Positions 1 through 45,259 of a stretch of DNA of 45,259 nucleotides are shown one piece after another (within the stretch, counting starts at the first letter, position 1; the number at the start of each line of letters is the position of its first letter). The position numbers and the translations under genes are program-made. The notes under the pieces were generated by a model. The model saw only the letters and a list, made by a program, of their open reading frames with translations. It searched no databases and was not told the origin of the DNA. Source of the DNA: a virus. Location of the stretch: positions 1 through 45,259 of IMG/VR virus record IMGVR_UViG_3300005563_000011; one strand, 5' to 3'.

Positions 1-24
1 GTGGCTATCAAGGGCGCGCTGGCG
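1..24. repeat. 24-bp terminal direct repeat, left copy
   Basis: The first 24 bases are identical to the last 24 (45236-45259). The reading frame of the gene beginning at 45008 continues without interruption when the two copies are merged. This is what a circular or circularly permuted molecule looks like when assembled with a short overlap. I infer a circle of about 45,235 bp, not a true terminal repeat of the virion DNA. Confidence 0.9.
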
Positions 25-309
25 GCGGCCGAGACGGGCGCGGACAGCGCAAGCGCATCCGGCCGGGTGATGGTGAATGGCGGCCTCGCCGCAGCTGAAG
101 CCGGCCAGGACGGGTTCGCCGCGGCGGGCGTCGTCGTCGGACGCGGCGTGTCCACCGGCGTCATGGCCGCCGCCGAAGCTGGACGGGATGGGTTCCGTGC
201 GTCCGGCAGGTGGATTGCCGTTTATGGGCGCATCGCCCGCCAGGTGGCGGCGCTGGAACGGGTGCGCGAAATCCAGGCCGAGCGCCGCCGGCGCCTGGGG
301 ATAGGATAA
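1..309 (+). CDS. C-terminal part of a repeat-rich putative virion protein (continues from 45008)
   Basis: This is the end of a roughly 178-aa protein that starts at 45008 and crosses the contig ends. It is built of four to five imperfect repeats of about 22-27 residues, each with a core like AAAEAGxDGFxAxGRV. Glycine and alanine alternate with short hydrophobic strands, which suggests a beta-solenoid or adhesin-like fold. The last 40 residues are basic and helical (RQVAALERVREIQAERRRR). It is the last rightward gene before a bidirectional terminator and lies in a cassette with a beta-helix-like protein, so a virion surface or tail accessory role is inferred. I do not recognise a named family. 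Confidence 0.75.
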   Translation: MAIKGALAAAETGADSASASGRVMVNGGLAAAEAGQDGFAAAGVVVGRGVSTGVMAAAEAGRDGFRASGRWIAVYGRIARQVAALERVREIQAERRRRLGIG

Positions 310-332
310 AGGGCCGGGTTTCCCCGGCCCTT
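309..332. terminator. Bidirectional stem-loop between convergent operons
   Basis: A perfect 10-bp stem (AAGGGCCGGG, 309-318, with CCCGGCCCTT, 323-332) closes a 4-base loop. It begins at the TAA of the rightward gene ending at 309 and lies 2 bp before the stop of the leftward gene at 334. There is no long U-tract on either side, so termination strength is uncertain, but its place between converging genes fits a shared terminator. Confidence 0.7.
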
Positions 333-333
333 G

Positions 334-462
334 TCATTCCGGCGAGGCCGGCGCGTTTATTTCATCCGGCGCGGCCGTCATCCCCGCCGCGATTTTGTCG
401 GCCATGTGGAGGGCCGCGAGCAGGCCGATCAGCACGGCGGCGCCTGTGAATGCGCGGCGCAT
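334..462 (-). CDS. Small membrane protein, 42 aa, unknown function
   Basis: The ATG at 462 overlaps the upstream stop as TGATG, which supports translational coupling. The 42-aa product begins MRRAFTGAAVLIGLLAALHM: two arginines, then one hydrophobic segment at about residues 5-19, then a short polar tail rich in Ala, Pro and Glu. This looks like a single-pass inner-membrane peptide or an uncleaved signal anchor. It is the last gene of the leftward operon, just before the shared terminator. No family is recognised. Confidence 0.6.
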   Translation of the reverse strand: MRRAFTGAAVLIGLLAALHMADKIAAGMTAAPDEINAPASPE

Positions 463-746
463 CACACGGCCACCGCCAGCTTGCCGAGCGCCGCCGTGAT
501 GGCGGAATGGGCCGTGTCGCCGGTGCCGGACACCGCGCGGCCCATGGCGGACACTTCGGCGTAAATGTCGCCGGCCTGGCGCGCCTGCAGGTGCAGCCGA
601 CTGCAGCCCGCCGGGAACCGGATTTCCAGTTCATCGTCGCCCAGGCGCAGGGTGGCAATCGTGCCGGCCTTGGCGTCCAGGCCATAGATGTTCCGGCTAG
701 GATCGGCTGCCACCACGGGGCCGATCTGCATTCGCTTCGCTTCCAT
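462..746 (-). CDS. Conserved-looking hypothetical protein, 94 aa
   Basis: I place the start at the ATG at 746 because GAAGGG lies 8 bases upstream. An ATG at 752 overlaps the preceding stop (ATGA) and would add two residues. The protein begins MEAKRMQIGPVVAADPSRNI and looks like a compact beta-rich domain with little low-complexity sequence. A C-terminal segment rich in Ala, Gly and Ser (residues about 60-94) looks helical. It belongs to the small-gene tail of the leftward operon. No motif indicates a function. Confidence 0.6.
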   Translation of the reverse strand: MEAKRMQIGPVVAADPSRNIYGLDAKAGTIATLRLGDDELEIRFPAGCSRLHLQARQAGDIYAEVSAMGRAVSGTGDTAHSAITAALGKLAVAV

Positions 747-814
747 CGTCATTTCCCTTCGTGCTGAAAATCCATTGTCGCCTGCACCGCGCCGGTGCCG
801 CATTCGTCCAGCAG

Positions 815-949
815 CTAGCGCATCGCTTCGCGTTCCGCCGCCGTGGCGTTCTGATACCAGCGCAGCGCCCACCAGCGGGCGTTCGCTTCCGTCTGCGGCG
901 GCACCGTGGCCAGCCCGGCAGCCAGCGCCACGGCGGTCCCGCTGATCAC
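815..949 (-). CDS. Small protein with an in-frame amber stop; original gene probably 749-949
   Basis: A GTG at 949 overlaps the upstream gene's stop (GTGA) and gives VISGTAVALAAGLATVPPQT and so on, 44 aa to a TAG at 815-817. In the same frame, 21 more codons follow (LLDECGTGAVQATMDFQHEGK) to a TGA at 749-751, which overlaps the next start as ATGA. The coupling at both ends suggests that the intact gene was 66 aa and that one codon, perhaps CAG, became TAG. TAG is a normal stop for many genes here, so recoding is unlikely genome-wide. A tryptophan-rich stretch (ARWWALRWYQ) is notable. Function is unknown; disruption or host amber suppression are both possible. Confidence 0.55.
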   Translation of the reverse strand: MISGTAVALAAGLATVPPQTEANARWWALRWYQNATAAEREAMR

Positions 950-1143
950 GCCGGCATCCTGGAAAGCGGCTTGGCGGGCTTCCTGCCGCCCAGCGGCGGG
1001 CGTTCCTGCGCGAGCCAGTGGGCTTCGCGTTCGGCGCGGGCGCGGGCGGCGGCTTCCTTGCGTTCCTCTAGCCGGCCCTTGCCGTCCAGGCGGGCGAGCG
1101 CGAGTTCTTCGCTGCGCGCCTTGCGGCGTTCGTAACGGTTCAT
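946..1143 (-). CDS. Small highly charged helical protein, 65 aa
   Basis: The start at 1143 (MNRYERRKARSEELALARLD) is chosen because upstream in-frame sequence looks non-coding and a small gene just upstream would end over this ATG (ATGA). The 65-aa protein is almost entirely Arg, Lys, Glu and Ala and should form one long helix, then ends in a basic Pro/Gly tail. It may bind nucleic acid or act as a protein-protein adaptor. The stop overlaps the GTG of the next gene at 949. Confidence 0.6.
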   Translation of the reverse strand: MNRYERRKARSEELALARLDGKGRLEERKEAAARARAEREAHWLAQERPPLGGRKPAKPLSRMPA

Positions 1144-1226
1144 GCGTCCGAGCCTTCCACTTCCATGGCGCCGTGGACCGGGCAGCAGGCGCCCAGTTCC
1201 TGCGCCCATTTCTTCGAAAGGCGCAC
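1140..1226 (-). CDS. Possible 28-aa peptide with CCxxH motif
   Basis: A GTG at 1226 opens a 28-codon frame that ends in a TGA overlapping the next ATG (1140-1142). Its peptide contains a GACCPVHGAME stretch, which could ligate a metal. The fit into the overlap pattern of the operon is the only support; there is no strong ribosome site and a frame this short could arise by chance. Confidence 0.3.
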   Translation of the reverse strand: MRLSKKWAQELGACCPVHGAMEVEGSDA

Positions 1227-1276
1227 CGTGTACCCGCCCTAGGCGGCGTTTAAACGCTGGTCAATACTGAAAATGC

Positions 1277-1585
1277 CTACGCGCTGATTTTCGCCAACCG
1301 GGCCGCCGTCCGCGCGTTCCAGATTTCCAGCATGGTGTCGCGCAGGGCGTCCGCGACTTTCTTGCCGCGGTGCCGCTCGATGTTGTCCAGCGTGCGCTGG
1401 CGCCGGGCGAGGGGCTGGATTGCGAGGATGGCGCGCGCCTCGCATTCGTGGCGCCAGGCTTCCGAATAGCTGCTGACCACCGTGCCATCCACCAGCGTGA
1501 CTTCGCGCGCGTCGGCGTGGGGTTTGCCGCATCCCAGGCAGCGGTGGTCCACTGCCTGGGGGAGCGCGGCGAATAGGTCCGTCAC
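1277..1585 (-). CDS. Hypothetical protein, 102 aa, with N-terminal CxxC
   Basis: The GTG at 1585 overlaps the upstream TGA (GTGA). The protein carries a CLGCGKPH element at about residues 16-23 and a C-terminal helical half rich in Arg and Ala. The segment VSSYSEAWRHECEARAILAI resembles small phage proteins that couple a short metal knuckle to a helical bundle, but I cannot name the family with certainty. It lies downstream of SSB with other zinc-knuckle proteins, so a role in DNA metabolism is only suggested. Confidence 0.7.
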   Translation of the reverse strand: MTDLFAALPQAVDHRCLGCGKPHADAREVTLVDGTVVSSYSEAWRHECEARAILAIQPLARRQRTLDNIERHRGKKVADALRDTMLEIWNARTAARLAKISA

Positions 1586-1863
1586 GGGGTGGTCAGCGGC
1601 GCGCTGATATTCATGCGGCCGTCATGGTAGTTGAACGAAACCGCATGTTCTGGCGGCGTGCCCACGGGCGCATCCACCAGGACGCCGAGAGACTTCAGCA
1701 ACTCGAATTGCGGCAGCAGCGCCACCCATACGTCATAGTCCGCTTGGGTCAGCAGGTTCGCGCCGCACTTCGGGCACGGCTTGTCCACCATGCTGGCGTC
1801 CAGCGTTTCGTGGTTTTCGCGATGATCGCAGCCGGGCGCGTCACACTTCAGAAAAGCATTCAT
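1582..1863 (-). CDS. Zinc-ribbon hypothetical protein, 93 aa
   Basis: The protein has four ordered Cys/His ligands near its N-terminus: CDAPGCDH at residues 7-14 and CPKCGANLL at residues 30-38. This is a typical small zinc ribbon. The remaining two thirds is a mixed alpha/beta stretch with no known motif. It follows ssb by 60 bp and its stop overlaps the next start, so it is co-translated with the operon. Binding to single-stranded DNA or to a replication protein is possible but unproven. Confidence 0.75.
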   Translation of the reverse strand: MNAFLKCDAPGCDHRENHETLDASMVDKPCPKCGANLLTQADYDVWVALLPQFELLKSLGVLVDAPVGTPPEHAVSFNYHDGRMNISAPLTTP

Positions 1864-1923
1864 CCGTAATCACTCCACTGCGGCGCGCCCGAATTGGCGC
1901 GCCGGTAATCCTTCAGGCCGACA

Positions 1924-2451
1924 TCAGAACGGAATGTCGTCGTCCAGGTCATCCTGGAACCCGCCGCCCGTCGAGCCGCCGCGGCCGGGGCCGTTCTGGC
2001 TTTCGTTCCAGCCCAGCCCGCGCTGGCTGCCACCGCCGGACTGGCCACCCTGCTGGCGCTGCCCGCCGCCGCCGTTGCCGCCGCCTTGGCCGCCGTTGCC
2101 GTTCGCGTCACCCAGCAGCTGAATGGTGCCGGCGAACGGCCGCAACACGATTTCGGTGCTGTACCGATCATTGCCCTGCTGGTCCTGCCACTTGCGCGTC
2201 TGCAGGGCGCCTTCCACGTAAATCTGGCTGCCCTTTTTCGTGTACCGCTCCACGATGCCCACCAGGCCGTCCCCGAACACGGCAATGCTGTGCCATTCGG
2301 TCTTTTCCTTGCGCTCGCCCGTCTGCTTGTCCTTCCAGCGTTCGCTGGTGGCAATCCGCAGGTTCGCCACCTTGTCGCCCGACTGGAACGACCGGATTTC
2401 AGGATCGGCGCCCAGTCGCCCGATCAGCTGCACTTTGTTCAAATCGCCCAT
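1924..2451 (-). CDS. ssb: Single-stranded DNA-binding protein
   Basis: This 175-aa protein is a standard bacterial-type SSB. Residues 1-105 form the OB fold, recognisable from the N-terminal [16 protein letters not shown] and the [14 protein letters not shown] and [14 protein letters not shown] strands. A Gly/Gln/Asn-rich disordered linker (about 112-165) leads to an acidic tip, DDLDDDIPF, which normally binds SSB partner proteins. It protects ssDNA during replication and recombination. It sits downstream of the Sak4-like ATPase and the RecE-like exonuclease; SSB commonly loads Sak4-type annealing proteins, so the three probably work together. Confidence 0.97.
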
Positions 2452-2478
2452 GTTGATCAGTATTCCCTCTGTTGAAAT

Positions 2479-2673
2479 TCAGCGGTTGCGGCGCGCGGCC
2501 TGCCAGTCGTCCCGGCAGTCGGCATCGCACCAGCGGCGTTCCGCCGGCAGCGGCGCTTCGCAGTTCAGGCAGTGCCCGGTGGCGGCGATGACCGGCCCTC
2601 GGTCCAGATTGCGCAGCGCAAGTTCGCGGTCCCGTTCTTCGTAATCGGTGGCCTGGTCGAGAACGTCAGCCAT
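2479..2673 (-). CDS. DksA/TraR-like zinc-finger protein, 64 aa
   Basis: The ATG at 2673 lies just before the upstream stop. The protein begins MADVLDQATDYEERDRELAL and contains HCLNCEAPLPAERRWCDADC: Cys-X2-Cys, then Cys-X3-Cys, as in the short phage TraR/C4 zinc-finger proteins related to DksA. Family members bind the secondary channel of host RNA polymerase and shift promoter choice, which would suit an early phage gene. The protein is short, like phage TraR homologues, and has the expected N-terminal helix. The spacing of the second Cys pair (CDADC) is slightly wider than the canonical CxxC. Confidence 0.8.
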   Translation of the reverse strand: MADVLDQATDYEERDRELALRNLDRGPVIAATGHCLNCEAPLPAERRWCDADCRDDWQAARRNR

Positions 2674-3238
2674 GGCGCCGCGCCTCCTGGCAGAACCCGC
2701 GGCGGGCGCAGGTTGCGGGCATGGCGCACCCGGCGCAGGTGGTCCAGACGGCGGACGGCACCGGCTCGCCTTCCATCCACGCGGGCGGCTGCGGCGCGTC
2801 ATCGTTCGCCGGCGCGTCCGCGATGGTGAAGTGCTGCGGATCGCGCGCGTCGTGCAGCGCCTTCAGGCGGGCCACGTGCGGCGTCAAGCCGTCCACCAGC
2901 CCGCGATAACCGCCAGCCACCTGGCGGTCATCGTTCAGCTTATCGGCCGCCGCCGCGTCCACCAGGATGGCGAGGCACGCGAGCGCGGCGGACAGGTGCG
3001 GCACACCGTCATCCGGGTCCACTTCCTCGCCTTCAAACCAGGCGTCCAGGTGGCGCTTGCAGGCGTCCACGTAAATGCTGGCGCGGACGCCGGCCACCCG
3101 CCAGTTCGTGCGGCCATATTTCAGCATGCCGTTCAGCAGGCCGATGCAGCCCATTGCCGTGGCGGTGCTGGGCCAAAGGTGCAGGGGCAGCTTGTCGCTG
3201 CCAATCGCGTCCTTCGGGTTCGTCGGTTTCGTTTCCAC
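2666..3238 (-). CDS. dATP/dGTP diphosphohydrolase-like protein with C-terminal Cys cluster
   Basis: The first 115 residues match the phage family known as dATP/dGTP diphosphohydrolase N-terminal (formerly DUF5664). Visible motifs are NPKDAIGSDKLPLHL at residues 7-21, KYGRTNWR, YVDACKRHLDAWFEGEE and the helix GVPHLSAALACLAILVDA. Such proteins alter dNTP pools, and relatives occur in phages with modified bases. No PurZ or other base-modification enzyme is visible here. The C-terminus adds CAGCAMPATCARRGFC, a likely four-Cys metal site not typical of the family. The GTG start at 3238 overlaps the upstream TAG. Confidence 0.8.
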   Translation of the reverse strand: METKPTNPKDAIGSDKLPLHLWPSTATAMGCIGLLNGMLKYGRTNWRVAGVRASIYVDACKRHLDAWFEGEEVDPDDGVPHLSAALACLAILVDAAAADKLNDDRQVAGGYRGLVDGLTPHVARLKALHDARDPQHFTIADAPANDDAPQPPAWMEGEPVPSAVWTTCAGCAMPATCARRGFCQEARRHG

Positions 3239-3465
3239 TATGCTGCCCCCTTGTCAGCTGCGGCGTTGTCGTTCGCCGCGTGATTGTTCTTGGCTTCCCA
3301 GGCTTCCACCTGATCCACGCGGTACAGGATGCGCCCGCGCAGCTTCACGTAGGACGGCCCCACCTGCCGGCAGCGCCAGTTCGCCAGCGTGCCGATGGTC
3401 ACCACGCCGTTCCAGCGCGTGACCAGTTGGTGGGGTGTCAGGAAGGCCGGCTGTTGCGTCGTCAT
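3238..3465 (-). CDS. AlpA/excisionase-like helix-turn-helix protein
   Basis: The ATG at 3465 is preferred over an upstream in-frame start. The 75-aa protein has the winged-helix pattern of AlpA/HTH_17 excisionase-like proteins: LTPHQLVTRWNGVVTIGTLA, then NWRCRQVGPSYVKLRGRILYRVDQVEAWE, where the last part forms the wing. The C-terminus is a disordered tail with an AANDN string. It could be an excisionase or a small regulator. It is far from the integrase and within a recombination operon, so a helper role in DNA binding is equally possible. Confidence 0.8.
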   Translation of the reverse strand: MTTQQPAFLTPHQLVTRWNGVVTIGTLANWRCRQVGPSYVKLRGRILYRVDQVEAWEAKNNHAANDNAAADKGAA

Positions 3466-3484
3466 GTGTGCCCCCGTCTGGCGG

Positions 3485-4465
3485 TTATTCAGCGGCCTGG
3501 GCACCATCGCCCAGCACCTGGCTGTTCAGATCGTCCAGCTGCCGGCCGCTGTCCTTCGCGCGCGCGGCGTCGAATTCCTGGGCGGCCGACTTGTATTCGT
3601 CGGGGCACGCCCCGCTGGCGCTGATCGCCTTGCGAATGTCGCCGGGCAGCGCGCGCCACGCGGCCACCAGCGCGTCCATGCCCTGTTCGGTGACGGTGCG
3701 CAGCGAGTTCTTCGCATGCTCCACGCGCGGGTCCAGCTGCTTGGCGCCGTCCACCCAGGCGCGCAGGCGCTGGCCGTCTTCGGCGGTGATGTAGCCCTGC
3801 CCGCGGCCGAGAATGTCGCGCAGTTCGGCCGGGCACTTCGCCACGTCCTGGGCGCGGCCCTCATCCCACATCATCAGGCTGGCGGTCATTTCGAACAGCA
3901 CGTTCTTTTCCGTCACCGGCTGAATGCCAATGGGGATCACTTCATTCTTGCCGTTGACCTTCTCCACCTTCACCTTTTCGCGGGCGCGGATGCAGGCGAT
4001 GATGTGCATGTCCGATTGCAGCATGGCGTTCATGAACCGCTTGTGTTCGGCCTTCGCCCGCTTCCAGTCCGGCATGCGGGGGTTCCCGGCATGGGCGATT
4101 TCTTCGCAGCCGCCCTGGCCCTCCCATTCATGGGAGACGCTATCAATCACCAGCACTTCCACGCCCATGGCCTGGAATTCCAGGATGGCGTCCACGTACC
4201 GCTGGGGAGAAAACGGCGCGTACAGATCACCGATCCAGAACCGTTCGCGCGTCGGGTGCGTCGGGTGGTCCACCAGCGCGTTCGCGTACAGCGAGCCGCG
4301 CCGGTTCTCGGTGTCGAGGAAGCCCACCTTGGTGGCGTCATAGTTGGCGAGGCCATAGGCCAGCTGCAGCGCGGTGTAAGTCTTCCCGCTGCCGGAAATG
4401 CCGGAAATTCCGACCACCAGGCGCGCGCCTTCGCGTTCGGCTTTGCGAATATTGAGAACAGACAT
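3485..4465 (-). CDS. Sak4-like RecA-fold ATPase (single-strand annealing protein)
   Basis: This 326-aa protein carries a clear Walker A, GISGSGKTYTALQ (about residues 22-34), a strand ending in DTENRRGS, and a Walker B, VEVLVIDSVSHEWEG (about 102-116). This is the architecture of phage AAA/RecA-fold proteins of the Sak4 type, annealing proteins that work with SSB. Residues 230-326 form a helical C-terminal extension not needed for the ATPase core. Its neighbours are a RecE-like 5'-3' exonuclease upstream and SSB downstream, a complete two-component recombination set. An AAGGAA ribosome site lies 8 bases before the ATG. Confidence 0.85.
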   Translation of the reverse strand: MSVLNIRKAEREGARLVVGISGISGSGKTYTALQLAYGLANYDATKVGFLDTENRRGSLYANALVDHPTHPTRERFWIGDLYAPFSPQRYVDAILEFQAMGVEVLVIDSVSHEWEGQGGCEEIAHAGNPRMPDWKRAKAEHKRFMNAMLQSDMHIIACIRAREKVKVEKVNGKNEVIPIGIQPVTEKNVLFEMTASLMMWDEGRAQDVAKCPAELRDILGRGQGYITAEDGQRLRAWVDGAKQLDPRVEHAKNSLRTVTEQGMDALVAAWRALPGDIRKAISASGACPDEYKSAAQEFDAARAKDSGRQLDDLNSQVLGDGAQAAE

Positions 4466-4477
4466 TTGGTTGGTTCC

Positions 4478-4648
4478 TTAGTGCTTAGTCGCGGGCTGGG
4501 CTTGTTCTTCCTGAACAGTCGCCATTGCGGCGGCGTGGAAGTGAGCCAAGTGCTGGGTGAATTCTTCGAAGCTGATCCCAAGTTCATGGCAGGCAGCTTC
4601 AATCTTGTGGGCGAGGGCGATCCCCCGTTCGCGGAAACCGGCATCCAT
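4478..4648 (-). CDS. Small helical protein between exonuclease and annealing protein, 56 aa
   Basis: The ATG at 4648 overlaps the exonuclease stop (ATGA). The product, beginning MDAGFRERGIALAHKIEAAC, is helical with regular hydrophobic spacing and a polar Gln-rich tail. Its position between the two recombination genes and its tight coupling suggest an accessory subunit, but no family is recognised. Confidence 0.65.
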   Translation of the reverse strand: MDAGFRERGIALAHKIEAACHELGISFEEFTQHLAHFHAAAMATVQEEQAQPATKH

Positions 4649-5517
4649 CACGCGGCCCCGATCAGGTGCGCGTTGCGGTTCAAATACCAGGCCGGCACGC
4701 CGATCTGCTGCAGCGTGTTGCCATAGCCCGGCCAGATGCCGGTGCGCTTGCATTCGGCCAGCGTGTCGAGGTTCGCGCGCATCTGCTGGCGGCCGATTTC
4801 GATGCTTTCGGCGTCCAGCACATAGGTGGCCACGGCATAGGGCGCGCGCTTTTCCACGGCGAGGAACACGAACGCCTTGGGGCGTTCCCAGCCTTCGGGG
4901 AAGTGCCCAGCGTCGTGCGACAGCTGCATCGTGTCGAGATACCAGGGCGCTTGCACGTGATAGCGGTAATTCGCCAGCGACTTCGCGAAGCCTTCCTGGC
5001 TGGCGTCTTCGGTGGTCTTCACGTCCACAATCACGCCGTCCTTGCGCCACCAGTCCGGCCGGCAGCGCAGCAGTTCCCCGGTCACCGGGTCCGTGGCGTA
5101 CACGCTGGCTTCGGCGCTGCCTTCGCAGCCAGCCAGCAGCGCGTTCGCGGCCGGGTGCTGGCGCACCGCGTGGGCCATCGCCAGCAGCTGTTCGTGCTGG
5201 TCATCGTCCAGCGCCACCTTGCCGGCGTTCGCCTCCTGGAAGGCGGCCCATTCCTCTTTCCCGGCCTTGGTGCGCCGGTCCACCTTCGGCGCCGTCACGT
5301 ATTCGTCCGCGAACCGATGCGGTTCAAGCAGCAGGGTGTGAAACGCGGTGCCGATCACCATGGCCGGCGTCGGCTCGCGCGTATTGTCGTTTGCGGTGTC
5401 TAGCACCGACTTGGCATGGAGCGGCGAGCGCGCCACCACGTCCAGTAATCCCTTATTGATTCCCTCGCCCCCGTGGTATTCAGAATTAGCAAGATCGAAG
5501 TAAACACCAGGTTCCAT
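4648..5517 (-). CDS. RecE-like 5'-3' double-strand exonuclease (PD-(D/E)XK)
   Basis: The start at 5517 (MEPGVYFDLANSEYH) is chosen over an upstream frame opening because GGGGGGT lies just before it. The 289-aa protein fits the RecE/exonuclease VIII nuclease domain. Visible active-site residues are H60 (GTAFHTLLLEP), D155 (CRPDWW), and D165 with K167 (GVIVDVKTTE); Q189 and Y192 (YHVQAPWY) are the usual final motif. The enzyme would resect linear DNA ends to give 3' single strands for the Sak4-like protein and SSB encoded downstream. The length matches phage versions, which lack the long N-terminal part of E. coli RecE. Confidence 0.88.
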   Translation of the reverse strand: MEPGVYFDLANSEYHGGEGINKGLLDVVARSPLHAKSVLDTANDNTREPTPAMVIGTAFHTLLLEPHRFADEYVTAPKVDRRTKAGKEEWAAFQEANAGKVALDDDQHEQLLAMAHAVRQHPAANALLAGCEGSAEASVYATDPVTGELLRCRPDWWRKDGVIVDVKTTEDASQEGFAKSLANYRYHVQAPWYLDTMQLSHDAGHFPEGWERPKAFVFLAVEKRAPYAVATYVLDAESIEIGRQQMRANLDTLAECKRTGIWPGYGNTLQQIGVPAWYLNRNAHLIGAA

Positions 5518-5652
5518 ATGACCCCCCGTTAGCCAACACCATTCATCGTGAAGGCAACACCGCTCATGGCGAAGTTTAACCGGCCTTGCAACCCGGTAAC
5601 TTGCCGTCACGTTGCTATGGGTTAAATTTTTCCACAGCTGCGCCGCAAGAGG
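5518..5652 (-). promoter_or_regulatory. Leader and probable promoter region of the leftward operon
   Basis: These 135 bp separate the regulator (stop at 5653) from the exonuclease start. They are AT-richer than the surroundings and hold inverted heptamers TTTAACC (5575-5581) and GGTTAAA (5620-5626), which resemble half-sites in the other early control regions. A 12-codon frame (5529-5567, MSGVAFTMNGVG) ends 11 bp before the exonuclease ATG and might be a leader peptide. I cannot define a confident -35/-10 pair. Confidence 0.45.
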
Positions 5653-6039
5653 CTACGTGTCCAATCTGGACAGCTGTTCCGCGGTGCGGATGATCGCTTT
5701 GACGGCGGCTGCGGTGGCCCGCCGCGTGCCTTCAATGTCACGCGGGCCAGCGTATCGCCAGACAGTCCCGTCCTTGACCACCCGGCCATTGCGCGCCAGT
5801 TCGGCCATCCGGCGGATCACTGTCGGGCGCGGGACGCCCACGAATTCGGCCAGCTTGCTGGCGTTCATGGGGCGGCCTTCAGTTTCACCGATGAACACGG
5901 CCGCGACCAACATCCCGTCTGCCGCATGCATCCCATAGTTTTCATTCGGCCAGTCCACGCCACGGAACGCGCGCGCGATGTCCAGGAACAGGCGCGAAAT
6001 CAGCAGACTTCGCTGCAGTTCGTCCGTTGACCTTTCCAC
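5653..6039 (-). CDS. Winged-helix transcriptional regulator (candidate phage repressor)
   Basis: This 128-aa protein, starting at a GTG (6039), has a MarR-like winged-helix core. Residues about 58-78 (MNASKLAEFVGVPRPTVIRR) form the helix-turn-helix and residues about 79-100 (MAELARNGRVVKDGTVWRY) the wing. The C-terminal helix probably dimerises. It is divergent from the helicase at 6107 and upstream of the leftward operon, exactly where a lysis-lysogeny or early-gene regulator would sit. No CI-type repressor with a peptidase domain is present in the window, so this protein is the best candidate for immunity, which is an inference from position. Confidence 0.75.
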   Translation of the reverse strand: MERSTDELQRSLLISRLFLDIARAFRGVDWPNENYGMHAADGMLVAAVFIGETEGRPMNASKLAEFVGVPRPTVIRRMAELARNGRVVKDGTVWRYAGPRDIEGTRRATAAAVKAIIRTAEQLSRLDT

Positions 6040-6081
6040 TGCTCCACCCTATCGCTCATGACGTTTTCGGGGCGCCGCAAG

Positions 6082-6097
6082 ATTAACCGGGGGTAAT
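6082..6097. promoter_or_regulatory. Near-palindromic candidate operator upstream of the helicase gene
   Basis: ATTAACCGGGGGTAAT is a near-perfect palindrome of ATTAnCC half-sites, in the 67-bp gap between the divergent regulator and helicase genes. Similar half-sites occur at 8511-8517, 8531-8537, 5575-5581 and 5620-5626. TAATAC at 6094-6099 could be a -10 box, which would put transcription start close to the ATG at 6107 and give a nearly leaderless mRNA. Confidence 0.5.
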
Positions 6098-6106
6098 ACT
6101 AGGCTT

Positions 6107-7531
6107 ATGAAGGTCACGCTGCGCGACTATCAGGGCGAAATGATCCAACGTGCCCGCGACACAATGCGGCGCCACCGCCGCGTTCTGCTGCAGGCGCCCA
6201 CCGGCGCGGGCAAGACGGTTCTGGCGTCCTTCATGGCCGGCGAGACTTCAACGAAGGGGCGGCCTGTCTGGTTCATCTGCCACCGCGACGAACTGGTGGC
6301 TGGGACCAGCAACACGTTCCGCAAGTTCGGTATCGCGCACGGCGTGGTGAAGGCCGGCTATCCGATGGACCCCGCGCAGCTGGTCCAGGTGTGCGGCATC
6401 GACACGCTGAAGAACCGCCTGCACACACTGCCGCCGCCGGTGCTGGCGATCTGGGATGAATGCCACCACGTCGCCGCCGCCGGCTGGGCCACCGTGATGG
6501 CGCACCTGTCGCGCTGCCGGCACGTGGGCCTGTCCGCCACGCCGATCCGGCTGGACGGCAAGGGGCTGGATGAACACTTTGACGACATCGTGCTGGGGCC
6601 GTCGCTGGAATGGCTGATGGATCACGGCCACCTGGCGCGGTATCGCCTGTTTGCGCCCAGCGCGCCGGACATGAAGGGCGCGCGCAAGCGCATGGGCGAT
6701 TTCAGCGCCGGCGAGACGGCCGAGCGCGCCGACAAGCCCAAGCTGATCGGGGATATGATTAAGCATTGGACGGCCAAGGCGCCGGGCATGCGCACCGTGG
6801 CGTTCGCGGTGAACCGCGCGCATTCGGTCCACATTGCCGAGAGCTTCACGGCCGCCGGCATTCCGTTTGCGCACCTGGACGGCACCACGGACAAGGGCGA
6901 GCGCCGGCGCGTCATCCAGGCGTTCGCCACCGGCCAGCTGCTGGGGCTGTCGAATGTCGGCCTGTTCGGGGAAGGTTTCGACCTGGCCGCTATCGCGCAA
7001 ATGGACGTGACGATTGACTGCGTGATTGACGGCGCGCCCACCATGTCGCTGTCCAGCTACATGCAGCGCGGCGGCCGAATGCTGCGGCCGAACGGGCTGG
7101 TGAAGGTGTACCTGGACCACGCCGGCAACAGCGCCCGGCACGGGTTCTTCGAAGACGAACGCGAATGGTCCCTGGTGGGAGTCGAGCGCGGCAAGGCGAA
7201 GGGCGACAACGACAACGTGCCGCCACCGCCGAAGACGTGCACGGAATGCTTCATGCAGGTGCGCCAGCCGGCGCCGCCCGAATGCCCGCACTGCGGCGCC
7301 GAACTGCGCGGCAAGGCCAAGGAAATGAAGGTGGACGCCGACGCCAACCTGGTGGAAGTCACCGCCGAGGATCGCAAGGCCGCGAAGCTGGACCGCGAAC
7401 GCCTGATCCGCGAGGCCACCACGCTGCAGCAGCTGGTGCGGCTGGGGCAGCAGTTCGGTTACAAGTCGCCGCAGCAGTGGGCTTACAAGGTGTGGTCCAG
7501 CCGGATGCGGAAACGACCGGCGGTGGCGTAG
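6107..7531 (+). CDS. SF2 DEAD/DEAH-box helicase with C-terminal zinc knuckle
   Basis: The 474-aa protein shows the ordered superfamily 2 motifs: Q-like start (LRDYQGEMIQRA, residues 5-16), Walker A APTGAGKT (30-37), DECH (117-120), SATP (143-146), and the C-terminal RecA-like lobe ending in YMQRGGRMLRP. It resembles type III restriction/UvsW-like phage helicases. A CTEC...CPHC cluster (about residues 378-396) is a zinc knuckle, and the last 80 residues are basic and helical. It probably unwinds or remodels DNA during replication or recombination, paired with the VRR-NUC nuclease downstream. There is no strong ribosome site, so the message may be nearly leaderless. The stop is followed at once by an 18-bp repeat. 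Confidence 0.9.
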   Translation: MKVTLRDYQGEMIQRARDTMRRHRRVLLQAPTGAGKTVLASFMAGETSTKGRPVWFICHRDELVAGTSNTFRKFGIAHGVVKAGYPMDPAQLVQVCGIDTLKNRLHTLPPPVLAIWDECHHVAAAGWATVMAHLSRCRHVGLSATPIRLDGKGLDEHFDDIVLGPSLEWLMDHGHLARYRLFAPSAPDMKGARKRMGDFSAGETAERADKPKLIGDMIKHWTAKAPGMRTVAFAVNRAHSVHIAESFTAAGIPFAHLDGTTDKGERRRVIQAFATGQLLGLSNVGLFGEGFDLAAIAQMDVTIDCVIDGAPTMSLSSYMQRGGRMLRPNGLVKVYLDHAGNSARHGFFEDEREWSLVGVERGKAKGDNDNVPPPPKTCTECFMQVRQPAPPECPHCGAELRGKAKEMKVDADANLVEVTAEDRKAAKLDRERLIREATTLQQLVRLGQQFGYKSPQQWAYKVWSSRMRKRPAVA

Positions 7532-7549
7532 CAAATCCCACAAGAGGAA
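7532..7549 (+). repeat. 18-bp boundary repeat, copy 1
   Basis: CAAATCCCACAAGAGGAA begins at the base after the helicase TAG stop. It is the first of seven exact copies, all in rightward orientation. Confidence 0.97.
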
Positions 7550-7566
7550 CGGCCGGCGGGCGCGCC

Positions 7567-7595
7567 CATACTCCCATGGCTTTTTTGGGAGTGTG
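7567..7595 (+). promoter_or_regulatory. Hairpin covering the ribosome-binding site of the 51-aa gene
   Basis: CATACTCCCA (7567-7576) can pair with TGGGAGTGTG (7586-7595), a 10-bp stem with one G-U pair and a loop of nine bases that is mostly U. The right arm contains GGGAG, the only good Shine-Dalgarno, 8 bases before the ATG at 7600. The fold would hide the ribosome site. It could instead be a weak terminator for the helicase message, but the U-run is in the loop, not after the stem. Confidence 0.5.
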
Positions 7596-7599
7596 CACC

Positions 7600-7755
7600 A
7601 TGCGAATTGAAGCCAAGCCGCCGACCATCCCGCTGTTCGCCCTGGTGCCCGTCTATATGGGGAATTCGTGGGTGTGGGGCGAGCGCATCGACATGGTGTT
7701 TTCCATGATGATGGGCATTCCCTACGTGAGTTTCCGCCTTCCGCCGGCCGCCTGA
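7600..7755 (+). CDS. Small hydrophobic protein, 51 aa, unknown
   Basis: The ATG at 7600 follows a GGGAG ribosome site. The product (MRIEAKPPTIPLFALVPVYM, then residues including WVWGERIDMVFSMMMGIPYV) is rich in Met, Val, Phe and Trp and may associate with membranes, though no segment is a clear transmembrane helix. It precedes the VRR-NUC gene by one base. A short early gene with a sequestered ribosome site could be a regulated inhibitor or host-takeover peptide, but this is speculation. Confidence 0.55.
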   Translation: MRIEAKPPTIPLFALVPVYMGNSWVWGERIDMVFSMMMGIPYVSFRLPPAA

Positions 7756-7756
7756 C

Positions 7757-8167
7757 GTGCGCGAACACGGCATCCAGAACGCCATCCGCAACGCACTTGC
7801 GGGTGCCGCACTCATTTTCCGCGCGAACACCGGCACCGCCTGGGCCAGCAACCGCGTGGAGAAATTCAGCCGCGGCGGCATGGTGGCCGTCCAGCCCGGC
7901 GACGTGCTGCTGCGCGAGGCGCGGCCCTTCAGCACCGGCCTGCCGCCGGGGTTCAGCGATCTGTTCGGCCTAGTGCCGGTGACGGTCACGCCGGACATGG
8001 TGGGGCGCAAGTTCGCCCGCTTCGTCGCCTTGGAAGTGAAGGCGCCGGACGGCCGCACCAGCGACCTGCAGGCGAAGTTCCTGCGCGCCGTGGCGAACAA
8101 CGGCGGACTGGCGGACGTGGTGCGCTCGCCGGACGACGCGCGGGCGCTGCTGGGGCTGGTGCCGTGA
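7757..8167 (+). CDS. VRR-NUC domain nuclease
   Basis: The GTG at 7757 gives a 136-aa protein with the features of stand-alone phage VRR-NUC endonucleases of the PD-(D/E)XK fold: an N-terminal helix (REHGIQNAIRNALA), a central GFSDLFGLVPVTV strand supplying the first acidic residue, and FVALEVKAPDGR, where E and K are the ExK catalytic pair. The C-terminus has QAKFLRAVANNGGLADVVRS, typical of the family. Such enzymes cut branched DNA and are often encoded next to an SF2 helicase, as here. Its TGA overlaps the next GTG. Confidence 0.88.
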   Translation: MREHGIQNAIRNALAGAALIFRANTGTAWASNRVEKFSRGGMVAVQPGDVLLREARPFSTGLPPGFSDLFGLVPVTVTPDMVGRKFARFVALEVKAPDGRTSDLQAKFLRAVANNGGLADVVRSPDDARALLGLVP

Positions 8168-8484
8168 ACGGCCGCAGCTTCGCCAGCGAGCGCGCGCGCA
8201 TCCTGCGCAGCGGCCGGCCCGCGCGCACCATCCGCAAGGCGCTGGCGCACCTGGCGCGCGAGGCCGGAGCCGCGCCCGTGGTGGTGGACGGCAGGGTGGT
8301 GGCCCACCAGATGCCCAGCGGCGTGATCGTCTGCACGCTGCGGCGCTATCCAACCGAACGCGCGGTGATCCACGAACTGGACGGCGTGCGCGCCTTCGCG
8401 CCGGTGAACGGGGACCGCAAGGTGCCGGTGCGGCATTTTTTCTGCCCGCGGTGCCGCGGCTACCACGTGACCGCCCAGGCGTGA
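8164..8484 (+). CDS. Hypothetical basic protein with C-terminal CPRC knuckle
   Basis: The GTG at 8164 overlaps the preceding stop. The 106-aa protein is basic at the N-terminus (SFASERARILRSGRPARTIR) and ends in FFCPRCRGYHVTAQA, where two Cys and one His could bind a metal. The middle looks beta-rich. No known family is evident; it is translated with the nuclease gene and probably acts on DNA or in replication. Confidence 0.65.
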   Translation: MNGRSFASERARILRSGRPARTIRKALAHLAREAGAAPVVVDGRVVAHQMPSGVIVCTLRRYPTERAVIHELDGVRAFAPVNGDRKVPVRHFFCPRCRGYHVTAQA

Positions 8485-8603
8485 CGGCGGCGCGGTGAAC
8501 CGAGGGAACGATTATCCCCCGTGATTACAAATTACCCCCTTGCGTGTTTACTTTGGAAAATCTACGGCGCAAAACATAGGGCGGGCAACTAAGGGGATTT
8601 ACC
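8485..8603 (+). promoter_or_regulatory. Probable promoter/operator region for the replication genes
   Basis: This 119-bp gap is distinctly AT-rich from about 8510 on. It contains ATTATCC (8511-8517) and ATTACCC (8531-8537), each followed by extra C residues, and between them an imperfect palindrome GTGATTACAAATTAC (8521-8535). The same half-site occurs upstream of the helicase. A TTGCGT-like -35 at about 8540 and an AT-rich stretch after it are consistent with a promoter, but the -10 is not certain. AAGGGG at 8591-8596 is the ribosome site for the GTG at 8604. Confidence 0.5.
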
Positions 8604-8789
8604 GTGCACGAACGAACGCGAAAGCTGCGCCAAATCATGGCGCAGCATCGTCTAAACACGCATGACGTGGCGGGCATCTTGGGCTGCAGCGAAACCACCG
8701 TGCGCATCTGGCGGTGCAAGCATCCCGCTCGGATCATCCCGGCGAACACGCTGCGCCTGCTGGAACTGGAAGTGCAGGTGCGTGCGTGA
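8604..8789 (+). CDS. Small helix-turn-helix protein (Cro-like)
   Basis: The GTG at 8604 has AAGGGG 7 bases upstream. The 61-aa product holds a classic HTH: RLNTHDVAGILGCSETTVRI at about residues 16-35, preceded by a basic helix. The size fits a Cro-like repressor or a small replication initiator. It lies just before the primase gene, whose GTG overlaps its stop, and downstream of the candidate operators at 8511-8537, so autoregulation or competition with the 5653-6039 regulator is plausible. Confidence 0.8.
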   Translation: MHERTRKLRQIMAQHRLNTHDVAGILGCSETTVRIWRCKHPARIIPANTLRLLELEVQVRA

Positions 8790-11125
8790 CCGCAGCCGCC
8801 CGCCACGATGACCTGACGATTGAAACCATCGAGTCGGCCTTGTTCGCAATCGACGCGGACTGTTCCCGCGAGAAGTGGGCGCGCATCGGCATGGCCCTGA
8901 AGTCCGAACTGGGCGAGGGCGGCTTTGCGCTGTTCGATGCGTGGAGCAAGAGCGCGACACGCGGCTATGACGCCAAGGAATGCGCTTCCACCTGGAAGTC
9001 CATCCGCGACGGCGGCGGCGTCAACATCGGCACGCTGATCTGGGAAGCGCAGCAACGCGGCTGGCAATTCGACACCGACCGGCAGACGCTGGACGCGGAC
9101 GCCATCGAAGCCCGCCGCCGCGAGCGCGAGGCCGAACGCAAGGACGCCGAAGCCGCCACGCGCCAGCGCCAGGGCGAGGCCGCCAAGCTGGCGAACCTGA
9201 CCTGGGAGGCATCGGCGCCCGCCGGCGACGGCCACCCGTACCTGCAGGACAAGGGCGTGCGCGCCCACGGCCTGGGCGTCGGCCAGTGGCCGCTGGTGAA
9301 CGATGCTGGCGAAGTGTTCCGCCATCTGCCCGACGCGCTGCTGATCCCGATTGCGGACGCGCGCAACGGCAAGGTGATCAGCCTGCAGGGCATCCTGCTG
9401 GACGCGGACGGCGGCATTCAGAAACGCTACCTGAAGAACGGCCGCAAGCGCGGCGGCTTCCACATGATCGGCACGCCACCGGCCGCCGGCGCACCGCTGG
9501 CGTTCTGCGAAGGGTACGCCACCGGCGCCACCATCCACGAGCTGACCGGCTGGTGCGTCATCGTCACGTTCGACGCGCCGAACCTGCCGGTGGTGGCCGA
9601 GGCTATGCGCGAGCAATTCCCGCAGGCCGCGTTCATCATCGCCGCGGACAATGACGCCTGGACCACCAGGCCGGACGGCTCGCCGTACAATCCCGGCCTG
9701 GACTATGCCCAGCGCGCCGCCGACGCAACGCGCGGGTTCCTGCTGGCGCCGCGGTTCGCGGACACCGCCGGCGAGCCGACCGACTGGAACGACCTGGCCA
9801 AGCTGGAAGGCGAGGCCGCTTGCCGCGCGCAGCTGCTGGCCAACCCGGTGACCGGCGGCAAGCCCGACACCAGCGCGGCCGATCTGCCGGCGACGAAGCC
9901 CGCGAACGACAACGTGGACTATTTCACGCCGCTGCCGGACGTGGGCGGCAAGGGCAAGCCGCTGGCGACCATTGAAAACCTGGCCGAGATAATCGACCGG
10001 CTGGGCGTGACGGTGCGTTACAACATGATCGCCAAGGACACCGAAATCCTGATCCCCGGCGAACAGTACCTGGACGACACGAAGCGCGGCGCTGCCCTCG
10101 CGCGGATCAAGTCGCAATGCATCCGGTTCGGCATGCCGGTGGAGCCGCTGGGCGAATACCTGCTGTATCTGTCTGACCAGCGGCCGTTCAACCCGGTGGC
10201 GCAGTGGATCACGGCGCGCCCGTGGGATGGCACGTCCCGGTTCCAGGCGCTGATGGACACGGTGCAGACGCGGCCCGACTTTGACCGCACGCTGTTTGCG
10301 CTGCTGCTGCGCCGCTGGCTGATTTCGGCCGTGGCCGCCGCCTGCCAGCCGCGCGGGTTCTGGTCCAAGGGCGTGCTGGTGTTCCAGGGCGAGCAGTCCG
10401 AAGGCAAGACCACGTGGTTTCGCCACCTGGTGCCCGAAGACCTGCGCGAACTGATCAAAGTGGACGCCATGGTGGACCCGGCGAACAAGGACAGCGTGAT
10501 TTCCGCCGTGTCGCACTGGCTGGTGGAAATCGGGGAACTGGACGGCACGCTGCGCAAAGCCGACATCGCGCGCCTGAAGGGTTTTATTTCGCAGGACGTT
10601 GACCTGTTCCGCCGGCCCTATGCGCGCACGGAAGAGAAATTCCAGCGCCGCACGGTGTTCTTCGCGTCCGTCAATCCCGAACAGTTCCTGGCCGACGACA
10701 CCGGGAACGTGCGCTGGTGGACGATCCCGGTCACCGGCCTGGTGCTGGAACACGGCATCGATATGCAGCAGCTGTGGGCCGAAGTCTTCACCTGGTACGA
10801 GGCCGGCGAAAAGTGGTGGCTGGACCGCGCCGAGGAACAGCGGCTGGAAGCCCGCAACGCGGATCACGCGCAGGCCGATCCGGTGGAAGAAATGATCCTG
10901 TCCCGCTGGGGCAACTGGGTGGACTACCACCTGCGCAAGCAGATGACCGCCACCCAGGTGCTGCTGGCCATCGGCTACGACAAGCCGACGCGGCCCCAGC
11001 AGACCAGCGCCGCGGCTGCGCTTACCAAGCTGTTCGGCAAGCCGAAGCGGACGGGTTCCGGCCGGTACTATGACGTGCCGGACCCGCCGACCGACAACCA
11101 CGTGGACGATGACCGTCCGTTTTGA
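8786..11125 (+). CDS. Replication protein: PriCT-2, Toprim-like and VapE/DUF927-type helicase domains
   Basis: I start at the GTG at 8786 (VTAAARHDDLTIETIE), which overlaps the previous stop; an upstream ATG in this frame lies inside the HTH gene. The 779-aa protein has a PriCT-2 domain (about 14-90, with WARIGMALKSELGEGGFALF), a Toprim-like region (about 200-345, with AFCEGYATGA near 237 and AADNDAW near 285), and a VapE/virulence-associated E superfamily 3-like ATPase at 430-760 with Walker A FQGEQSEGKTTWF (about 532-544). It would prime and unwind DNA at the phage origin. Its size and order match phage primase-helicases. Confidence 0.88.
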   Translation: MTAAARHDDLTIETIESALFAIDADCSREKWARIGMALKSELGEGGFALFDAWSKSATRGYDAKECASTWKSIRDGGGVNIGTLIWEAQQRGWQFDTDRQTLDADAIEARRREREAERKDAEAATRQRQGEAAKLANLTWEASAPAGDGHPYLQDKGVRAHGLGVGQWPLVNDAGEVFRHLPDALLIPIADARNGKVISLQGILLDADGGIQKRYLKNGRKRGGFHMIGTPPAAGAPLAFCEGYATGATIHELTGWCVIVTFDAPNLPVVAEAMREQFPQAAFIIAADNDAWTTRPDGSPYNPGLDYAQRAADATRGFLLAPRFADTAGEPTDWNDLAKLEGEAACRAQLLANPVTGGKPDTSAADLPATKPANDNVDYFTPLPDVGGKGKPLATIENLAEIIDRLGVTVRYNMIAKDTEILIPGEQYLDDTKRGAALARIKSQCIRFGMPVEPLGEYLLYLSDQRPFNPVAQWITARPWDGTSRFQALMDTVQTRPDFDRTLFALLLRRWLISAVAAACQPRGFWSKGVLVFQGEQSEGKTTWFRHLVPEDLRELIKVDAMVDPANKDSVISAVSHWLVEIGELDGTLRKADIARLKGFISQDVDLFRRPYARTEEKFQRRTVFFASVNPEQFLADDTGNVRWWTIPVTGLVLEHGIDMQQLWAEVFTWYEAGEKWWLDRAEEQRLEARNADHAQADPVEEMILSRWGNWVDYHLRKQMTATQVLLAIGYDKPTRPQQTSAAAALTKLFGKPKRTGSGRYYDVPDPPTDNHVDDDRPF

Positions 11126-11140
11126 CGAAGGGGAAATTGC

Positions 11141-11944
11141 ATGCGCCTAGTGATTTTGGAGTCGCCCTACGCCGGCGACGTGGAACGGAACGTGGCCTAT
11201 GCCCGCGCCTGCATGGCCGACTGCCTGCGCCGCGGCGAGGCGCCGATTGCCAGCCACCTGCTTTACACCCAGCCGGGCGTGCTGGACGACAACGCGCCGG
11301 ACGAACGGCGCCTGGGCATTGACGCCGGGCTGGCGTGGGCGGTGTGGGCTGACGCCGCGGTGTTCTATGTGGACCTGGGCGCGTCACCCGGCATGCTGGA
11401 CGCCGTGGAGCGCCACAAAGCCAACGGGGTGCCGATAGAGGTCCGCGAGCTGGGCGGCGAGTGGGTGACGTTCGCCGGCGTTGCGCTGCATGCGGCGCCA
11501 GCGCGCCCCGCTGACGCGCCCCGCCGCTGGTGGCCTATCGACACGCGTAAGCTGGCGCCCACCGGACACGCCTGGGGCTGCGGCTGGCACGTGGACCAGC
11601 ACCCGCACGAATGCACGTGCGGCGCGATCAGCGAAGCGGACGTGCTGCGGCGCCAGCTGGGCGCGCCGAAAGCGCACGCGCAGTTCAAGCGGCGCGGGGT
11701 GAGGGCACCAGGGGAGCCAACCTTCGAAGACACGCTGCTGCGCGCGCTGGACTGGAATGCGCCCGCCGCTGCTTGGTCCTGGTGCACCATCACCGAGGCA
11801 TTGGCGCGCGCTGGGCTGCCGGTAACAACCGGAAGCCGTAACGTGGCGATGCGGATGTGGCGAAAGGCTAGCGCACCCGCCGCCCGTCAAGCGAAGCCGA
11901 CCCGCGTTTTCTGCCCGCCGGCCGCGCCACGCGCCAGCGCCTAG
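11141..11944 (+). CDS. Nucleoside 2-deoxyribosyltransferase-like (DUF4406/DUF7768-like) protein with Cys/His C-terminal domain
   Basis: Residues 1-112 (MRLVILESPYAGDVERNVAY, then SHLLYTQPGVLDD, and the helix with DAGLAWAVWADAAVFYVDLG) resemble the Rossmann-like nucleoside deoxyribosyltransferase/DUF4406 superfamily common in phages. The pattern SPY near the N-terminus and a polar strand for substrate binding are visible. Residues 140-267 are unusual: a GCGWHVDQHPHECTCGAIS cluster suggests a metal-binding module followed by a basic helical tail. It is the last early gene before a strong terminator. Nucleotide salvage or modification is inferred; the C-terminal half is unexplained. Confidence 0.7.
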   Translation: MRLVILESPYAGDVERNVAYARACMADCLRRGEAPIASHLLYTQPGVLDDNAPDERRLGIDAGLAWAVWADAAVFYVDLGASPGMLDAVERHKANGVPIEVRELGGEWVTFAGVALHAAPARPADAPRRWWPIDTRKLAPTGHAWGCGWHVDQHPHECTCGAISEADVLRRQLGAPKAHAQFKRRGVRAPGEPTFEDTLLRALDWNAPAAAWSWCTITEALARAGLPVTTGSRNVAMRMWRKASAPAARQAKPTRVFCPPAAPRASA

Positions 11945-11977
11945 CGGCCACGCACCCCACAACACCAGTAAGGAACA

Positions 11978-12005
11978 GCCCGCCGTTCACACCGGCGGGC
12001 TTTTT
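11978..12005 (+). terminator. Strong rho-independent terminator after the early genes
   Basis: GCCCGCCG (11978-11985) pairs with CGGCGGGC (11993-12000) around a 7-base loop, followed by TTTTT. It ends the rightward early transcript 34 bp after the stop at 11944. Confidence 0.93.
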
Positions 12006-12336
12006 CGTGAATGGGCCAGTGACGGAGTGACGGACTAGTGACGGACTTTCCGGCAGTCAGTCACTGCCGCAAACCCGCAGAAATCCTAGGGTGCAATGGG
12101 TTTTAGTGACGGAGTGACTGACTATTTAGCAAAATGGAGGGGAGTTATAGAGAGAGGGGGACACGCAAAACGCCCGCGCTATGGGAATTTGCGAAAAGTC
12201 AGTCACTAGCGGCCGGATTTTGCGCGCAAACCCGCAGAAATCCGCGGGTTTCGGCAGTGACTGACTGTCCGTCATAGTCCGTCACTGCTTCCGTCATCGG
12301 CCGGCCTGAAGTATAGCTTGCGCGCACCGGCAAGGT
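12006..12336. other. Iteron-rich non-coding region: candidate replication origin or late control array
   Basis: No gene is visible in these 330 bp. GTGACGGA occurs directly at 12019, 12027, 12038 and 12106. Inverted TCCGTCA copies occur at 12268, 12278 and 12290. A hairpin CGGCAGT/ACTGCCG spans 12051-12069. AAACCCGCAGAAATCC occurs twice (12071-12086 and 12228-12243), the second forming a 24-bp hairpin with GCGGGTTT (12244-12251). AGTCAGTCACT at 12197 and GTGACTGACTG at 12257 repeat the theme. The two halves are rough mirror images around a purine-rich core (about 12132-12164). It follows the primase cluster and a terminator, so an origin is the leading idea. Confidence 0.7.
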
Positions 12337-12375
12337 TTGCGATGGCCGTTGCTATTCAATGTGACGGGGGCGAAC

Positions 12376-12828
12376 GTGACATTACCTGACAGCGTACAAG
12401 AGATAGCGGACGTGATCGGCCGTGATGCGGCGCTATACCTGATCGGCCAGCTGCCCACGTGCATTTCGGGCATCGACGGCGCGAAGTCATACGGGCGCGA
12501 GGGTTCCACCAGCAAGCGGTCCACCCGCGTCATCCTGTATGTGCCGAAGCGGCTGACGCCCGACCACCGGCTGGTTGAAATCCTGGGCTGGGATCGCGCC
12601 CGCAAGCTAGCCGACTGGTTCGGCGGTTCGATCCTGCAGCCGGCGAACTGCAACGCGATTTACAAGCGGTTTCGTGATGGCGAAATCAAGCGCCGGCTGA
12701 AGGAAGGCGCGAGCAACGGGCAGCTGGCATCGGTGTTCGGCATGTCGCGCGAGTCCATCCGATTGCTGCGAATGCAAATCCCACAAGAGGAACTGAAGGG
12801 CGCGAACGACAACACTGCGCAGGACTAG
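12376..12828 (+). CDS. Mor/C-like transcription activator of late genes
   Basis: The GTG at 12376 has GGGGGC 5-6 bases upstream and is preferred over earlier in-frame starts. The 150-aa product matches the Mor/C activator family of Mu-like phages: an N-terminal helical dimerisation part (LPDSVQEIADVIGRDAALYL), a beta strand ending in TRVILYVPKR, the second strand region WFGGSILQP, and a C-terminal HTH (NGQLASVFGMSRESIRLLR). These proteins activate middle or late promoters and act as dimers. It sits directly before holin and lysozyme, as a late activator should. The C-terminal tail contains repeat copy 2 translated as QIPQEE. Confidence 0.82.
   Translation: MTLPDSVQEIADVIGRDAALYLIGQLPTCISGIDGAKSYGREGSTSKRSTRVILYVPKRLTPDHRLVEILGWDRARKLADWFGGSILQPANCNAIYKRFRDGEIKRRLKEGASNGQLASVFGMSRESIRLLRMQIPQEELKGANDNTAQD
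12775..12792 (+). repeat. 18-bp boundary repeat, copy 2 (inside the activator gene)
   Basis: The exact 18-mer lies in the last codons of the Mor-like gene, read as Gln-Ile-Pro-Gln-Glu-Glu, after the HTH and 36 bp before the stop. The lysis cassette begins 58 bp downstream. Confidence 0.97.
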
Positions 12829-12850
12829 ACGCCATGCGCAGGAAATCGCT

Positions 12851-13102
12851 TTGTATCCCGATCCGACCAGCACCATTGACGCAACCCTGGCCGCGGCTGG
12901 ATCGAAGGCCACTTATGCAGGCGGCGCCGCCACGGTAGGCGGCTGGCTGCTTTCGAGCGAAGGCGCCGCGTTCTGCGGCATCGTGATCGCGGCCCTGGGC
13001 CTGGCCGTGAATTTCTATTTCAAGCGCCGCGAAGACAAGCGGCTGCAGGCCGAACACGAAGCGCGCATGGGCGAAATTTTGCGCGACATGGGGCCGCGCT
13101 GA
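12851..13102 (+). CDS. Holin-like membrane protein
   Basis: A TTG at 12851 with AGGAA 7 bases upstream gives an 83-aa protein. It has a glycine-rich first hydrophobic stretch (KATYAGGAATVGGWLLSS), a second clear transmembrane segment (AAFCGIVIAALGLAVNFYF) and a charged C-terminal tail (KRREDKRLQAEHEARMGE). This is the usual plan of class II holins. Its stop overlaps the lysozyme start, forming a holin-endolysin pair that makes the membrane lesion controlling lysis time. Confidence 0.85.
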   Translation: MYPDPTSTIDATLAAAGSKATYAGGAATVGGWLLSSEGAAFCGIVIAALGLAVNFYFKRREDKRLQAEHEARMGEILRDMGPR

Positions 13103-13611
13103 TGGCCAATAAAGCCCGCATTGCTGTTGCCGCCCTGTCGCTGTCCCTCGCCGGGTTCGCGACGTGGCAGGCGAACGAAGGGTTCACCGCCACCGCCGTC
13201 ATCCCGACCAAGGGCGACGTGCCCACCATCGGCCACGGCTCCACCCATTACGAAGACGGCACGCCGGTGAAGCTGGGCGACACCATCACCCGCAAGCGCG
13301 CCGCCGAACTGGCCCGCAACCTCGCCCGCAAGGATGAACGCGACTTCGCCGCATCGCTGCCCGGCGTGACGATGACCCAGGGCGAATATGACGTGTACCT
13401 GGATTTCGTCGGGCAGTACGGCATCGGCAATTGGCGCGCGTCCAGCATGCGCCGCGACCTGATCGCGGGGCAGCCGGCGAAGGCTTGCGGCGATCTGCTG
13501 CGGTATCGGTACGCGGCCGGGTTCGATTGCAGCACGCCGGGCAACAAGCGGTGCCCAGGGGTGTGGACGCGGCAGCAGGCGCGGGCCGCCAAGTGCATGG
13601 GGGCGCTGTGA
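13102..13611 (+). CDS. Endolysin: GH24 lysozyme with signal-arrest-release N-terminus
   Basis: The 169-aa protein is a glycoside hydrolase 24 lysozyme. Residues 5-22 (ARIAVAALSLSLAGFATW) form a weakly hydrophobic segment followed at once by the catalytic Glu26 in ANEGF. The active-site cleft continues in KGDVPTIGHGSTHYEDG (about 37-53). A membrane segment directly before the catalytic Glu is the hallmark of SAR endolysins, which stay inactive while tethered and are released when the membrane depolarises. It cleaves peptidoglycan glycan strands. A C-terminal Cys pair (GFDCSTPGNKRCPGVW) may matter for folding. Confidence 0.93.
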   Translation: MANKARIAVAALSLSLAGFATWQANEGFTATAVIPTKGDVPTIGHGSTHYEDGTPVKLGDTITRKRAAELARNLARKDERDFAASLPGVTMTQGEYDVYLDFVGQYGIGNWRASSMRRDLIAGQPAKACGDLLRYRYAAGFDCSTPGNKRCPGVWTRQQARAAKCMGAL

Positions 13612-13718
13612 TGGAAAAGCTCGTTCCGATCATCTGGGCCGTGCGCGCAGTCGGGTGCGCCGGGTTCATGGCCGTGTTCATGGGCGTGGGCTACGCGATC
13701 CGGTGGGCGGTGTCATGA
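13611..13718 (+). CDS. Small lysis-cassette membrane protein, 35 aa
   Basis: The ATG at 13611 overlaps the lysozyme TGA (TGATG). The product (MEKLVPIIWAVRAVGCAGFM and a further 15 residues) is almost one transmembrane helix with an Arg near the end. Candidates are an antiholin or a pinholin; no homology is apparent. Confidence 0.6.
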   Translation: MEKLVPIIWAVRAVGCAGFMAVFMGVGYAIRWAVS

Positions 13719-13840
13719 CCGGCGTGGAACTGGCCATCGCCGCCGCGCCGATGATCGCGGGCGCTGCCATCGCCCTGGCTTGCCTCGCTGGGCCGATCTG
13801 GCGGCGGCGTGAAGGATGGGGAGGCACGCGGCATGCGTGA
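13715..13840 (+). CDS. Small lysis-cassette membrane protein, 41 aa
   Basis: The ATG at 13715 overlaps the previous stop (ATGA). One transmembrane segment (VELAIAAAPMIAGAAIALAC) is followed by a basic tail (RRREGWGGTRHA). Two successive small membrane peptides between lysozyme and spanins suggest auxiliary holin or antiholin roles. The spanin gene starts inside its 3' end. Confidence 0.55.
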   Translation: MTGVELAIAAAPMIAGAAIALACLAGPIWRRREGWGGTRHA

Positions 13841-14303
13841 TTTTCTGAAGGACAACGCCATTGCGATCCTGGCTGCGCTGCTGGCCGTGGCGCTCGCTGT
13901 GGCGGCCGTCATGTCCGTGCGCGTGTACGGGTTCAGCGTCGGGCCGCTGCACTTCGAAGGGCTGCAGGCGAAGGCCGACCGCGCCGCAACCGAGGCGAAG
14001 GACGCGAAGGCCGCGGCCGAACTGTCCGAAGGGCTGCGCGGTCAAGAGCAGGCGCAGGCCCAAGCATCGTTCAGCGCCGCAGCCGACCGCTGCACCCAGC
14101 GCGTCACCACGGCCACCGATGCAGGCCGTGCCATTGGAGAAATCGTCAATGCACCGTTCCCGATCACTGCGCCTGGTGGTGCTGTCCCTGTCGCTGATCG
14201 CCCTATCGTCACCGCTGATCGGTTGCGCGTCATCATCGGCCAAGCCGCCGCAGGTTCGGCCGCTGGCGTGTCCGGTGGAGGCGACCGCGCCGCGCACCGA
14301 TGA
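13833..14303 (+). CDS. Rz-like inner-membrane spanin
   Basis: The ATG at 13833 (MRDFLKDNAIAILAALLAVA) starts a 156-aa protein with an N-terminal transmembrane segment at about residues 9-28 and a long periplasmic helix rich in Ala, Glu and Lys (KADRAATEAKDAKAAAELSE). This is the i-spanin plan. A second gene begins within it in another reading frame and encodes a lipoprotein, as for Rz/Rz1. The pair fuses inner and outer membranes in the last step of lysis of a Gram-negative host. Confidence 0.85.
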   Translation: MRDFLKDNAIAILAALLAVALAVAAVMSVRVYGFSVGPLHFEGLQAKADRAATEAKDAKAAAELSEGLRGQEQAQAQASFSAAADRCTQRVTTATDAGRAIGEIVNAPFPITAPGGAVPVADRPIVTADRLRVIIGQAAAGSAAGVSGGGDRAAHR

Positions 14304-14481
14304 ACCGCGCCTGCCCGATGGCGCGGGCATCGTGCAGCCCAGCACGGACGCCGAGCGCAAGGCCACTGGTGCGTTCCTGGGCTGGCTCGCTGGCTATGCG
14401 GACTGGGCGCGCGAGAGCGAGGCGCGCATTGAGGCTGTGGCCACGTGGTGCGAGAGGCATGGCGCAAGCGCGAAGCGATGA
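14149..14481 (+). CDS. Rz1-like outer-membrane spanin lipoprotein
   Basis: Nested in the +1-relative frame of the i-spanin gene, the ATG at 14149 has GGAGA 8 bases upstream. The 110-aa protein has a signal peptide (RLVVLSLSLIALSSPLIGC) with lipobox LIGC near residue 26, then a Pro-rich mature N-terminus (SSSAKPPQVRPLACP). The C-terminal 50 residues are longer than in lambda Rz1 and form a helix with Trp and Glu. Overlap with the i-spanin gene and the lipobox make the call firm. Confidence 0.87.
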   Translation: MHRSRSLRLVVLSLSLIALSSPLIGCASSSAKPPQVRPLACPVEATAPRTDEPRLPDGAGIVQPSTDAERKATGAFLGWLAGYADWARESEARIEAVATWCERHGASAKR

Positions 14482-14484
14482 GCC

Positions 14485-14630
14485 GAGGCGTGCGAGCGGC
14501 GGGCCGAGCCCACCCCCGGGGGGTCAAGGTACTTCCGAAGGCCCTCCCCATGCGGGGGCAGAGGGCCCGCGCAGCTTCATATCTGGGTGCCCGTTTCGGG
14601 CCAGTTTTCTGATTAGAGACATGCGATTTT
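14485..14630 (+). other. Candidate cos/packaging region
   Basis: This 165-bp non-coding gap before the packaging genes holds the near-palindrome ACCCCCGGGGGGT (14512-14524) followed by CAAGGTACTTCC. Next is a strong imperfect hairpin GGCCCTC (14540-14546) with GAGGGCC (14561-14567) around an inner CCCC-ATGC-GGGG stem. In lambda- and HK97-type phages cos lies just upstream of the terminase genes, often with GC-rich inverted repeats. The terminase, HNH and phosphoesterase genes follow. The cut positions cannot be assigned by eye. Confidence 0.4.
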
Positions 14631-14646
14631 GAGGGGGAACCGATTA

Positions 14647-15831
14647 GTGCAGGACCGCGACGAACAGCTGCTGAACTATGCCACCGCGCGCCAGGCCGAA
14701 CAGCTGCGCACCTGGTGGTCAACCGGCAGCATTGACGCCGCGGCGGCGGCCATGGGCATCCACCGTTCGAACTTCGGCCGGACGCTGAAGGCGGTGCAGG
14801 CGAGGGCGGCCCGCAAGGGCTATGCGCCGGGGCACGACATGACCCACACCGTGCCGGACGGGTTCGCCATCAAGGGCGTGTCCACCTACTACAACGCCGA
14901 GGGCAAGCCCACGGGCCAGTGGGTGAAGACGAACCAGGACGCCGAACGCCAGCTGGAACTGCTGCGCGAGGCGGTGGCCGCGCTGCGCGATGACGTGCCG
15001 CGCGCCGCGCCGATCCCGGCGCCGCCGCAGGCTATGACGACCAGCGCCGCCGCGTCCATGCTCTGCAACCTGTTCACGATCACGGACTATCACGTGGGCA
15101 TGCTGGCCTGGGACAAGGAAGGCGGCGCCGACTGGGATTTGCGGATTGCCGAAGACACGCTGGCGGCGGCCATGCAGCACCTGGTGCGCACCGCGCCGCG
15201 CGCGCGGGTGGCCGTGGTCAACCAGCTGGGGGACTTCCTGCATTTCGACGGCCTGGAAGCCGTCACGCCGACGCACCGCCACGTGCTGGACGCGGACAGC
15301 CGGTTCCGCAAGGTGATCGGCGCGGCCATCCGCATCCTGCGCGGCGTGATTGACGCGGCGCTGGCCACGCATGACGAAGTGCACGTGGTGATGGCCGAGG
15401 GCAACCACGACTTGGCCAGCAGCGCCTGGCTGCAACAGCTGTTCGCCGCGCTCTATGAGAACGAACCGAGGGTGACGGTGAACGACGCCGCGCTGCCGTA
15501 CTACGTGTTCCAGCACGGCCGGGTGATGCTGGGTTTCCACCACGGCCACCTGAAGAAAAACGATGGCCTGCCGCTGCACTTCGCGGCCAGTTATCCGGCC
15601 ATCTGGGGCGAAACCGTCAAGCGTTACATTCACGTGGGCCACCGCCACCACGTCGAGGAAAAGGAACACGCGGGCGTCAAGGTGGTGCAGCATTCGACGC
15701 TGGCCGCGCGGGACGCGCACGCATCGCGCGGCGGCTGGCATAGCGACCGCCAGGCCATCGCCATCACGTACCACCAGGACCACGGCGAAGTCGCGCGCTG
15801 CACCGTCACCCCAGCGATGCTTTCGGAATGA
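14647..15831 (+). CDS. HTH plus calcineurin-like metallophosphoesterase
   Basis: The GTG at 14647 follows GAGGGGGAA; an upstream TTG is less likely. Residues about 10-55 (STGSIDAAAAAMGIHRSNFG) form an HTH typical of phage DNA-binding proteins. Residues 135-394 hold metallophosphoesterase motifs: ITDYHVG (about 144), LGDFLHFD (about 193), GNHD (about 251), FHHGH (about 296) and GHRHH (about 331). All metal ligands are present. Such proteins occur just upstream of HNH and terminase genes in many temperate phages. A DNA-bound phosphodiesterase acting near cos or on DNA ends is inferred from this order. Confidence 0.83.
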   Translation: MQDRDEQLLNYATARQAEQLRTWWSTGSIDAAAAAMGIHRSNFGRTLKAVQARAARKGYAPGHDMTHTVPDGFAIKGVSTYYNAEGKPTGQWVKTNQDAERQLELLREAVAALRDDVPRAAPIPAPPQAMTTSAAASMLCNLFTITDYHVGMLAWDKEGGADWDLRIAEDTLAAAMQHLVRTAPRARVAVVNQLGDFLHFDGLEAVTPTHRHVLDADSRFRKVIGAAIRILRGVIDAALATHDEVHVVMAEGNHDLASSAWLQQLFAALYENEPRVTVNDAALPYYVFQHGRVMLGFHHGHLKKNDGLPLHFAASYPAIWGETVKRYIHVGHRHHVEEKEHAGVKVVQHSTLAARDAHASRGGWHSDRQAIAITYHQDHGEVARCTVTPAMLSE

Positions 15832-16415
15832 TGCGCGCTGTGGTCACCCTGTCGGACGCCAAGGCCGCCGGGCTAAAGCGCTACTTCACCGGCAAGCCCT
15901 GCAAGCGCGGGCATGTTGCCGAAAGGTCCGTTAGCGCGAAGGCGTGCCTGGCCTGTCACAGCGAGAAGATGCGAACGAAAGGGGCGGAGTCGCGAAAGGC
16001 AGCTGTCCGGCGTTGGCGCGAGAAAAACCCGGACCACTACAAGGAATTCTATGCGAATTCGGCGGCGGAACGGGAGCGGTGCCGAGGCAGGCGCAAGGCC
16101 GCCGAAGCCTCTAGGGAAGACGCCCGCCAGTGGCGCGCGCGCAATCCTGCAAAAGTGGCGACGGCGTGCGCTTCCCGCCGCGCCCGCAAGCTGCAGGCCA
16201 CGCCACCTTGGCAGACCGAGGCCGACCGCGCAGCCATCGCTGCGCTGTACGCCGAAGCGCGCCGGATGACCGAAGAAACCGGCATCCTGCACCACGTGGA
16301 CCACATCGCGCCGCTGCGCGGCCGGGCCATCTGCGGCCTGCACGTACCGGGGAACCTGCAGGTGATCCCGGCGAACGACAACCTGCGGAAATCGAACGGG
16401 TGGGCCGCCGCATGA
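15828..16415 (+). CDS. HNH endonuclease
   Basis: The ATG at 15828 overlaps the preceding TGA. The 195-aa protein has an N-terminal zinc knuckle (PCKRGHVAERSVSAKACLAC at about 24-43), a long basic helix, and a C-terminal HNH-like active site with HHVDHIAPLRGRAI and NLQVIPANDNLRKSN. HNH proteins encoded next to terminase are required for specific cleavage at cos in HK97-like phages. That position, before the terminase small subunit, argues for a packaging function and against a free homing element. Confidence 0.87.
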   Translation: MMRAVVTLSDAKAAGLKRYFTGKPCKRGHVAERSVSAKACLACHSEKMRTKGAESRKAAVRRWREKNPDHYKEFYANSAAERERCRGRRKAAEASREDARQWRARNPAKVATACASRRARKLQATPPWQTEADRAAIAALYAEARRMTEETGILHHVDHIAPLRGRAICGLHVPGNLQVIPANDNLRKSNGWAAA

Positions 16416-16912
16416 TCGTCAACCGCCAGCAGCTGGCCGACGCCATGGGCGTATCGCTTCCCACGGTGGACCGCTGGGTGGCCGAGGGCTGCCCGGTCAA
16501 GCAGCGCGGGCGCAAGGGCATCCCGTGGGAATTCGTTCTGGGCGACGTGGTGGCCTGGTGGGGCGAGCGCGAGCGCACGAATGCGGCCGGCGGTGACACC
16601 AGCGACGAAAAGGAACTGCGGCGCCGGCAGCTGGTGGCCGCCACCGGCAAGGCCGAATTGGAATTCGCCATCGCCAAGGGCGAAGTGGCGCCGGTGCGCG
16701 AGTTCGAGCGCGCCCAGGCGAAGGCCATGGCGGCGATCCGCGCCAACGTCCTGAACGTGCCGGCCCGCGCGGTCCTGCAGCTGCTGGGGGAAACCGACGA
16801 AACCACGTTTAAACAGCGCCTGCGCGCTGAACTGACGCTGGCCCTGGAACAGTCGGCCCAGATGGATTTCGACCTGGACGACGCGGACGAGGAAGGCGAG
16901 GGCGAGGAATGA
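16412..16912 (+). CDS. terS: Terminase small subunit (Nu1-like)
   Basis: The ATG at 16412 overlaps the HNH stop (ATGA). The 166-aa protein begins with a winged HTH (NRQQLADAMGVSLPTVDRWV) followed by GCPVKQRGRKGIPWEF, the wing, as in lambda Nu1 and phage DUF1441/Nu1 proteins. A coiled-coil region rich in Glu and Lys follows (about 60-120) and an acidic tail (DLDDADEEGEGEE) likely contacts the large subunit. It recognises cos and recruits the large terminase, whose ATG overlaps its stop. Confidence 0.9.
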   Translation: MIVNRQQLADAMGVSLPTVDRWVAEGCPVKQRGRKGIPWEFVLGDVVAWWGERERTNAAGGDTSDEKELRRRQLVAATGKAELEFAIAKGEVAPVREFERAQAKAMAAIRANVLNVPARAVLQLLGETDETTFKQRLRAELTLALEQSAQMDFDLDDADEEGEGEE

Positions 16913-18957
16913 CCGCCCACGCATTCACCAACCCCGCCGCCGTGCTATCCGCGCTGCGCCGGGCCGCCGCGCACCTGGTGCCGCCGCCGGACATGCTGCC
17001 CAGCGTCTGGGCGGAACAGAACATCCGCATTCCGGTGGGCAACGCGATCCCTGGCCCGATCAACTTCGACAACGCGCCCTATCAGCGCGGCATGATTGAC
17101 GTGGTGAAGGAACCGGGCATCCACCAGGTGGACTACATGACGGGCGCCCAGCTGGGGAAGACCACGTGCCAGCAGTGCATCGTCGGATTTTTCATCGCGC
17201 ACGAACCCTGCAGCCAGATTTTCGCCCAGCCCAGCCAGGGCGACATGCAGACGTTCATCGAAACGAAGCTGCAGCCGATGATTGACGCGAACCCGTCGAT
17301 TGCGCGGAAGATGGCGAAGGCGCGCGGGCGCGAGGGCGTGAATAACAGCCGGATCAAGTCCTACATCGGCGGCTGGCTCATGATGTCGTGGGCCGGTTCA
17401 CCGAAGACCGCGCGCGGCCGATCCGCGCCGAAGACGCACGCCGACGAAGTGGACGGCATGGTGGCCACGGCGGAAGGCGATTTCGTCAACCTGCTGGACC
17501 AGCGCGCGGCATCGTTCGGGGACCAGCGCCTGCAGACGCGCAGCAGCACGCCGACCATCAAGGGCGTGTCCAGGATCGAAGCCGGGTTCCTGGCGGGCGA
17601 TCAGCGGCGCTATTTCGTGCCGTGTCCCGATTGCGGGCACGAACAGTTCCTGAAATGGGAGCAAATCCACTGGAATGGGCGCAAATCGACCGGATTTGAG
17701 GACGCGGACCTGGATTTGCACGATGAACACGAGCCGGAAACGGCGGTTTATGCGTGCGAGGAATGCGGCAGCTGCTGGGACGATGGCACGCGCATTGCGG
17801 CGATCCGCGGTGCCGAGGCGGCCGGCGCCGGGTGGCGCGCGACCGCGAAGCCGAAAACGGCCGACCACGCCAGCTTCCACGCGCCGGAATTCCTGTCCAC
17901 ATTCCGCCGCCTGCGCGACATCGTAACCAGCTACCTGAACAAGCTGCGCATCGGTGACCTGCAATCGTTCGTGAACGTGTCGGCCGCCGAGACTTTCGAG
18001 GAACGGGGCGAGCAAGCCGACCCTGACAGCCTGCTGGCGCGCGCCCAGGCGTCCACCTACACCAGCGGCACCGTGCCCGCCGGCGGCCTGGTGCTGACCG
18101 CGGGCGTGGACATGCAGCCCGACCGCCTGGAAGTCGAAGTGGTGGCCTGGGGCGAGGGCGAACAATCCTGGCAGGTGGACTATCAAGTGCTGTGGGGCGA
18201 TCCCGACGCGCCGGACGTGTGGGAGGAACTGGAAGAACTGCTGTCCGGCACCTGGGAGCATGAAAGCGGCGCCCGCATGCCGCTGCTGGCCACGTGCGTG
18301 GACACCGGCGGCACCGGCGGCAACACCCAGTCCGCCTATGACTGGCTGCGCGGGAAAACCGGCCGCCGCATCTTCGCGGTGAAGGGCAGCGGCAAGTGGG
18401 GCGACCCGATTGTGCGCGCGCCCTTGCGCAAGCAGTCGGGCAAGACGGCGCGCAAGGTGGACCTGTTCCTGGTGTGCGCCGACGAAGCCAAGCTGACCGT
18501 GATGCGCCGCCTAGCCGTCCAGAAACCCGGCCCTGGCTACTGCAATTTCCCGCGCGACCGCGAAGGCGAATATTTCCAGCAGCTGACCGCCGAAAAGCTG
18601 GTGACCAGGTACGTTAAGGGCTTCCCGGTGCGCGAGTGGCACAAGATGCGCCCGCGCAATGAGGCGCTGGACTGCCGGCAGTACGCCCTGGCGGCGCTGA
18701 AGATCGCCAACCCGAGCATGCGGCGCGCTGCCCAGCGCCTAGGTGATGCCGTTCGGCCTTCCGAACCGGCGGTGGCGCAGACGGGGGGTGACGCGCCGAG
18801 TCCAGAAAGCACGAAGCCCGCGCCGGTTCCCGTGCTGCCGCAAATCCCACAAGAGGAACCGCAGCCCGCACCCGCGCAAGGTGGCCGCGTAGTGAAGACC
18901 AGGCGCGTGCTGCGATCCCCGAAGGTGAAAGGCGGCGGCTGGGCGACCAGATATTAA
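16909..18957 (+). CDS. terL: Terminase large subunit (lambda GpA family)
   Basis: The 682-aa protein is a GpA-type terminase. The ATPase domain shows a divergent Walker A, TGAQLGKTT (about 78-86), and a Walker B-like HADEVDGM (about 174-181). A zinc-binding insert has CPDCGHEQFLKW and CEECGSCW. The nuclease domain begins near residue 395 with TAGVDMQPDRLEVEVVAWG. It cuts and packages phage DNA into proheads. The C-terminal 70 residues are disordered, Pro-rich and carry repeat copy 3 as QIPQEE, then a basic end. Length fits the family (about 640-690). Confidence 0.95.
   Translation: MTAHAFTNPAAVLSALRRAAAHLVPPPDMLPSVWAEQNIRIPVGNAIPGPINFDNAPYQRGMIDVVKEPGIHQVDYMTGAQLGKTTCQQCIVGFFIAHEPCSQIFAQPSQGDMQTFIETKLQPMIDANPSIARKMAKARGREGVNNSRIKSYIGGWLMMSWAGSPKTARGRSAPKTHADEVDGMVATAEGDFVNLLDQRAASFGDQRLQTRSSTPTIKGVSRIEAGFLAGDQRRYFVPCPDCGHEQFLKWEQIHWNGRKSTGFEDADLDLHDEHEPETAVYACEECGSCWDDGTRIAAIRGAEAAGAGWRATAKPKTADHASFHAPEFLSTFRRLRDIVTSYLNKLRIGDLQSFVNVSAAETFEERGEQADPDSLLARAQASTYTSGTVPAGGLVLTAGVDMQPDRLEVEVVAWGEGEQSWQVDYQVLWGDPDAPDVWEELEELLSGTWEHESGARMPLLATCVDTGGTGGNTQSAYDWLRGKTGRRIFAVKGSGKWGDPIVRAPLRKQSGKTARKVDLFLVCADEAKLTVMRRLAVQKPGPGYCNFPRDREGEYFQQLTAEKLVTRYVKGFPVREWHKMRPRNEALDCRQYALAALKIANPSMRRAAQRLGDAVRPSEPAVAQTGGDAPSPESTKPAPVPVLPQIPQEEPQPAPAQGGRVVKTRRVLRSPKVKGGGWATRY
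18841..18858 (+). repeat. 18-bp boundary repeat, copy 3 (inside terL)
   Basis: The exact 18-mer encodes QIPQEE in the disordered C-terminal tail of the terminase, 99 bp before the stop and upstream of the head genes. Confidence 0.97.
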
Positions 18958-18969
18958 CGGCGGCCCCAT

Positions 18970-19515
18970 TTGACGTATTGCTGCACATCGTTCCCCACGG
19001 AAGTCACGGCGGGCCTGTCGTTCAAGGCGGCCGTGGCGGTTTCCGTCTATCCGGCGCCAGCGTGGACCGCCACGCTGCACATGCGTGGGCCGTCGCAAAT
19101 CGATTTGACGGCCGCGCCGGATGGAACGGGGCACCTTTTCAGCGCGGACGCCGCCGCCACCGCCGACTGGGCGCCCGGCACCTACTGGTGGGCCATCCGC
19201 GCCACGAACGGCACGGACGTGGCGGAAATCGAGACGGGCAACCTGCTGGTGGTGGCCGACCTGGCCGCCGTGTCCGCGCCCTATGACGGCCGCAGCGATA
19301 ACGAAAAGGCGCTGGCGTCCATCGACGCGGTGCTGGCCCGCCGGGCGACCATCGACCAGTCCCGGTATGTGATCAACAACCGCGAACTGTGGCGCACGCC
19401 GATCCCTGAACTGATCAAGCTGCGCGCGTTCTACGCCGCCGCTGTCGCGCGCGAGAAGCGCAAGGCCAGCGGGACGCGCCGCTGGGGCCGCCCCGTTCGC
19501 GTGGAGTTTTCCTAA
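18970..19515 (+). CDS. Head-tail connector-like protein between terminase and portal
   Basis: A TTG at 18970, 13 bp after terL, is the only reasonable start; the frame is closed upstream by the terL stop. The first 100 residues form a beta-rich domain (LSFKAAVAVSVYPAPAWTAT and GTYWWAIRATNG). The last 60 (LASIDAVLARRATIDQSRYV, then NRELWRTPIPELIKLRAFYA) resemble the gpW-like helical element found between terminase and portal in lambda-like phages. A gpW-type connector that seals the portal after packaging is likely, here fused to an extra N-terminal domain. Confidence 0.7.
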   Translation: MTYCCTSFPTEVTAGLSFKAAVAVSVYPAPAWTATLHMRGPSQIDLTAAPDGTGHLFSADAAATADWAPGTYWWAIRATNGTDVAEIETGNLLVVADLAAVSAPYDGRSDNEKALASIDAVLARRATIDQSRYVINNRELWRTPIPELIKLRAFYAAAVAREKRKASGTRRWGRPVRVEFS

Positions 19516-21068
19516 TGCGCCTGAAGTTCTGGGGGCGCAGCGCGCCGGTGCCGGCGAATGACAACGCGACGCCGCCGGCCGCCGCCGGCCGCCGCCGCTC
19601 ATTCATGGCTGGCGCTGTCGCCGGGCTGTTCAAGGCCGCCGCGCAGGGCAACGACAAGTTGCCCACTATCCCGATCCCGCCGGATCAGCTGATTACGCTG
19701 AACCACATGGCGCTGGTGGCCCGTTCTCGCCAGCAGTGGCAGGACAACGATTATTCGCGCGCGTTCATCCGGCTGATCCGCCAGAACGTGGTTGGCCCCA
19801 AGGGCGTGACCATGCAGGCGAAGGTGGAAACCGCCCGCGGCAAGCTGGACAAGGACACAAACGCCGCCTTGGAAGCGGACTGGGAAGACTGGGGCCGCAA
19901 GGGCAACTGCGATGTAACCGGCACCATGTCCTGGCGGCAGGTGCAGTGCCTCGCCGTCGAGACGGCCGCGCGCGACGGCGAATTCATCGTGCGCAAGGTC
20001 TATGGCGATGCCGCCGGGCCGCACGGCTTTGCGCTGCAGTTCATTGATCCGCAGCGCCTGCCCGTCTGGTACAACGTGGACCGCCTGGTGGGCGGTTCGT
20101 TCATCCGCCACGGCATCGAATTCAACGGCTGGGGCCGGCCGACCGCGTACCACTTCACCAGCACGGACACGGACGCACTGGGCTACTACAGCAGCGACGG
20201 GCGCGGGTTCGTGCGCGTGCCGGCCGATGAAGTGATACACGAATTCATCGTGGAAATGGTGGGCCAGCGCCGCGGCCTGCCGTGGTCCACCACGTCGCTG
20301 TTCCGCCTGCGCAACGTGAACGGGTTTGAAGACGCGGCAATTCAGAACGCGCGTGCTTCGGCGTCAAAAATGGGCTTCATCGAATACGCGGACGGGTTCG
20401 GCCCCGAGGCGGACGACGAACCCGTGACCATCGACGCGGAACCGCTGTCGTTCCACGAACTGCCCGAGGGCGCGAAAATCGCGGAATGGTCGCCGCAGTT
20501 CCCGACGAACGAAACGGCATCCTTCTTGAAGTCGCAGCTGCGCGGCGCCGCGTCCGGCATGGGCGTGCCGTACAATGAACTGGCGAACGACCTGGAAGGC
20601 GTGAATTTCAGCAGCATCCGCCAGCTGACCCTGGACGCGCGCGAGCATTACAAGGAAATCCAGGAGTGGCTGATTGAAGCCCTCGCGCAGCCGGTGCGTG
20701 ACGCGCACCTGGCCTGGCGCCTGCTGAACAGCGCGGTGAAGGTCAAAAACCGGCCGATCCCCGCCGACCGTCTGGCCGCCTGCCGCAAGGTGAACTGGCA
20801 GCCGCGGCGCTGGCAGTGGATCGACCCGCGCGCGGACGTGGACGGCGCGCTGTCGTCCATGCGCGGCGGCCTGTCCGACCCGAGCGACATCATCCGCGAA
20901 CAGGGCCGCGATCCCGACGCCGTGTTCCAGGGCATCGCGCACACCCTGGAAAGCATGAAGGCCGCTGGCATCCCCGAGGATTTCATCAAGCTGTTCATGC
21001 AGGGGCAGCCGGTGCAGCCGCCGAAGGAACCGAAGCCCGCGAAGGACAATGCCAACGATGACGCCTGA
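19515..21068 (+). CDS. Portal protein (lambda gpB family)
   Basis: The ATG at 19515 overlaps the preceding TAA. The 517-aa protein matches lambda B-type portals: an N-terminal basic segment, then NHMALVARSRQQWQDNDYSR and AFIRLIRQNVVGPKGVTMQA, a central domain with MSWRQVQCLAVETAARDGEF, and the helix region SQLRGAASGMGVPYNELAND. It forms the dodecameric DNA channel and head-tail vertex. The C-terminus is Pro/Lys-rich (PVQPPKEPKPAKDNANDDA), and the next gene starts within it. Confidence 0.94.
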   Translation: MRLKFWGRSAPVPANDNATPPAAAGRRRSFMAGAVAGLFKAAAQGNDKLPTIPIPPDQLITLNHMALVARSRQQWQDNDYSRAFIRLIRQNVVGPKGVTMQAKVETARGKLDKDTNAALEADWEDWGRKGNCDVTGTMSWRQVQCLAVETAARDGEFIVRKVYGDAAGPHGFALQFIDPQRLPVWYNVDRLVGGSFIRHGIEFNGWGRPTAYHFTSTDTDALGYYSSDGRGFVRVPADEVIHEFIVEMVGQRRGLPWSTTSLFRLRNVNGFEDAAIQNARASASKMGFIEYADGFGPEADDEPVTIDAEPLSFHELPEGAKIAEWSPQFPTNETASFLKSQLRGAASGMGVPYNELANDLEGVNFSSIRQLTLDAREHYKEIQEWLIEALAQPVRDAHLAWRLLNSAVKVKNRPIPADRLAACRKVNWQPRRWQWIDPRADVDGALSSMRGGLSDPSDIIREQGRDPDAVFQGIAHTLESMKAAGIPEDFIKLFMQGQPVQPPKEPKPAKDNANDDA

Positions 21069-23040
21069 AGAACTGGCCAAGCGCCTGAAGGAAATTGCCG
21101 AGCGCGGCGCGCTGCGGCGCGTGGCCACCGTGGTGCGCGGCGCGGTGGACGTGGAAGCGCGCACCGTGGAACTGGCGTTCAGCAGCGAGACGGACAGCGT
21201 GGAGCGCTGGTTCGGCATCGAAGTGCTGGGCCATGACGCCGGCGAAGTGGACCTGTCGCGCCTGAACAACGGCGCCCCGGTGCTGTGGATGCACGACTGG
21301 GCCGACCAGCGCGGCGTGGTTGAAAGCGTGCGCGTGGACGGCGACCGCGTGGGCCGCGCGGTGGTCCGGTTCAGCCGCTCGCCGGTGGGCGATCAGCTGT
21401 TCCAGGACATCGCGGACGGCATCGTGACCAAGGTTTCGGTGGGCTACAGCGTCCAAGGCATGCGCCTGGTGGAAGAACGCGACGGCGTGGACGTGTACCG
21501 CATCACGGCGTGGACGCCCTACGAAATCAGCATGGTTTCGGTGCCTGCGGACGACACCGTGGGCGTGGGGCGCGCGCTCCAAATCCCACAAGAGGAAACG
21601 CCGGGCGTTCCGGCCGATGAAGAACGGGCAAACGACCATTTGCCCGAAGCACAAGCGAGGACTGCTAACACTATGGAAAAAATCGTTCGCGATGCCCAGG
21701 GCAACCTGGTCCGCGCCAAGGTGAATGAGGACGGCAGCATTGCCGAGGTCATCGCCATTGTTGAGGAAGCCGGCGCGGACGTTCGCGCTGCCACCGCCCG
21801 CGGTGCCGAAGGCGAGCGCGCCCGCGTTCGCGCCCTTCAGCAGATGGGCAACGACTATGACGCCGCCCAGCTTGCGGGCGAGTTCATCCGCGACGGCAAG
21901 AGCGCGGACGAACTGCGCCAGGCGATCCTGGCGGACGTGATGTCCAAGCGCGCCAAGTCCGGCCAGCCCCTGACCGAAGGCGGCGCGTCCGATCAGATCG
22001 GCATGACCGACAAGGACGTGCGCAACTATTCGCTGCTGCGCGCCGTCCGCGCCCTCGCGAACCCCGGCGATGCTGGTATCCAGCGCGCCGCCGCGTTCGA
22101 AATCGAGTGTTCGGCCGCTGCCGCCAAGCAGTACGGCAAGGAAGCCCGCGGCATCATCATCCCGGCCGATGTTCTGGGTTCGCGCGCGTTCAACGCGGGC
22201 GGCGTCCCGAGCGGCAACCAGTCGGGCGCCAACCTCGTCGCGAACACGCTGCTGGCCGGTTCGTTCATCGATGCCCTGCGCAACCGCACCACGATCATGC
22301 AGCTGGGCAACGTCATGGGCGGCCTGGTTGGCAACGTGGACATTCCCAAGCAGACCGGCGTTTCGTCGGCCTACTGGGTGGGCGAAGGCGACGACGCCAC
22401 CGAAACCAGCCCGAGCCTGGGCCAGATCAGCCTGAACCCGAAGACCGTTGCGGCCTTCACGGACATCACGCGCCGCCTGGCCATGCAGTCCACGCCGGAC
22501 GCCGAAGCCCTGGTGGTCCGCGACCTTCGCGCCGCGATGTCGCAGGCTATCGATTATGCTGGGTACTACGGCACCGGCACCGACAATCAGCCACTGGGCC
22601 TGAAGAATTATTCGGGCATCAACGCGGTTGACTTCGCCGCCGCCGGGCAGCCGACCTTCCCGGAACTGGTCCAGATGGAAACCGAGATTGCGGCCGACAA
22701 CGCCGATCTGGGCGCCATGGGCTATGTGGGCAATTCCCGCTTCCGCGGCCACTGCAAGACGGCTCTCAAGTTCGCGTCGGCCGGTTCTGCCACCATCTGG
22801 GAGCAGGGCAACACCATTAACGGCTACCGCACCGAGATCACCAACCAGCTGGCCAACGACAACGTGTTCTTCGGCAACTTCGCGGACCTGATCGTTGCCC
22901 TCTGGGGCGGCCTGGACCTGACCGTGGACCCGTACTCGCTTTCGAAGTCGGGCGGCCTGCGCATCGTCGTGTTCCAGGACGTGGATTTCGTCCTGCGCCG
23001 CGTCGAAAGCATCTGCTTCGGCAGCAGCACGGTTTCGTAA
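21049..23040 (+). CDS. Fused prohead protease and HK97-type major capsid protein
   Basis: The ATG at 21049 (or 21058) lies inside the portal gene's end. Residues 1-175 are an HK97-type serine protease: GAPVLWMHDWADQRGVVESV (His) and DGIVTKVSVGYSVQGM (Ser). Then a disordered linker with repeat copy 4 (QIPQEE) leads to a second part starting at Met209 (MEKIVRDAQGNLVRA), a delta-like helical region and the capsid fold (residues about 350-663; VGEGDDATETSPSLGQISLN, and the C-terminal DVDFVLRRVES). One 663-aa polyprotein would build and mature the head; cleavage should fall in the linker or at the end of the delta region. Internal initiation at 21673 is possible but lacks a strong ribosome site. 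Confidence 0.93.
   Translation: MPTMTPEELAKRLKEIAERGALRRVATVVRGAVDVEARTVELAFSSETDSVERWFGIEVLGHDAGEVDLSRLNNGAPVLWMHDWADQRGVVESVRVDGDRVGRAVVRFSRSPVGDQLFQDIADGIVTKVSVGYSVQGMRLVEERDGVDVYRITAWTPYEISMVSVPADDTVGVGRALQIPQEETPGVPADEERANDHLPEAQARTANTMEKIVRDAQGNLVRAKVNEDGSIAEVIAIVEEAGADVRAATARGAEGERARVRALQQMGNDYDAAQLAGEFIRDGKSADELRQAILADVMSKRAKSGQPLTEGGASDQIGMTDKDVRNYSLLRAVRALANPGDAGIQRAAAFEIECSAAAAKQYGKEARGIIIPADVLGSRAFNAGGVPSGNQSGANLVANTLLAGSFIDALRNRTTIMQLGNVMGGLVGNVDIPKQTGVSSAYWVGEGDDATETSPSLGQISLNPKTVAAFTDITRRLAMQSTPDAEALVVRDLRAAMSQAIDYAGYYGTGTDNQPLGLKNYSGINAVDFAAAGQPTFPELVQMETEIAADNADLGAMGYVGNSRFRGHCKTALKFASAGSATIWEQGNTINGYRTEITNQLANDNVFFGNFADLIVALWGGLDLTVDPYSLSKSGGLRIVVFQDVDFVLRRVESICFGSSTVS
21580..21597 (+). 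repeat. 18-bp boundary repeat, copy 4 (protease-capsid linker)
   Basis: The exact 18-mer encodes QIPQEE in the linker between protease and capsid, 76 bp before the Met codon that begins the capsid part. Confidence 0.97.
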
Positions 23041-23054
23041 TAACCCCGCGGAAC

Positions 23055-23078
23055 GGGGCGGCGTGTAGGCGCCGCCCC
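23055..23078 (+). terminator. GC-rich stem-loop after the capsid gene
   Basis: GGGGCGGCG (23055-23063) pairs perfectly with CGCCGCCCC (23070-23078) around a 6-base loop, 14 bp after the capsid stop. There is no U-tract, so it is more likely an attenuator or mRNA 3'-end stabiliser that favours capsid expression than a full terminator. Confidence 0.6.
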
Positions 23079-23106
23079 ACACCGCAAGCCAAGGAATTCT
23101 GCCGCA

Positions 23107-23394
23107 ATGGCACAGTCCGTTTTTCTCAAACTCACTTCGGCCATTGGGCTGGGCGGCGTCATCGCTCGCGCCGGCACAATCGTGGAAGTGACCGAAGCCG
23201 AGGCCATCAACCTGCTGGACCGTGGCAAGGCCATCCTGGCCGAAGCCGAAGACGCGGTGTCGGATTTCGTCCACGCCGAAGTCAACGCCTTCACCGGGAA
23301 GACCGACCCGGCGGCCGAGGGCGAGAAGCCCGCAGATGACACCACCAAGGCCGCGGACAAGCCCGCTGCCAAGAGCAAGGACAAGCCCGCATGA
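23107..23394 (+). CDS. Small head protein with acidic/lysine tail, 95 aa
   Basis: An AAGGAA ribosome site precedes the ATG. Residues 1-60 (KLTSAIGLGGVIARAGTIVE, then VTEAEAINLLDRGKAILAE) form a small beta domain typical of head-completion or capsid-associated proteins after the major capsid gene. The C-terminus is a Lys/Ala/Asp-rich disordered tail. It likely acts in head assembly or stabilisation; the exact family is not recognised. Confidence 0.72.
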   Translation: MAQSVFLKLTSAIGLGGVIARAGTIVEVTEAEAINLLDRGKAILAEAEDAVSDFVHAEVNAFTGKTDPAAEGEKPADDTTKAADKPAAKSKDKPA

Positions 23395-23768
23395 GCCGCA
23401 TCATTGCCCGCCTTACGTCCGTCGCGCTTTGCGTGCCGGCGACCCTGACCGCCACCACCAACGGCGCCGCCGTTGACGTGTCCCGCTTCACCGGCATTGC
23501 CAAGGCCATCCTGGACGCATCGGCCGCCGGTGACGCCGCCGGTGAAACCGCGGACGTGAAGCTGCAGCACAGCGTGGACGGTTCCACCAACTGGGCGGAC
23601 GTTCCCGGCGCCGCCTTCACCCAGGTGACCAACGCCGCCGGCGCACACCAGGCCGTCATGTTGAACACGGACAGCCTGCACAAGTACGTCCGCGTGGTCA
23701 CCACGATGGCCGGCACGTCGCCGTCCGTCACCCGCTCTGTTTCGCTGGTGGGCACGCTGGCTTACTAA
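23391..23768 (+). CDS. Putative head decoration/virion protein, 125 aa
   Basis: The ATG at 23391 overlaps the previous stop (ATGA). The protein is beta-rich (LTATTNGAAVDVSRFTGIAK, VKLQHSVDGSTNWADVPGAA, YVRVVTTMAGTSPSVTRSVS) and has the pattern of phage proteins with an immunoglobulin-like or jellyroll fold that sit next to the capsid gene. A decoration or stabilising role is inferred from position and fold; no direct motif proves it. Confidence 0.7.
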   Translation: MSRIIARLTSVALCVPATLTATTNGAAVDVSRFTGIAKAILDASAAGDAAGETADVKLQHSVDGSTNWADVPGAAFTQVTNAAGAHQAVMLNTDSLHKYVRVVTTMAGTSPSVTRSVSLVGTLAY

Positions 23769-23793
23769 GCCGGCGCCCACGGGAACTAAGGCA

Positions 23794-24105
23794 ATGCCCG
23801 CCCCTGCCTGGGAAAACCTGGACGAATTCCTGGACCTGGAAGACTTCGCCTTCGCGGCAAGTGTCCAGCTTCGCGATGGTTCCACCCGGCAGGTGGCGGG
23901 CATTTTCGATGACCCGTACATGAACGCCCAGCTGGGCGAATACGACCTGGACACCAGCAAGCCCAGGTTCACGGCCAAGGAAACCGACCTGGCAGGCGTG
24001 GACCGCGGCGACGTGGTGACGCTGGCCGGCAAGCAGTATGACGTGCTGACCGGCCCGCAATCGACCGGCGACGGCCTGGCGGTGCTGCAGCTGGCCGAAG
24101 TCTAG
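23794..24105 (+). CDS. Head-tail joining protein (lambda FII-like)
   Basis: This 103-aa protein matches the lambda FII-type head-tail attachment family: an acidic N-terminus (ENLDEFLDLEDFAFAASVQL), RQVAGIFDDPYM, a central TAKETDLAGVDRGDVVTLAG and a C-terminal GDGLAVLQLAEV. It binds the packaged head and provides the platform for the tail. The P2-type tail genes start just after it, marking the junction of head and tail modules. Confidence 0.85.
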   Translation: MPAPAWENLDEFLDLEDFAFAASVQLRDGSTRQVAGIFDDPYMNAQLGEYDLDTSKPRFTAKETDLAGVDRGDVVTLAGKQYDVLTGPQSTGDGLAVLQLAEV

Positions 24106-24109
24106 CGCC

Positions 24110-24670
24110 GTGCTGCACTTCGATTTCGACGCACAGCAGATCGCGGCGCTGACCCGCGAACTGGGCCTGACCGAGCGCCAGGCGAAGTATGCGCTGGGGC
24201 GCGCGCTGAAGCGCACCGCCACCACCCTGCGCATGATGTCCGAACGCGGGTTGAAGTCCGAACTGGACACAAAAAAGCTGGCCTACCTGCGCCGGCGCCT
24301 GCGGTTCAGCAGGTTCAGCAAAGCGAGTTTCGAGGGCGCGCGGCTGTGGTACGGCACGAACGATATGCCGGTGTCCGCGCTGCGCGGCAAGGTGTCCACC
24401 ACCGGCAGCGGCGCGGCGTTCTCCGGCAAGGCCGGCAGCCACGCATTTAAGGGCGGGTTCGTCCGCAAGAGCCGGCGCGGGTGGGGCCGCACGATTTTTG
24501 TTCGCAAGGGGCGCGGCCGGCTGCCGCTGGCCGAGGCCGCCCTGCCGGTCAAGGACCGGATGGACATTTTCATTGAAGACGAAGTGTTCGACCAAATCGA
24601 CGGAATTTTCTGGAACCACTTCGAACGCGACATGCGGAGCCGCGCGGCCGGCTTCGGGCAAAAGGACTAG
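24110..24670 (+). CDS. Minor tail protein Z-like protein
   Basis: The GTG at 24110 is 5 bp after the previous stop. The 186-aa basic protein resembles lambda minor tail protein Z: DAQQIAALTRELGLTERQAK, then ALGRALKRTATTLRMMSERG, a central basic RRRLRFSRF and the FIEDEVFDQIDGIFWNHFER end. Z-type proteins help finish the tail end that joins the head. Despite the P2-like tail, Z homologues are common in phages with this mixed architecture. Confidence 0.8.
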   Translation: MLHFDFDAQQIAALTRELGLTERQAKYALGRALKRTATTLRMMSERGLKSELDTKKLAYLRRRLRFSRFSKASFEGARLWYGTNDMPVSALRGKVSTTGSGAAFSGKAGSHAFKGGFVRKSRRGWGRTIFVRKGRGRLPLAEAALPVKDRMDIFIEDEVFDQIDGIFWNHFERDMRSRAAGFGQKD

Positions 24671-24673
24671 GCG

Positions 24674-25219
24674 ATGGACCGCAACACCGAAGTGACGCTG
24701 GACCAGCTGTATTCGGGCATCGTGGCCGCGATCAGCGCGAAGTTCCCCGACTTGCACGTGGAGGCCGAGCGCGAAGACCGCGACATGAAGCGGCTGCCGG
24801 TGCCGTGCTGCCTGGTGGACCTGATCGAAATGCCGGACGCGAACGACCACGACCCCGGCACCGGACAGCAGGCGGTGAACGCCACGTTTTCCGCGCAGCT
24901 GATCGTCGGGTTTCGCCAGGACGCCGGCAAGAACGCGCGCAAGGAAGTGCGCAAGCTGGCCGCCGCGCTCGCCGCGATGGTGCGCCTGAACCGCTGGGGC
25001 TGCCCTGTCGGCCCGGCCTACGTGCATGGCGCCTATCCCGACGATTTCGACCCCGATCTGGACCAGTTCGAATGCTGGCGCGTGGACTGGGAACAAGTGG
25101 TGCACCTGGGCGAAACGGTGTGGACGAACGACGGCGTGCAGCCCACCGTGGTGCTGCTGGGCGAAGCGCCAATGGTGGGCGCCGACTTCGCGCCCGATTA
25201 CGTGCAGGTGGTGCCGTGA
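24674..25219 (+). CDS. Tail terminator-like protein
   Basis: This 181-aa protein lies between Z and V. It begins MDRNTEVTLDQLYSGIVAAI and has a helical N-terminus, a central beta sheet (VNATFSAQLIVGFRQDAGKN) and ALAAMVRLNRWGCPVGPAYV, similar in layout to tail-completion or terminator proteins that cap the tail tube. The GTG of gene V overlaps its TGA. No strong motif; function is assigned by order. Confidence 0.6.
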   Translation: MDRNTEVTLDQLYSGIVAAISAKFPDLHVEAEREDRDMKRLPVPCCLVDLIEMPDANDHDPGTGQQAVNATFSAQLIVGFRQDAGKNARKEVRKLAAALAAMVRLNRWGCPVGPAYVHGAYPDDFDPDLDQFECWRVDWEQVVHLGETVWTNDGVQPTVVLLGEAPMVGADFAPDYVQVVP

Positions 25220-25854
25220 CCGACCGCTGGGCGCAAGCCGAGGCCGAGCGGGTGCAGGGCAACCTGATCCGCGTCGGCCGCGTGACAGAAGTGGACGCGG
25301 CCAACGGGCTGGCCAAGCTGACCGTGGGCGGCCTTGAAACCGACTGGCTGCCCTGGGGCGTCCACCGCGCCGGCGGCACGCGCACGGCGTCGGCGCCGAC
25401 CGTGGGCGAACAGCGCCTGCTGTTTTCGCCCTATGGCGACATGGCGCAGGGCGTCATCGGGCAGGCGATCTATCAGGATGACCACCCGACGCCGGCGACC
25501 ACCGGCGACCAGGAAGTGACCGTGTACCCCGATGGCACGCGGGTGGAGTATGACGCCGCGGCGAACAAGCTGCAGATCGACGTGGCCGGCAACGCGCTGG
25601 TGGTGATCAATTGCAAGCAGGCGACGGTGAAGGCCGACACCAGCGTGACGCTGGACACGCCCGAAACGATCTGCACGGGGAACCTGACCGTGGCCAAGAG
25701 CCTGACCACCGGCGCCGGCGGCGGCAGCGCCACGATCAACGGCGCGGTACATTTCGTCGGGCCGTCCGTGCAGCACAACAGCAAGAGCATTGGCGACACG
25801 CACACCCACACCGGGGTGCAGACGGGCGGCGGAACCACGGGCGCGCCGACCTAA
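25216..25854 (+). CDS. V: Baseplate spike protein (P2 gpV-like)
   Basis: The GTG at 25216 overlaps the preceding stop. The 212-aa protein has an OB-like N-domain (LIRVGRVTEVDAANGLAKLT) with WLPWGVHRAGGTRTASAPTV, typical of gpV, then a beta-helical stem rich in V, T and N (GNALVVINCKQATVKADTSV). The tip ends in GDTHTHTGVQTGG, where the HxH residues bind the iron ion of gpV-type needles. As a trimer it pierces the host outer membrane when the sheath contracts. Confidence 0.93.
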   Translation: MTDRWAQAEAERVQGNLIRVGRVTEVDAANGLAKLTVGGLETDWLPWGVHRAGGTRTASAPTVGEQRLLFSPYGDMAQGVIGQAIYQDDHPTPATTGDQEVTVYPDGTRVEYDAAANKLQIDVAGNALVVINCKQATVKADTSVTLDTPETICTGNLTVAKSLTTGAGGGSATINGAVHFVGPSVQHNSKSIGDTHTHTGVQTGGGTTGAPT

Positions 25855-25857
25855 GCG

Positions 25858-25875
25858 CAAATCCCACAAGAGGAA
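25858..25875 (+). repeat. 18-bp boundary repeat, copy 5
   Basis: The exact 18-mer begins 3 bp after the gpV stop, between spike and baseplate wedge genes. A short inverted repeat (ACGG-CGG-CCGT) follows it. Confidence 0.97.
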
Positions 25876-25905
25876 GAACGGCGGCCGTAGGGCCATCGTC
25901 GGCGC

Positions 25906-26244
25906 ATGATCGGCACCGATGCATCAACGGGCAAGGCGCTGGGCGGCATTGACCACCTGCGCCAGTCTGTTCGCGACATCCTGACCACGCCCGTGGGCAG
26001 CAGGGTGATGCGCCGCGAGTACGGCAGCCGGCTGTTCCGCCTGGTGGACGCGCCGATGAACCGCAGCACGCTGCTGGCGATCTACACGGCCGCCATTGAG
26101 GCAATCGAACGGTGGGAACCGCGCCTGCGCGTGTCGAGCGTCACGGCGTCCAACGCGGCGCCGGGGCACGTCACGCTGGACGTGGTGGGCGAATACCTGC
26201 CGGACGGAAAGCCGGTCACCCTTAGCGGAATTGTGGTGAACTGA
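25906..26244 (+). CDS. W: Baseplate wedge protein W (gp25-like)
   Basis: This 112-aa protein matches the P2 gpW/T4 gp25 family. It has the N-terminal helix GGIDHLRQSVRDILTTPVGS, then RVMRREYGSRLFRLVDAPMN, and the ERWEPRLRVSSV element that contains the conserved EPR motif. It nucleates sheath assembly at the baseplate. The stop overlaps the ATG of gene J. Confidence 0.93.
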   Translation: MIGTDASTGKALGGIDHLRQSVRDILTTPVGSRVMRREYGSRLFRLVDAPMNRSTLLAIYTAAIEAIERWEPRLRVSSVTASNAAPGHVTLDVVGEYLPDGKPVTLSGIVVN

Positions 26245-27146
26245 TGCCGGGCGCGTTTTCTTCGGTGGACCTGTCGCAGCTGGCAGCGCCGGCGGTTGTC
26301 GAGGCGCTGGACTTCGAAACGATCTTGGCCGCCATGCTGGCCGACCTGCAGGCGCGGGATGCGACGTTCACAGCACTGGTGGAAAGCGATCCGGCTTACA
26401 AGGTGCTGGAAGTCGCCGCCTACCGCGAACTGCTGATCCGGCAGCGTGTAAACGACGCGGCGCGCGCCGTGATGCTGGCTTACGCTACCGGAACCGATCT
26501 GGACCAGATCGCGGCGAACTATGACGTGACGCGCCTGCTGATCACGCCGGCCGATGACACCACCATTCCGCCGACGCCGGCGGTTTTCGAGGCGGACGCC
26601 GATTTCCGCGCGCGCATCACGCTGTCCCTGGAAGGCTACACCAGCGCCGGCAGCGAAGGCAGTTACGTGTTCAACGCGCTGTCGGCCAGCGGCGATGTCA
26701 AGGACGTTTCGGCCACCAGCCCGACGCCGGGCCAGGTGACGGTTTACGTGCTGTCCCGCGATGGCGACGGCACCGCGTCGGCTGACTTGCTGGACGTGGT
26801 GGAAGCCGCGCTGAACGCGGAAAAGGTGCGCCCGATGACGGACCAGGTGACGGTGCTTTCCGCCACCATCGTGGATTACACGATCACGGCCGAACTGGTG
26901 GTTTATCCCGGCCCCGATGCGTCCGTGGTGCTGGCCGCCGCGCAGGCCGCCGCGGCGGACTACGCCGCCAACCAGCACCGCATGGGCTATGATGTCACCC
27001 TGTCGGGCCTTTACGCCGCGCTGCACCAGCCCGGCGTCCAGCGCGTCAACCTGACCGCGCCCAGCGCGAACATCACGATTGACGATGGCGAGGCCGCTTA
27101 TTGCACGGGCATCACGGTGACCACGGCAAGCGCACCCGATGTCTGA
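26244..27146 (+). CDS. J: Baseplate assembly protein J
   Basis: The 300-aa protein is a P2 gpJ-type baseplate wedge. Recognisable elements include the N-terminal FETILAAMLADLQARDATFT, then KVLEVAAYRELLIRQRVNDA and LAYATGTDLDQIAANYDVTR, the family signature. The C-terminal half is beta-rich. It forms the wedge rim together with W and I. Its 3' end overlaps gene I by 8 bp. Confidence 0.93.
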   Translation: MPGAFSSVDLSQLAAPAVVEALDFETILAAMLADLQARDATFTALVESDPAYKVLEVAAYRELLIRQRVNDAARAVMLAYATGTDLDQIAANYDVTRLLITPADDTTIPPTPAVFEADADFRARITLSLEGYTSAGSEGSYVFNALSASGDVKDVSATSPTPGQVTVYVLSRDGDGTASADLLDVVEAALNAEKVRPMTDQVTVLSATIVDYTITAELVVYPGPDASVVLAAAQAAAADYAANQHRMGYDVTLSGLYAALHQPGVQRVNLTAPSANITIDDGEAAYCTGITVTTASAPDV

Positions 27147-27711
27147 TCTGCTGCCCTACAACGCCAGCAGCCAGGAACGCGCCATTAGCGAGAGCGTGGC
27201 GCGCCTGGGCGATGTTGCCGTGCCGATCCGCGACGTGTGGAACCCGGAAGCCTGCCCGCCGGGCCTGCTGGCCTGGCTGGCGTGGGCGTTCAGCGTGGAC
27301 CAGTGGGATAACAGCTGGACCGACGCGCAAAAGCGCCTGTTCATCAAGTCCAGCGTGGAAATCCACCGCCGCAAAGGCACCATCGGCGCCGTTCAGCAGG
27401 CGCTGGCCGCGCTGTCCTTCGATGCGCGCGTGCAAGAGTGGTTCAACCAGTCGCCAGCGGGCGACCCGTTCACCTTTGACGTGCTGCTGCAAGCCGACCA
27501 GATCGGCGTGCCACAGAATGCCATGGCCGTGCTGCTGGCCGTCATCGACCGCACGAAAAACCTGCGATCCCACCTGGCCCTGGTGCGCCTGTCCGTGCGC
27601 AGCGTGGCCGGCCCATGCCTGGCGGTTGTCGCCGGTGTCGGCAGCGAAGTTACGCTGACCGAGTACCAGGAGCCGCTGATTGTTCTGAACGAAACCGCGC
27701 TTTGCATCTGA
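27139..27711 (+). CDS. I: Tail protein I
   Basis: The 190-aa protein is a P2 gpI homologue: LLPYNASSQERAISESVARL at the N-terminus, then PEACPPGLLAWLAWAFSVDQ and VEIHRRKGTIGAVQQALAAL. It attaches tail fibres to the baseplate. The ending differs from P2 and probably suits the local fibre. The next gene encodes a large tailspike-like protein in the position where P2 has gene H. Confidence 0.92.
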   Translation: MSDLLPYNASSQERAISESVARLGDVAVPIRDVWNPEACPPGLLAWLAWAFSVDQWDNSWTDAQKRLFIKSSVEIHRRKGTIGAVQQALAALSFDARVQEWFNQSPAGDPFTFDVLLQADQIGVPQNAMAVLLAVIDRTKNLRSHLALVRLSVRSVAGPCLAVVAGVGSEVTLTEYQEPLIVLNETALCI

Positions 27712-27725
27712 TCGAGGCTGATTGA

Positions 27726-30716
27726 ATGGAACTGAAGAATTTCTTTGCCCAGGACGCGAGTGGCAACACCATCCCGAGCCCGACCGCGTACCTGTACCAG
27801 CCCGGCACCACCACCCTGGCGACGGGCCTGCAGAACGCGGCCGGCAGCGCCCTGGCAAACCCCTTCACCGGCACCAGCCAGGGCCTGCTGCAGTTCGCGG
27901 CGCCCGATGGCAACTATGACTTGCGCGTGACCGGCGCCGGCCGCGACTTCACCATGCGCGTCCAGTTTCTCGACTCCGTGTCCACCCTGCCGCTGGCAAT
28001 CGCCGCGCGAGACGCGGCCCAGGCCGCCGCGGCGGCGTGCGCCGGCTTCGCGCCGATCTACTACGTGGACCCGGCAACTGGCAGTGACAGCAACCCCGGC
28101 AGCGTGTCCGCGCCGCTCGCCACGCTGACCCATGCCATTTCGCTGGCGACGGCGGCCGGGGCTGAAATCCGCATCAAGGGCGGGTCCACCATCAAGGAAG
28201 ACCTGTTCGGCGTCACCGTGTCGCCGGGCGTGCGCATCGTCGGCCGCGGCGGCCGGGTGCTGTATATGGGCTGTGACAAGCTGACAGGCACGTGGACGGC
28301 CACCGGATCGGGCAGCTATTACCAGGACTGGACGTGCCTGTTCGGCGGCAATTCTTCGCTGGCCGGCGCCAACGGCGTGGTGGGCTTGCTCTACCGCCTG
28401 CCGAGCGATGGCAAGTGGCGCCAGCTGACCACGTACACCCGTTCGGAAGTGGCGAGCGATGCGGCCGGGATCAGCCTGGCCGACACCACGGCGGACGTGG
28501 AATATATCAAGGACCAGGGCGCCCACGGTTCCAGCTATGCGGCCGGCTTCTGGAAGGGCACCACGCTGCGGTCCTATGTCCACCTGCCGAACGGCGTGGA
28601 CCCGAACACCTGCCAATGGATGGTGCGCCAGCGCACGCCGATCCCGAATTTTGGCGACGGCTGCACCTTCGAAAACTTCCTGATTTTCGGTTCGGTGGAC
28701 CGCTCTGGCATCGTCGCGCCGAACGGCTGGGTGCGCGATGGGGAATACCTGTTCCCGAGCTTCCATGCCCTGGAAAGCCCCGGCGCCATTTTCGAGGACG
28801 TGGCGATTGACAGCGGGTGGAAGCGTTCGACCGGCTACGCGGCGCACCTGTTCGGGCAAAGCGCCAACTGGGCGAAGCAAAAGCAGGCGCGGTTCATCCG
28901 CTGCAGCTGGTCCAACTGGAACGGCGCGGTGGTGGGCTGCCACGGCACGGACAGCGCGGACGGCGGCGGCGGCGCTGGCGTGGTCACCGATGGCGCCGTG
29001 TTCGATGACTGCCGGCTGGAAAACTGCAACACGCTGCTGGACGGCGGCCTGGGCGTCGGCGCGGTGTTCAACCGCCTGGTAGCGAACCGGCTGGGCAGTC
29101 TGGGCACGCCGACTTACCACGCTGTGTTCAATGATCCGGCGATTACCTTTGACACGGTGATTGACGACAACGGCGTGGAACTGGTCCAGCCCGGTGGGCT
29201 TGGCACACCGGCCGCGGGCTACATGGTCCGCCTGAACGGCGGCAAGCTGGCATGGCCGAACGGCGGCAACATGATCCGCAGCAGCGATCAGTTCTACGGC
29301 CGGCTTGAATTGAACGGCGTCGTGGGCGTGGCGAACGGCAGCGCGCCGTTCTATCACACCAGCACCAGCGCAGTGGCGACGGGCACCGCGGCATCTGGCA
29401 ACGCCATCGTGCTGAACGGCTGCGCATTCGACTGCCCGCCGTTCTTTGGCGACGGGCCGGTGACCTATGGCATTCAGGGCATCAACCCCACGGCCAACCG
29501 CCCGGTGTTCATCAACGATTGCCACCTGACCGGCTTCCTGGGCCTGGAAGGCGCCGCCGGCGTGACGATCAACGCGAACACCGTCCTGGGCGGCAGGACG
29601 GGCCTGGCCATGACGGGCAACACCCGCGACCCGGTTTCTGTCGAGGAATACGCCACTTGGTGGGGCCTGGGCGACAAGTGCCTGAACGCTTCGGCCAACG
29701 TGGGCGCCACGCCCACGATCTTCACCACGCTGGGCATGTACGCCGCGCCGACCAACGGTAGCCTTGCCGGCCTGACCAACACCTGGCCATCCACCTTCAC
29801 CTGCAACGGCGGCGTCACCTTCAGCAGCCAGGCATGGTACGCCTACGGCGCGGGCGGCCAGGTGAAAAAGGGTTTCCTCTACAACGCCAATTCGGTGAAC
29901 ACCGTGACCGGCGGGGGAACGGTGAATTTCATCGGGCACTTTGTCGTGTCCAGCACGGTGATCGTGCTGCTGGGCGATGCCGGCCAACTGGTGAAGCTGG
30001 ACACGTCCACGGACACCTTCACGGTGATGACCAGCCCGATTGCGGCGCTGGGCACACCATGGCCGGTCACCGGCGGTTACGCTATCGACGCGAACACCTG
30101 GTTCGTCTGGGGCGCCAACGATGCCGGCACAGTCGGCGGCATGGCCTACACCACGAACGCCGGCACGGCCTGGACCATCTCCACTTCGGCAACGGCGACG
30201 AACATTCGCTGCGGCGGCTACGTCAACGGCGTGATTGTGCTGGCCGGCGACGGCGGGCGGTTCCTGACCGGAACGACTGTGGGCGGAACCTTCACCCAGC
30301 GCGATATGGTGGGCCGCCTGTCCTACTACTCGCTGGGGGCGGACACCACGAACAAGCAGCTGGTGCTGCTGGGCCGCAACATCGGCGCGAACCCCTCGTC
30401 CGCAGCCAACCTGCGCCAGTCGCGCCGGCACGCGCTGGTGTACGTGAACGCGGCGAACGTGGACCCGTCCACCTGGACCATTTCGGTTTCGGGCAAGGCG
30501 CCGCTGCCGGCACTGCGCCAGGTGCTGTGCAATCGGGACGTGTTCAATGACGGCGCCTCCACCAACCAGTGGTTCGCTCTGGGTGCCACGCCGATGTGGG
30601 CCGCAACGCAATGGTGGGGCGGCGATGAATGGTATCGCAGCCGGCGCATGCGCACCCAGATGAAGCTGCCGCGCATCCCGCAGCTGGCCGGCGATATGGC
30701 GTACCGGGCCGCGTAA
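27726..30716 (+). CDS. Large tail spike/fibre protein with beta-helix region
   Basis: This 996-aa protein has an N-terminal baseplate-binding part (FFAQDASGNTIPSPTAYLYQ) followed near residue 115 by YYVDPATGSDSNPGSVSAPL, the typical start of a pectate-lyase-like right-handed beta-helix. The middle (about 140-600) holds many short parallel strands (GCTFENFLIFGSVDRSG, DCRLENCNTLLDGGLG). The last 350 residues show recurring Thr/Gly/Trp strands that suggest a beta-propeller (NANTWFVWGANDAGTVGG). This fits a receptor-binding tailspike, perhaps with glycan-cleaving activity, which the sequence alone does not prove. It sits between I and two collar-type fibres. Confidence 0.82.
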   Translation: MELKNFFAQDASGNTIPSPTAYLYQPGTTTLATGLQNAAGSALANPFTGTSQGLLQFAAPDGNYDLRVTGAGRDFTMRVQFLDSVSTLPLAIAARDAAQAAAAACAGFAPIYYVDPATGSDSNPGSVSAPLATLTHAISLATAAGAEIRIKGGSTIKEDLFGVTVSPGVRIVGRGGRVLYMGCDKLTGTWTATGSGSYYQDWTCLFGGNSSLAGANGVVGLLYRLPSDGKWRQLTTYTRSEVASDAAGISLADTTADVEYIKDQGAHGSSYAAGFWKGTTLRSYVHLPNGVDPNTCQWMVRQRTPIPNFGDGCTFENFLIFGSVDRSGIVAPNGWVRDGEYLFPSFHALESPGAIFEDVAIDSGWKRSTGYAAHLFGQSANWAKQKQARFIRCSWSNWNGAVVGCHGTDSADGGGGAGVVTDGAVFDDCRLENCNTLLDGGLGVGAVFNRLVANRLGSLGTPTYHAVFNDPAITFDTVIDDNGVELVQPGGLGTPAAGYMVRLNGGKLAWPNGGNMIRSSDQFYGRLELNGVVGVANGSAPFYHTSTSAVATGTAASGNAIVLNGCAFDCPPFFGDGPVTYGIQGINPTANRPVFINDCHLTGFLGLEGAAGVTINANTVLGGRTGLAMTGNTRDPVSVEEYATWWGLGDKCLNASANVGATPTIFTTLGMYAAPTNGSLAGLTNTWPSTFTCNGGVTFSSQAWYAYGAGGQVKKGFLYNANSVNTVTGGGTVNFIGHFVVSSTVIVLLGDAGQLVKLDTSTDTFTVMTSPIAALGTPWPVTGGYAIDANTWFVWGANDAGTVGGMAYTTNAGTAWTISTSATATNIRCGGYVNGVIVLAGDGGRFLTGTTVGGTFTQRDMVGRLSYYSLGADTTNKQLVLLGRNIGANPSSAANLRQSRRHALVYVNAANVDPSTWTISVSGKAPLPALRQVLCNRDVFNDGASTNQWFALGATPMWAATQWWGGDEWYRSRRMRTQMKLPRIPQLAGDMAYRAA

Positions 30717-30745
30717 CTTCCAGATCACGAAAGCTAACCTGAACA

Positions 30746-32140
30746 ATGGCCATTTTTCGCACACTCCACACCACCCTGGGCCTGGCCGCGATGGCCCAGG
30801 CCGAGGCCACCGGCACGCCCGTGACCCTCACGGAAATGGCCGTGGGCGACGGCAACGGAAACCCCGTCACGCCGACCGAAAGCCAGACCACGCTGGTGCG
30901 CGAACTGTTCCGCGCCACCATCAATCGCGTGTTCCAGTCGCCCACCGAGCCAAACCGCTTCACGGCCGAACTGGTCATCCCGGCCAGCACGGGCGGGTTC
31001 GTCCTGCGCGAAGTCGGCGTGTTCGATGCGGACGGCAGCCTGTTCGCGGTTGGCAACCTGCCGGACACGTACAAGCCGGTGGACAGCGAAGGCGCCTTTG
31101 CGGACACGGTGGTGCGCCTGGAATTCATGGTGACGAATGCCGATGTCGTCACGCTGCAGATTGACCCGAACGTGGCCGTGGCGACCCAGCAGTGGATTTC
31201 CAACCACGTCACTGCGGCGTTCATGATCCCCGGCGGCACCACGCACCAGATTTTGCGCAAGGCATCGAACGCGGACGGGGACACCGAGTGGGCCGACCCG
31301 ACCGACGCCAACGTGGTGGTGGACACGGTGGAGGAACAGCAGACGCTGGCTGCGGCGCAGACGGTGGTAATCCTGACCACCTGCACGACTTACGGCCTGT
31401 CCGTCTATATCGAAGGCGTGCGCCTGCGCAGCGACCAGTGGACACCGGACGGCGTGGACGAAACCAAGTTCACCCTGGCCACCAGCTACCCGGCCGGATC
31501 GAAGCTGACCGCCGTGCAAAATGAGCCGGCCGGCAGCGCGCCCGCGCCCCTGGTGAAGTCGCTGAACCTGGCTGACGTGCCGAACAAGGCCACCGCCCGC
31601 ACGAACCTGGACGTTTACAGCAAGGCCGAGGCGGACCAGAAAGCCCCGGCCGGCGCCGTGGTCCACTTCGCGCGCAACACCGCGCCCACCGGATGGCTGA
31701 AGGCGAACGGCGCGGCTGTGTCGCGCACCGCCTACGCGGCCCTGTTCGCCGCCATCGGAACCACCTTTGGCGCCGGCGACGGGTTCAACACCTTTAACCT
31801 GCCCGATCTGCGCGGGGAGTTCCTGCGCGGGTGGGATGACGGCCGAGGCGTGGACACCGGGCGCACCTTCGGCGGCGCACAGGACTCGCAGAACAAGAGC
31901 CACGCGCACACCGGAACCACGGACGGGGTGGGCGACCACGACCACGGCGTAACAATCCCGGCCTTTGCCTACGGGGGCGGCGGCTCGCTGGGCCTGGACC
32001 GCAATTCCAACAACCAGGGGCCGCAGACATACACCACGTCGCCGGCCGGGGCGCACAGCCACACCTTCACGACCAACGCGGACGGCGGCAGCGAGGCGCG
32101 CCCGCGCAGCATCGCGCTGCTGGCGTGCATCAAGTTCTAA
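30746..32140 (+). CDS. Tail fibre protein (P2 H-type with collar domain)
   Basis: The 464-aa protein begins with the phage tail-collar fibre domain (FRTLHTTLGLAAMAQAEATG, then TLTEMAVGDGNGNPV), which binds gpI. A middle linker leads to a tail collar domain at about 305-375 (APTGWLKANGAAVSRTAYAA, FNLPDLRGEFLRGWDDGRG). The His- and Gly-rich tip contains QNKSHAHTGTT and HDHGV, a likely metal-binding receptor-tip. A small assembly protein and a second collar fibre follow. Confidence 0.9.
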   Translation: MAIFRTLHTTLGLAAMAQAEATGTPVTLTEMAVGDGNGNPVTPTESQTTLVRELFRATINRVFQSPTEPNRFTAELVIPASTGGFVLREVGVFDADGSLFAVGNLPDTYKPVDSEGAFADTVVRLEFMVTNADVVTLQIDPNVAVATQQWISNHVTAAFMIPGGTTHQILRKASNADGDTEWADPTDANVVVDTVEEQQTLAAAQTVVILTTCTTYGLSVYIEGVRLRSDQWTPDGVDETKFTLATSYPAGSKLTAVQNEPAGSAPAPLVKSLNLADVPNKATARTNLDVYSKAEADQKAPAGAVVHFARNTAPTGWLKANGAAVSRTAYAALFAAIGTTFGAGDGFNTFNLPDLRGEFLRGWDDGRGVDTGRTFGGAQDSQNKSHAHTGTTDGVGDHDHGVTIPAFAYGGGGSLGLDRNSNNQGPQTYTTSPAGAHSHTFTTNADGGSEARPRSIALLACIKF

Positions 32141-32148
32141 GGGGGCAG

Positions 32149-32439
32149 ATGACCATGAAGCCAGCCTATCAGTTCAACTTCGCGGGCCTGTTCGTCGGCG
32201 TCACCCAAGCGGACGAAAGCCCGCTGGAACCTGGCGTGTTCCTGTTGCCGGCGCGCTGCACCTTCACGCCGCCGCCGGCCGAAATCCCGCCCGACAAGTG
32301 GCCGCGCTGGAACGGCGCCGAATGGCAGATGGTGAACCGGCCATCTGCGGACAAACCCGAAAGCCCGCTTGCAAAACTGCAGGCGTTCCTTACCGCAAAT
32401 CCTGACGTTGCGGCACTCGTTACAACTGGGGGTGTATGA
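32149..32439 (+). CDS. Tail fibre assembly/accessory protein, 96 aa
   Basis: The ATG at 32149 follows GGGGGCAG. The protein (KPAYQFNFAGLFVGVTQADE, then ESPLEPGVFLLPARCTF and DKWPRWNGAEWQMVNRP) resembles the N-terminal domain of fibre assembly proteins of the P2 gpG/tfa group, including the WNG-W motif. The C-terminus is short. It probably helps fold or attach one of the two fibres that flank it; the next gene starts inside its stop. Confidence 0.72.
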   Translation: MTMKPAYQFNFAGLFVGVTQADESPLEPGVFLLPARCTFTPPPAEIPPDKWPRWNGAEWQMVNRPSADKPESPLAKLQAFLTANPDVAALVTTGGV

Positions 32440-33155
32440 GCCGAGTTCTTGACCTTTGGGCCGGCATGACCGGCACCATTATGCCGTTCGCGGGCGCCAC
32501 GGCGCCGACTGGCTGGCTGCTGTGCAATGGCGCCGCGATCAGCCGCAGCACCTATCCGAACCTGTTCAAGCTGCTGGTGACCGATCCCGGTTACACGGCT
32601 CAGACGTTCACGGTGACGATTGCCACGCCGGCCGTGGTCACGAAGACCGGGCACGGCTTCACCGGCGGCGAGCGCGTGCGCCTGACCACCACGGGCGCGC
32701 TGCCCACCGGCCTGGCGCTGCTGACCGACTATTTCGTGGAGTATATCGACGCGAACACGTTCTATCTGAACGACGCGAGCGGCACCCGGATCAACACCAG
32801 CGGCACGCAATCGGGCACGCACAGCTTCACGCGCAGTCTGTACGGCCTGGGCGACGGCAGCACCACGTTCAACGTCCCCGATCTGCGCGGCGAGTTCATC
32901 CGCAGCGTGGACGCCGGGCGCGGCGTGGATGCCAACCGCGTGCTGGGTTCGTCGCAAAAGGCCACCAAGATGTTCGGCCACGTGGGCGAAATCGGCCCCG
33001 GCCAGCTGGAAATCGGCGGCGAAAACATGGACTCTTACGAGGCATATTCCTACGCCGGCCGCGTGGTGACTTCCACCGGCAGCACGCTGACGCACTACAA
33101 GACCGGCGTTCGTCCGCGCAGCGTGGCGCTGAACCACATCATCAAGGCGTCCTGA
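32436..33155 (+). CDS. Second collar-domain tail fibre
   Basis: The ATG at 32436 overlaps the previous stop. The 239-aa protein has a tail collar domain interrupted by an inserted beta domain. It starts APTGWLLCNGAAISRSTYPN, carries about 75 residues of extra strands (TVTIATPAVVTKTGHGFTGG and TDYFVEYIDANTFYLNDASG), then returns to FNVPDLRGEFIRSVDAGRGV. It lacks the long N-terminal baseplate-binding part of the other fibre and could be an alternative or accessory receptor tip. Relationship to the 30746 fibre is clear from the shared collar. Confidence 0.85.
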   Translation: MSRVLDLWAGMTGTIMPFAGATAPTGWLLCNGAAISRSTYPNLFKLLVTDPGYTAQTFTVTIATPAVVTKTGHGFTGGERVRLTTTGALPTGLALLTDYFVEYIDANTFYLNDASGTRINTSGTQSGTHSFTRSLYGLGDGSTTFNVPDLRGEFIRSVDAGRGVDANRVLGSSQKATKMFGHVGEIGPGQLEIGGENMDSYEAYSYAGRVVTSTGSTLTHYKTGVRPRSVALNHIIKAS

Positions 33156-33162
33156 TCGCGTC

Positions 33163-33180
33163 CAAATCCCACAAGAGGAA
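33163..33180 (+). repeat. 18-bp boundary repeat, copy 6
   Basis: The exact 18-mer lies 7 bp after the fibre stop and directly abuts a perfect hairpin (33181-33204). The sheath gene starts 64 bp later. Confidence 0.97.
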
Positions 33181-33204
33181 ACCTTGCCCCACCGTGGGCA
33201 AGGT
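33181..33204 (+). terminator. Stem-loop abutting repeat copy 6
   Basis: ACCTTGCCC (33181-33189) pairs with GGGCAAGGT (33196-33204) around a 6-base loop. No U-tract follows. It may attenuate fibre transcription or define a processed end before the highly expressed sheath and tube genes. Confidence 0.55.
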
Positions 33205-33244
33205 GCCCTCACAGTGAATTCATCCGTCTAGGAACAAAGCAACA

Positions 33245-34759
33245 ATGCCCGAAACCTTCCTGCATGGCGTCGAGGTTCTGGAAATCGACACCGGGCCGCG
33301 CCCGATCCAGACGGTTCGTTCGTCCGTTATCGGCCTGATCGGCACCGCGCCCGACGCGCAGCCCGAAGTCAAGGCGACCCTCGCCACCGGCGTGGTGGGC
33401 TCGAACAACGCCCAGACCTGGACCAGCAAGCTGACCGGCGTTGCCGGCAACAACATCGCCCTGCGCCTGGTGGACCCGAAGGCCAACAACGCCGCGCTGG
33501 CCGTGACCGTTTCGGGCACCGTCATCACCGCGAGCCTGGCTACCGGCAACACCGGCACCATCACCACCACCGCCACCCAGCTGGCGACCGCGATTGCCGC
33601 GAACGCCGCCGCGAACGCGCTGGTGGGCGTGGCGAACACCGGCGCCAGCACCGGCGCGGGCGCGGTGGCCGCGCTGGCCACCGCGTACCTGTCGGGCGGC
33701 GTGGACGAAGCGTTCCCGCTGAACACGCCGGTGCTTATCGCCGGCAGCCGAGTGCAGGCCGCCAAGCTGGGCGCCGCCGGCACCCTGGCCGACGCCGTGG
33801 GCAGCATTTTTGACCAGGCCGGCGCGGTCATCGTTGTGGTGCGCGTGGACGAAGGCGCGGACGACGCCGAAACCATGGCCAACGTCATCGGCGGCGTGAA
33901 CAGCGGCACCGGCAATTACGAGGGCGTGCATGCCTTCCTTGGCGCCGAAAGCCGCGTGGGCGTCGTCCCGCGCGTCCTGATCGCGCCGGGCTTCACGCAC
34001 CAGCGCGACACCACCGCCAACGCCGTGGTGGCCGAACTGGTGGGCATCGCTGACCGCCTGCGCGGTGTGATCATCGCGGACGGCCCGAACACCACGGACG
34101 CCGCCGCGATCCAGTACGCCAACGACTTCGGCAGCGCCCGCGTGTTCCTGGTGGACCCCTGGGTGCTGAAGATGGACGCCACCGGCCAGGTTGTCCAGGC
34201 GCCGCCCAGCCCGTGCGTGGCCGGCCTGATCGCCCGTTCGGATAACGACCGCGGGTTCTGGTGGTCCCCGTCAAACCAGGCGATCAACGGCATCGTCGGC
34301 ACCGTCCGGCCGGTGGACTTCACCCTGGGCGATGCGAACGCGCGCGCCAACCTGCTGAACGAAGCGGGCGTGGCGACGATCATCCACCAGGATGGCTATC
34401 GCCTCTGGGGCAACCGCTCGCTGTCGAGCGATCCCAAGTGGGCGTTCCTGTCGGTTCGCCGCACGGCCGACATCATCCAGGACAGCCTGCTGCGCGCCCA
34501 CCTGTGGGCCGTGGATCGCAACATCACGAAGACCTACGTGGAGGACGTGACCGAGGGCGTGCGCGACTACCTGCGCCACCTGACGAAGATCGAGGCCATC
34601 CTAGGCGGTGACTGCTGGGCCAGCCCGGACCTGAACACGCCGGACCAGATCGCGCAGGGCAAAGTCTATTTCGATTTCGATTTCTCGCCGCCCTATCCGG
34701 CCGAACACATCACGTTCCGCAGCCAGCTGAACAACGACTATATCGCGGAGATTTTCTAA
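33245..34759 (+). CDS. FI: Tail sheath protein (P2 FI-like)
   Basis: The 504-aa protein begins MPETFLHGVEVLEIDTGPRP and IQTVRSSVIGLIGTAPDAQP, the family signature of contractile tail sheaths. An extra domain of Ala/Thr/Gly-rich beta strands (about 45-160) is inserted after the first strand, longer than in P2 FI. The C-terminal domain with GFWWSPSNQAINGIVGTVR and RANLLNEAGVATIIHQDGYR, then LWGNRSLSSDPKW, is highly typical. It forms the contractile sheath around the tube encoded next. Confidence 0.96.
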   Translation: MPETFLHGVEVLEIDTGPRPIQTVRSSVIGLIGTAPDAQPEVKATLATGVVGSNNAQTWTSKLTGVAGNNIALRLVDPKANNAALAVTVSGTVITASLATGNTGTITTTATQLATAIAANAAANALVGVANTGASTGAGAVAALATAYLSGGVDEAFPLNTPVLIAGSRVQAAKLGAAGTLADAVGSIFDQAGAVIVVVRVDEGADDAETMANVIGGVNSGTGNYEGVHAFLGAESRVGVVPRVLIAPGFTHQRDTTANAVVAELVGIADRLRGVIIADGPNTTDAAAIQYANDFGSARVFLVDPWVLKMDATGQVVQAPPSPCVAGLIARSDNDRGFWWSPSNQAINGIVGTVRPVDFTLGDANARANLLNEAGVATIIHQDGYRLWGNRSLSSDPKWAFLSVRRTADIIQDSLLRAHLWAVDRNITKTYVEDVTEGVRDYLRHLTKIEAILGGDCWASPDLNTPDQIAQGKVYFDFDFSPPYPAEHITFRSQLNNDYIAEIF

Positions 34760-34760
34760 G

Positions 34761-35267
34761 ATGGCCGCTCGCGACGTATTGAAGAACCTGAACCTGTTCG
34801 TGGACGGCAAGGGCTATGCCGGCCAGCTGCAGGAATTCACGCCGCCCAAGCTGACGCTGAAGACCGAGGATTTCCGCGGCGGCGGCATGGACCTGCCCGT
34901 GGAACTGACCATGGGCATGGAGAAGCTGGAAGCGGATTTCACGCTGATCAGCTACGACCGCGACGTGCTTTCGCTGTTCGGCGTGGCCGAGGGTGCCACC
35001 GTCCCGCTGGTGGTCCGCGAGGCGCTGGAAAGTTTCGACGGCCCCACCACCGCCGTCACGCACACCATGCGCGGCAAGATCAAGGAACTGGACCCCGGCA
35101 CGCACAAGCCGGGCGAGGTTGCCCCGCTGAAGGGCACCGTGGCCCTGACCTATTACAAGCAGACGCATGGCGGGATCGTGGTCCACGAAATCGACCCGGA
35201 AAACATGGTCCGCATCGTCAACGGCGTGGACGCGCTCGCCGCGCAGCGCAAGGCGCTGGGCATCTGA
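34761..35267 (+). CDS. FII: Tail tube protein (P2 FII-like)
   Basis: The 168-aa protein is a P2 FII major tube protein: VLKNLNLFVDGKGYAGQLQE, then PPKLTLKTEDFRGGGMDLPV and ELTMGMEKLEADFTLISYD. It polymerises into the inner tube on the baseplate. It starts 1 bp after the sheath stop and is followed by a strong stem-loop, which may keep tube and sheath messages more abundant than the downstream genes. Confidence 0.96.
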   Translation: MAARDVLKNLNLFVDGKGYAGQLQEFTPPKLTLKTEDFRGGGMDLPVELTMGMEKLEADFTLISYDRDVLSLFGVAEGATVPLVVREALESFDGPTTAVTHTMRGKIKELDPGTHKPGEVAPLKGTVALTYYKQTHGGIVVHEIDPENMVRIVNGVDALAAQRKALGI

Positions 35268-35274
35268 TCCCCCA

Positions 35275-35301
35275 GGGCCGGCGCCAGTTGAGCGCCGGCC
35301 C
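35275..35301 (+). terminator. GC-rich stem-loop between tube and tail assembly genes
   Basis: GGGCCGGCGC (35275-35284) pairs perfectly with GCGCCGGCCC (35292-35301) around a 7-base loop. No U-tract follows. As after the capsid gene, it probably attenuates transcription or stabilises the upstream mRNA. Confidence 0.65.
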
Positions 35302-35324
35302 GAACACCCGACAAGAGGCAGGCA

Positions 35325-35606
35325 ATGGCAGACGATAAACCCGATTACGTGACCGAGGGCGAGGGCTTCGCGGACGTGGCGCTGACCCGTCCGTTCGACC
35401 TTGCCGGCGCGCCGGTTTCCGTGATCCGCATGCGCGAACCGACCGTGGCTGACCAGCTGGCCGCCGATGCGGTCAAGGGCAGCGAGGCCGCGAAGGAAAT
35501 CGCGTTTTTCGCGAACCTGGCGGAAGTCGCGCCCGATGACCTGAAGCGCCTGCCGCTGAAGGACTACCGGCGCCTGCAGGTTGCCTTCGCGGGTTTTATC
35601 GTCTGA
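35325..35606 (+). CDS. E: Tail assembly chaperone E
   Basis: This 93-aa protein is a P2 gpE-type tail assembly protein: an acidic N-terminus, VALTRPFDLAGAPVSVIRMR and EPTVADQLAADAVKGSEAAK. The ribosome site GAGG lies 6 bases before the ATG. The last codons hold a GGGTTTT heptamer (35591-35597) in the frame needed for a -1 shift, so a fraction of ribosomes should make the longer E-E' product listed next. Confidence 0.92.
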   Translation: MADDKPDYVTEGEGFADVALTRPFDLAGAPVSVIRMREPTVADQLAADAVKGSEAAKEIAFFANLAEVAPDDLKRLPLKDYRRLQVAFAGFIV

Positions 35607-35725
35607 CCAGCGAGGACGTGCGGAGCCACGTTCTTGCGCTGGCTTCGCACACTGGCTGGTCACATGCCGAAATCATGGCGATGCCGACCAGTCGGCTGAT
35701 CTGGTGGAATGAAGGGCTGGCCTAG
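35325..35725 (+). CDS. E': Tail assembly chaperone E-E' made by -1 frameshift
   Basis: At G GGT TTT (35591-35597) the frame fits the canonical X XXY YYZ slippery pattern. A -1 shift avoids the TGA at 35604-35606 and reads on as YRLTSEDVRSHVLALASHTG and a WSHAEIMAMPTSR segment to a TAG at 35723-35725. That segment matches the gpE' type (GW.. followed by IWWNEGLA). E and E-E' together bind the tape measure during tail assembly, as in P2. The tape measure gene starts at the next base. Confidence 0.88.
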
Positions 35726-37828
35726 GTGGCGACGAACAAGAAACTAAGCGCCACCATCATCATCGGCGGCGCCGTCGCCAGCAGCCTAAAAACGTCCATC
35801 GGCAGCACCAAGTCCGCGCTGGTGGACCTGGGCCGCACTGTCAAGCAGCTGTCCAAGCAGCAGGGCGAACTGGGCGACGCCATCAAGAAAATGGACGGTG
35901 CCGGCGCGGGCGTGGACGCCATGAAGCGCCGCTATGCGAGCCTGGGCGAGCAGATCGAACAGGCCAAGCGGGCGCAGGACCGTCTGACCGCCGCGGCCGA
36001 GCGCAGCGCGAAGCTGAACAAGATCGGCGGCACGATGATGAAGGGCGGCGCCTATGCGACCGCCGCCGGCGCGGCCATCGTCGGCACCACGATCATGCCG
36101 GGGCTGAAGGAAGCCAAGCACTGGCAGGGCGAGCAAGCCAAGATTGCCGCGCTGGGTATGGGCGAGGAAACGAACCGCGAGGCGGCCGAATTCGCGCGCC
36201 ATATGAAGACGTTCGGCACCAGCAGGACCGAAAACCTGACCCTGGTGCGCGATGCGCTGTCCGTGTTCGGGGACATTCACCACGCGCAGATGGTGGCGCC
36301 GACGCTGGCGAAAATGAAGTTCGGGAACGCGGCGGTTTACGGCGAGCATGGCGCCGACAACGAAGCCAAATTCCTGGACATGCTGAAGGTGATCGAACTG
36401 CGCGGCGGCCTGAAGTCGCAAGCCGATTTCAACTCGCAGGCCAACATGGTGCAGAAAGTCATTTCGGCCACCGGCGGGCGCGTCGGGCCGGACGAATGGC
36501 GGCACCTGATCGCCACCGGCGGCCTGGCCGCGAAGTCCATGCGCGACGATGCGTTTTTCTACCAGCTGGAACCGCTGGTGCAGGAAATGGGCGGCGACCG
36601 CGTGGGCACCGGGCTGATGTCCGGCTATTCGGCGCTGTACCAGGGCCGCACCACGAAGCGCGCCGTGCAGAACCTAGAAAAGCTGGGCCTGATCGGTGAC
36701 CGCAGCAAGGTGCAGCAGGACAAGGCCGGGCAGATCGCGCACCTGGACGTGGGAGCGGTCAAGGGCGCCGAACTGTTCCGCAAGTCGCAATATGAGTGGA
36801 TGAAGCAGGTACTGCTGCCCACGCTGGCGGAAAAGGGCATCACGTCCAAGGACCAGGTGCTGGACGCCATCGGTTCGATTTTCAGCAGCCGTAAGGGCGC
36901 CGACATCATGGCGGCTATGTTCCTGCAGCAGCAGCAGATTGACAAGAGCGAGAAGGTGAACCGCGGCGCCGCGGACATCAACGCGCTGGACGCCGAGGGG
37001 CGCGCCACGGCCGCCGGAAAGGAAATCGAGGCCGAAAAGAAGCTGGCCGACCTGAAGCTGCAGCTGGGGCAGAATATTCTGCCGATCTACACCAGCGCGC
37101 TGGAAACGGCGAACGACGCGCTGCGGACGCTAAACGAGTTCACGGAAAAGCACCCGACGCTGGCCAACGCCATGGCCATCGGCATCGGCGGCGTGGGCAT
37201 CGCCCTGGTGGCGCTGGGGCCGATCATCACCGCTGCCGGCGGCCTGCTGACCGTGTACGCGGCGGCGCAGCTGCGCGCGGCGGCGCAGGCTGCGGCGGCA
37301 ACAACGGCCATCGGAGCCGAAACTGTCGCGCTGGAAGCGAACACCGTTGCCGCCCGCACCGGCGCCGGTGCGCTCGCCATGTGGGCGAAGCGCGCGGCCA
37401 TGATCGTCGGGCTTGCGAACGTGGGCGACATGATCGCCGGCGGGTTCGGCGTAGGCAGCAAGCCGATTGACCAAAAGCAGGACGATGCCAACTGGAAGCG
37501 GATGAACTGGTGGCAGAAGGGCGAAAGCGGCACCCTACGCGCCATCGAAGGCACCGGCCGGGTTCTTGGTATGTCCAACATCGCCAATTCGGCGCAGGCC
37601 GACCGCATACAGGCCGAAACCGATTACCTGAACAAACACGCCCCGCCCGCACCCGCGCAGGCCAAGCCTAGCGTGACGGTGAACGACCACACCACGAACA
37701 CCTTCCACATCACCCAGCAGCCGAACCAGGACGGCGGCGCGCTCGCCCGCCAGGTGATTGACGAATACGAGCGCAAGAAACGCGCGCAGGGCGGGGCGGC
37801 CCTGTTCGATCTGCCCAGGGGGTACTGA
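35726..37828 (+). CDS. T: Tape measure protein T
   Basis: The GTG at 35726 directly follows the E' stop. The 700-aa protein is long, helical and Ala/Lys-rich, with a central segment TSSLFRG-like in role: MMKGGAYATAAGAAIVGTTI at about 103-122 and a transmembrane-like stretch near residues 475-520 (GIGGVGIALVALGPIITAAG). It sets tail length and is ejected with DNA. The length predicts a tail of about 100 nm if the usual 0.15 nm per residue holds. The N-terminal 80 residues are coiled coil. Confidence 0.93.
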   Translation: MATNKKLSATIIIGGAVASSLKTSIGSTKSALVDLGRTVKQLSKQQGELGDAIKKMDGAGAGVDAMKRRYASLGEQIEQAKRAQDRLTAAAERSAKLNKIGGTMMKGGAYATAAGAAIVGTTIMPGLKEAKHWQGEQAKIAALGMGEETNREAAEFARHMKTFGTSRTENLTLVRDALSVFGDIHHAQMVAPTLAKMKFGNAAVYGEHGADNEAKFLDMLKVIELRGGLKSQADFNSQANMVQKVISATGGRVGPDEWRHLIATGGLAAKSMRDDAFFYQLEPLVQEMGGDRVGTGLMSGYSALYQGRTTKRAVQNLEKLGLIGDRSKVQQDKAGQIAHLDVGAVKGAELFRKSQYEWMKQVLLPTLAEKGITSKDQVLDAIGSIFSSRKGADIMAAMFLQQQQIDKSEKVNRGAADINALDAEGRATAAGKEIEAEKKLADLKLQLGQNILPIYTSALETANDALRTLNEFTEKHPTLANAMAIGIGGVGIALVALGPIITAAGGLLTVYAAAQLRAAAQAAAATTAIGAETVALEANTVAARTGAGALAMWAKRAAMIVGLANVGDMIAGGFGVGSKPIDQKQDDANWKRMNWWQKGESGTLRAIEGTGRVLGMSNIANSAQADRIQAETDYLNKHAPPAPAQAKPSVTVNDHTTNTFHITQQPNQDGGALARQVIDEYERKKRAQGGAALFDLPRGY

Positions 37829-38769
37829 TGGCACTGGACTACCAGACCGGGCCGACCGTGATGCTGCAGCTGGGCGGGTTCCAGTTCGGCATCGCGACGG
37901 CCGCTTACCAGGAATTGAACCGCAGCACGGAATGGCGCTGGCCAACGCAAGAGCGGTTCGGCCAGATGCCGGCCATGCAGTTCACCGGGCCGGGCGCGGA
38001 CAGCATCACGCTGCCGGGTGTCGTCTTCCCCGAATGGAACGGCGGCAAGGGCCAGCTGGACGCCATGCGCGCGCTGGCCGATAGCGGGCAGCCGCAGCCG
38101 CTGGTGGACGGCACCGGCGCGAGCGTGGGCCGCTGGGTTATCGAGCGGGTGGAGGAAGGGCAATCCGTCTTCGCCGGCCAGGGCGTGCCGCGCCGCCAGT
38201 CCTTCACGCTGACGCTGAAGCGCGCGCCGGACGAAACGGTGGCGGGCGCGGTGGCCGCCGTTGCCGGTGCCGCGGCGGCGACCGCGGGCGCGTCCATCCC
38301 GGCCGGCGCCACGGGCGCGCTGGCGAAGGTGCAGGGGCTGGCCGGTTCGGTGTCGAGCGCAGCCAAGTCGCTGTCCGGCACGCTGAACAAGGTGGCTGGG
38401 CAGGTGCAGGCGGCCGTCGCTCCATACGCGGCCGTGGCGCACGAAGCCCTGGGCGCGGTGAACCGCTCGCTGGGCGTGGTGGGCGAACTGCAGAACGTCG
38501 CCAACCAAACGCTGTCCATGGTGGGCGTGCGGCCTATTGAAGTCACCGCGTTGCTGGGCGCCGACAACCTGGTGACGCGAGCCGGCGCCATGCTGTCGCG
38601 CGCCGAGAGCGCCAGCGCGATCCTGCGCACCAGCAGCGCCAACCTGGCGCGGCTGTCCAACGTGCCGGCGAGCGCCACCAGGGCGGTGCAGTCGGCCCAG
38701 GCCGCAGCGGACAAGGCGGTGGCGCTGACCCGCCAGACGGCCGCGCTGGCCGCCACGATCAAGGGATAA
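37828..38769 (+). CDS. U: Tail protein U
   Basis: The ATG at 37828 overlaps the T stop. Residues 1-135 match P2 gpU: TVMLQLGGFQFGIATAAYQE, then LNRSTEWRWPTQERFGQMPA and FPEWNGGKGQLDAMRALADS. A long Ala-rich helical C-terminal extension (about 140-313) is larger than in P2. U is a tail tube initiator or completion protein at the baseplate hub. Confidence 0.9.
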   Translation: MALDYQTGPTVMLQLGGFQFGIATAAYQELNRSTEWRWPTQERFGQMPAMQFTGPGADSITLPGVVFPEWNGGKGQLDAMRALADSGQPQPLVDGTGASVGRWVIERVEEGQSVFAGQGVPRRQSFTLTLKRAPDETVAGAVAAVAGAAAATAGASIPAGATGALAKVQGLAGSVSSAAKSLSGTLNKVAGQVQAAVAPYAAVAHEALGAVNRSLGVVGELQNVANQTLSMVGVRPIEVTALLGADNLVTRAGAMLSRAESASAILRTSSANLARLSNVPASATRAVQSAQAAADKAVALTRQTAALAATIKG

Positions 38770-38774
38770 CCGCG

Positions 38775-38987
38775 ATGGCCGACACGTACCTGACCAGCGC
38801 CGGCGACATGCTGGACGCGATTTGCGCGCAGTATTACGGCGCCACCGCCAACCGCGTGGTGGAACAGGTGCTGGAAGCGAACGCCGGGCTGGCCGCCTAC
38901 GGGCCGACGCTGCCGGCGGGGCTGCTGATCGCACTGCCCGACATCGCGAAGCCCGCGCAGCAGGAAGGCGTGCGGCTGTGGGATTGA
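38775..38987 (+). CDS. X: Tail protein X (LysM-like)
   Basis: The 70-aa protein is a P2 gpX homologue with a LysM-like fold: AGDMLDAICAQYYGATANRV, then EQVLEANAGLAAYGPTLPAG. It binds near the baseplate hub. Gene D starts within its 3' end. Confidence 0.92.
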   Translation: MADTYLTSAGDMLDAICAQYYGATANRVVEQVLEANAGLAAYGPTLPAGLLIALPDIAKPAQQEGVRLWD

Positions 38988-40012
38988 GGCCGGAATTCAA
39001 GCTGATCGCGAACGGCGGCGACATCACGGCGACGATCAAGGATCGGCTGAAGTCGCTGCGGTTCACGGACGCCACCGGCATGGACAGCGACGTGCTGGAA
39101 GTGACGCTGGATGACAGCGACCCGCTGAAGCCCATTACCATGCCGCCGACCGGCGCCGAACTGGAACTGTTCCTGGGCTATGACGGCGCCGCGCAGCGAA
39201 TGGGCCTGTTCGTGGTGGACGCCATCGAACTGTCCGGCTGGCCGGGCGAAATGCACATCACCGCGCACGCCGCGCCGTTCGACAAATCCAAGGGCGGCAA
39301 GGCGAACCTGCAGACCCAGAAAACGCGCAGCTGGCCCAAGGACACGAAGCTGGGCGACATGGTGAAAAAGATTGCCGGCGAACACGGGTTGACGGCGGCC
39401 GTGGCGCCCTCGCTGGCGTCCATCACGCTGCCGCACACCGCGCAGTCCGACGAAAGCGACATGCACCTGCTGGTGCGGATCGCGCGCAAGTATGACGCCG
39501 TGGTGAAGCCGGCCGCGGGCAAGCTGGTGCTGGCGAAGCGCGGCGAGACGAAAAGCGCGAGCGGACAGCAGCTGCCGTCCATCACGCTGGCGCCCGGCGA
39601 CGTGACCCGGTGGCGCATCGGCATCGCCAAGCGCGGCAAGGCCGGCAGCGTCGTGGCCGCCTGGCACGAGACGAAGAAGGCGAAGCGCCACACCGTCACC
39701 ACAGGGCAGGGCGAGCCAGTCACACGGCTGCGCACCCAGTACGCCACGAAGGACATGGCGCTGGCAGCCGCCCGCGCGGAACTGGACAAGCGCGCCCGCG
39801 GCGAACGCAAGCTGGACGTGACGCTGCCAGGCCGCGCCGACCTGGCGGCCGAAGGGCCGCTGACCATGGCCGGGTTCCGCGATGGCGTGGACGGCGAATG
39901 GGTCATCACCAGCGTGCAGCATTCGCTCGATAATCAGGGCTACGTTTGCAGCGTTCAGGCCGAGGTTCCGAACAGCAAAGGCCAGACGAACACGCAAGAG
40001 GCGACCGATTAG
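38978..40012 (+). CDS. D: Baseplate hub protein D
   Basis: I choose the GTG at 38978 because AGGAAGG lies 9 bases upstream; a TTG at 38984 is an alternative. The 344-aa protein is P2 gpD-like: RPEFKLIANGGDITATIKDR, then DDSDPLKPITMPPTGAELEL and RKYDAVVKPAAGKLVLAKRG, with GEWVITSVQHSLDNQGYVCS at the end. It forms the hub that carries the V spike. It is the last morphogenesis gene of the P2-type tail. Confidence 0.93.
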   Translation: MGLRPEFKLIANGGDITATIKDRLKSLRFTDATGMDSDVLEVTLDDSDPLKPITMPPTGAELELFLGYDGAAQRMGLFVVDAIELSGWPGEMHITAHAAPFDKSKGGKANLQTQKTRSWPKDTKLGDMVKKIAGEHGLTAAVAPSLASITLPHTAQSDESDMHLLVRIARKYDAVVKPAAGKLVLAKRGETKSASGQQLPSITLAPGDVTRWRIGIAKRGKAGSVVAAWHETKKAKRHTVTTGQGEPVTRLRTQYATKDMALAAARAELDKRARGERKLDVTLPGRADLAAEGPLTMAGFRDGVDGEWVITSVQHSLDNQGYVCSVQAEVPNSKGQTNTQEATD

Positions 40013-40022
40013 ACTTGCATTG

Positions 40023-40063
40023 CACGTAAACATTGCTAGAGCGGCAAGACCTTTCACGTAAAC
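40023..40063 (+). promoter_or_regulatory. Paired CACGTAAAC repeats upstream of accessory genes
   Basis: CACGTAAAC occurs at 40023-40031 and again at 40055-40063, 32 bp apart (three helical turns). They lie in the 64-bp gap after gpD and before a GTG-started gene. They could be operator or activator sites for accessory genes. No clear -35/-10 pair is visible. Confidence 0.4.
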
Positions 40064-40076
40064 GGGGGTTTTGATC

Positions 40077-40568
40077 GTGGATATTGCCAGTCTCATCATC
40101 ACTGGATCGCTGGGGGCTTCCGCCGCCGGCGTCCTGTACCTGATCGCGCGCAAGTCGCCCGCTGGCCGCGAGGATGACGCCTGCCTGCTGCCGCCGCCCG
40201 GCTGGGCGTGCACGCGCACCCCTGGCCATGCTGGACCGTGCGCGGCCGTGGAAGTCTCGCCGCCCTGGTGGATGGCCGAACCCGAACCCGCGAACACCAA
40301 CCTGCCGGCGCTGGACGCCGAACAGACGGCCGTGCTGCACGCGATGTCCGCCATCTACGGCCACACCGCGAACGACATCATGGAGCGCACCGGGCTGCCC
40401 CACGTGAAGGTGGCCGGCGCGCGCCGCTATCTGCGCGAGATCGGGCTAGCCCACTATGGGCCGCTGTATGACGAGGACGGCGCCGGCATCCGCGGCAGCG
40501 GCTACACGCTGACCGACGAAGGTGTGCGCGTAGCAGCGGCGCTGGCCGGACTGGCGGTGGCGGCATGA
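40077..40568 (+). CDS. Membrane-anchored winged-helix-like protein
   Basis: The GTG at 40077 has GGGGG 8 bases upstream. Residues 1-22 (VDIASLIITGSLGASAAGVL) form one transmembrane segment. Residues 35-70 are Cys/Pro-rich (DACLLPPPGWACTRTPGHAG), and residues 85-150 form a winged-helix domain (LDAEQTAVLHAMSAIYGHTA, then NDIMERTGLPHVKVAGARRY). A membrane anchor on a DNA-binding-like fold is unusual for a phage regulator. It is the first of four overlapping accessory genes. Function is unknown. Confidence 0.65.
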   Translation: MDIASLIITGSLGASAAGVLYLIARKSPAGREDDACLLPPPGWACTRTPGHAGPCAAVEVSPPWWMAEPEPANTNLPALDAEQTAVLHAMSAIYGHTANDIMERTGLPHVKVAGARRYLREIGLAHYGPLYDEDGAGIRGSGYTLTDEGVRVAAALAGLAVAA

Positions 40569-40804
40569 ACGCGGCCGCACCCGCCCACTGGCAGGGCATC
40601 GAAAGCGCGCCGAAGCCGCACCATTCGGTTTATGAACCGATCCTGGCGTGGTGCCCCGATGCCGAGGCGCCGAACGGCGGCGACATTCGCGTGGTGTGGT
40701 GGGAGTCCGGCGAAGGGTGCTGGGTCGGCGATACCACCTGCGAGGAACACCCCACGCACTGGATGCCCCTGCCGCCGGCGCCGGACTTCGGGGACAAGCA
40801 ATGA
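40565..40804 (+). CDS. DUF551-like protein
   Basis: The ATG at 40565 overlaps the previous stop. The 79-aa protein matches the DUF551 pattern of small phage proteins: HWQGIESAPKPHHSVYEPIL, then WWESGEGCWVGDTTC and PTHWMPLPPAPD, with the conserved THWMPLP end. Members are widespread in temperate phages of proteobacteria; their role is unknown. Confidence 0.82.
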   Translation: MNAAAPAHWQGIESAPKPHHSVYEPILAWCPDAEAPNGGDIRVVWWESGEGCWVGDTTCEEHPTHWMPLPPAPDFGDKQ

Positions 40805-40944
40805 TCCCCGCCCAGCACAGCATCGACAAGGTGATGGCCGAAACCGGCATGGGCGAACTGCAAGCCATCCGGCACCTGCAGATGCGCCATGCGCTTCAGC
40901 GGCAGGGCAGGGACCGGCGGCACGTGCGCGGGGTGGAGCGGTGA
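40801..40944 (+). CDS. Small basic protein, 47 aa
   Basis: The ATG at 40801 overlaps the previous TGA. The protein (IPAQHSIDKVMAETGMGELQ and a basic tail) is helical with an HTH-like first half (AETGMGELQAIRHLQMRHAL). It may bind nucleic acid. No family is recognised. Confidence 0.55.
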   Translation: MIPAQHSIDKVMAETGMGELQAIRHLQMRHALQRQGRDRRHVRGVER

Positions 40945-41018
40945 TCGCCTGGGAAGACATCGCCGCTGTGGCCATGCTGCCGTTCCGGCTGATCCAGTGG
41001 GCGCTGGCTAATGGATAG
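40941..41018 (+). CDS. Tiny hydrophobic peptide, 25 aa
   Basis: A GTG at 40941 overlaps the previous TGA and gives VIAWEDIAAVAMLPFRLIQWALANG, one amphipathic or membrane-inserting helix. Coupling to the gene before it is the main support. It is followed by a strong terminator. Confidence 0.45.
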   Translation: MIAWEDIAAVAMLPFRLIQWALANG

Positions 41019-41054
41019 GGTGCGGCGTGGCGCCGCATGATCCGGCGTGATGCA

Positions 41055-41099
41055 AGGCGCTTGGTGCACCCGGAAGGTGCAACCAGGCGCCTTTTCTTT
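41055..41099 (+). terminator. Strong rho-independent terminator after the accessory genes
   Basis: A long stem (AGGCGCTTGGTGCACC, 41055-41070, with GGTGCAACCAGGCGCCT, 41076-41092, one bulge) closes a short loop and is followed by TTTTCTTT. It separates the rightward accessory genes from the integration region. Confidence 0.85.
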
Positions 41100-41133
41100 G
41101 TGGTGCAACCGCCGCTAAGTGGTTGATTTTGCT

Positions 41134-41186
41134 TGGTGCCGGCAGCAGGGATCGAACCCGCGACCCCCTGATTACAAAGCAGGGGA
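41134..41186 (-). other. Candidate attP: 3' part of a tRNA-Thr(TGT) gene
   Basis: On the minus strand the sequence reads like the 3' half of tRNA-Thr: anticodon loop TTTGTAA with stem, GGGGGTC variable region, T-arm GCGGGTTCGATCCCTGC, acceptor TGCCGGC and ACCA. The 5' half of the tRNA (D-arm) is not recognisable; the anticodon stem is followed by unrelated sequence. This is the usual form of attP in phages that integrate into a tRNA gene and rebuild its 3' end. The integrase gene is 600 bp away. GGTGCAACC near-repeats at 41076 and 41102 could be integrase arm sites. Confidence 0.75.
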
Positions 41187-41347
41187 AAACCCTTTACCGC
41201 CAATGCCCCGATTGCTATAAAAGCCGGCGTAAGCGACTGAAACGACTAGCCGAATTAACGGACGTGACCCAGCGTTAGCCGGGGTGGTTCGTATGATGGC
41301 CGGGCGCTAGGTGCTACCACCAGTGCAACCAAGGGGCACCCGGAAGA

Positions 41348-41791
41348 ATGGCCACCAGATCGCGCGCGCTCGCGGCAATAGCAGCAATCACCGCCGACCG
41401 CTTGGAGCGAGAACGGCAGCTGAAGCCGCCCCCTGAAGTCCCGCCGCCCGCACCGCCCGCACCGCGCGCACCGCCCAGTCCCGACACGCCACTGACCGAA
41501 GCCCAGTTGGCGGACATGGCGGTGCCATTCGAAGTCACGTGCGGCGTCTATTTCCTCTTGCGCGGCAGGCGCGTGGTCTATGTCGGCCAGTCCATCAACA
41601 TCCTAGCCAGGATCGCCACGCACGCCGCCAGCGAAGACAAGCGCGGGCGCTGGGATGCCTGGGCCTACGTTCCATGCGAGGCGAGGCGCCTTGACGCCGT
41701 GGAGGGCGAATACATCCGCCGGTTCAGGCCGCCGCTGAACAAGGTGGGCAAGCTATCAGCCAATGACAACCGGAGGGTGCGCGCGTGCTGA
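41348..41791 (+). CDS. GIY-YIG nuclease-domain protein
   Basis: The 147-aa protein has a long Pro/Ala-rich N-terminal linker (PPPEVPPPAPPAPRAPPSP) followed at about residue 66 by GVYFLLRGRRVVYVGQSINI, a GIY-YIG-type core with the catalytic Arg in LARIATHAAS and Glu in VEGEYIRRFRPPLN. The end carries an ANDN string. It lies between attP and integrase and overlaps the integrase start by 7 bp. Free-standing GIY-YIG proteins are often homing or repair nucleases. Whether this one is mobile or part of the integration module is unclear. Confidence 0.8.
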   Translation: MATRSRALAAIAAITADRLERERQLKPPPEVPPPAPPAPRAPPSPDTPLTEAQLADMAVPFEVTCGVYFLLRGRRVVYVGQSINILARIATHAASEDKRGRWDAWAYVPCEARRLDAVEGEYIRRFRPPLNKVGKLSANDNRRVRAC

Positions 41792-43029
41792 CTGATACCG
41801 AAATCAAGAAGGCCATCCGCGAGGCGACTGCCGAACGCGTTCTGAACGACCAGGCGGGCGGACGCGGGGCGGGTAGCCTGCGCCTTCGCATCCGGCCGAG
41901 CGATGAAGGCGTGACCGCCACGTGGTTTGCGTTCTGGAAAACGGGCGGCGTGCGCAGCACCAGGACACTGGGGCGCTATCCCGGCATGACCGCCGCCCAG
42001 GCGCGGGCGGCGTACCATAACGAAATCGTGCCCCAGCTGCTGGCTGGGAAGAACCCCGCTGCACCGAAGGCGCCTTGTGGCCGGCGCGCGACCGTGGGGG
42101 AATTGTTCCGCGCCTACGTGGCCGACCTGAAAACTAAGGGCCGCGCCAGCTGGCCGGAAGTCGAGCGCGCGCTATTGCACGCCAAGGACAACGCCGCCGA
42201 CGCCCTGGGGCGCAACCGGCTTGCTGGCGAGATTGAGGCCGCGGACGTTGCCGGATACCTGGCCAAGTTCTACCGGCGCGGTTCGCGCAGCGCCGCCGAC
42301 CACCAGCGGGCCTATGTGTCCGCGGCGTTCGGCTGGGCGGTCAAGGCGGCGAACGACTACACCGTGGACGACCGCCAGGACTGGGGCATGAAGTTCAACC
42401 CGGCCGCCCTGGTGCGGCGAGATTACGAAGCAGTCCAAGCGCGCGACCGCAACCTGTCGGCCGACGAACTGCGCGTGCTGTGGCACGCCGCGGCGCCGGG
42501 CGAAAACGGGTTCACGCTGGAAACGGCCGCGGCGATCCGGCTGCTGATCGGCACCGGCCAGCGCGTGCAGGAAGTGCTGCGGCTGGACGGCGCCGAACTG
42601 GACCTGGCCGCCGCGCTGTGGCGCATGCCGCGCGAGAAAACGAAACTACGCCTGCGCCCGCACGTGGTGCCGCTGCCGCGCCAGGTGCTGCCGGTCCTGG
42701 CCGACCTGGCGGCTGCACACGGCACCGGGCCGCTGTTCCCCGGCCGCGCCGGGCGCGAGCGCATGGACCACCGCAGCGTCAAGCAGGCGATTGACCGCTG
42801 GCTGGCGCTGCCGGGCGTGACGGCCGCGCAGTTCCAGACGCGCGATCTGCGACGCACCTGGAAGTCCCGCACGGGCGAAATCGGCATTGGCCGCGACATG
42901 CGCGACTTGATCCAGCAGCACGCCGGGCAGGACGCCGGCACCGTCCACTATGACCGGGCCGACTACCTGCCGCAGATGCGCGCGGCCATGGCGAAGTGGG
43001 AAGCCTGGCTGGACGGCGTGCTGGCCTAG
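41785..43029 (+). CDS. int: Tyrosine-family integrase
   Basis: The GTG at 41785 starts a 414-aa P4/lambda-type integrase: an N-terminal arm-binding domain (SLRLRIRPSDEGVTATWFAF), a core-binding SAM-like domain (about 103-200) and the catalytic domain. Catalytic residues are R260 (GTGQRVQEVL), R356 (TRDLRRTW), H379 (LIQQHAGQ) and Y389 (TVHYDRADY). At the usual HxxR position the His is replaced by Arg353. It recombines attP with a tRNA gene. The stop is followed after 2 bp by repeat copy 7. Confidence 0.93.
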   Translation: MLTDTEIKKAIREATAERVLNDQAGGRGAGSLRLRIRPSDEGVTATWFAFWKTGGVRSTRTLGRYPGMTAAQARAAYHNEIVPQLLAGKNPAAPKAPCGRRATVGELFRAYVADLKTKGRASWPEVERALLHAKDNAADALGRNRLAGEIEAADVAGYLAKFYRRGSRSAADHQRAYVSAAFGWAVKAANDYTVDDRQDWGMKFNPAALVRRDYEAVQARDRNLSADELRVLWHAAAPGENGFTLETAAAIRLLIGTGQRVQEVLRLDGAELDLAAALWRMPREKTKLRLRPHVVPLPRQVLPVLADLAAAHGTGPLFPGRAGRERMDHRSVKQAIDRWLALPGVTAAQFQTRDLRRTWKSRTGEIGIGRDMRDLIQQHAGQDAGTVHYDRADYLPQMRAAMAKWEAWLDGVLA

Positions 43030-43031
43030 GG

Positions 43032-43049
43032 CAAATCCCACAAGAGGAA
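43032..43049 (+). repeat. 18-bp boundary repeat, copy 7
   Basis: The exact 18-mer begins 2 bp after the integrase stop. The next gene, the start of a foreign-looking cassette, begins 55 bp later. Confidence 0.97.
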
Positions 43050-43104
43050 CGCCGGCGGCGGGCGGCCTAAGCCAAGGTTCCAGTTTTCCAAGGAACCCTG
43101 CCGA

Positions 43105-43476
43105 ATGTCCGTCACCTATCCCACCGCCGTGAAGAACGCGCGCCTGTCGGCTGTCGTCACCCAGATCGGCAGCACCGGCGTGCTGGAAATCGGCACCACC
43201 GGCATGGGCACCGTGCTGGCCACGATCCCGCTGCAGTCCACCGCCGGCACCGTGTCCGGCGGCGTGCTGACCTTTTCCGGCTTCCCGGCGTCCGACACTT
43301 CGGCCGACGCGAGCGGCACCGCCGCGGCAGCGCGCGTTCGCACGGCATCGGGCGGAACGGATATCATCACCGGCCTGACTGTCGGAACGTCCGGCAGCGA
43401 CATCAACCTGGACAGCACCAACATCACCGCTGGCCAGACTGTCACGGTGAACAGCGCCACCATCACGCACGCCTAA
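43105..43476 (+). CDS. Putative virion-associated beta-rich protein, 123 aa
   Basis: The ATG at 43105 follows AAGGAA by 9 bases. The protein (KNARLSAVVTQIGSTGVLEI, then GTTGMGTVLATIPLQSTAGT and DIITGLTVGTSGSDINLDST) is beta-rich, Thr/Gly/Ser-rich and similar in style to phage surface proteins. It is placed after integrase in a four-gene cassette. I recognise no named family; a virion decoration or adhesin partner is an inference. Confidence 0.7.
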   Translation: MSVTYPTAVKNARLSAVVTQIGSTGVLEIGTTGMGTVLATIPLQSTAGTVSGGVLTFSGFPASDTSADASGTAAAARVRTASGGTDIITGLTVGTSGSDINLDSTNITAGQTVTVNSATITHA

Positions 43477-43479
43477 ACC

Positions 43480-43671
43480 ATGGCGGCCGTTGCTTCCTCC
43501 ACCTGCACGCTTGAACACCCGCAGATCGATGGATCGCGCTGGTGCACGGAAGTGCATGTGCTGGAAGGCGGGGACACGCGCGAGTTTTACTACCTGCTGG
43601 CGCCGGGCGATGATGCCGACGCAATCATGCGCGGGCGGGCCGAGGCGATTGCTGCCGAAGGTAACGACTGA
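43480..43671 (+). CDS. Hypothetical protein, 63 aa
   Basis: The ATG at 43480 follows the previous stop by 3 bp. The protein starts MAAVASSTCTLEHPQIDGSR, then has WCTEVHVLEGGDTREFYYLL and an acidic helical tail. The two Cys residues could form a disulfide. It is coupled to the beta-helix-like gene at 43671 by TGATG. Function unknown. Confidence 0.65.
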   Translation: MAAVASSTCTLEHPQIDGSRWCTEVHVLEGGDTREFYYLLAPGDDADAIMRGRAEAIAAEGND

Positions 43672-45008
43672 TGGCCGTCTGGTACGTCTACAGCGGCGCC
43701 GCCGGGACTGCTACGGGCGCGGACTGGACCAACGCCAAGACGACCCTGCAAGCCGCGATCACGGCAGGCGCGGCGGGCGATACCTATTATGTCGCGCATG
43801 ACCATGCCGAGACGGCGGCATCGGCGACCACGATCACGTTCAAGGGCACGGCCGGCGCAATCGACAAGGTGTTGTGCGTCAACCGGGCGGGATCGGTTCC
43901 GCCGGTCGCGGCCGACCTGACCACGGGCGCCTCGATTACCACGACCGGAGCCAACCAGTTGACTGTGGCGGGGACCAGTCAACACGCCTACATTCAGGGT
44001 GTCGCGTTCAATGCGGGGACGGGCGCGACCAATGCGCCGCTGTTCATCTCGCTGGCCTTCGGTCGCTTCGTGAACTGTGCCTTGAAAAAGCTCGGAACAA
44101 ACAATGCGTTTCCGGCAATCAGTTGGTCTCCGGGTGCCTCGCAGGCGAGCAAGCTGATCCTCGAAAACACCACGATGCAGGTCGGCAATACCGGCGATAG
44201 TTTCCGCGCTGTGTTTGGCGAGGTAATCTGGCGCAACACCACAAGTGCCATCACGGGGGCGACACTCCCGACGACACTTATCCAAAACACTGGCTCCCCC
44301 CAATTTGCGACCTATCTGCTCGATGGGGTGGACCTGTCGGCCTTGGGCTCAGGGAAGACGTTGGTACAAGGCGGCGTGGCGCGGCAGAAAGTCACCCTTC
44401 TTAACTGCAAGCTCGGGTCGAGCGTGACCGTGGCGGGCACCCCCACTTCGCCCGGTGGCAGTCTGGTTGATCTGATCGGCTGCGACAGTGGCACGGCGAA
44501 CTATCGCAATGAACGCTACGCCTACGAAGGCACCCTGACGACCGAAACCACGATCAAGCGCACGGCGGGGGCTTCGAACGGCACCACGGCCTATAGCTGG
44601 AAAATCGTTACGACTGCCAACGCGAACATCTACAGCCCATTCGAGACGTTCGAGGGCGTCATCTGGAACGACACCACCGGCAGTTCCAAGACGCTCACGG
44701 TTCACACGGTAACGGATAACGTGACCCTGACCGACGCCGAGGCGTGGGTTGAGGTGGAATACCTGGGGTCCAGTTCGCAGCCGGCTGCAACCCTGATCAC
44801 CGACGCGGCGGCCACGATCCTGACCAGCGGCACCAACCAGACCAGTGACAGCGGCGAGGCGTGGACCACCACGGGCCTGACTACCCCGGTCAAGCAGGCA
44901 CTGGCGGTGACGTTCACGCCGCAGATGAAGGGGCCGATTCGCTGGCGGGTGAAGGTGGCCAAGGCTTCGACCACCGTTTACGTCTGCCCTAACGCCGATG
45001 TGACCTAA
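43671..45008 (+). CDS. Beta-helix-like putative virion/adhesin protein
   Basis: The 445-aa protein begins MAVWYVYSGAAGTATGADWT and has TLQAAITAGAAGDTYYVAHD, the opening typical of pectate-lyase-like beta-helix proteins. Successive strands (ANQLTVAGTSQHAYIQGVAF, KLILENTTMQVGNTGDSFRA, RQKVTLLNCKLGSSVTVAGT) fit rungs of a solenoid up to about residue 280. A C-terminal beta-sandwich (about 290-445; VTLTDAEAWVEVEYLGSSSQ) follows. Base composition is visibly less G+C-rich and codon use differs from neighbours, which suggests separate acquisition. A receptor-binding or capsid-decorating role is inferred. Confidence 0.75.
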   Translation: MAVWYVYSGAAGTATGADWTNAKTTLQAAITAGAAGDTYYVAHDHAETAASATTITFKGTAGAIDKVLCVNRAGSVPPVAADLTTGASITTTGANQLTVAGTSQHAYIQGVAFNAGTGATNAPLFISLAFGRFVNCALKKLGTNNAFPAISWSPGASQASKLILENTTMQVGNTGDSFRAVFGEVIWRNTTSAITGATLPTTLIQNTGSPQFATYLLDGVDLSALGSGKTLVQGGVARQKVTLLNCKLGSSVTVAGTPTSPGGSLVDLIGCDSGTANYRNERYAYEGTLTTETTIKRTAGASNGTTAYSWKIVTTANANIYSPFETFEGVIWNDTTGSSKTLTVHTVTDNVTLTDAEAWVEVEYLGSSSQPAATLITDAAATILTSGTNQTSDSGEAWTTTGLTTPVKQALAVTFTPQMKGPIRWRVKVAKASTTVYVCPNADVT

Positions 45009-45259
45009 TGGCCCGGCAGTACCTGGCACCGGGCGGGTTCGTCCAGGAAACGACGAATTCGCAGTTCGTCGCTGGCGGCATGCTGGTGGACGCCGCGTCC
45101 GTTGCTGGTGTGACGGGAACGCTGGCCGCATCGGAAACGGGCGCGGACACCGCCACCGCGACGGGCAAGGTTATCGTGCGCGGTGCCTTGGTGGCCGCCG
45201 AGGCCGGCGGCGATGGGTTCGTGGCTGCCGGCAGGGTGGCTATCAAGGGCGCGCTGGCG
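45008..45259 (+). CDS. N-terminal part of the repeat-rich putative virion protein (continues at 1-309)
   Basis: The ATG at 45008 overlaps the previous TAA. The product begins MARQYLAPGGFVQETTNSQF and has a short leader, then the first copies of the AAxEAGxDGFxAxG repeats. It runs off the window in frame with the ORF at 1-309, giving about 178 aa across the circular junction. The N-terminal FVQETTNSQF resembles short virion-binding peptides in phage tail accessory proteins; that is only a suggestion. Confidence 0.8.
   Translation, partial: MARQYLAPGGFVQETTNSQFVAGGMLVDAASVAGVTGTLAASETGADTATATGKVIVRGALVAAEAGGDGFVAAGRVAIKGALA
45236..45259. repeat. 24-bp terminal direct repeat, right copy
   Basis: Identical to bases 1-24. 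Merging the copies joins the gene started at 45008 to the frame ending at 309. Confidence 0.9.

Follow-up and report, generated by a model that had tools for sequence, protein, structure and literature searches.

What purpose is served by one short sequence that recurs seven times, always in the same orientation, along a phage genome? An exact search of the window (the whole stretch of 45,259 nucleotides of viral DNA that was analysed) yields seven copies of an 18-bp repeat, CAAATCCCACAAGAGGAA, all on the + strand (Table 1). Chance predicts 0.02 copies, and none of 100 shuffles reached seven, in agreement with the sequence-only reading that the repeats exceed chance. The window contains no variants with one to three mismatches and no copies on the − strand. 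Adjacent bases vary from copy to copy, with no common flank extending the 18-mer, and its GC content is 44% versus 66.9% for the genome. Four copies follow stop codons within 0 to 7 bp, as that reading had stated; the gaps are 0 bp after the helicase gene (ending at 7531), 3 bp after gpV (25854), 7 bp after the fibre gene (33155), and 2 bp after the integrase gene (43029). The three translated copies do all encode QIPQEE, the frame offsets (12775 − 12337, 18841 − 16909, and 21580 − 21049) being divisible by 3. Selection at the peptide level (xxPxEE, in one frame at all three coding sites) can be discarded because the non-coding copies are identical to the coding ones; it is the DNA that is conserved, as had been argued.

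The 18-mer is nearly unique to this genome. Elsewhere it was found once in each of three IMG/VR contigs, in a scan that may omit records close to the window; the contig pieces have no tblastn match to ten window proteins, so that these occurrences look like chance. Its absence from ten related phages would be misleading as a refutation, because diverged counterparts sit at the same positions. When every relative was searched for its own repeats, and not for the window 18-mer, the ten proved to carry their own 16–19 bp versions at the window's five core places: the end of the late-activator gene, the end of terL, the protease/capsid linker, the gap between gpV and gpW, and the region before the sheath gene. 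All five places are occupied in nine of the ten relatives, and three of the five in Alexa. The activator-end motif is clear in seven relatives and weak in Arya (5 mismatches of 16) and KA2-1 (3 of 16), and was not found in Alexa. No copies on the other strand were detected in any of the 11 genomes with the genome's own 19-base consensus and up to 4 mismatches. In 9 of the 11, the sheath copy is immediately preceded by a terminator-like T run, read by eye. In a broader set of 81 loci, a repeated word of at least 13 nt precedes the sheath gene in 31, compared with 16 for each of two controls; at a length of at least 17 nt the counts are 21 versus 1 and 1. Since the controls match often at the shorter length, the enrichment is clear only at the longer one. 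Scans of genome contigs with terL and of viral contigs with the activator revealed no relatives, and the feature tables of the ten relatives' records contain no promoter annotation.

A sigma70-type −10 hexamer, with A at position 2 and T at position 6, lies 18 nt downstream of the repeat at 49 of 53 core sites, which are homologous and hence not independent; at any other offset from 0 to 59 such a hexamer occurs in at most 9 of the 53. T at position 1 is present at only two sites. The window's own −10 sequences are poor: A2 and T6 are found at offset 18 in four of the five core copies and in neither of the two extra copies. Because the hexamer keeps this fixed spacing, the repeats are best read as operators that would lie between about −49 and −31 at late promoters, replacing the −35 box. 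Very probably, they are bound by the phage's own Mor/C-like activator, with host sigma70 polymerase using the −10 sequence 18 nt on. In the proposed mechanism, the phrog_836 activator would bind the repeat in the usual place of a −35 box, and the bound activator would let the host polymerase use the hexamer. The lysis, head, capsid, baseplate, and sheath/tail units would each begin at one of the five core promoters, and the window phage has two further copies. This reading draws on features of sequence, namely the repeats and the conservation of their places, the −10 at constant spacing, and the covariation described below. In Mica, the sheath start as annotated precedes the point at which transcription is predicted to begin.

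Table 1. Predicted promoter elements and associated features in the window
Feature	Position	Strand	Remarks
Operator copy 1, predicted	7532..7549	+	After helicase gene; extra site, without counterpart in scan of ten relatives
−10-like CATACT	7567..7572	+	Follows copy 1 by 17 nt, not 18
Mor/C-like late transcriptional activator, predicted repeat binder	12337..12828	+	phrog_836 E 1.3e-24; tail codons carry copy 2
Operator copy 2, predicted	12775..12792	+	Before lysis genes (holin, endolysin)
−10-like AACACT	12811..12816	+	18 nt after copy 2
Operator copy 3, predicted	18841..18858	+	terL tail, ahead of the head-tail joining and portal genes; place kept in 11/11 phages
−10-like CAAGGT	18877..18882	+	18 nt after copy 3
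Operator copy 4, predicted	21580..21597	+	Protease/capsid linker; place kept in 11/11 phages
−10 position after copy 4, GATGAA	21616..21621	+	Poor: without T at position 6
Predicted protease-free capsid product	21673..23040	+	In-frame ATG (codon 209), GAGGA upstream
Operator copy 5, predicted	25858..25875	+	Between gpV and gpW; place kept in 10/11 phages (not found in Alexa)
−10-like CATCGT	25894..25899	+	18 nt after copy 5; gpW ATG 25906 is 6 nt on
Operator copy 6, predicted	33163..33180	+	Before tail sheath gene; place kept in 11/11 phages
−10-like CAAGGT	33199..33204	+	18 nt after copy 6; sheath ATG at 33245
Operator copy 7, predicted	43032..43049	+	Extra site after integrase; −10 position TAAGCC, poor
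ORFs downstream of copy 7	43105-43476, 43480-43671, 43671-45008, 45008 onward		

In the window and the ten relatives, the repeat agrees within each phage and differs between phages. The location of copies at functional module borders had led to the suggestion that they are recombination joints for module exchange. Exchange by common joints needs the opposite pattern, since joints that differ between relatives would not match, and the fixed downstream −10 would be left unexplained; we consider such a role very improbable. The module borders themselves survive from the sequence-only reading, insofar as they would be the starts of late transcription units. We attach practically no weight to the idea that the repeats are parS partition sites for a ParB-like protein common in the family, which is annotated in eight of the ten relatives (the tables for Alexa and MQ-4 being the exceptions) and matched in MQ-4 by tblastn. 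The window does not match the ParB-like proteins of six relatives, and Alexa gives them one 43-residue piece (E 0.022), yet both genomes have the repeats. Moreover, the repeats always point in the late direction, and no dyad was found in the motif: when axes from 6.0 to 15.5 of its 19 bases were tried, the best one paired on average 0.386 of positions (27 motifs).

The likely binder of the repeat is the phage's Mor/C-like protein, phrog_836, because its divergence tracks that of the operators best among 22 shared genes (r 0.755). The family is present in all 11 phages; among further records, it occurs in 24 of the 44 that have a related sheath and in none of 6 others; its profile also matches Mu Mor (1.2e-10) and Mu C (2.1e-11), and the protein is labelled a late transcriptional activator in the records of eight of the ten relatives (not MQ-4 or Alexa). 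A partial Mantel analysis gives r 0.485–0.566 (p 0.0002) for the activator HTH given the sheath, and no significant correlation for the sheath given the activator HTH. The motifs for this analysis were aligned by eye, some being completed from their flanks; of 26 further activator records, ten with unclear motifs were omitted and one (L019) was dropped as lacking a sheath match, and the two smaller subsets were picked by hand. The N-terminal domain of the activator correlates better than the HTH in two of three subsets. Direct evidence of homology is uneven: three of the 11 activators reach PF08765 (Mor), the best at 7.5e-8, with the window activator missing the cut-off (E 0.061), and single-sequence hhalign of the window activator against Mu Mor and C gave nothing significant. 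Its AlphaFold model has moderate confidence (pLDDT 70.7) and no significant PDB match.

Shared descent explains part of the covariation, since terL (r 0.656), the RecA-like gene (0.591), and others also correlate with motif distance. These correlations could be cited for operators bound by some other phage or host protein, as could the lack of a detectable dyad and the omission from the ranking of dksA, HTHrep, lysozyme, and gpV, each found in fewer than 8 genomes and two of them possible regulators. Against such a binder stand the first rank of the phrog_836 activator, its presence in every phage, and its annotation as a late activator, and we judge another binder unlikely.

The proposed promoter before gpW makes a specific prediction, that gpW mRNA is leaderless and starts directly at the start codon. 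gpW begins 6–7 nt after the −10 in ten of ten phages, with the −10 offset hand-set to 19 in ep3 and Arya and to 20 in KA2-1. Measured without hand-set offsets, the gpW start lies 6 or 7 nt beyond the end of an A2/T6 hexamer at 37 of 52 non-redundant loci, which are homologous and so not independent; the baseline is a median of 2 over the 60 distances tested. Control genes also show peaks, at 21 nt for gpJ (20 of 31) and at 45 nt for tube (14 of 35). A Shine–Dalgarno-like sequence precedes gpW at 4 of the 52 loci, versus 43 of 60 for sheath and 32 of 35 for tube. In Mano, Persinger, and PPpW-3, gpW is annotated as starting at a position upstream of where its transcript is predicted to begin.

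The gpW geometry also bears on whether the repeat acts in RNA, as a processing site, antiterminator, or small-RNA target. Copies do lie within transcribed late units and in one direction, as such an element would. Because the gpW start codon coincides with the predicted transcription start, however, the motif would be absent from gpW RNA, and an RNA element does not account for the fixed −10 downstream; we assign this alternative very little probability. Thus of the earlier proposal of a regulator or antiterminator site acting on nascent RNA, the regulator is retained, as the ligand of a DNA operator within a promoter, and the antiterminator or RNA site is set aside in view of the −10 at 18 nt. 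Nothing that came up in these analyses pointed to an RNA target or to a mark for packaging.

The putative promoter within the protease-capsid gene is predicted to yield a protease-free capsid chain. In all 11 phages an in-frame ATG lies 27–57 nt after the internal −10, and in 10 of them it has a Shine–Dalgarno-like sequence. In protease-capsid genes an ATG is so placed by chance at 21.5% of positions, and at 1.5% together with such a sequence, the pattern for which was drawn up after the sequences were seen. The capsid profile phrog_10 matches residues 223–659 of the window protein.

Known phage promoters offer partial parallels to the proposed operators. In P2, late promoters are activated by Ogr at TGT-N12-ACA sites, and one of the multiple late units starts before the sheath gene FI. 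The phages considered here would resemble P2 in that several late units serve a P2-type tail and one of them starts before the sheath. An Ogr/Delta zinc-finger protein occurs in only one of the 11 phages, MQ-4 (7.9e-21); the family is absent from the window, from nine of the ten relatives, and from all 50 further records. Promoters of T7-type single-subunit polymerases are near-identical within a phage and diverged between phages, as are the copies described here. Unlike those promoters, the present sites have a sigma-type −10 at fixed spacing, and no phage RNA polymerase turned up among the 40 window ORFs searched against PHROGs.

At the Mu middle promoter Pm, Mor binds a 16-bp dyad from −51 to −36, replacing the −35 (PMC4390567). 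The likeness would lie in an activator site in place of a −35, a recognisable −10, the use of sigma70, and an activator that would be a distant homologue, phrog_836 matching Mor; the predicted sites differ from Pm in being 19 bp long, without a dyad, and near-identical at five to seven places. The Mu late promoters Plys, PI, PP, and Pmom, activated by C, likewise have a site near −35, and both site and architecture vary (PMC4461284). Here, too, several late units would each have an activator site near −35, and Mu also has an endolysin gene after its activator gene. In contrast to Mu, sequence and spacing hardly vary among the present sites, and of the five core sites three lie within genes.

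On balance, we lean toward the view that these phages represent a large, undescribed P2-tailed group in which late genes would be expressed from near-identical asymmetric operators by a co-evolving Mor/C homologue, a private switch for each phage, with a buried capsid promoter for extra protease-free chains and a leaderless gpW. The titles and abstract openings surveyed do not describe repeats or late promoters of this group, and the word "promoter" is absent from the main texts of papers on members (PMC11990801, PMC10892653, PMC5754474, and PMC5539073). For Jilinvirus, Foxunavirus, and their relatives, a group that has received little study, the analysis provides a map of how late genes may be transcribed, and one that can be tested. 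If the map is correct, the gpW starts annotated in Mano, Persinger, and PPpW-3 would need correcting, and gpW would provide a conserved example of a leaderless mRNA in phages. The internal promoter would explain how extra capsid is obtained from a fused protease-capsid gene. The group would also show that a late activator can drift jointly with five or more operators scattered along the genome, and would hold many candidate orthogonal activator/promoter pairs.

Seven exact copies of an 18-bp word, all on the + strand, had been reported for the window from the sequence-only reading, and both their number, which is far above chance expectation, and their common strand were confirmed. The window holds no degenerate copies with one to three mismatches, and nothing shared is obvious by eye in the flanks of the seven. 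By its PHROGs matches the record (45,259 bases, 66.9% GC) belongs with phages that have a contractile tail of P2 type, a protease–capsid fusion protein and a Mor-like late activator. Because an identical 24-base direct repeat stands at both of its ends, it is probably a complete circularly permuted map, or circular; one ORF reaches the record end and would span the join.

Outside the window the exact 18-mer turned up in just three IMG/VR contigs, once in each, apparently by chance. Repeated words were listed, independently of the window sequence, in the whole genomes of ten named relatives picked by protein search (Persinger, Mano, Mica, PPpW-3, ep3, Arya, MQ-4, KA2-1, Alexa and FoX1). Eight of the ten carry a direct-repeat family at the same places, the exceptions in this listing being KA2-1 and Alexa. 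When the five core regions were searched (the ends of the activator gene and terL, the protease/capsid linker, the gpV/gpW gap and the stretch before the sheath gene), 10 of 11 genomes, among them the window and KA2-1, had a 16-mer at every one, its mismatches adding up to 0 to 5; in Alexa just three of the places carry it. Mismatches in ep3, MQ-4, Arya and KA2-1 fall nearly all at the activator-gene site (5 of 16 positions in Arya, 3 of 16 in KA2-1). The copies are alike inside one phage and unlike from phage to phage. The expectation that related phages would share the repeats thus holds for position and fails for sequence, each relative having its own version of the motif.

Features of the window and its relatives
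Feature	Genome	Position (nt)	Strand	Sequence
18-mer copies	window	7532, 12775, 18841, 21580, 25858, 33163, 43032	+	
Terminal direct repeat	window	1-24 and 45236-45259		
ORF reaching record end	window	starts 45008		
Activator gene (phrog_836)	window	12337-12828	+	
Protease-capsid gene	window	21049-23040	+	
Inverted repeat, predicted sheath promoter	window	33181-33204		ACCTTGCCC-caccgt-GGGCAAGGT
Hairpin, T run in loop	window	7570-7592		ACTCCC...GGGAGT
ANDN regions	window	4651-5517	-	
	window	8891-11125	+	
	window	19515-21068	+	
	window	21049-23040	+	
	window	41348-41791	+	
Ogr/Delta-type zinc-finger gene	MQ-4 (L042)	25118-25258		
Motif	Persinger			GGAAATCCCACAAGAG
Motif	Mica			GGAAATCCCACGGGAG
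Motif	PPpW-3			GGCAAACCCACAAGAG
Motif	ep3			GACAAACCCCAAGAAG
Motif	FoX1			GGAAATTCCGGACATG

The flanks suggest what the motif may do. A sigma70-type –10 hexamer with A at base 2 and T at base 6 lies exactly 18 nt past the motif at 49 of 53 core sites, and no other offset between 0 and 59 exceeds nine; the sites are homologous across related phages and hence not independent. In ep3, Arya and KA2-1 the gpW site has the hexamer at 19, which accounts for three of the four exceptions, and the remaining one is the capsid site of the window. Apart from base 1, where T occurs in only 2 of 53, the hexamer is close to TATAAT; those of Alexa are TATAAT, CATAAT and TAAAAT. All five sites fit in Persinger, Mano, Mica, PPpW-3, FoX1 and MQ-4, and the five flanks within a phage are unrelated genes. 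The window's own –10 sequences are weak: four of five core copies fit at 18 nt and neither extra copy does, one of these fitting at 17 nt.

If transcription starts about 7 nt past the hexamer, the motif would cover roughly –49 to –31, and the arrangement is that of activator-dependent sigma70 promoters. At Mu Pm a Mor dimer is described on –51 to –36, in place of a –35 element (PMC4390567), and C sites are described at the –35 region of Mu late promoters (PMC4461284). No dyad symmetry was found in the motif, so any dimer bound there would do so in a manner different from that of the Mor dimer of Mu. The repeats are a real feature and look functional; the most likely reading is that they serve as late-promoter operators under Mor/C-type activation, and the recombination joint, one of the roles first suggested for them, is rejected in favor of this reading.

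When each genome was scanned with its own 19-base consensus, allowing up to four mismatches, none of the 11 showed a copy on the opposite strand. The scan did not pick up the activator-gene site of either Arya or KA2-1, and it returned two weak additional + strand matches, in MQ-4 and KA2-1, both without a –10. In the same scan the window copies at 7532 and 43032 had no counterpart in the ten relatives. The former precedes a 51-codon ORF (ATG 7600, the end of a longer listed frame) and then a resolvase-like gene at 7757; the latter follows the integrase and has a short run of + strand ORFs downstream. A hairpin between the 7532 copy and the 51-codon ORF could mask the ribosome-binding sequence of that ORF.

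The candidate regulator, the phrog_836 protein, is encoded by the window and by each of the ten relatives, and the family matches Mu Mor (1.2e-10) and Mu C (2.1e-11). Only 3 of the 11 members score as Pfam Mor, the window's falling below the cut-off, and neither single-sequence hhalign nor an AlphaFold model of moderate confidence showed the Mor/C relation. An Ogr-type gene occurs in one of 11 phages, MQ-4, alongside its phrog_836 activator. Of 22 genes that 8 or more of the 11 phages possess, the activator, its tail excluded, tracks motif distance best (r 0.755; terL 0.656; sheath 0.220). Partial Mantel tests of its HTH given sheath, which remove common descent only in part, gave r 0.485, 0.486 and 0.566 over 26, 22 and 16 genomes (p 0.0002 each); sheath given HTH had no significant effect in the same sets. 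Since the N-terminal domain tracks the motif about as well as the HTH, the covariation points to the protein, not to particular contact residues.

In the wider group, a sheath protein search of IMG/VR gave 473 matching stretches, of which 80 loci were retained; 81 were tested, including the window and the loci L017 and L127, with near-duplicates kept. Exact same-strand repeats of at least 13 nt precede the sheath in 31 of 81, against 16 of 81 in each control (within the gene; opposite strand), and repeats of at least 17 nt in 21, against 1 and 1. Eighteen of these 21 lie at –71 to –88 from the sheath start and three at –47 to –49; most resemble the family motif, that of L057 being unlike it. 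Among 50 records searched, many of them fragments (44 of the sheath set, selected by length, three of the capsid set and three with the chance hits), phrog_836 was found in 24, all from the sheath set and two with an internal stop, and Ogr in none.

An upstream T run of terminator type stops a few bases short of the sheath motif in 9 of 11 phages, by eye in aligned flanks, and thus a new transcription unit seems to begin there. The window and FoX1 lack the run; in the window the promoter spacer and –10 form an inverted repeat, which may take its place as terminator in read-through RNA. The annotated sheath start of Mica lies upstream of the predicted transcription start.

At gpW the ATG lies 6 or 7 nt past the –10 in all ten phages that have the site. 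Among 52 non-redundant loci, more distant phages included, 37 have the hexamer ending 6 or 7 nt ahead of gpW, and an SD-like sequence accompanies 4 of 52 gpW genes vs 43 of 60 sheath and 32 of 35 tube genes. Control genes have similar peaks elsewhere, gpJ at 21 nt (20 of 31) and tube at 45 nt (14 of 35); these are attributed to conserved coding sequence, so the missing SD and the link with the operator weigh as much as the gpW peak. Together these three features lead us to predict a leaderless gpW mRNA. In Mano (L035), Persinger (L034) and PPpW-3 (L037) the annotated gpW start precedes the predicted start of transcription, and the conserved ATG a few codons downstream is the likelier start.

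Within the protease-capsid gene, an in-frame ATG follows the –10 by 27 to 57 nt in all 11 phages, with an SD-like sequence in ten (the exception is FoX1); sliding the same interval along these genes gives such an ATG at 21.5% of positions, and one with an SD-like sequence at 1.5%. In the window the internal ATG, codon 209, falls in the stretch that separates the protease profile match from the capsid one.

Over distinct proteins of the 11 phages, no tetrapeptide is commoner than ANDN, which occurs in 55 genes, 2 to 8 per phage, where composition predicts 1.36; each related phage's gene counts separately. Encoded on both strands, it often sits in a linker or tail, and the proteins that carry it are unrelated (primase, helicase, exonuclease, terL, SSB, activator). 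It is hardly enriched in the 80 loci of more distant phages (5 genes vs 3.09 expected).

What would surprise a specialist in these phages is the private, co-drifting operator sets, the predicted promoter within the capsid gene and the predicted leaderless gpW.

Follow-up and report, generated by a model that had tools for sequence, protein, structure and literature searches.

A mirror-image iteron array before the late-activator gene is a probable replication origin in a phage with Jilinvirus relatives

Results

A mirror-image iteron array between the early operon and the late-activator gene

The DNA analyzed here, referred to as the window, is an IMG/VR virus of 45,259 bases. Its genes include those for primase-helicase, terminase, portal, major head, tail sheath, tape measure and integrase. 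The virus looks like a temperate myovirus, because primase-helicase, terminase, head and tail sheath genes are present together with an integrase gene. The integrase gene (41785-43029, PHROG 1) suggests a temperate phage; several close relatives have been described as lytic. The features in and around the gap at 12.0-12.3 kb are as follows.

8786-11125, plus strand: PriCT-2/TOPRIM primase fused to a VapE-like helicase, with a C-terminal winged helix (Pfam, PHROG)
10991-11080, plus strand: codons of the recognition helix and wing hairpin (AlphaFold2 model; covariation peak at residues 741-770)
11141-11944, plus strand: DUF7768 gene, between the putative initiator and the candidate origin (Pfam DUF7768)
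11977-12001, plus strand: intrinsic terminator closing the early operon (9-bp stem and T-run)
12020-12026, plus strand: outer left iteron TGACGGA (this and all other iterons by sequence match)
12028-12034, plus strand: outer left iteron TGACGGA
12039-12045, plus strand: outer left iteron TGACGGA
12057-12063, minus strand: outer left iteron TGACTGA, inverted
12071-12086, plus strand: AAACCCGCAGAAATCC element, between outer and inner iterons (sequence match)
12107-12113, plus strand: inner left iteron TGACGGA
12115-12121, plus strand: inner left iteron TGACTGA
12122-12198, no strand: purine-rich core, presumed melting site (GC content)
12199-12205, minus strand: inner right iteron TGACTGA
12228-12251, plus strand: second AAACCCGCAGAAATCC copy (12228-12243) in a perfect hairpin with 8-bp arms (12228-12235 / 12244-12251)
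12258-12264, plus strand: outer right iteron TGACTGA
12268-12274, minus strand: outer right iteron TGACGGA
12278-12284, minus strand: outer right iteron TGACGGA
12290-12296, minus strand: outer right iteron TGACGGA
12376-12828, plus strand: Mor-like late transcriptional activator gene (PHROG 836)

The sequence TGACKGA is found 11 times within 277 bp (12020-12296; 6 copies on the plus and 5 on the minus strand) and 7 times in the remaining 45 kb, and dinucleotide-shuffled versions of the gap contain 0.08 copies on average and 2 at most (1000 shuffles). Of the longer form AGTGACKGA, the gap has 9 copies and the rest of the window none. All the repeat elements that an earlier note on this DNA had described were found where it had placed them, including four copies of GTGACGGA on the plus strand (12019, 12027, 12038 and 12106), three copies of TCCGTCA (12268, 12278 and 12290), CAGTCAGTCACTG-type elements on both sides of the gap, and AAACCCGCAGAAATCC with its hairpin. 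Since the CAGTCAGTCACTG elements are TGACKGA with T at its variable position, a single iteron suffices to describe the array. The outer clusters mirror each other, reading + + + - inward from either end, and the inner iterons are directed into the core, with two on its left side and one on its right. The core itself is purine-rich with 49% GC (43% at its 60-bp minimum), compared with 67% in the genome. The two clusters are mirror images around a purine-rich core; the earlier note had called the halves rough inverted copies. None of 95 control windows from the same genome matched the mirror score of the gap, and the array is the only one of its kind in the window. A DNA similarity search of the gap against phage records returned only short terminator-like matches, and the GC skew of the window gave no clear origin signal.

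The gap had been described as lying behind the primase-helicase gene and a strong terminator. The terminator does precede it; the primase gene is not adjacent, with the DUF7768 gene in between. On the other side, alignment indicates that the GTG at 12376 fits the relatives better as the start of the activator than the TTG at 12337. A protein-only search for the activator among viral contigs gave no match.

The candidate initiator

The 8786-11125 protein matches the Pfam families PriCT_2, Toprim_3 and VapE-like_dom and belongs to PHROG 2249 (DNA primase). Its top fold match in the PDB is SaPI5 PriRep1 on dsDNA (7pds), which is also matched by profile. AlphaFold2 confidently predicts a C-terminal winged helix (pLDDT ~91), in which residues 736-750 form the recognition helix and residues 754-765 the wing hairpin. 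We have also observed variation of this gene among the relatives, numbered here with the prefix L. Serratia phage MQ-4 (L013, 1326-4019) has the PriCT-2/TOPRIM half and the activator of the group, but a C-terminal half with no Pfam match replaces VapE, and its iteron, GGTAAC, is unique in the set. The helicase halves of L109 (5314-7611) and L007 (579-2903) are 84% identical, whereas their N-terminal primase halves are unrelated (15%); these identities indicate a domain exchange within the primase-helicase. In Salmonella phage PT1 (L021, 2474-4778), the primase-helicase is annotated as two open frames.

The layout is kept among relatives while the iteron words change

The relatives are Jilinvirus/Iiscvirinae phages and their neighbors, among them ECO1230-10, ep3, ECOO78, Bas97, Arya, KA2-1, PPpW-3, Persinger, Mica, Mano, Alexa and FoX. 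In about 25 related phages and prophages, the mirror layout is found immediately before the same late-activator gene with other iteron words, and in most of the phages named the 300-450 bp before the activator contain mirror iterons around an AT- or purine-rich core. The words include GGTGACC, GGGACWA, GGGTACA, GTGTA and GTGCA, and further GGTGAC(C/T)A, GTGACCA, GGTGACAA, GGGAC(A/T)A, AGTGCAACC and GGTAAC. The earlier note had let its reading depend on whether relatives with the same replication genes carry the repeats: the exact repeats are absent from them, but they retain the layout, built from other words.

The mirror score reaches P ≤ 0.02 in 27 of 69 non-identical gaps, and the underlying scan for exact mirror k-mers overlooks arrays that are degenerate, as in PPpW-3, Mano, FoX and phages of the Stenotrophomonas type. 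Arrays are weak in PPpW-3, Mano, L137 and L138, and no array was found by exact k-mers in the Xanthomonas FoX phages. About 25 of the 69 gaps are of the Stenotrophomonas type, with sparse GTGAGGA iterons before the activator gene (57 copies across 10 kb of gap sequence, compared with 20 across 361 kb outside the gaps); the prophages of this type are L029-L036, L058 and L084-L108.

The gaps of many relatives also contain IHF-consensus sites (14 exact matches, 0.8 expected), which sit between the outer and inner iterons, usually inverted on the left and direct on the right. Such mirror-placed sites can be seen in L015, L017, L025, L071, L076, L079, L095, L122 and others. The window gap has no IHF-consensus site at ≤1 mismatch, and the AAACCCGCAGAAATCC elements occupy that place. 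In L025, L071, L075, L111, L117 and others, a motif resembling TATATGGAAA/TATAGGAAA closes the core before the right inner iterons; the top strand has 8 copies of TATATGGAAA, compared with 0.7 expected, and the bottom strand has none.

Many relatives that lack the activator have the array directly 3′ of the primase-helicase gene. The same position is seen in L064, the closest relative of the window found by primase identity, and in L072 the primase, the array and the activator are adjacent. The simplest history would be an ancestral block of primase-helicase, origin and activator, into which early genes were later inserted between initiator and origin.

The wing of the primase-helicase co-varies with the iterons

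We compared gap similarity with protein similarity across the relatives. When gaps were compared by k-mers without iteron classes, the best primase stretch was residues 741-770, with a partial rho of 0.31 once overall identity was taken into account; the partial correlation for Mor was -0.06. Nearest-neighbor prediction of the iteron class reached 0.85 from residues 741-765; Mor or the primase half gave 0.52, and shuffling gave 0.22. Among pairs matched for helicase identity (76 vs 74%), the wings are 73% identical where the iterons are the same and 54% identical where they differ, while the N half (45 vs 44%) and Mor (53 vs 50%) hardly differ; because the classes in this and the nearest-neighbor test were judged by eye and the pairs are not statistically independent, P values should be taken as guides only.

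Individual pairs show the same pattern. ECO1230-10 and ECOO78 share 95% identity in Mor, 96% in the small protein before the primase, 100% in the holin and 84% in primase residues 1-700, but 53% in the last 40 residues, and both their wings and their iterons differ (GGGACTA in ECO1230-10; GGTGACCA in ECOO78 and also in Bas97). The Bas97 gap preceding the activator gene is located at about 38.4-38.8 kb of PQ850606. Mica and L109 are 84% identical in the helicase and 53% in the wing, and again the iterons differ. Two relatives found after the motif had been noticed also fit, L056 with the wing KSGSRRLF and a TGGGAC array and L064 with the wing KRTAAR and a TGACACC array; L129 is an exception to the rule.

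Iteron class tracks neither the Mor-like activator, nor the primase half, nor the helicase core. On sequence comparison, the predicted wing at about residues 741-765 is the only tested protein piece that clearly co-varies with it, and this supports the earlier suggestion that the 8786-11125 protein is the initiator. Two other candidate readers were rejected. Mor-like activators that are 95% identical are found with different iterons and others that are 58% identical with the same iterons, and the small protein before the primase, where it could be compared, is nearly unchanged between ECO1230-10 and ECOO78 despite their different iterons.

Discussion

These results are best explained by 12018-12297 being the replication origin of the phage, probably read by the 8786-11125 primase-helicase through its C-terminal winged helix (probability about 0.87). 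By analogy with known systems, the primase-helicase would bind the iterons with this domain, and initiator oligomers on both arms would be brought to the core and melt it. Two hexamers could then load in opposite directions and start bidirectional replication, which the host polymerase would take over. The specificity for the iterons is probably set by the wing loop and the neighboring recognition helix, and recognition by these two elements could explain why a change of wing goes with a change of iteron word. In this group of phages, the origin would be placed between the early-operon terminator and the late-activator gene. The earlier note had offered either an origin or a control region; the origin is now strongly supported, and a control region of the activator is possible but unproven.

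Because the putative origin lies at the early/late boundary, its right arm may let the initiator influence late transcription, and a coupling of replication to late transcription through the late-activator promoter is a speculative extension. One form of it, which refines rather than excludes the origin reading and which we put forward tentatively, is that the initiator on the right arm represses or times the activator promoter. The promoter-proximal iterons are kept at the -35 region in Jilinviruses, and the placement at the early/late boundary persists despite the genes inserted between primase and origin. However, there is no recognizable promoter in the window, and the placement could be a linkage inherited from a primase-origin-activator ancestor such as L072.

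It is improbable that the gap is solely an operator of the late-activator gene, bound by the Mor-like or the 8604-8789 HTH protein and with no origin function. Most relatives that possess the activator gene do have the array directly before it and after a terminator, and four Jilinvirus-type phages have a -35-like TGGTCA, 17 bp from TACAAT, that overlaps their right-most iteron. Yet the iterons do not change with Mor or with the small gene preceding the primase, although sites of a Mor/C-type operator should follow the activator across relatives. Moreover, relatives without the activator retain the array behind the primase-helicase gene, and a sigma-70 promoter search of the window gap gave no match. 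Least probable is that the gap acts as a long RNA or single-strand hairpin (an attenuator, processing site or single-strand origin), for its strong folding (z of -9 for DNA and -8 for RNA) is expected of any mirror-image iteron array, an Rfam search of the gap found no family, and long-range pairing ranges from 5 to 55 pairs (z -1.2 to -9.5) among relatives while the iteron-wing match is kept. The giant hairpin was likewise rejected as a functional object, its register not being conserved among relatives.

The origins of phage-inducible chromosomal islands (PICIs) have two sets of iterons around an AT-rich region 3′ of the rep gene and are functional in plasmids (PMC6092414), and the C-terminal domains of SaPI Rep and Cch2 bind iterons (PMC7581432). 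At the putative SCCmec origin, Cch2 is likewise a helicase of the D5 type, and its C-terminal domain on its own binds 5-nt iterons (AAGTG) that lie downstream of its gene, but there are only three iterons, all direct, with no mirror arrangement described, and the polymerase-primase is separate (PMC7581432). The SaPI/PICI systems and the window both have two sets of short iterons flanking a core, which is AT-rich in SaPI/PICI and purine-rich, not extremely AT-rich, in the window; both have a VapE/D5-like self-loading helicase fused to or paired with a primase; and in both the iteron words differ between elements. The reading of iterons by the C-terminal domain in SaPI/PICI has its putative counterpart in the wing-iteron covariation. 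On the other hand, the candidate origin belongs to a complete phage with full virion genes and not to a satellite, and the primase part is TOPRIM, whereas that of SaPI5 is AEP. The SaPI/PICI origin lies immediately 3′ of the pri-rep gene, and the window origin would lie ~0.9 kb downstream, behind the DUF7768 gene; the SaPI/PICI position is matched in L064 and the activator-less relatives.

P4 alpha is also a primase-helicase fusion whose C-terminal winged helix reads iterons. Compared by description, it has an AEP-type primase and separate ori and crr, whereas the window has TOPRIM_3/PriCT_2 and a single array. Phage origins of the lambda type share iterons beside an AT-rich melting region, but the lambda iterons are direct repeats inside gene O, and the O protein recruits the host helicase and is not one itself; the window array is intergenic and mirrored. 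As judged from sequence, the gap is probably an origin of the PICI type that is carried by full phages and has moved to the early/late boundary, because the array is directly behind the primase-helicase gene in L064 and the activator-less relatives, as in SaPI/PICI. A wider reading, conceivable but short of probable, is that Iiscvirinae and their relatives in general have PICI-type origins with wing-coded words, joint exchange of wing and iterons, and right-arm coupling of replication to late transcription. The code would pair KSGS-R wings with GGGAC, RT...R wings with TGAC, and SNG wings with GTA or GCA words.

The literature searched, which covered few subscription papers, gave no earlier account of an origin for these phages, and the passages retrieved from the Bas97 and Murka papers describe none. 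The one origin that has been proposed, for the Jilinvirus-like prophage KIRK, is of the lambda-like kind and located within a gene. The replication of this group, including E. coli lab-collection phage Bas97 (HeidiAbel), appears to have been undescribed so far, and our results give a concrete candidate origin, initiator and specificity determinant for it. They also contradict the claim that the layout of two iteron sets is confined to satellite islands and would link satellite and phage replicons. The pairing of iterons with helicases may be readable from sequence, and natural pairs that differ mainly in wing and iteron would make the choice of origin by self-loading helicases directly testable.
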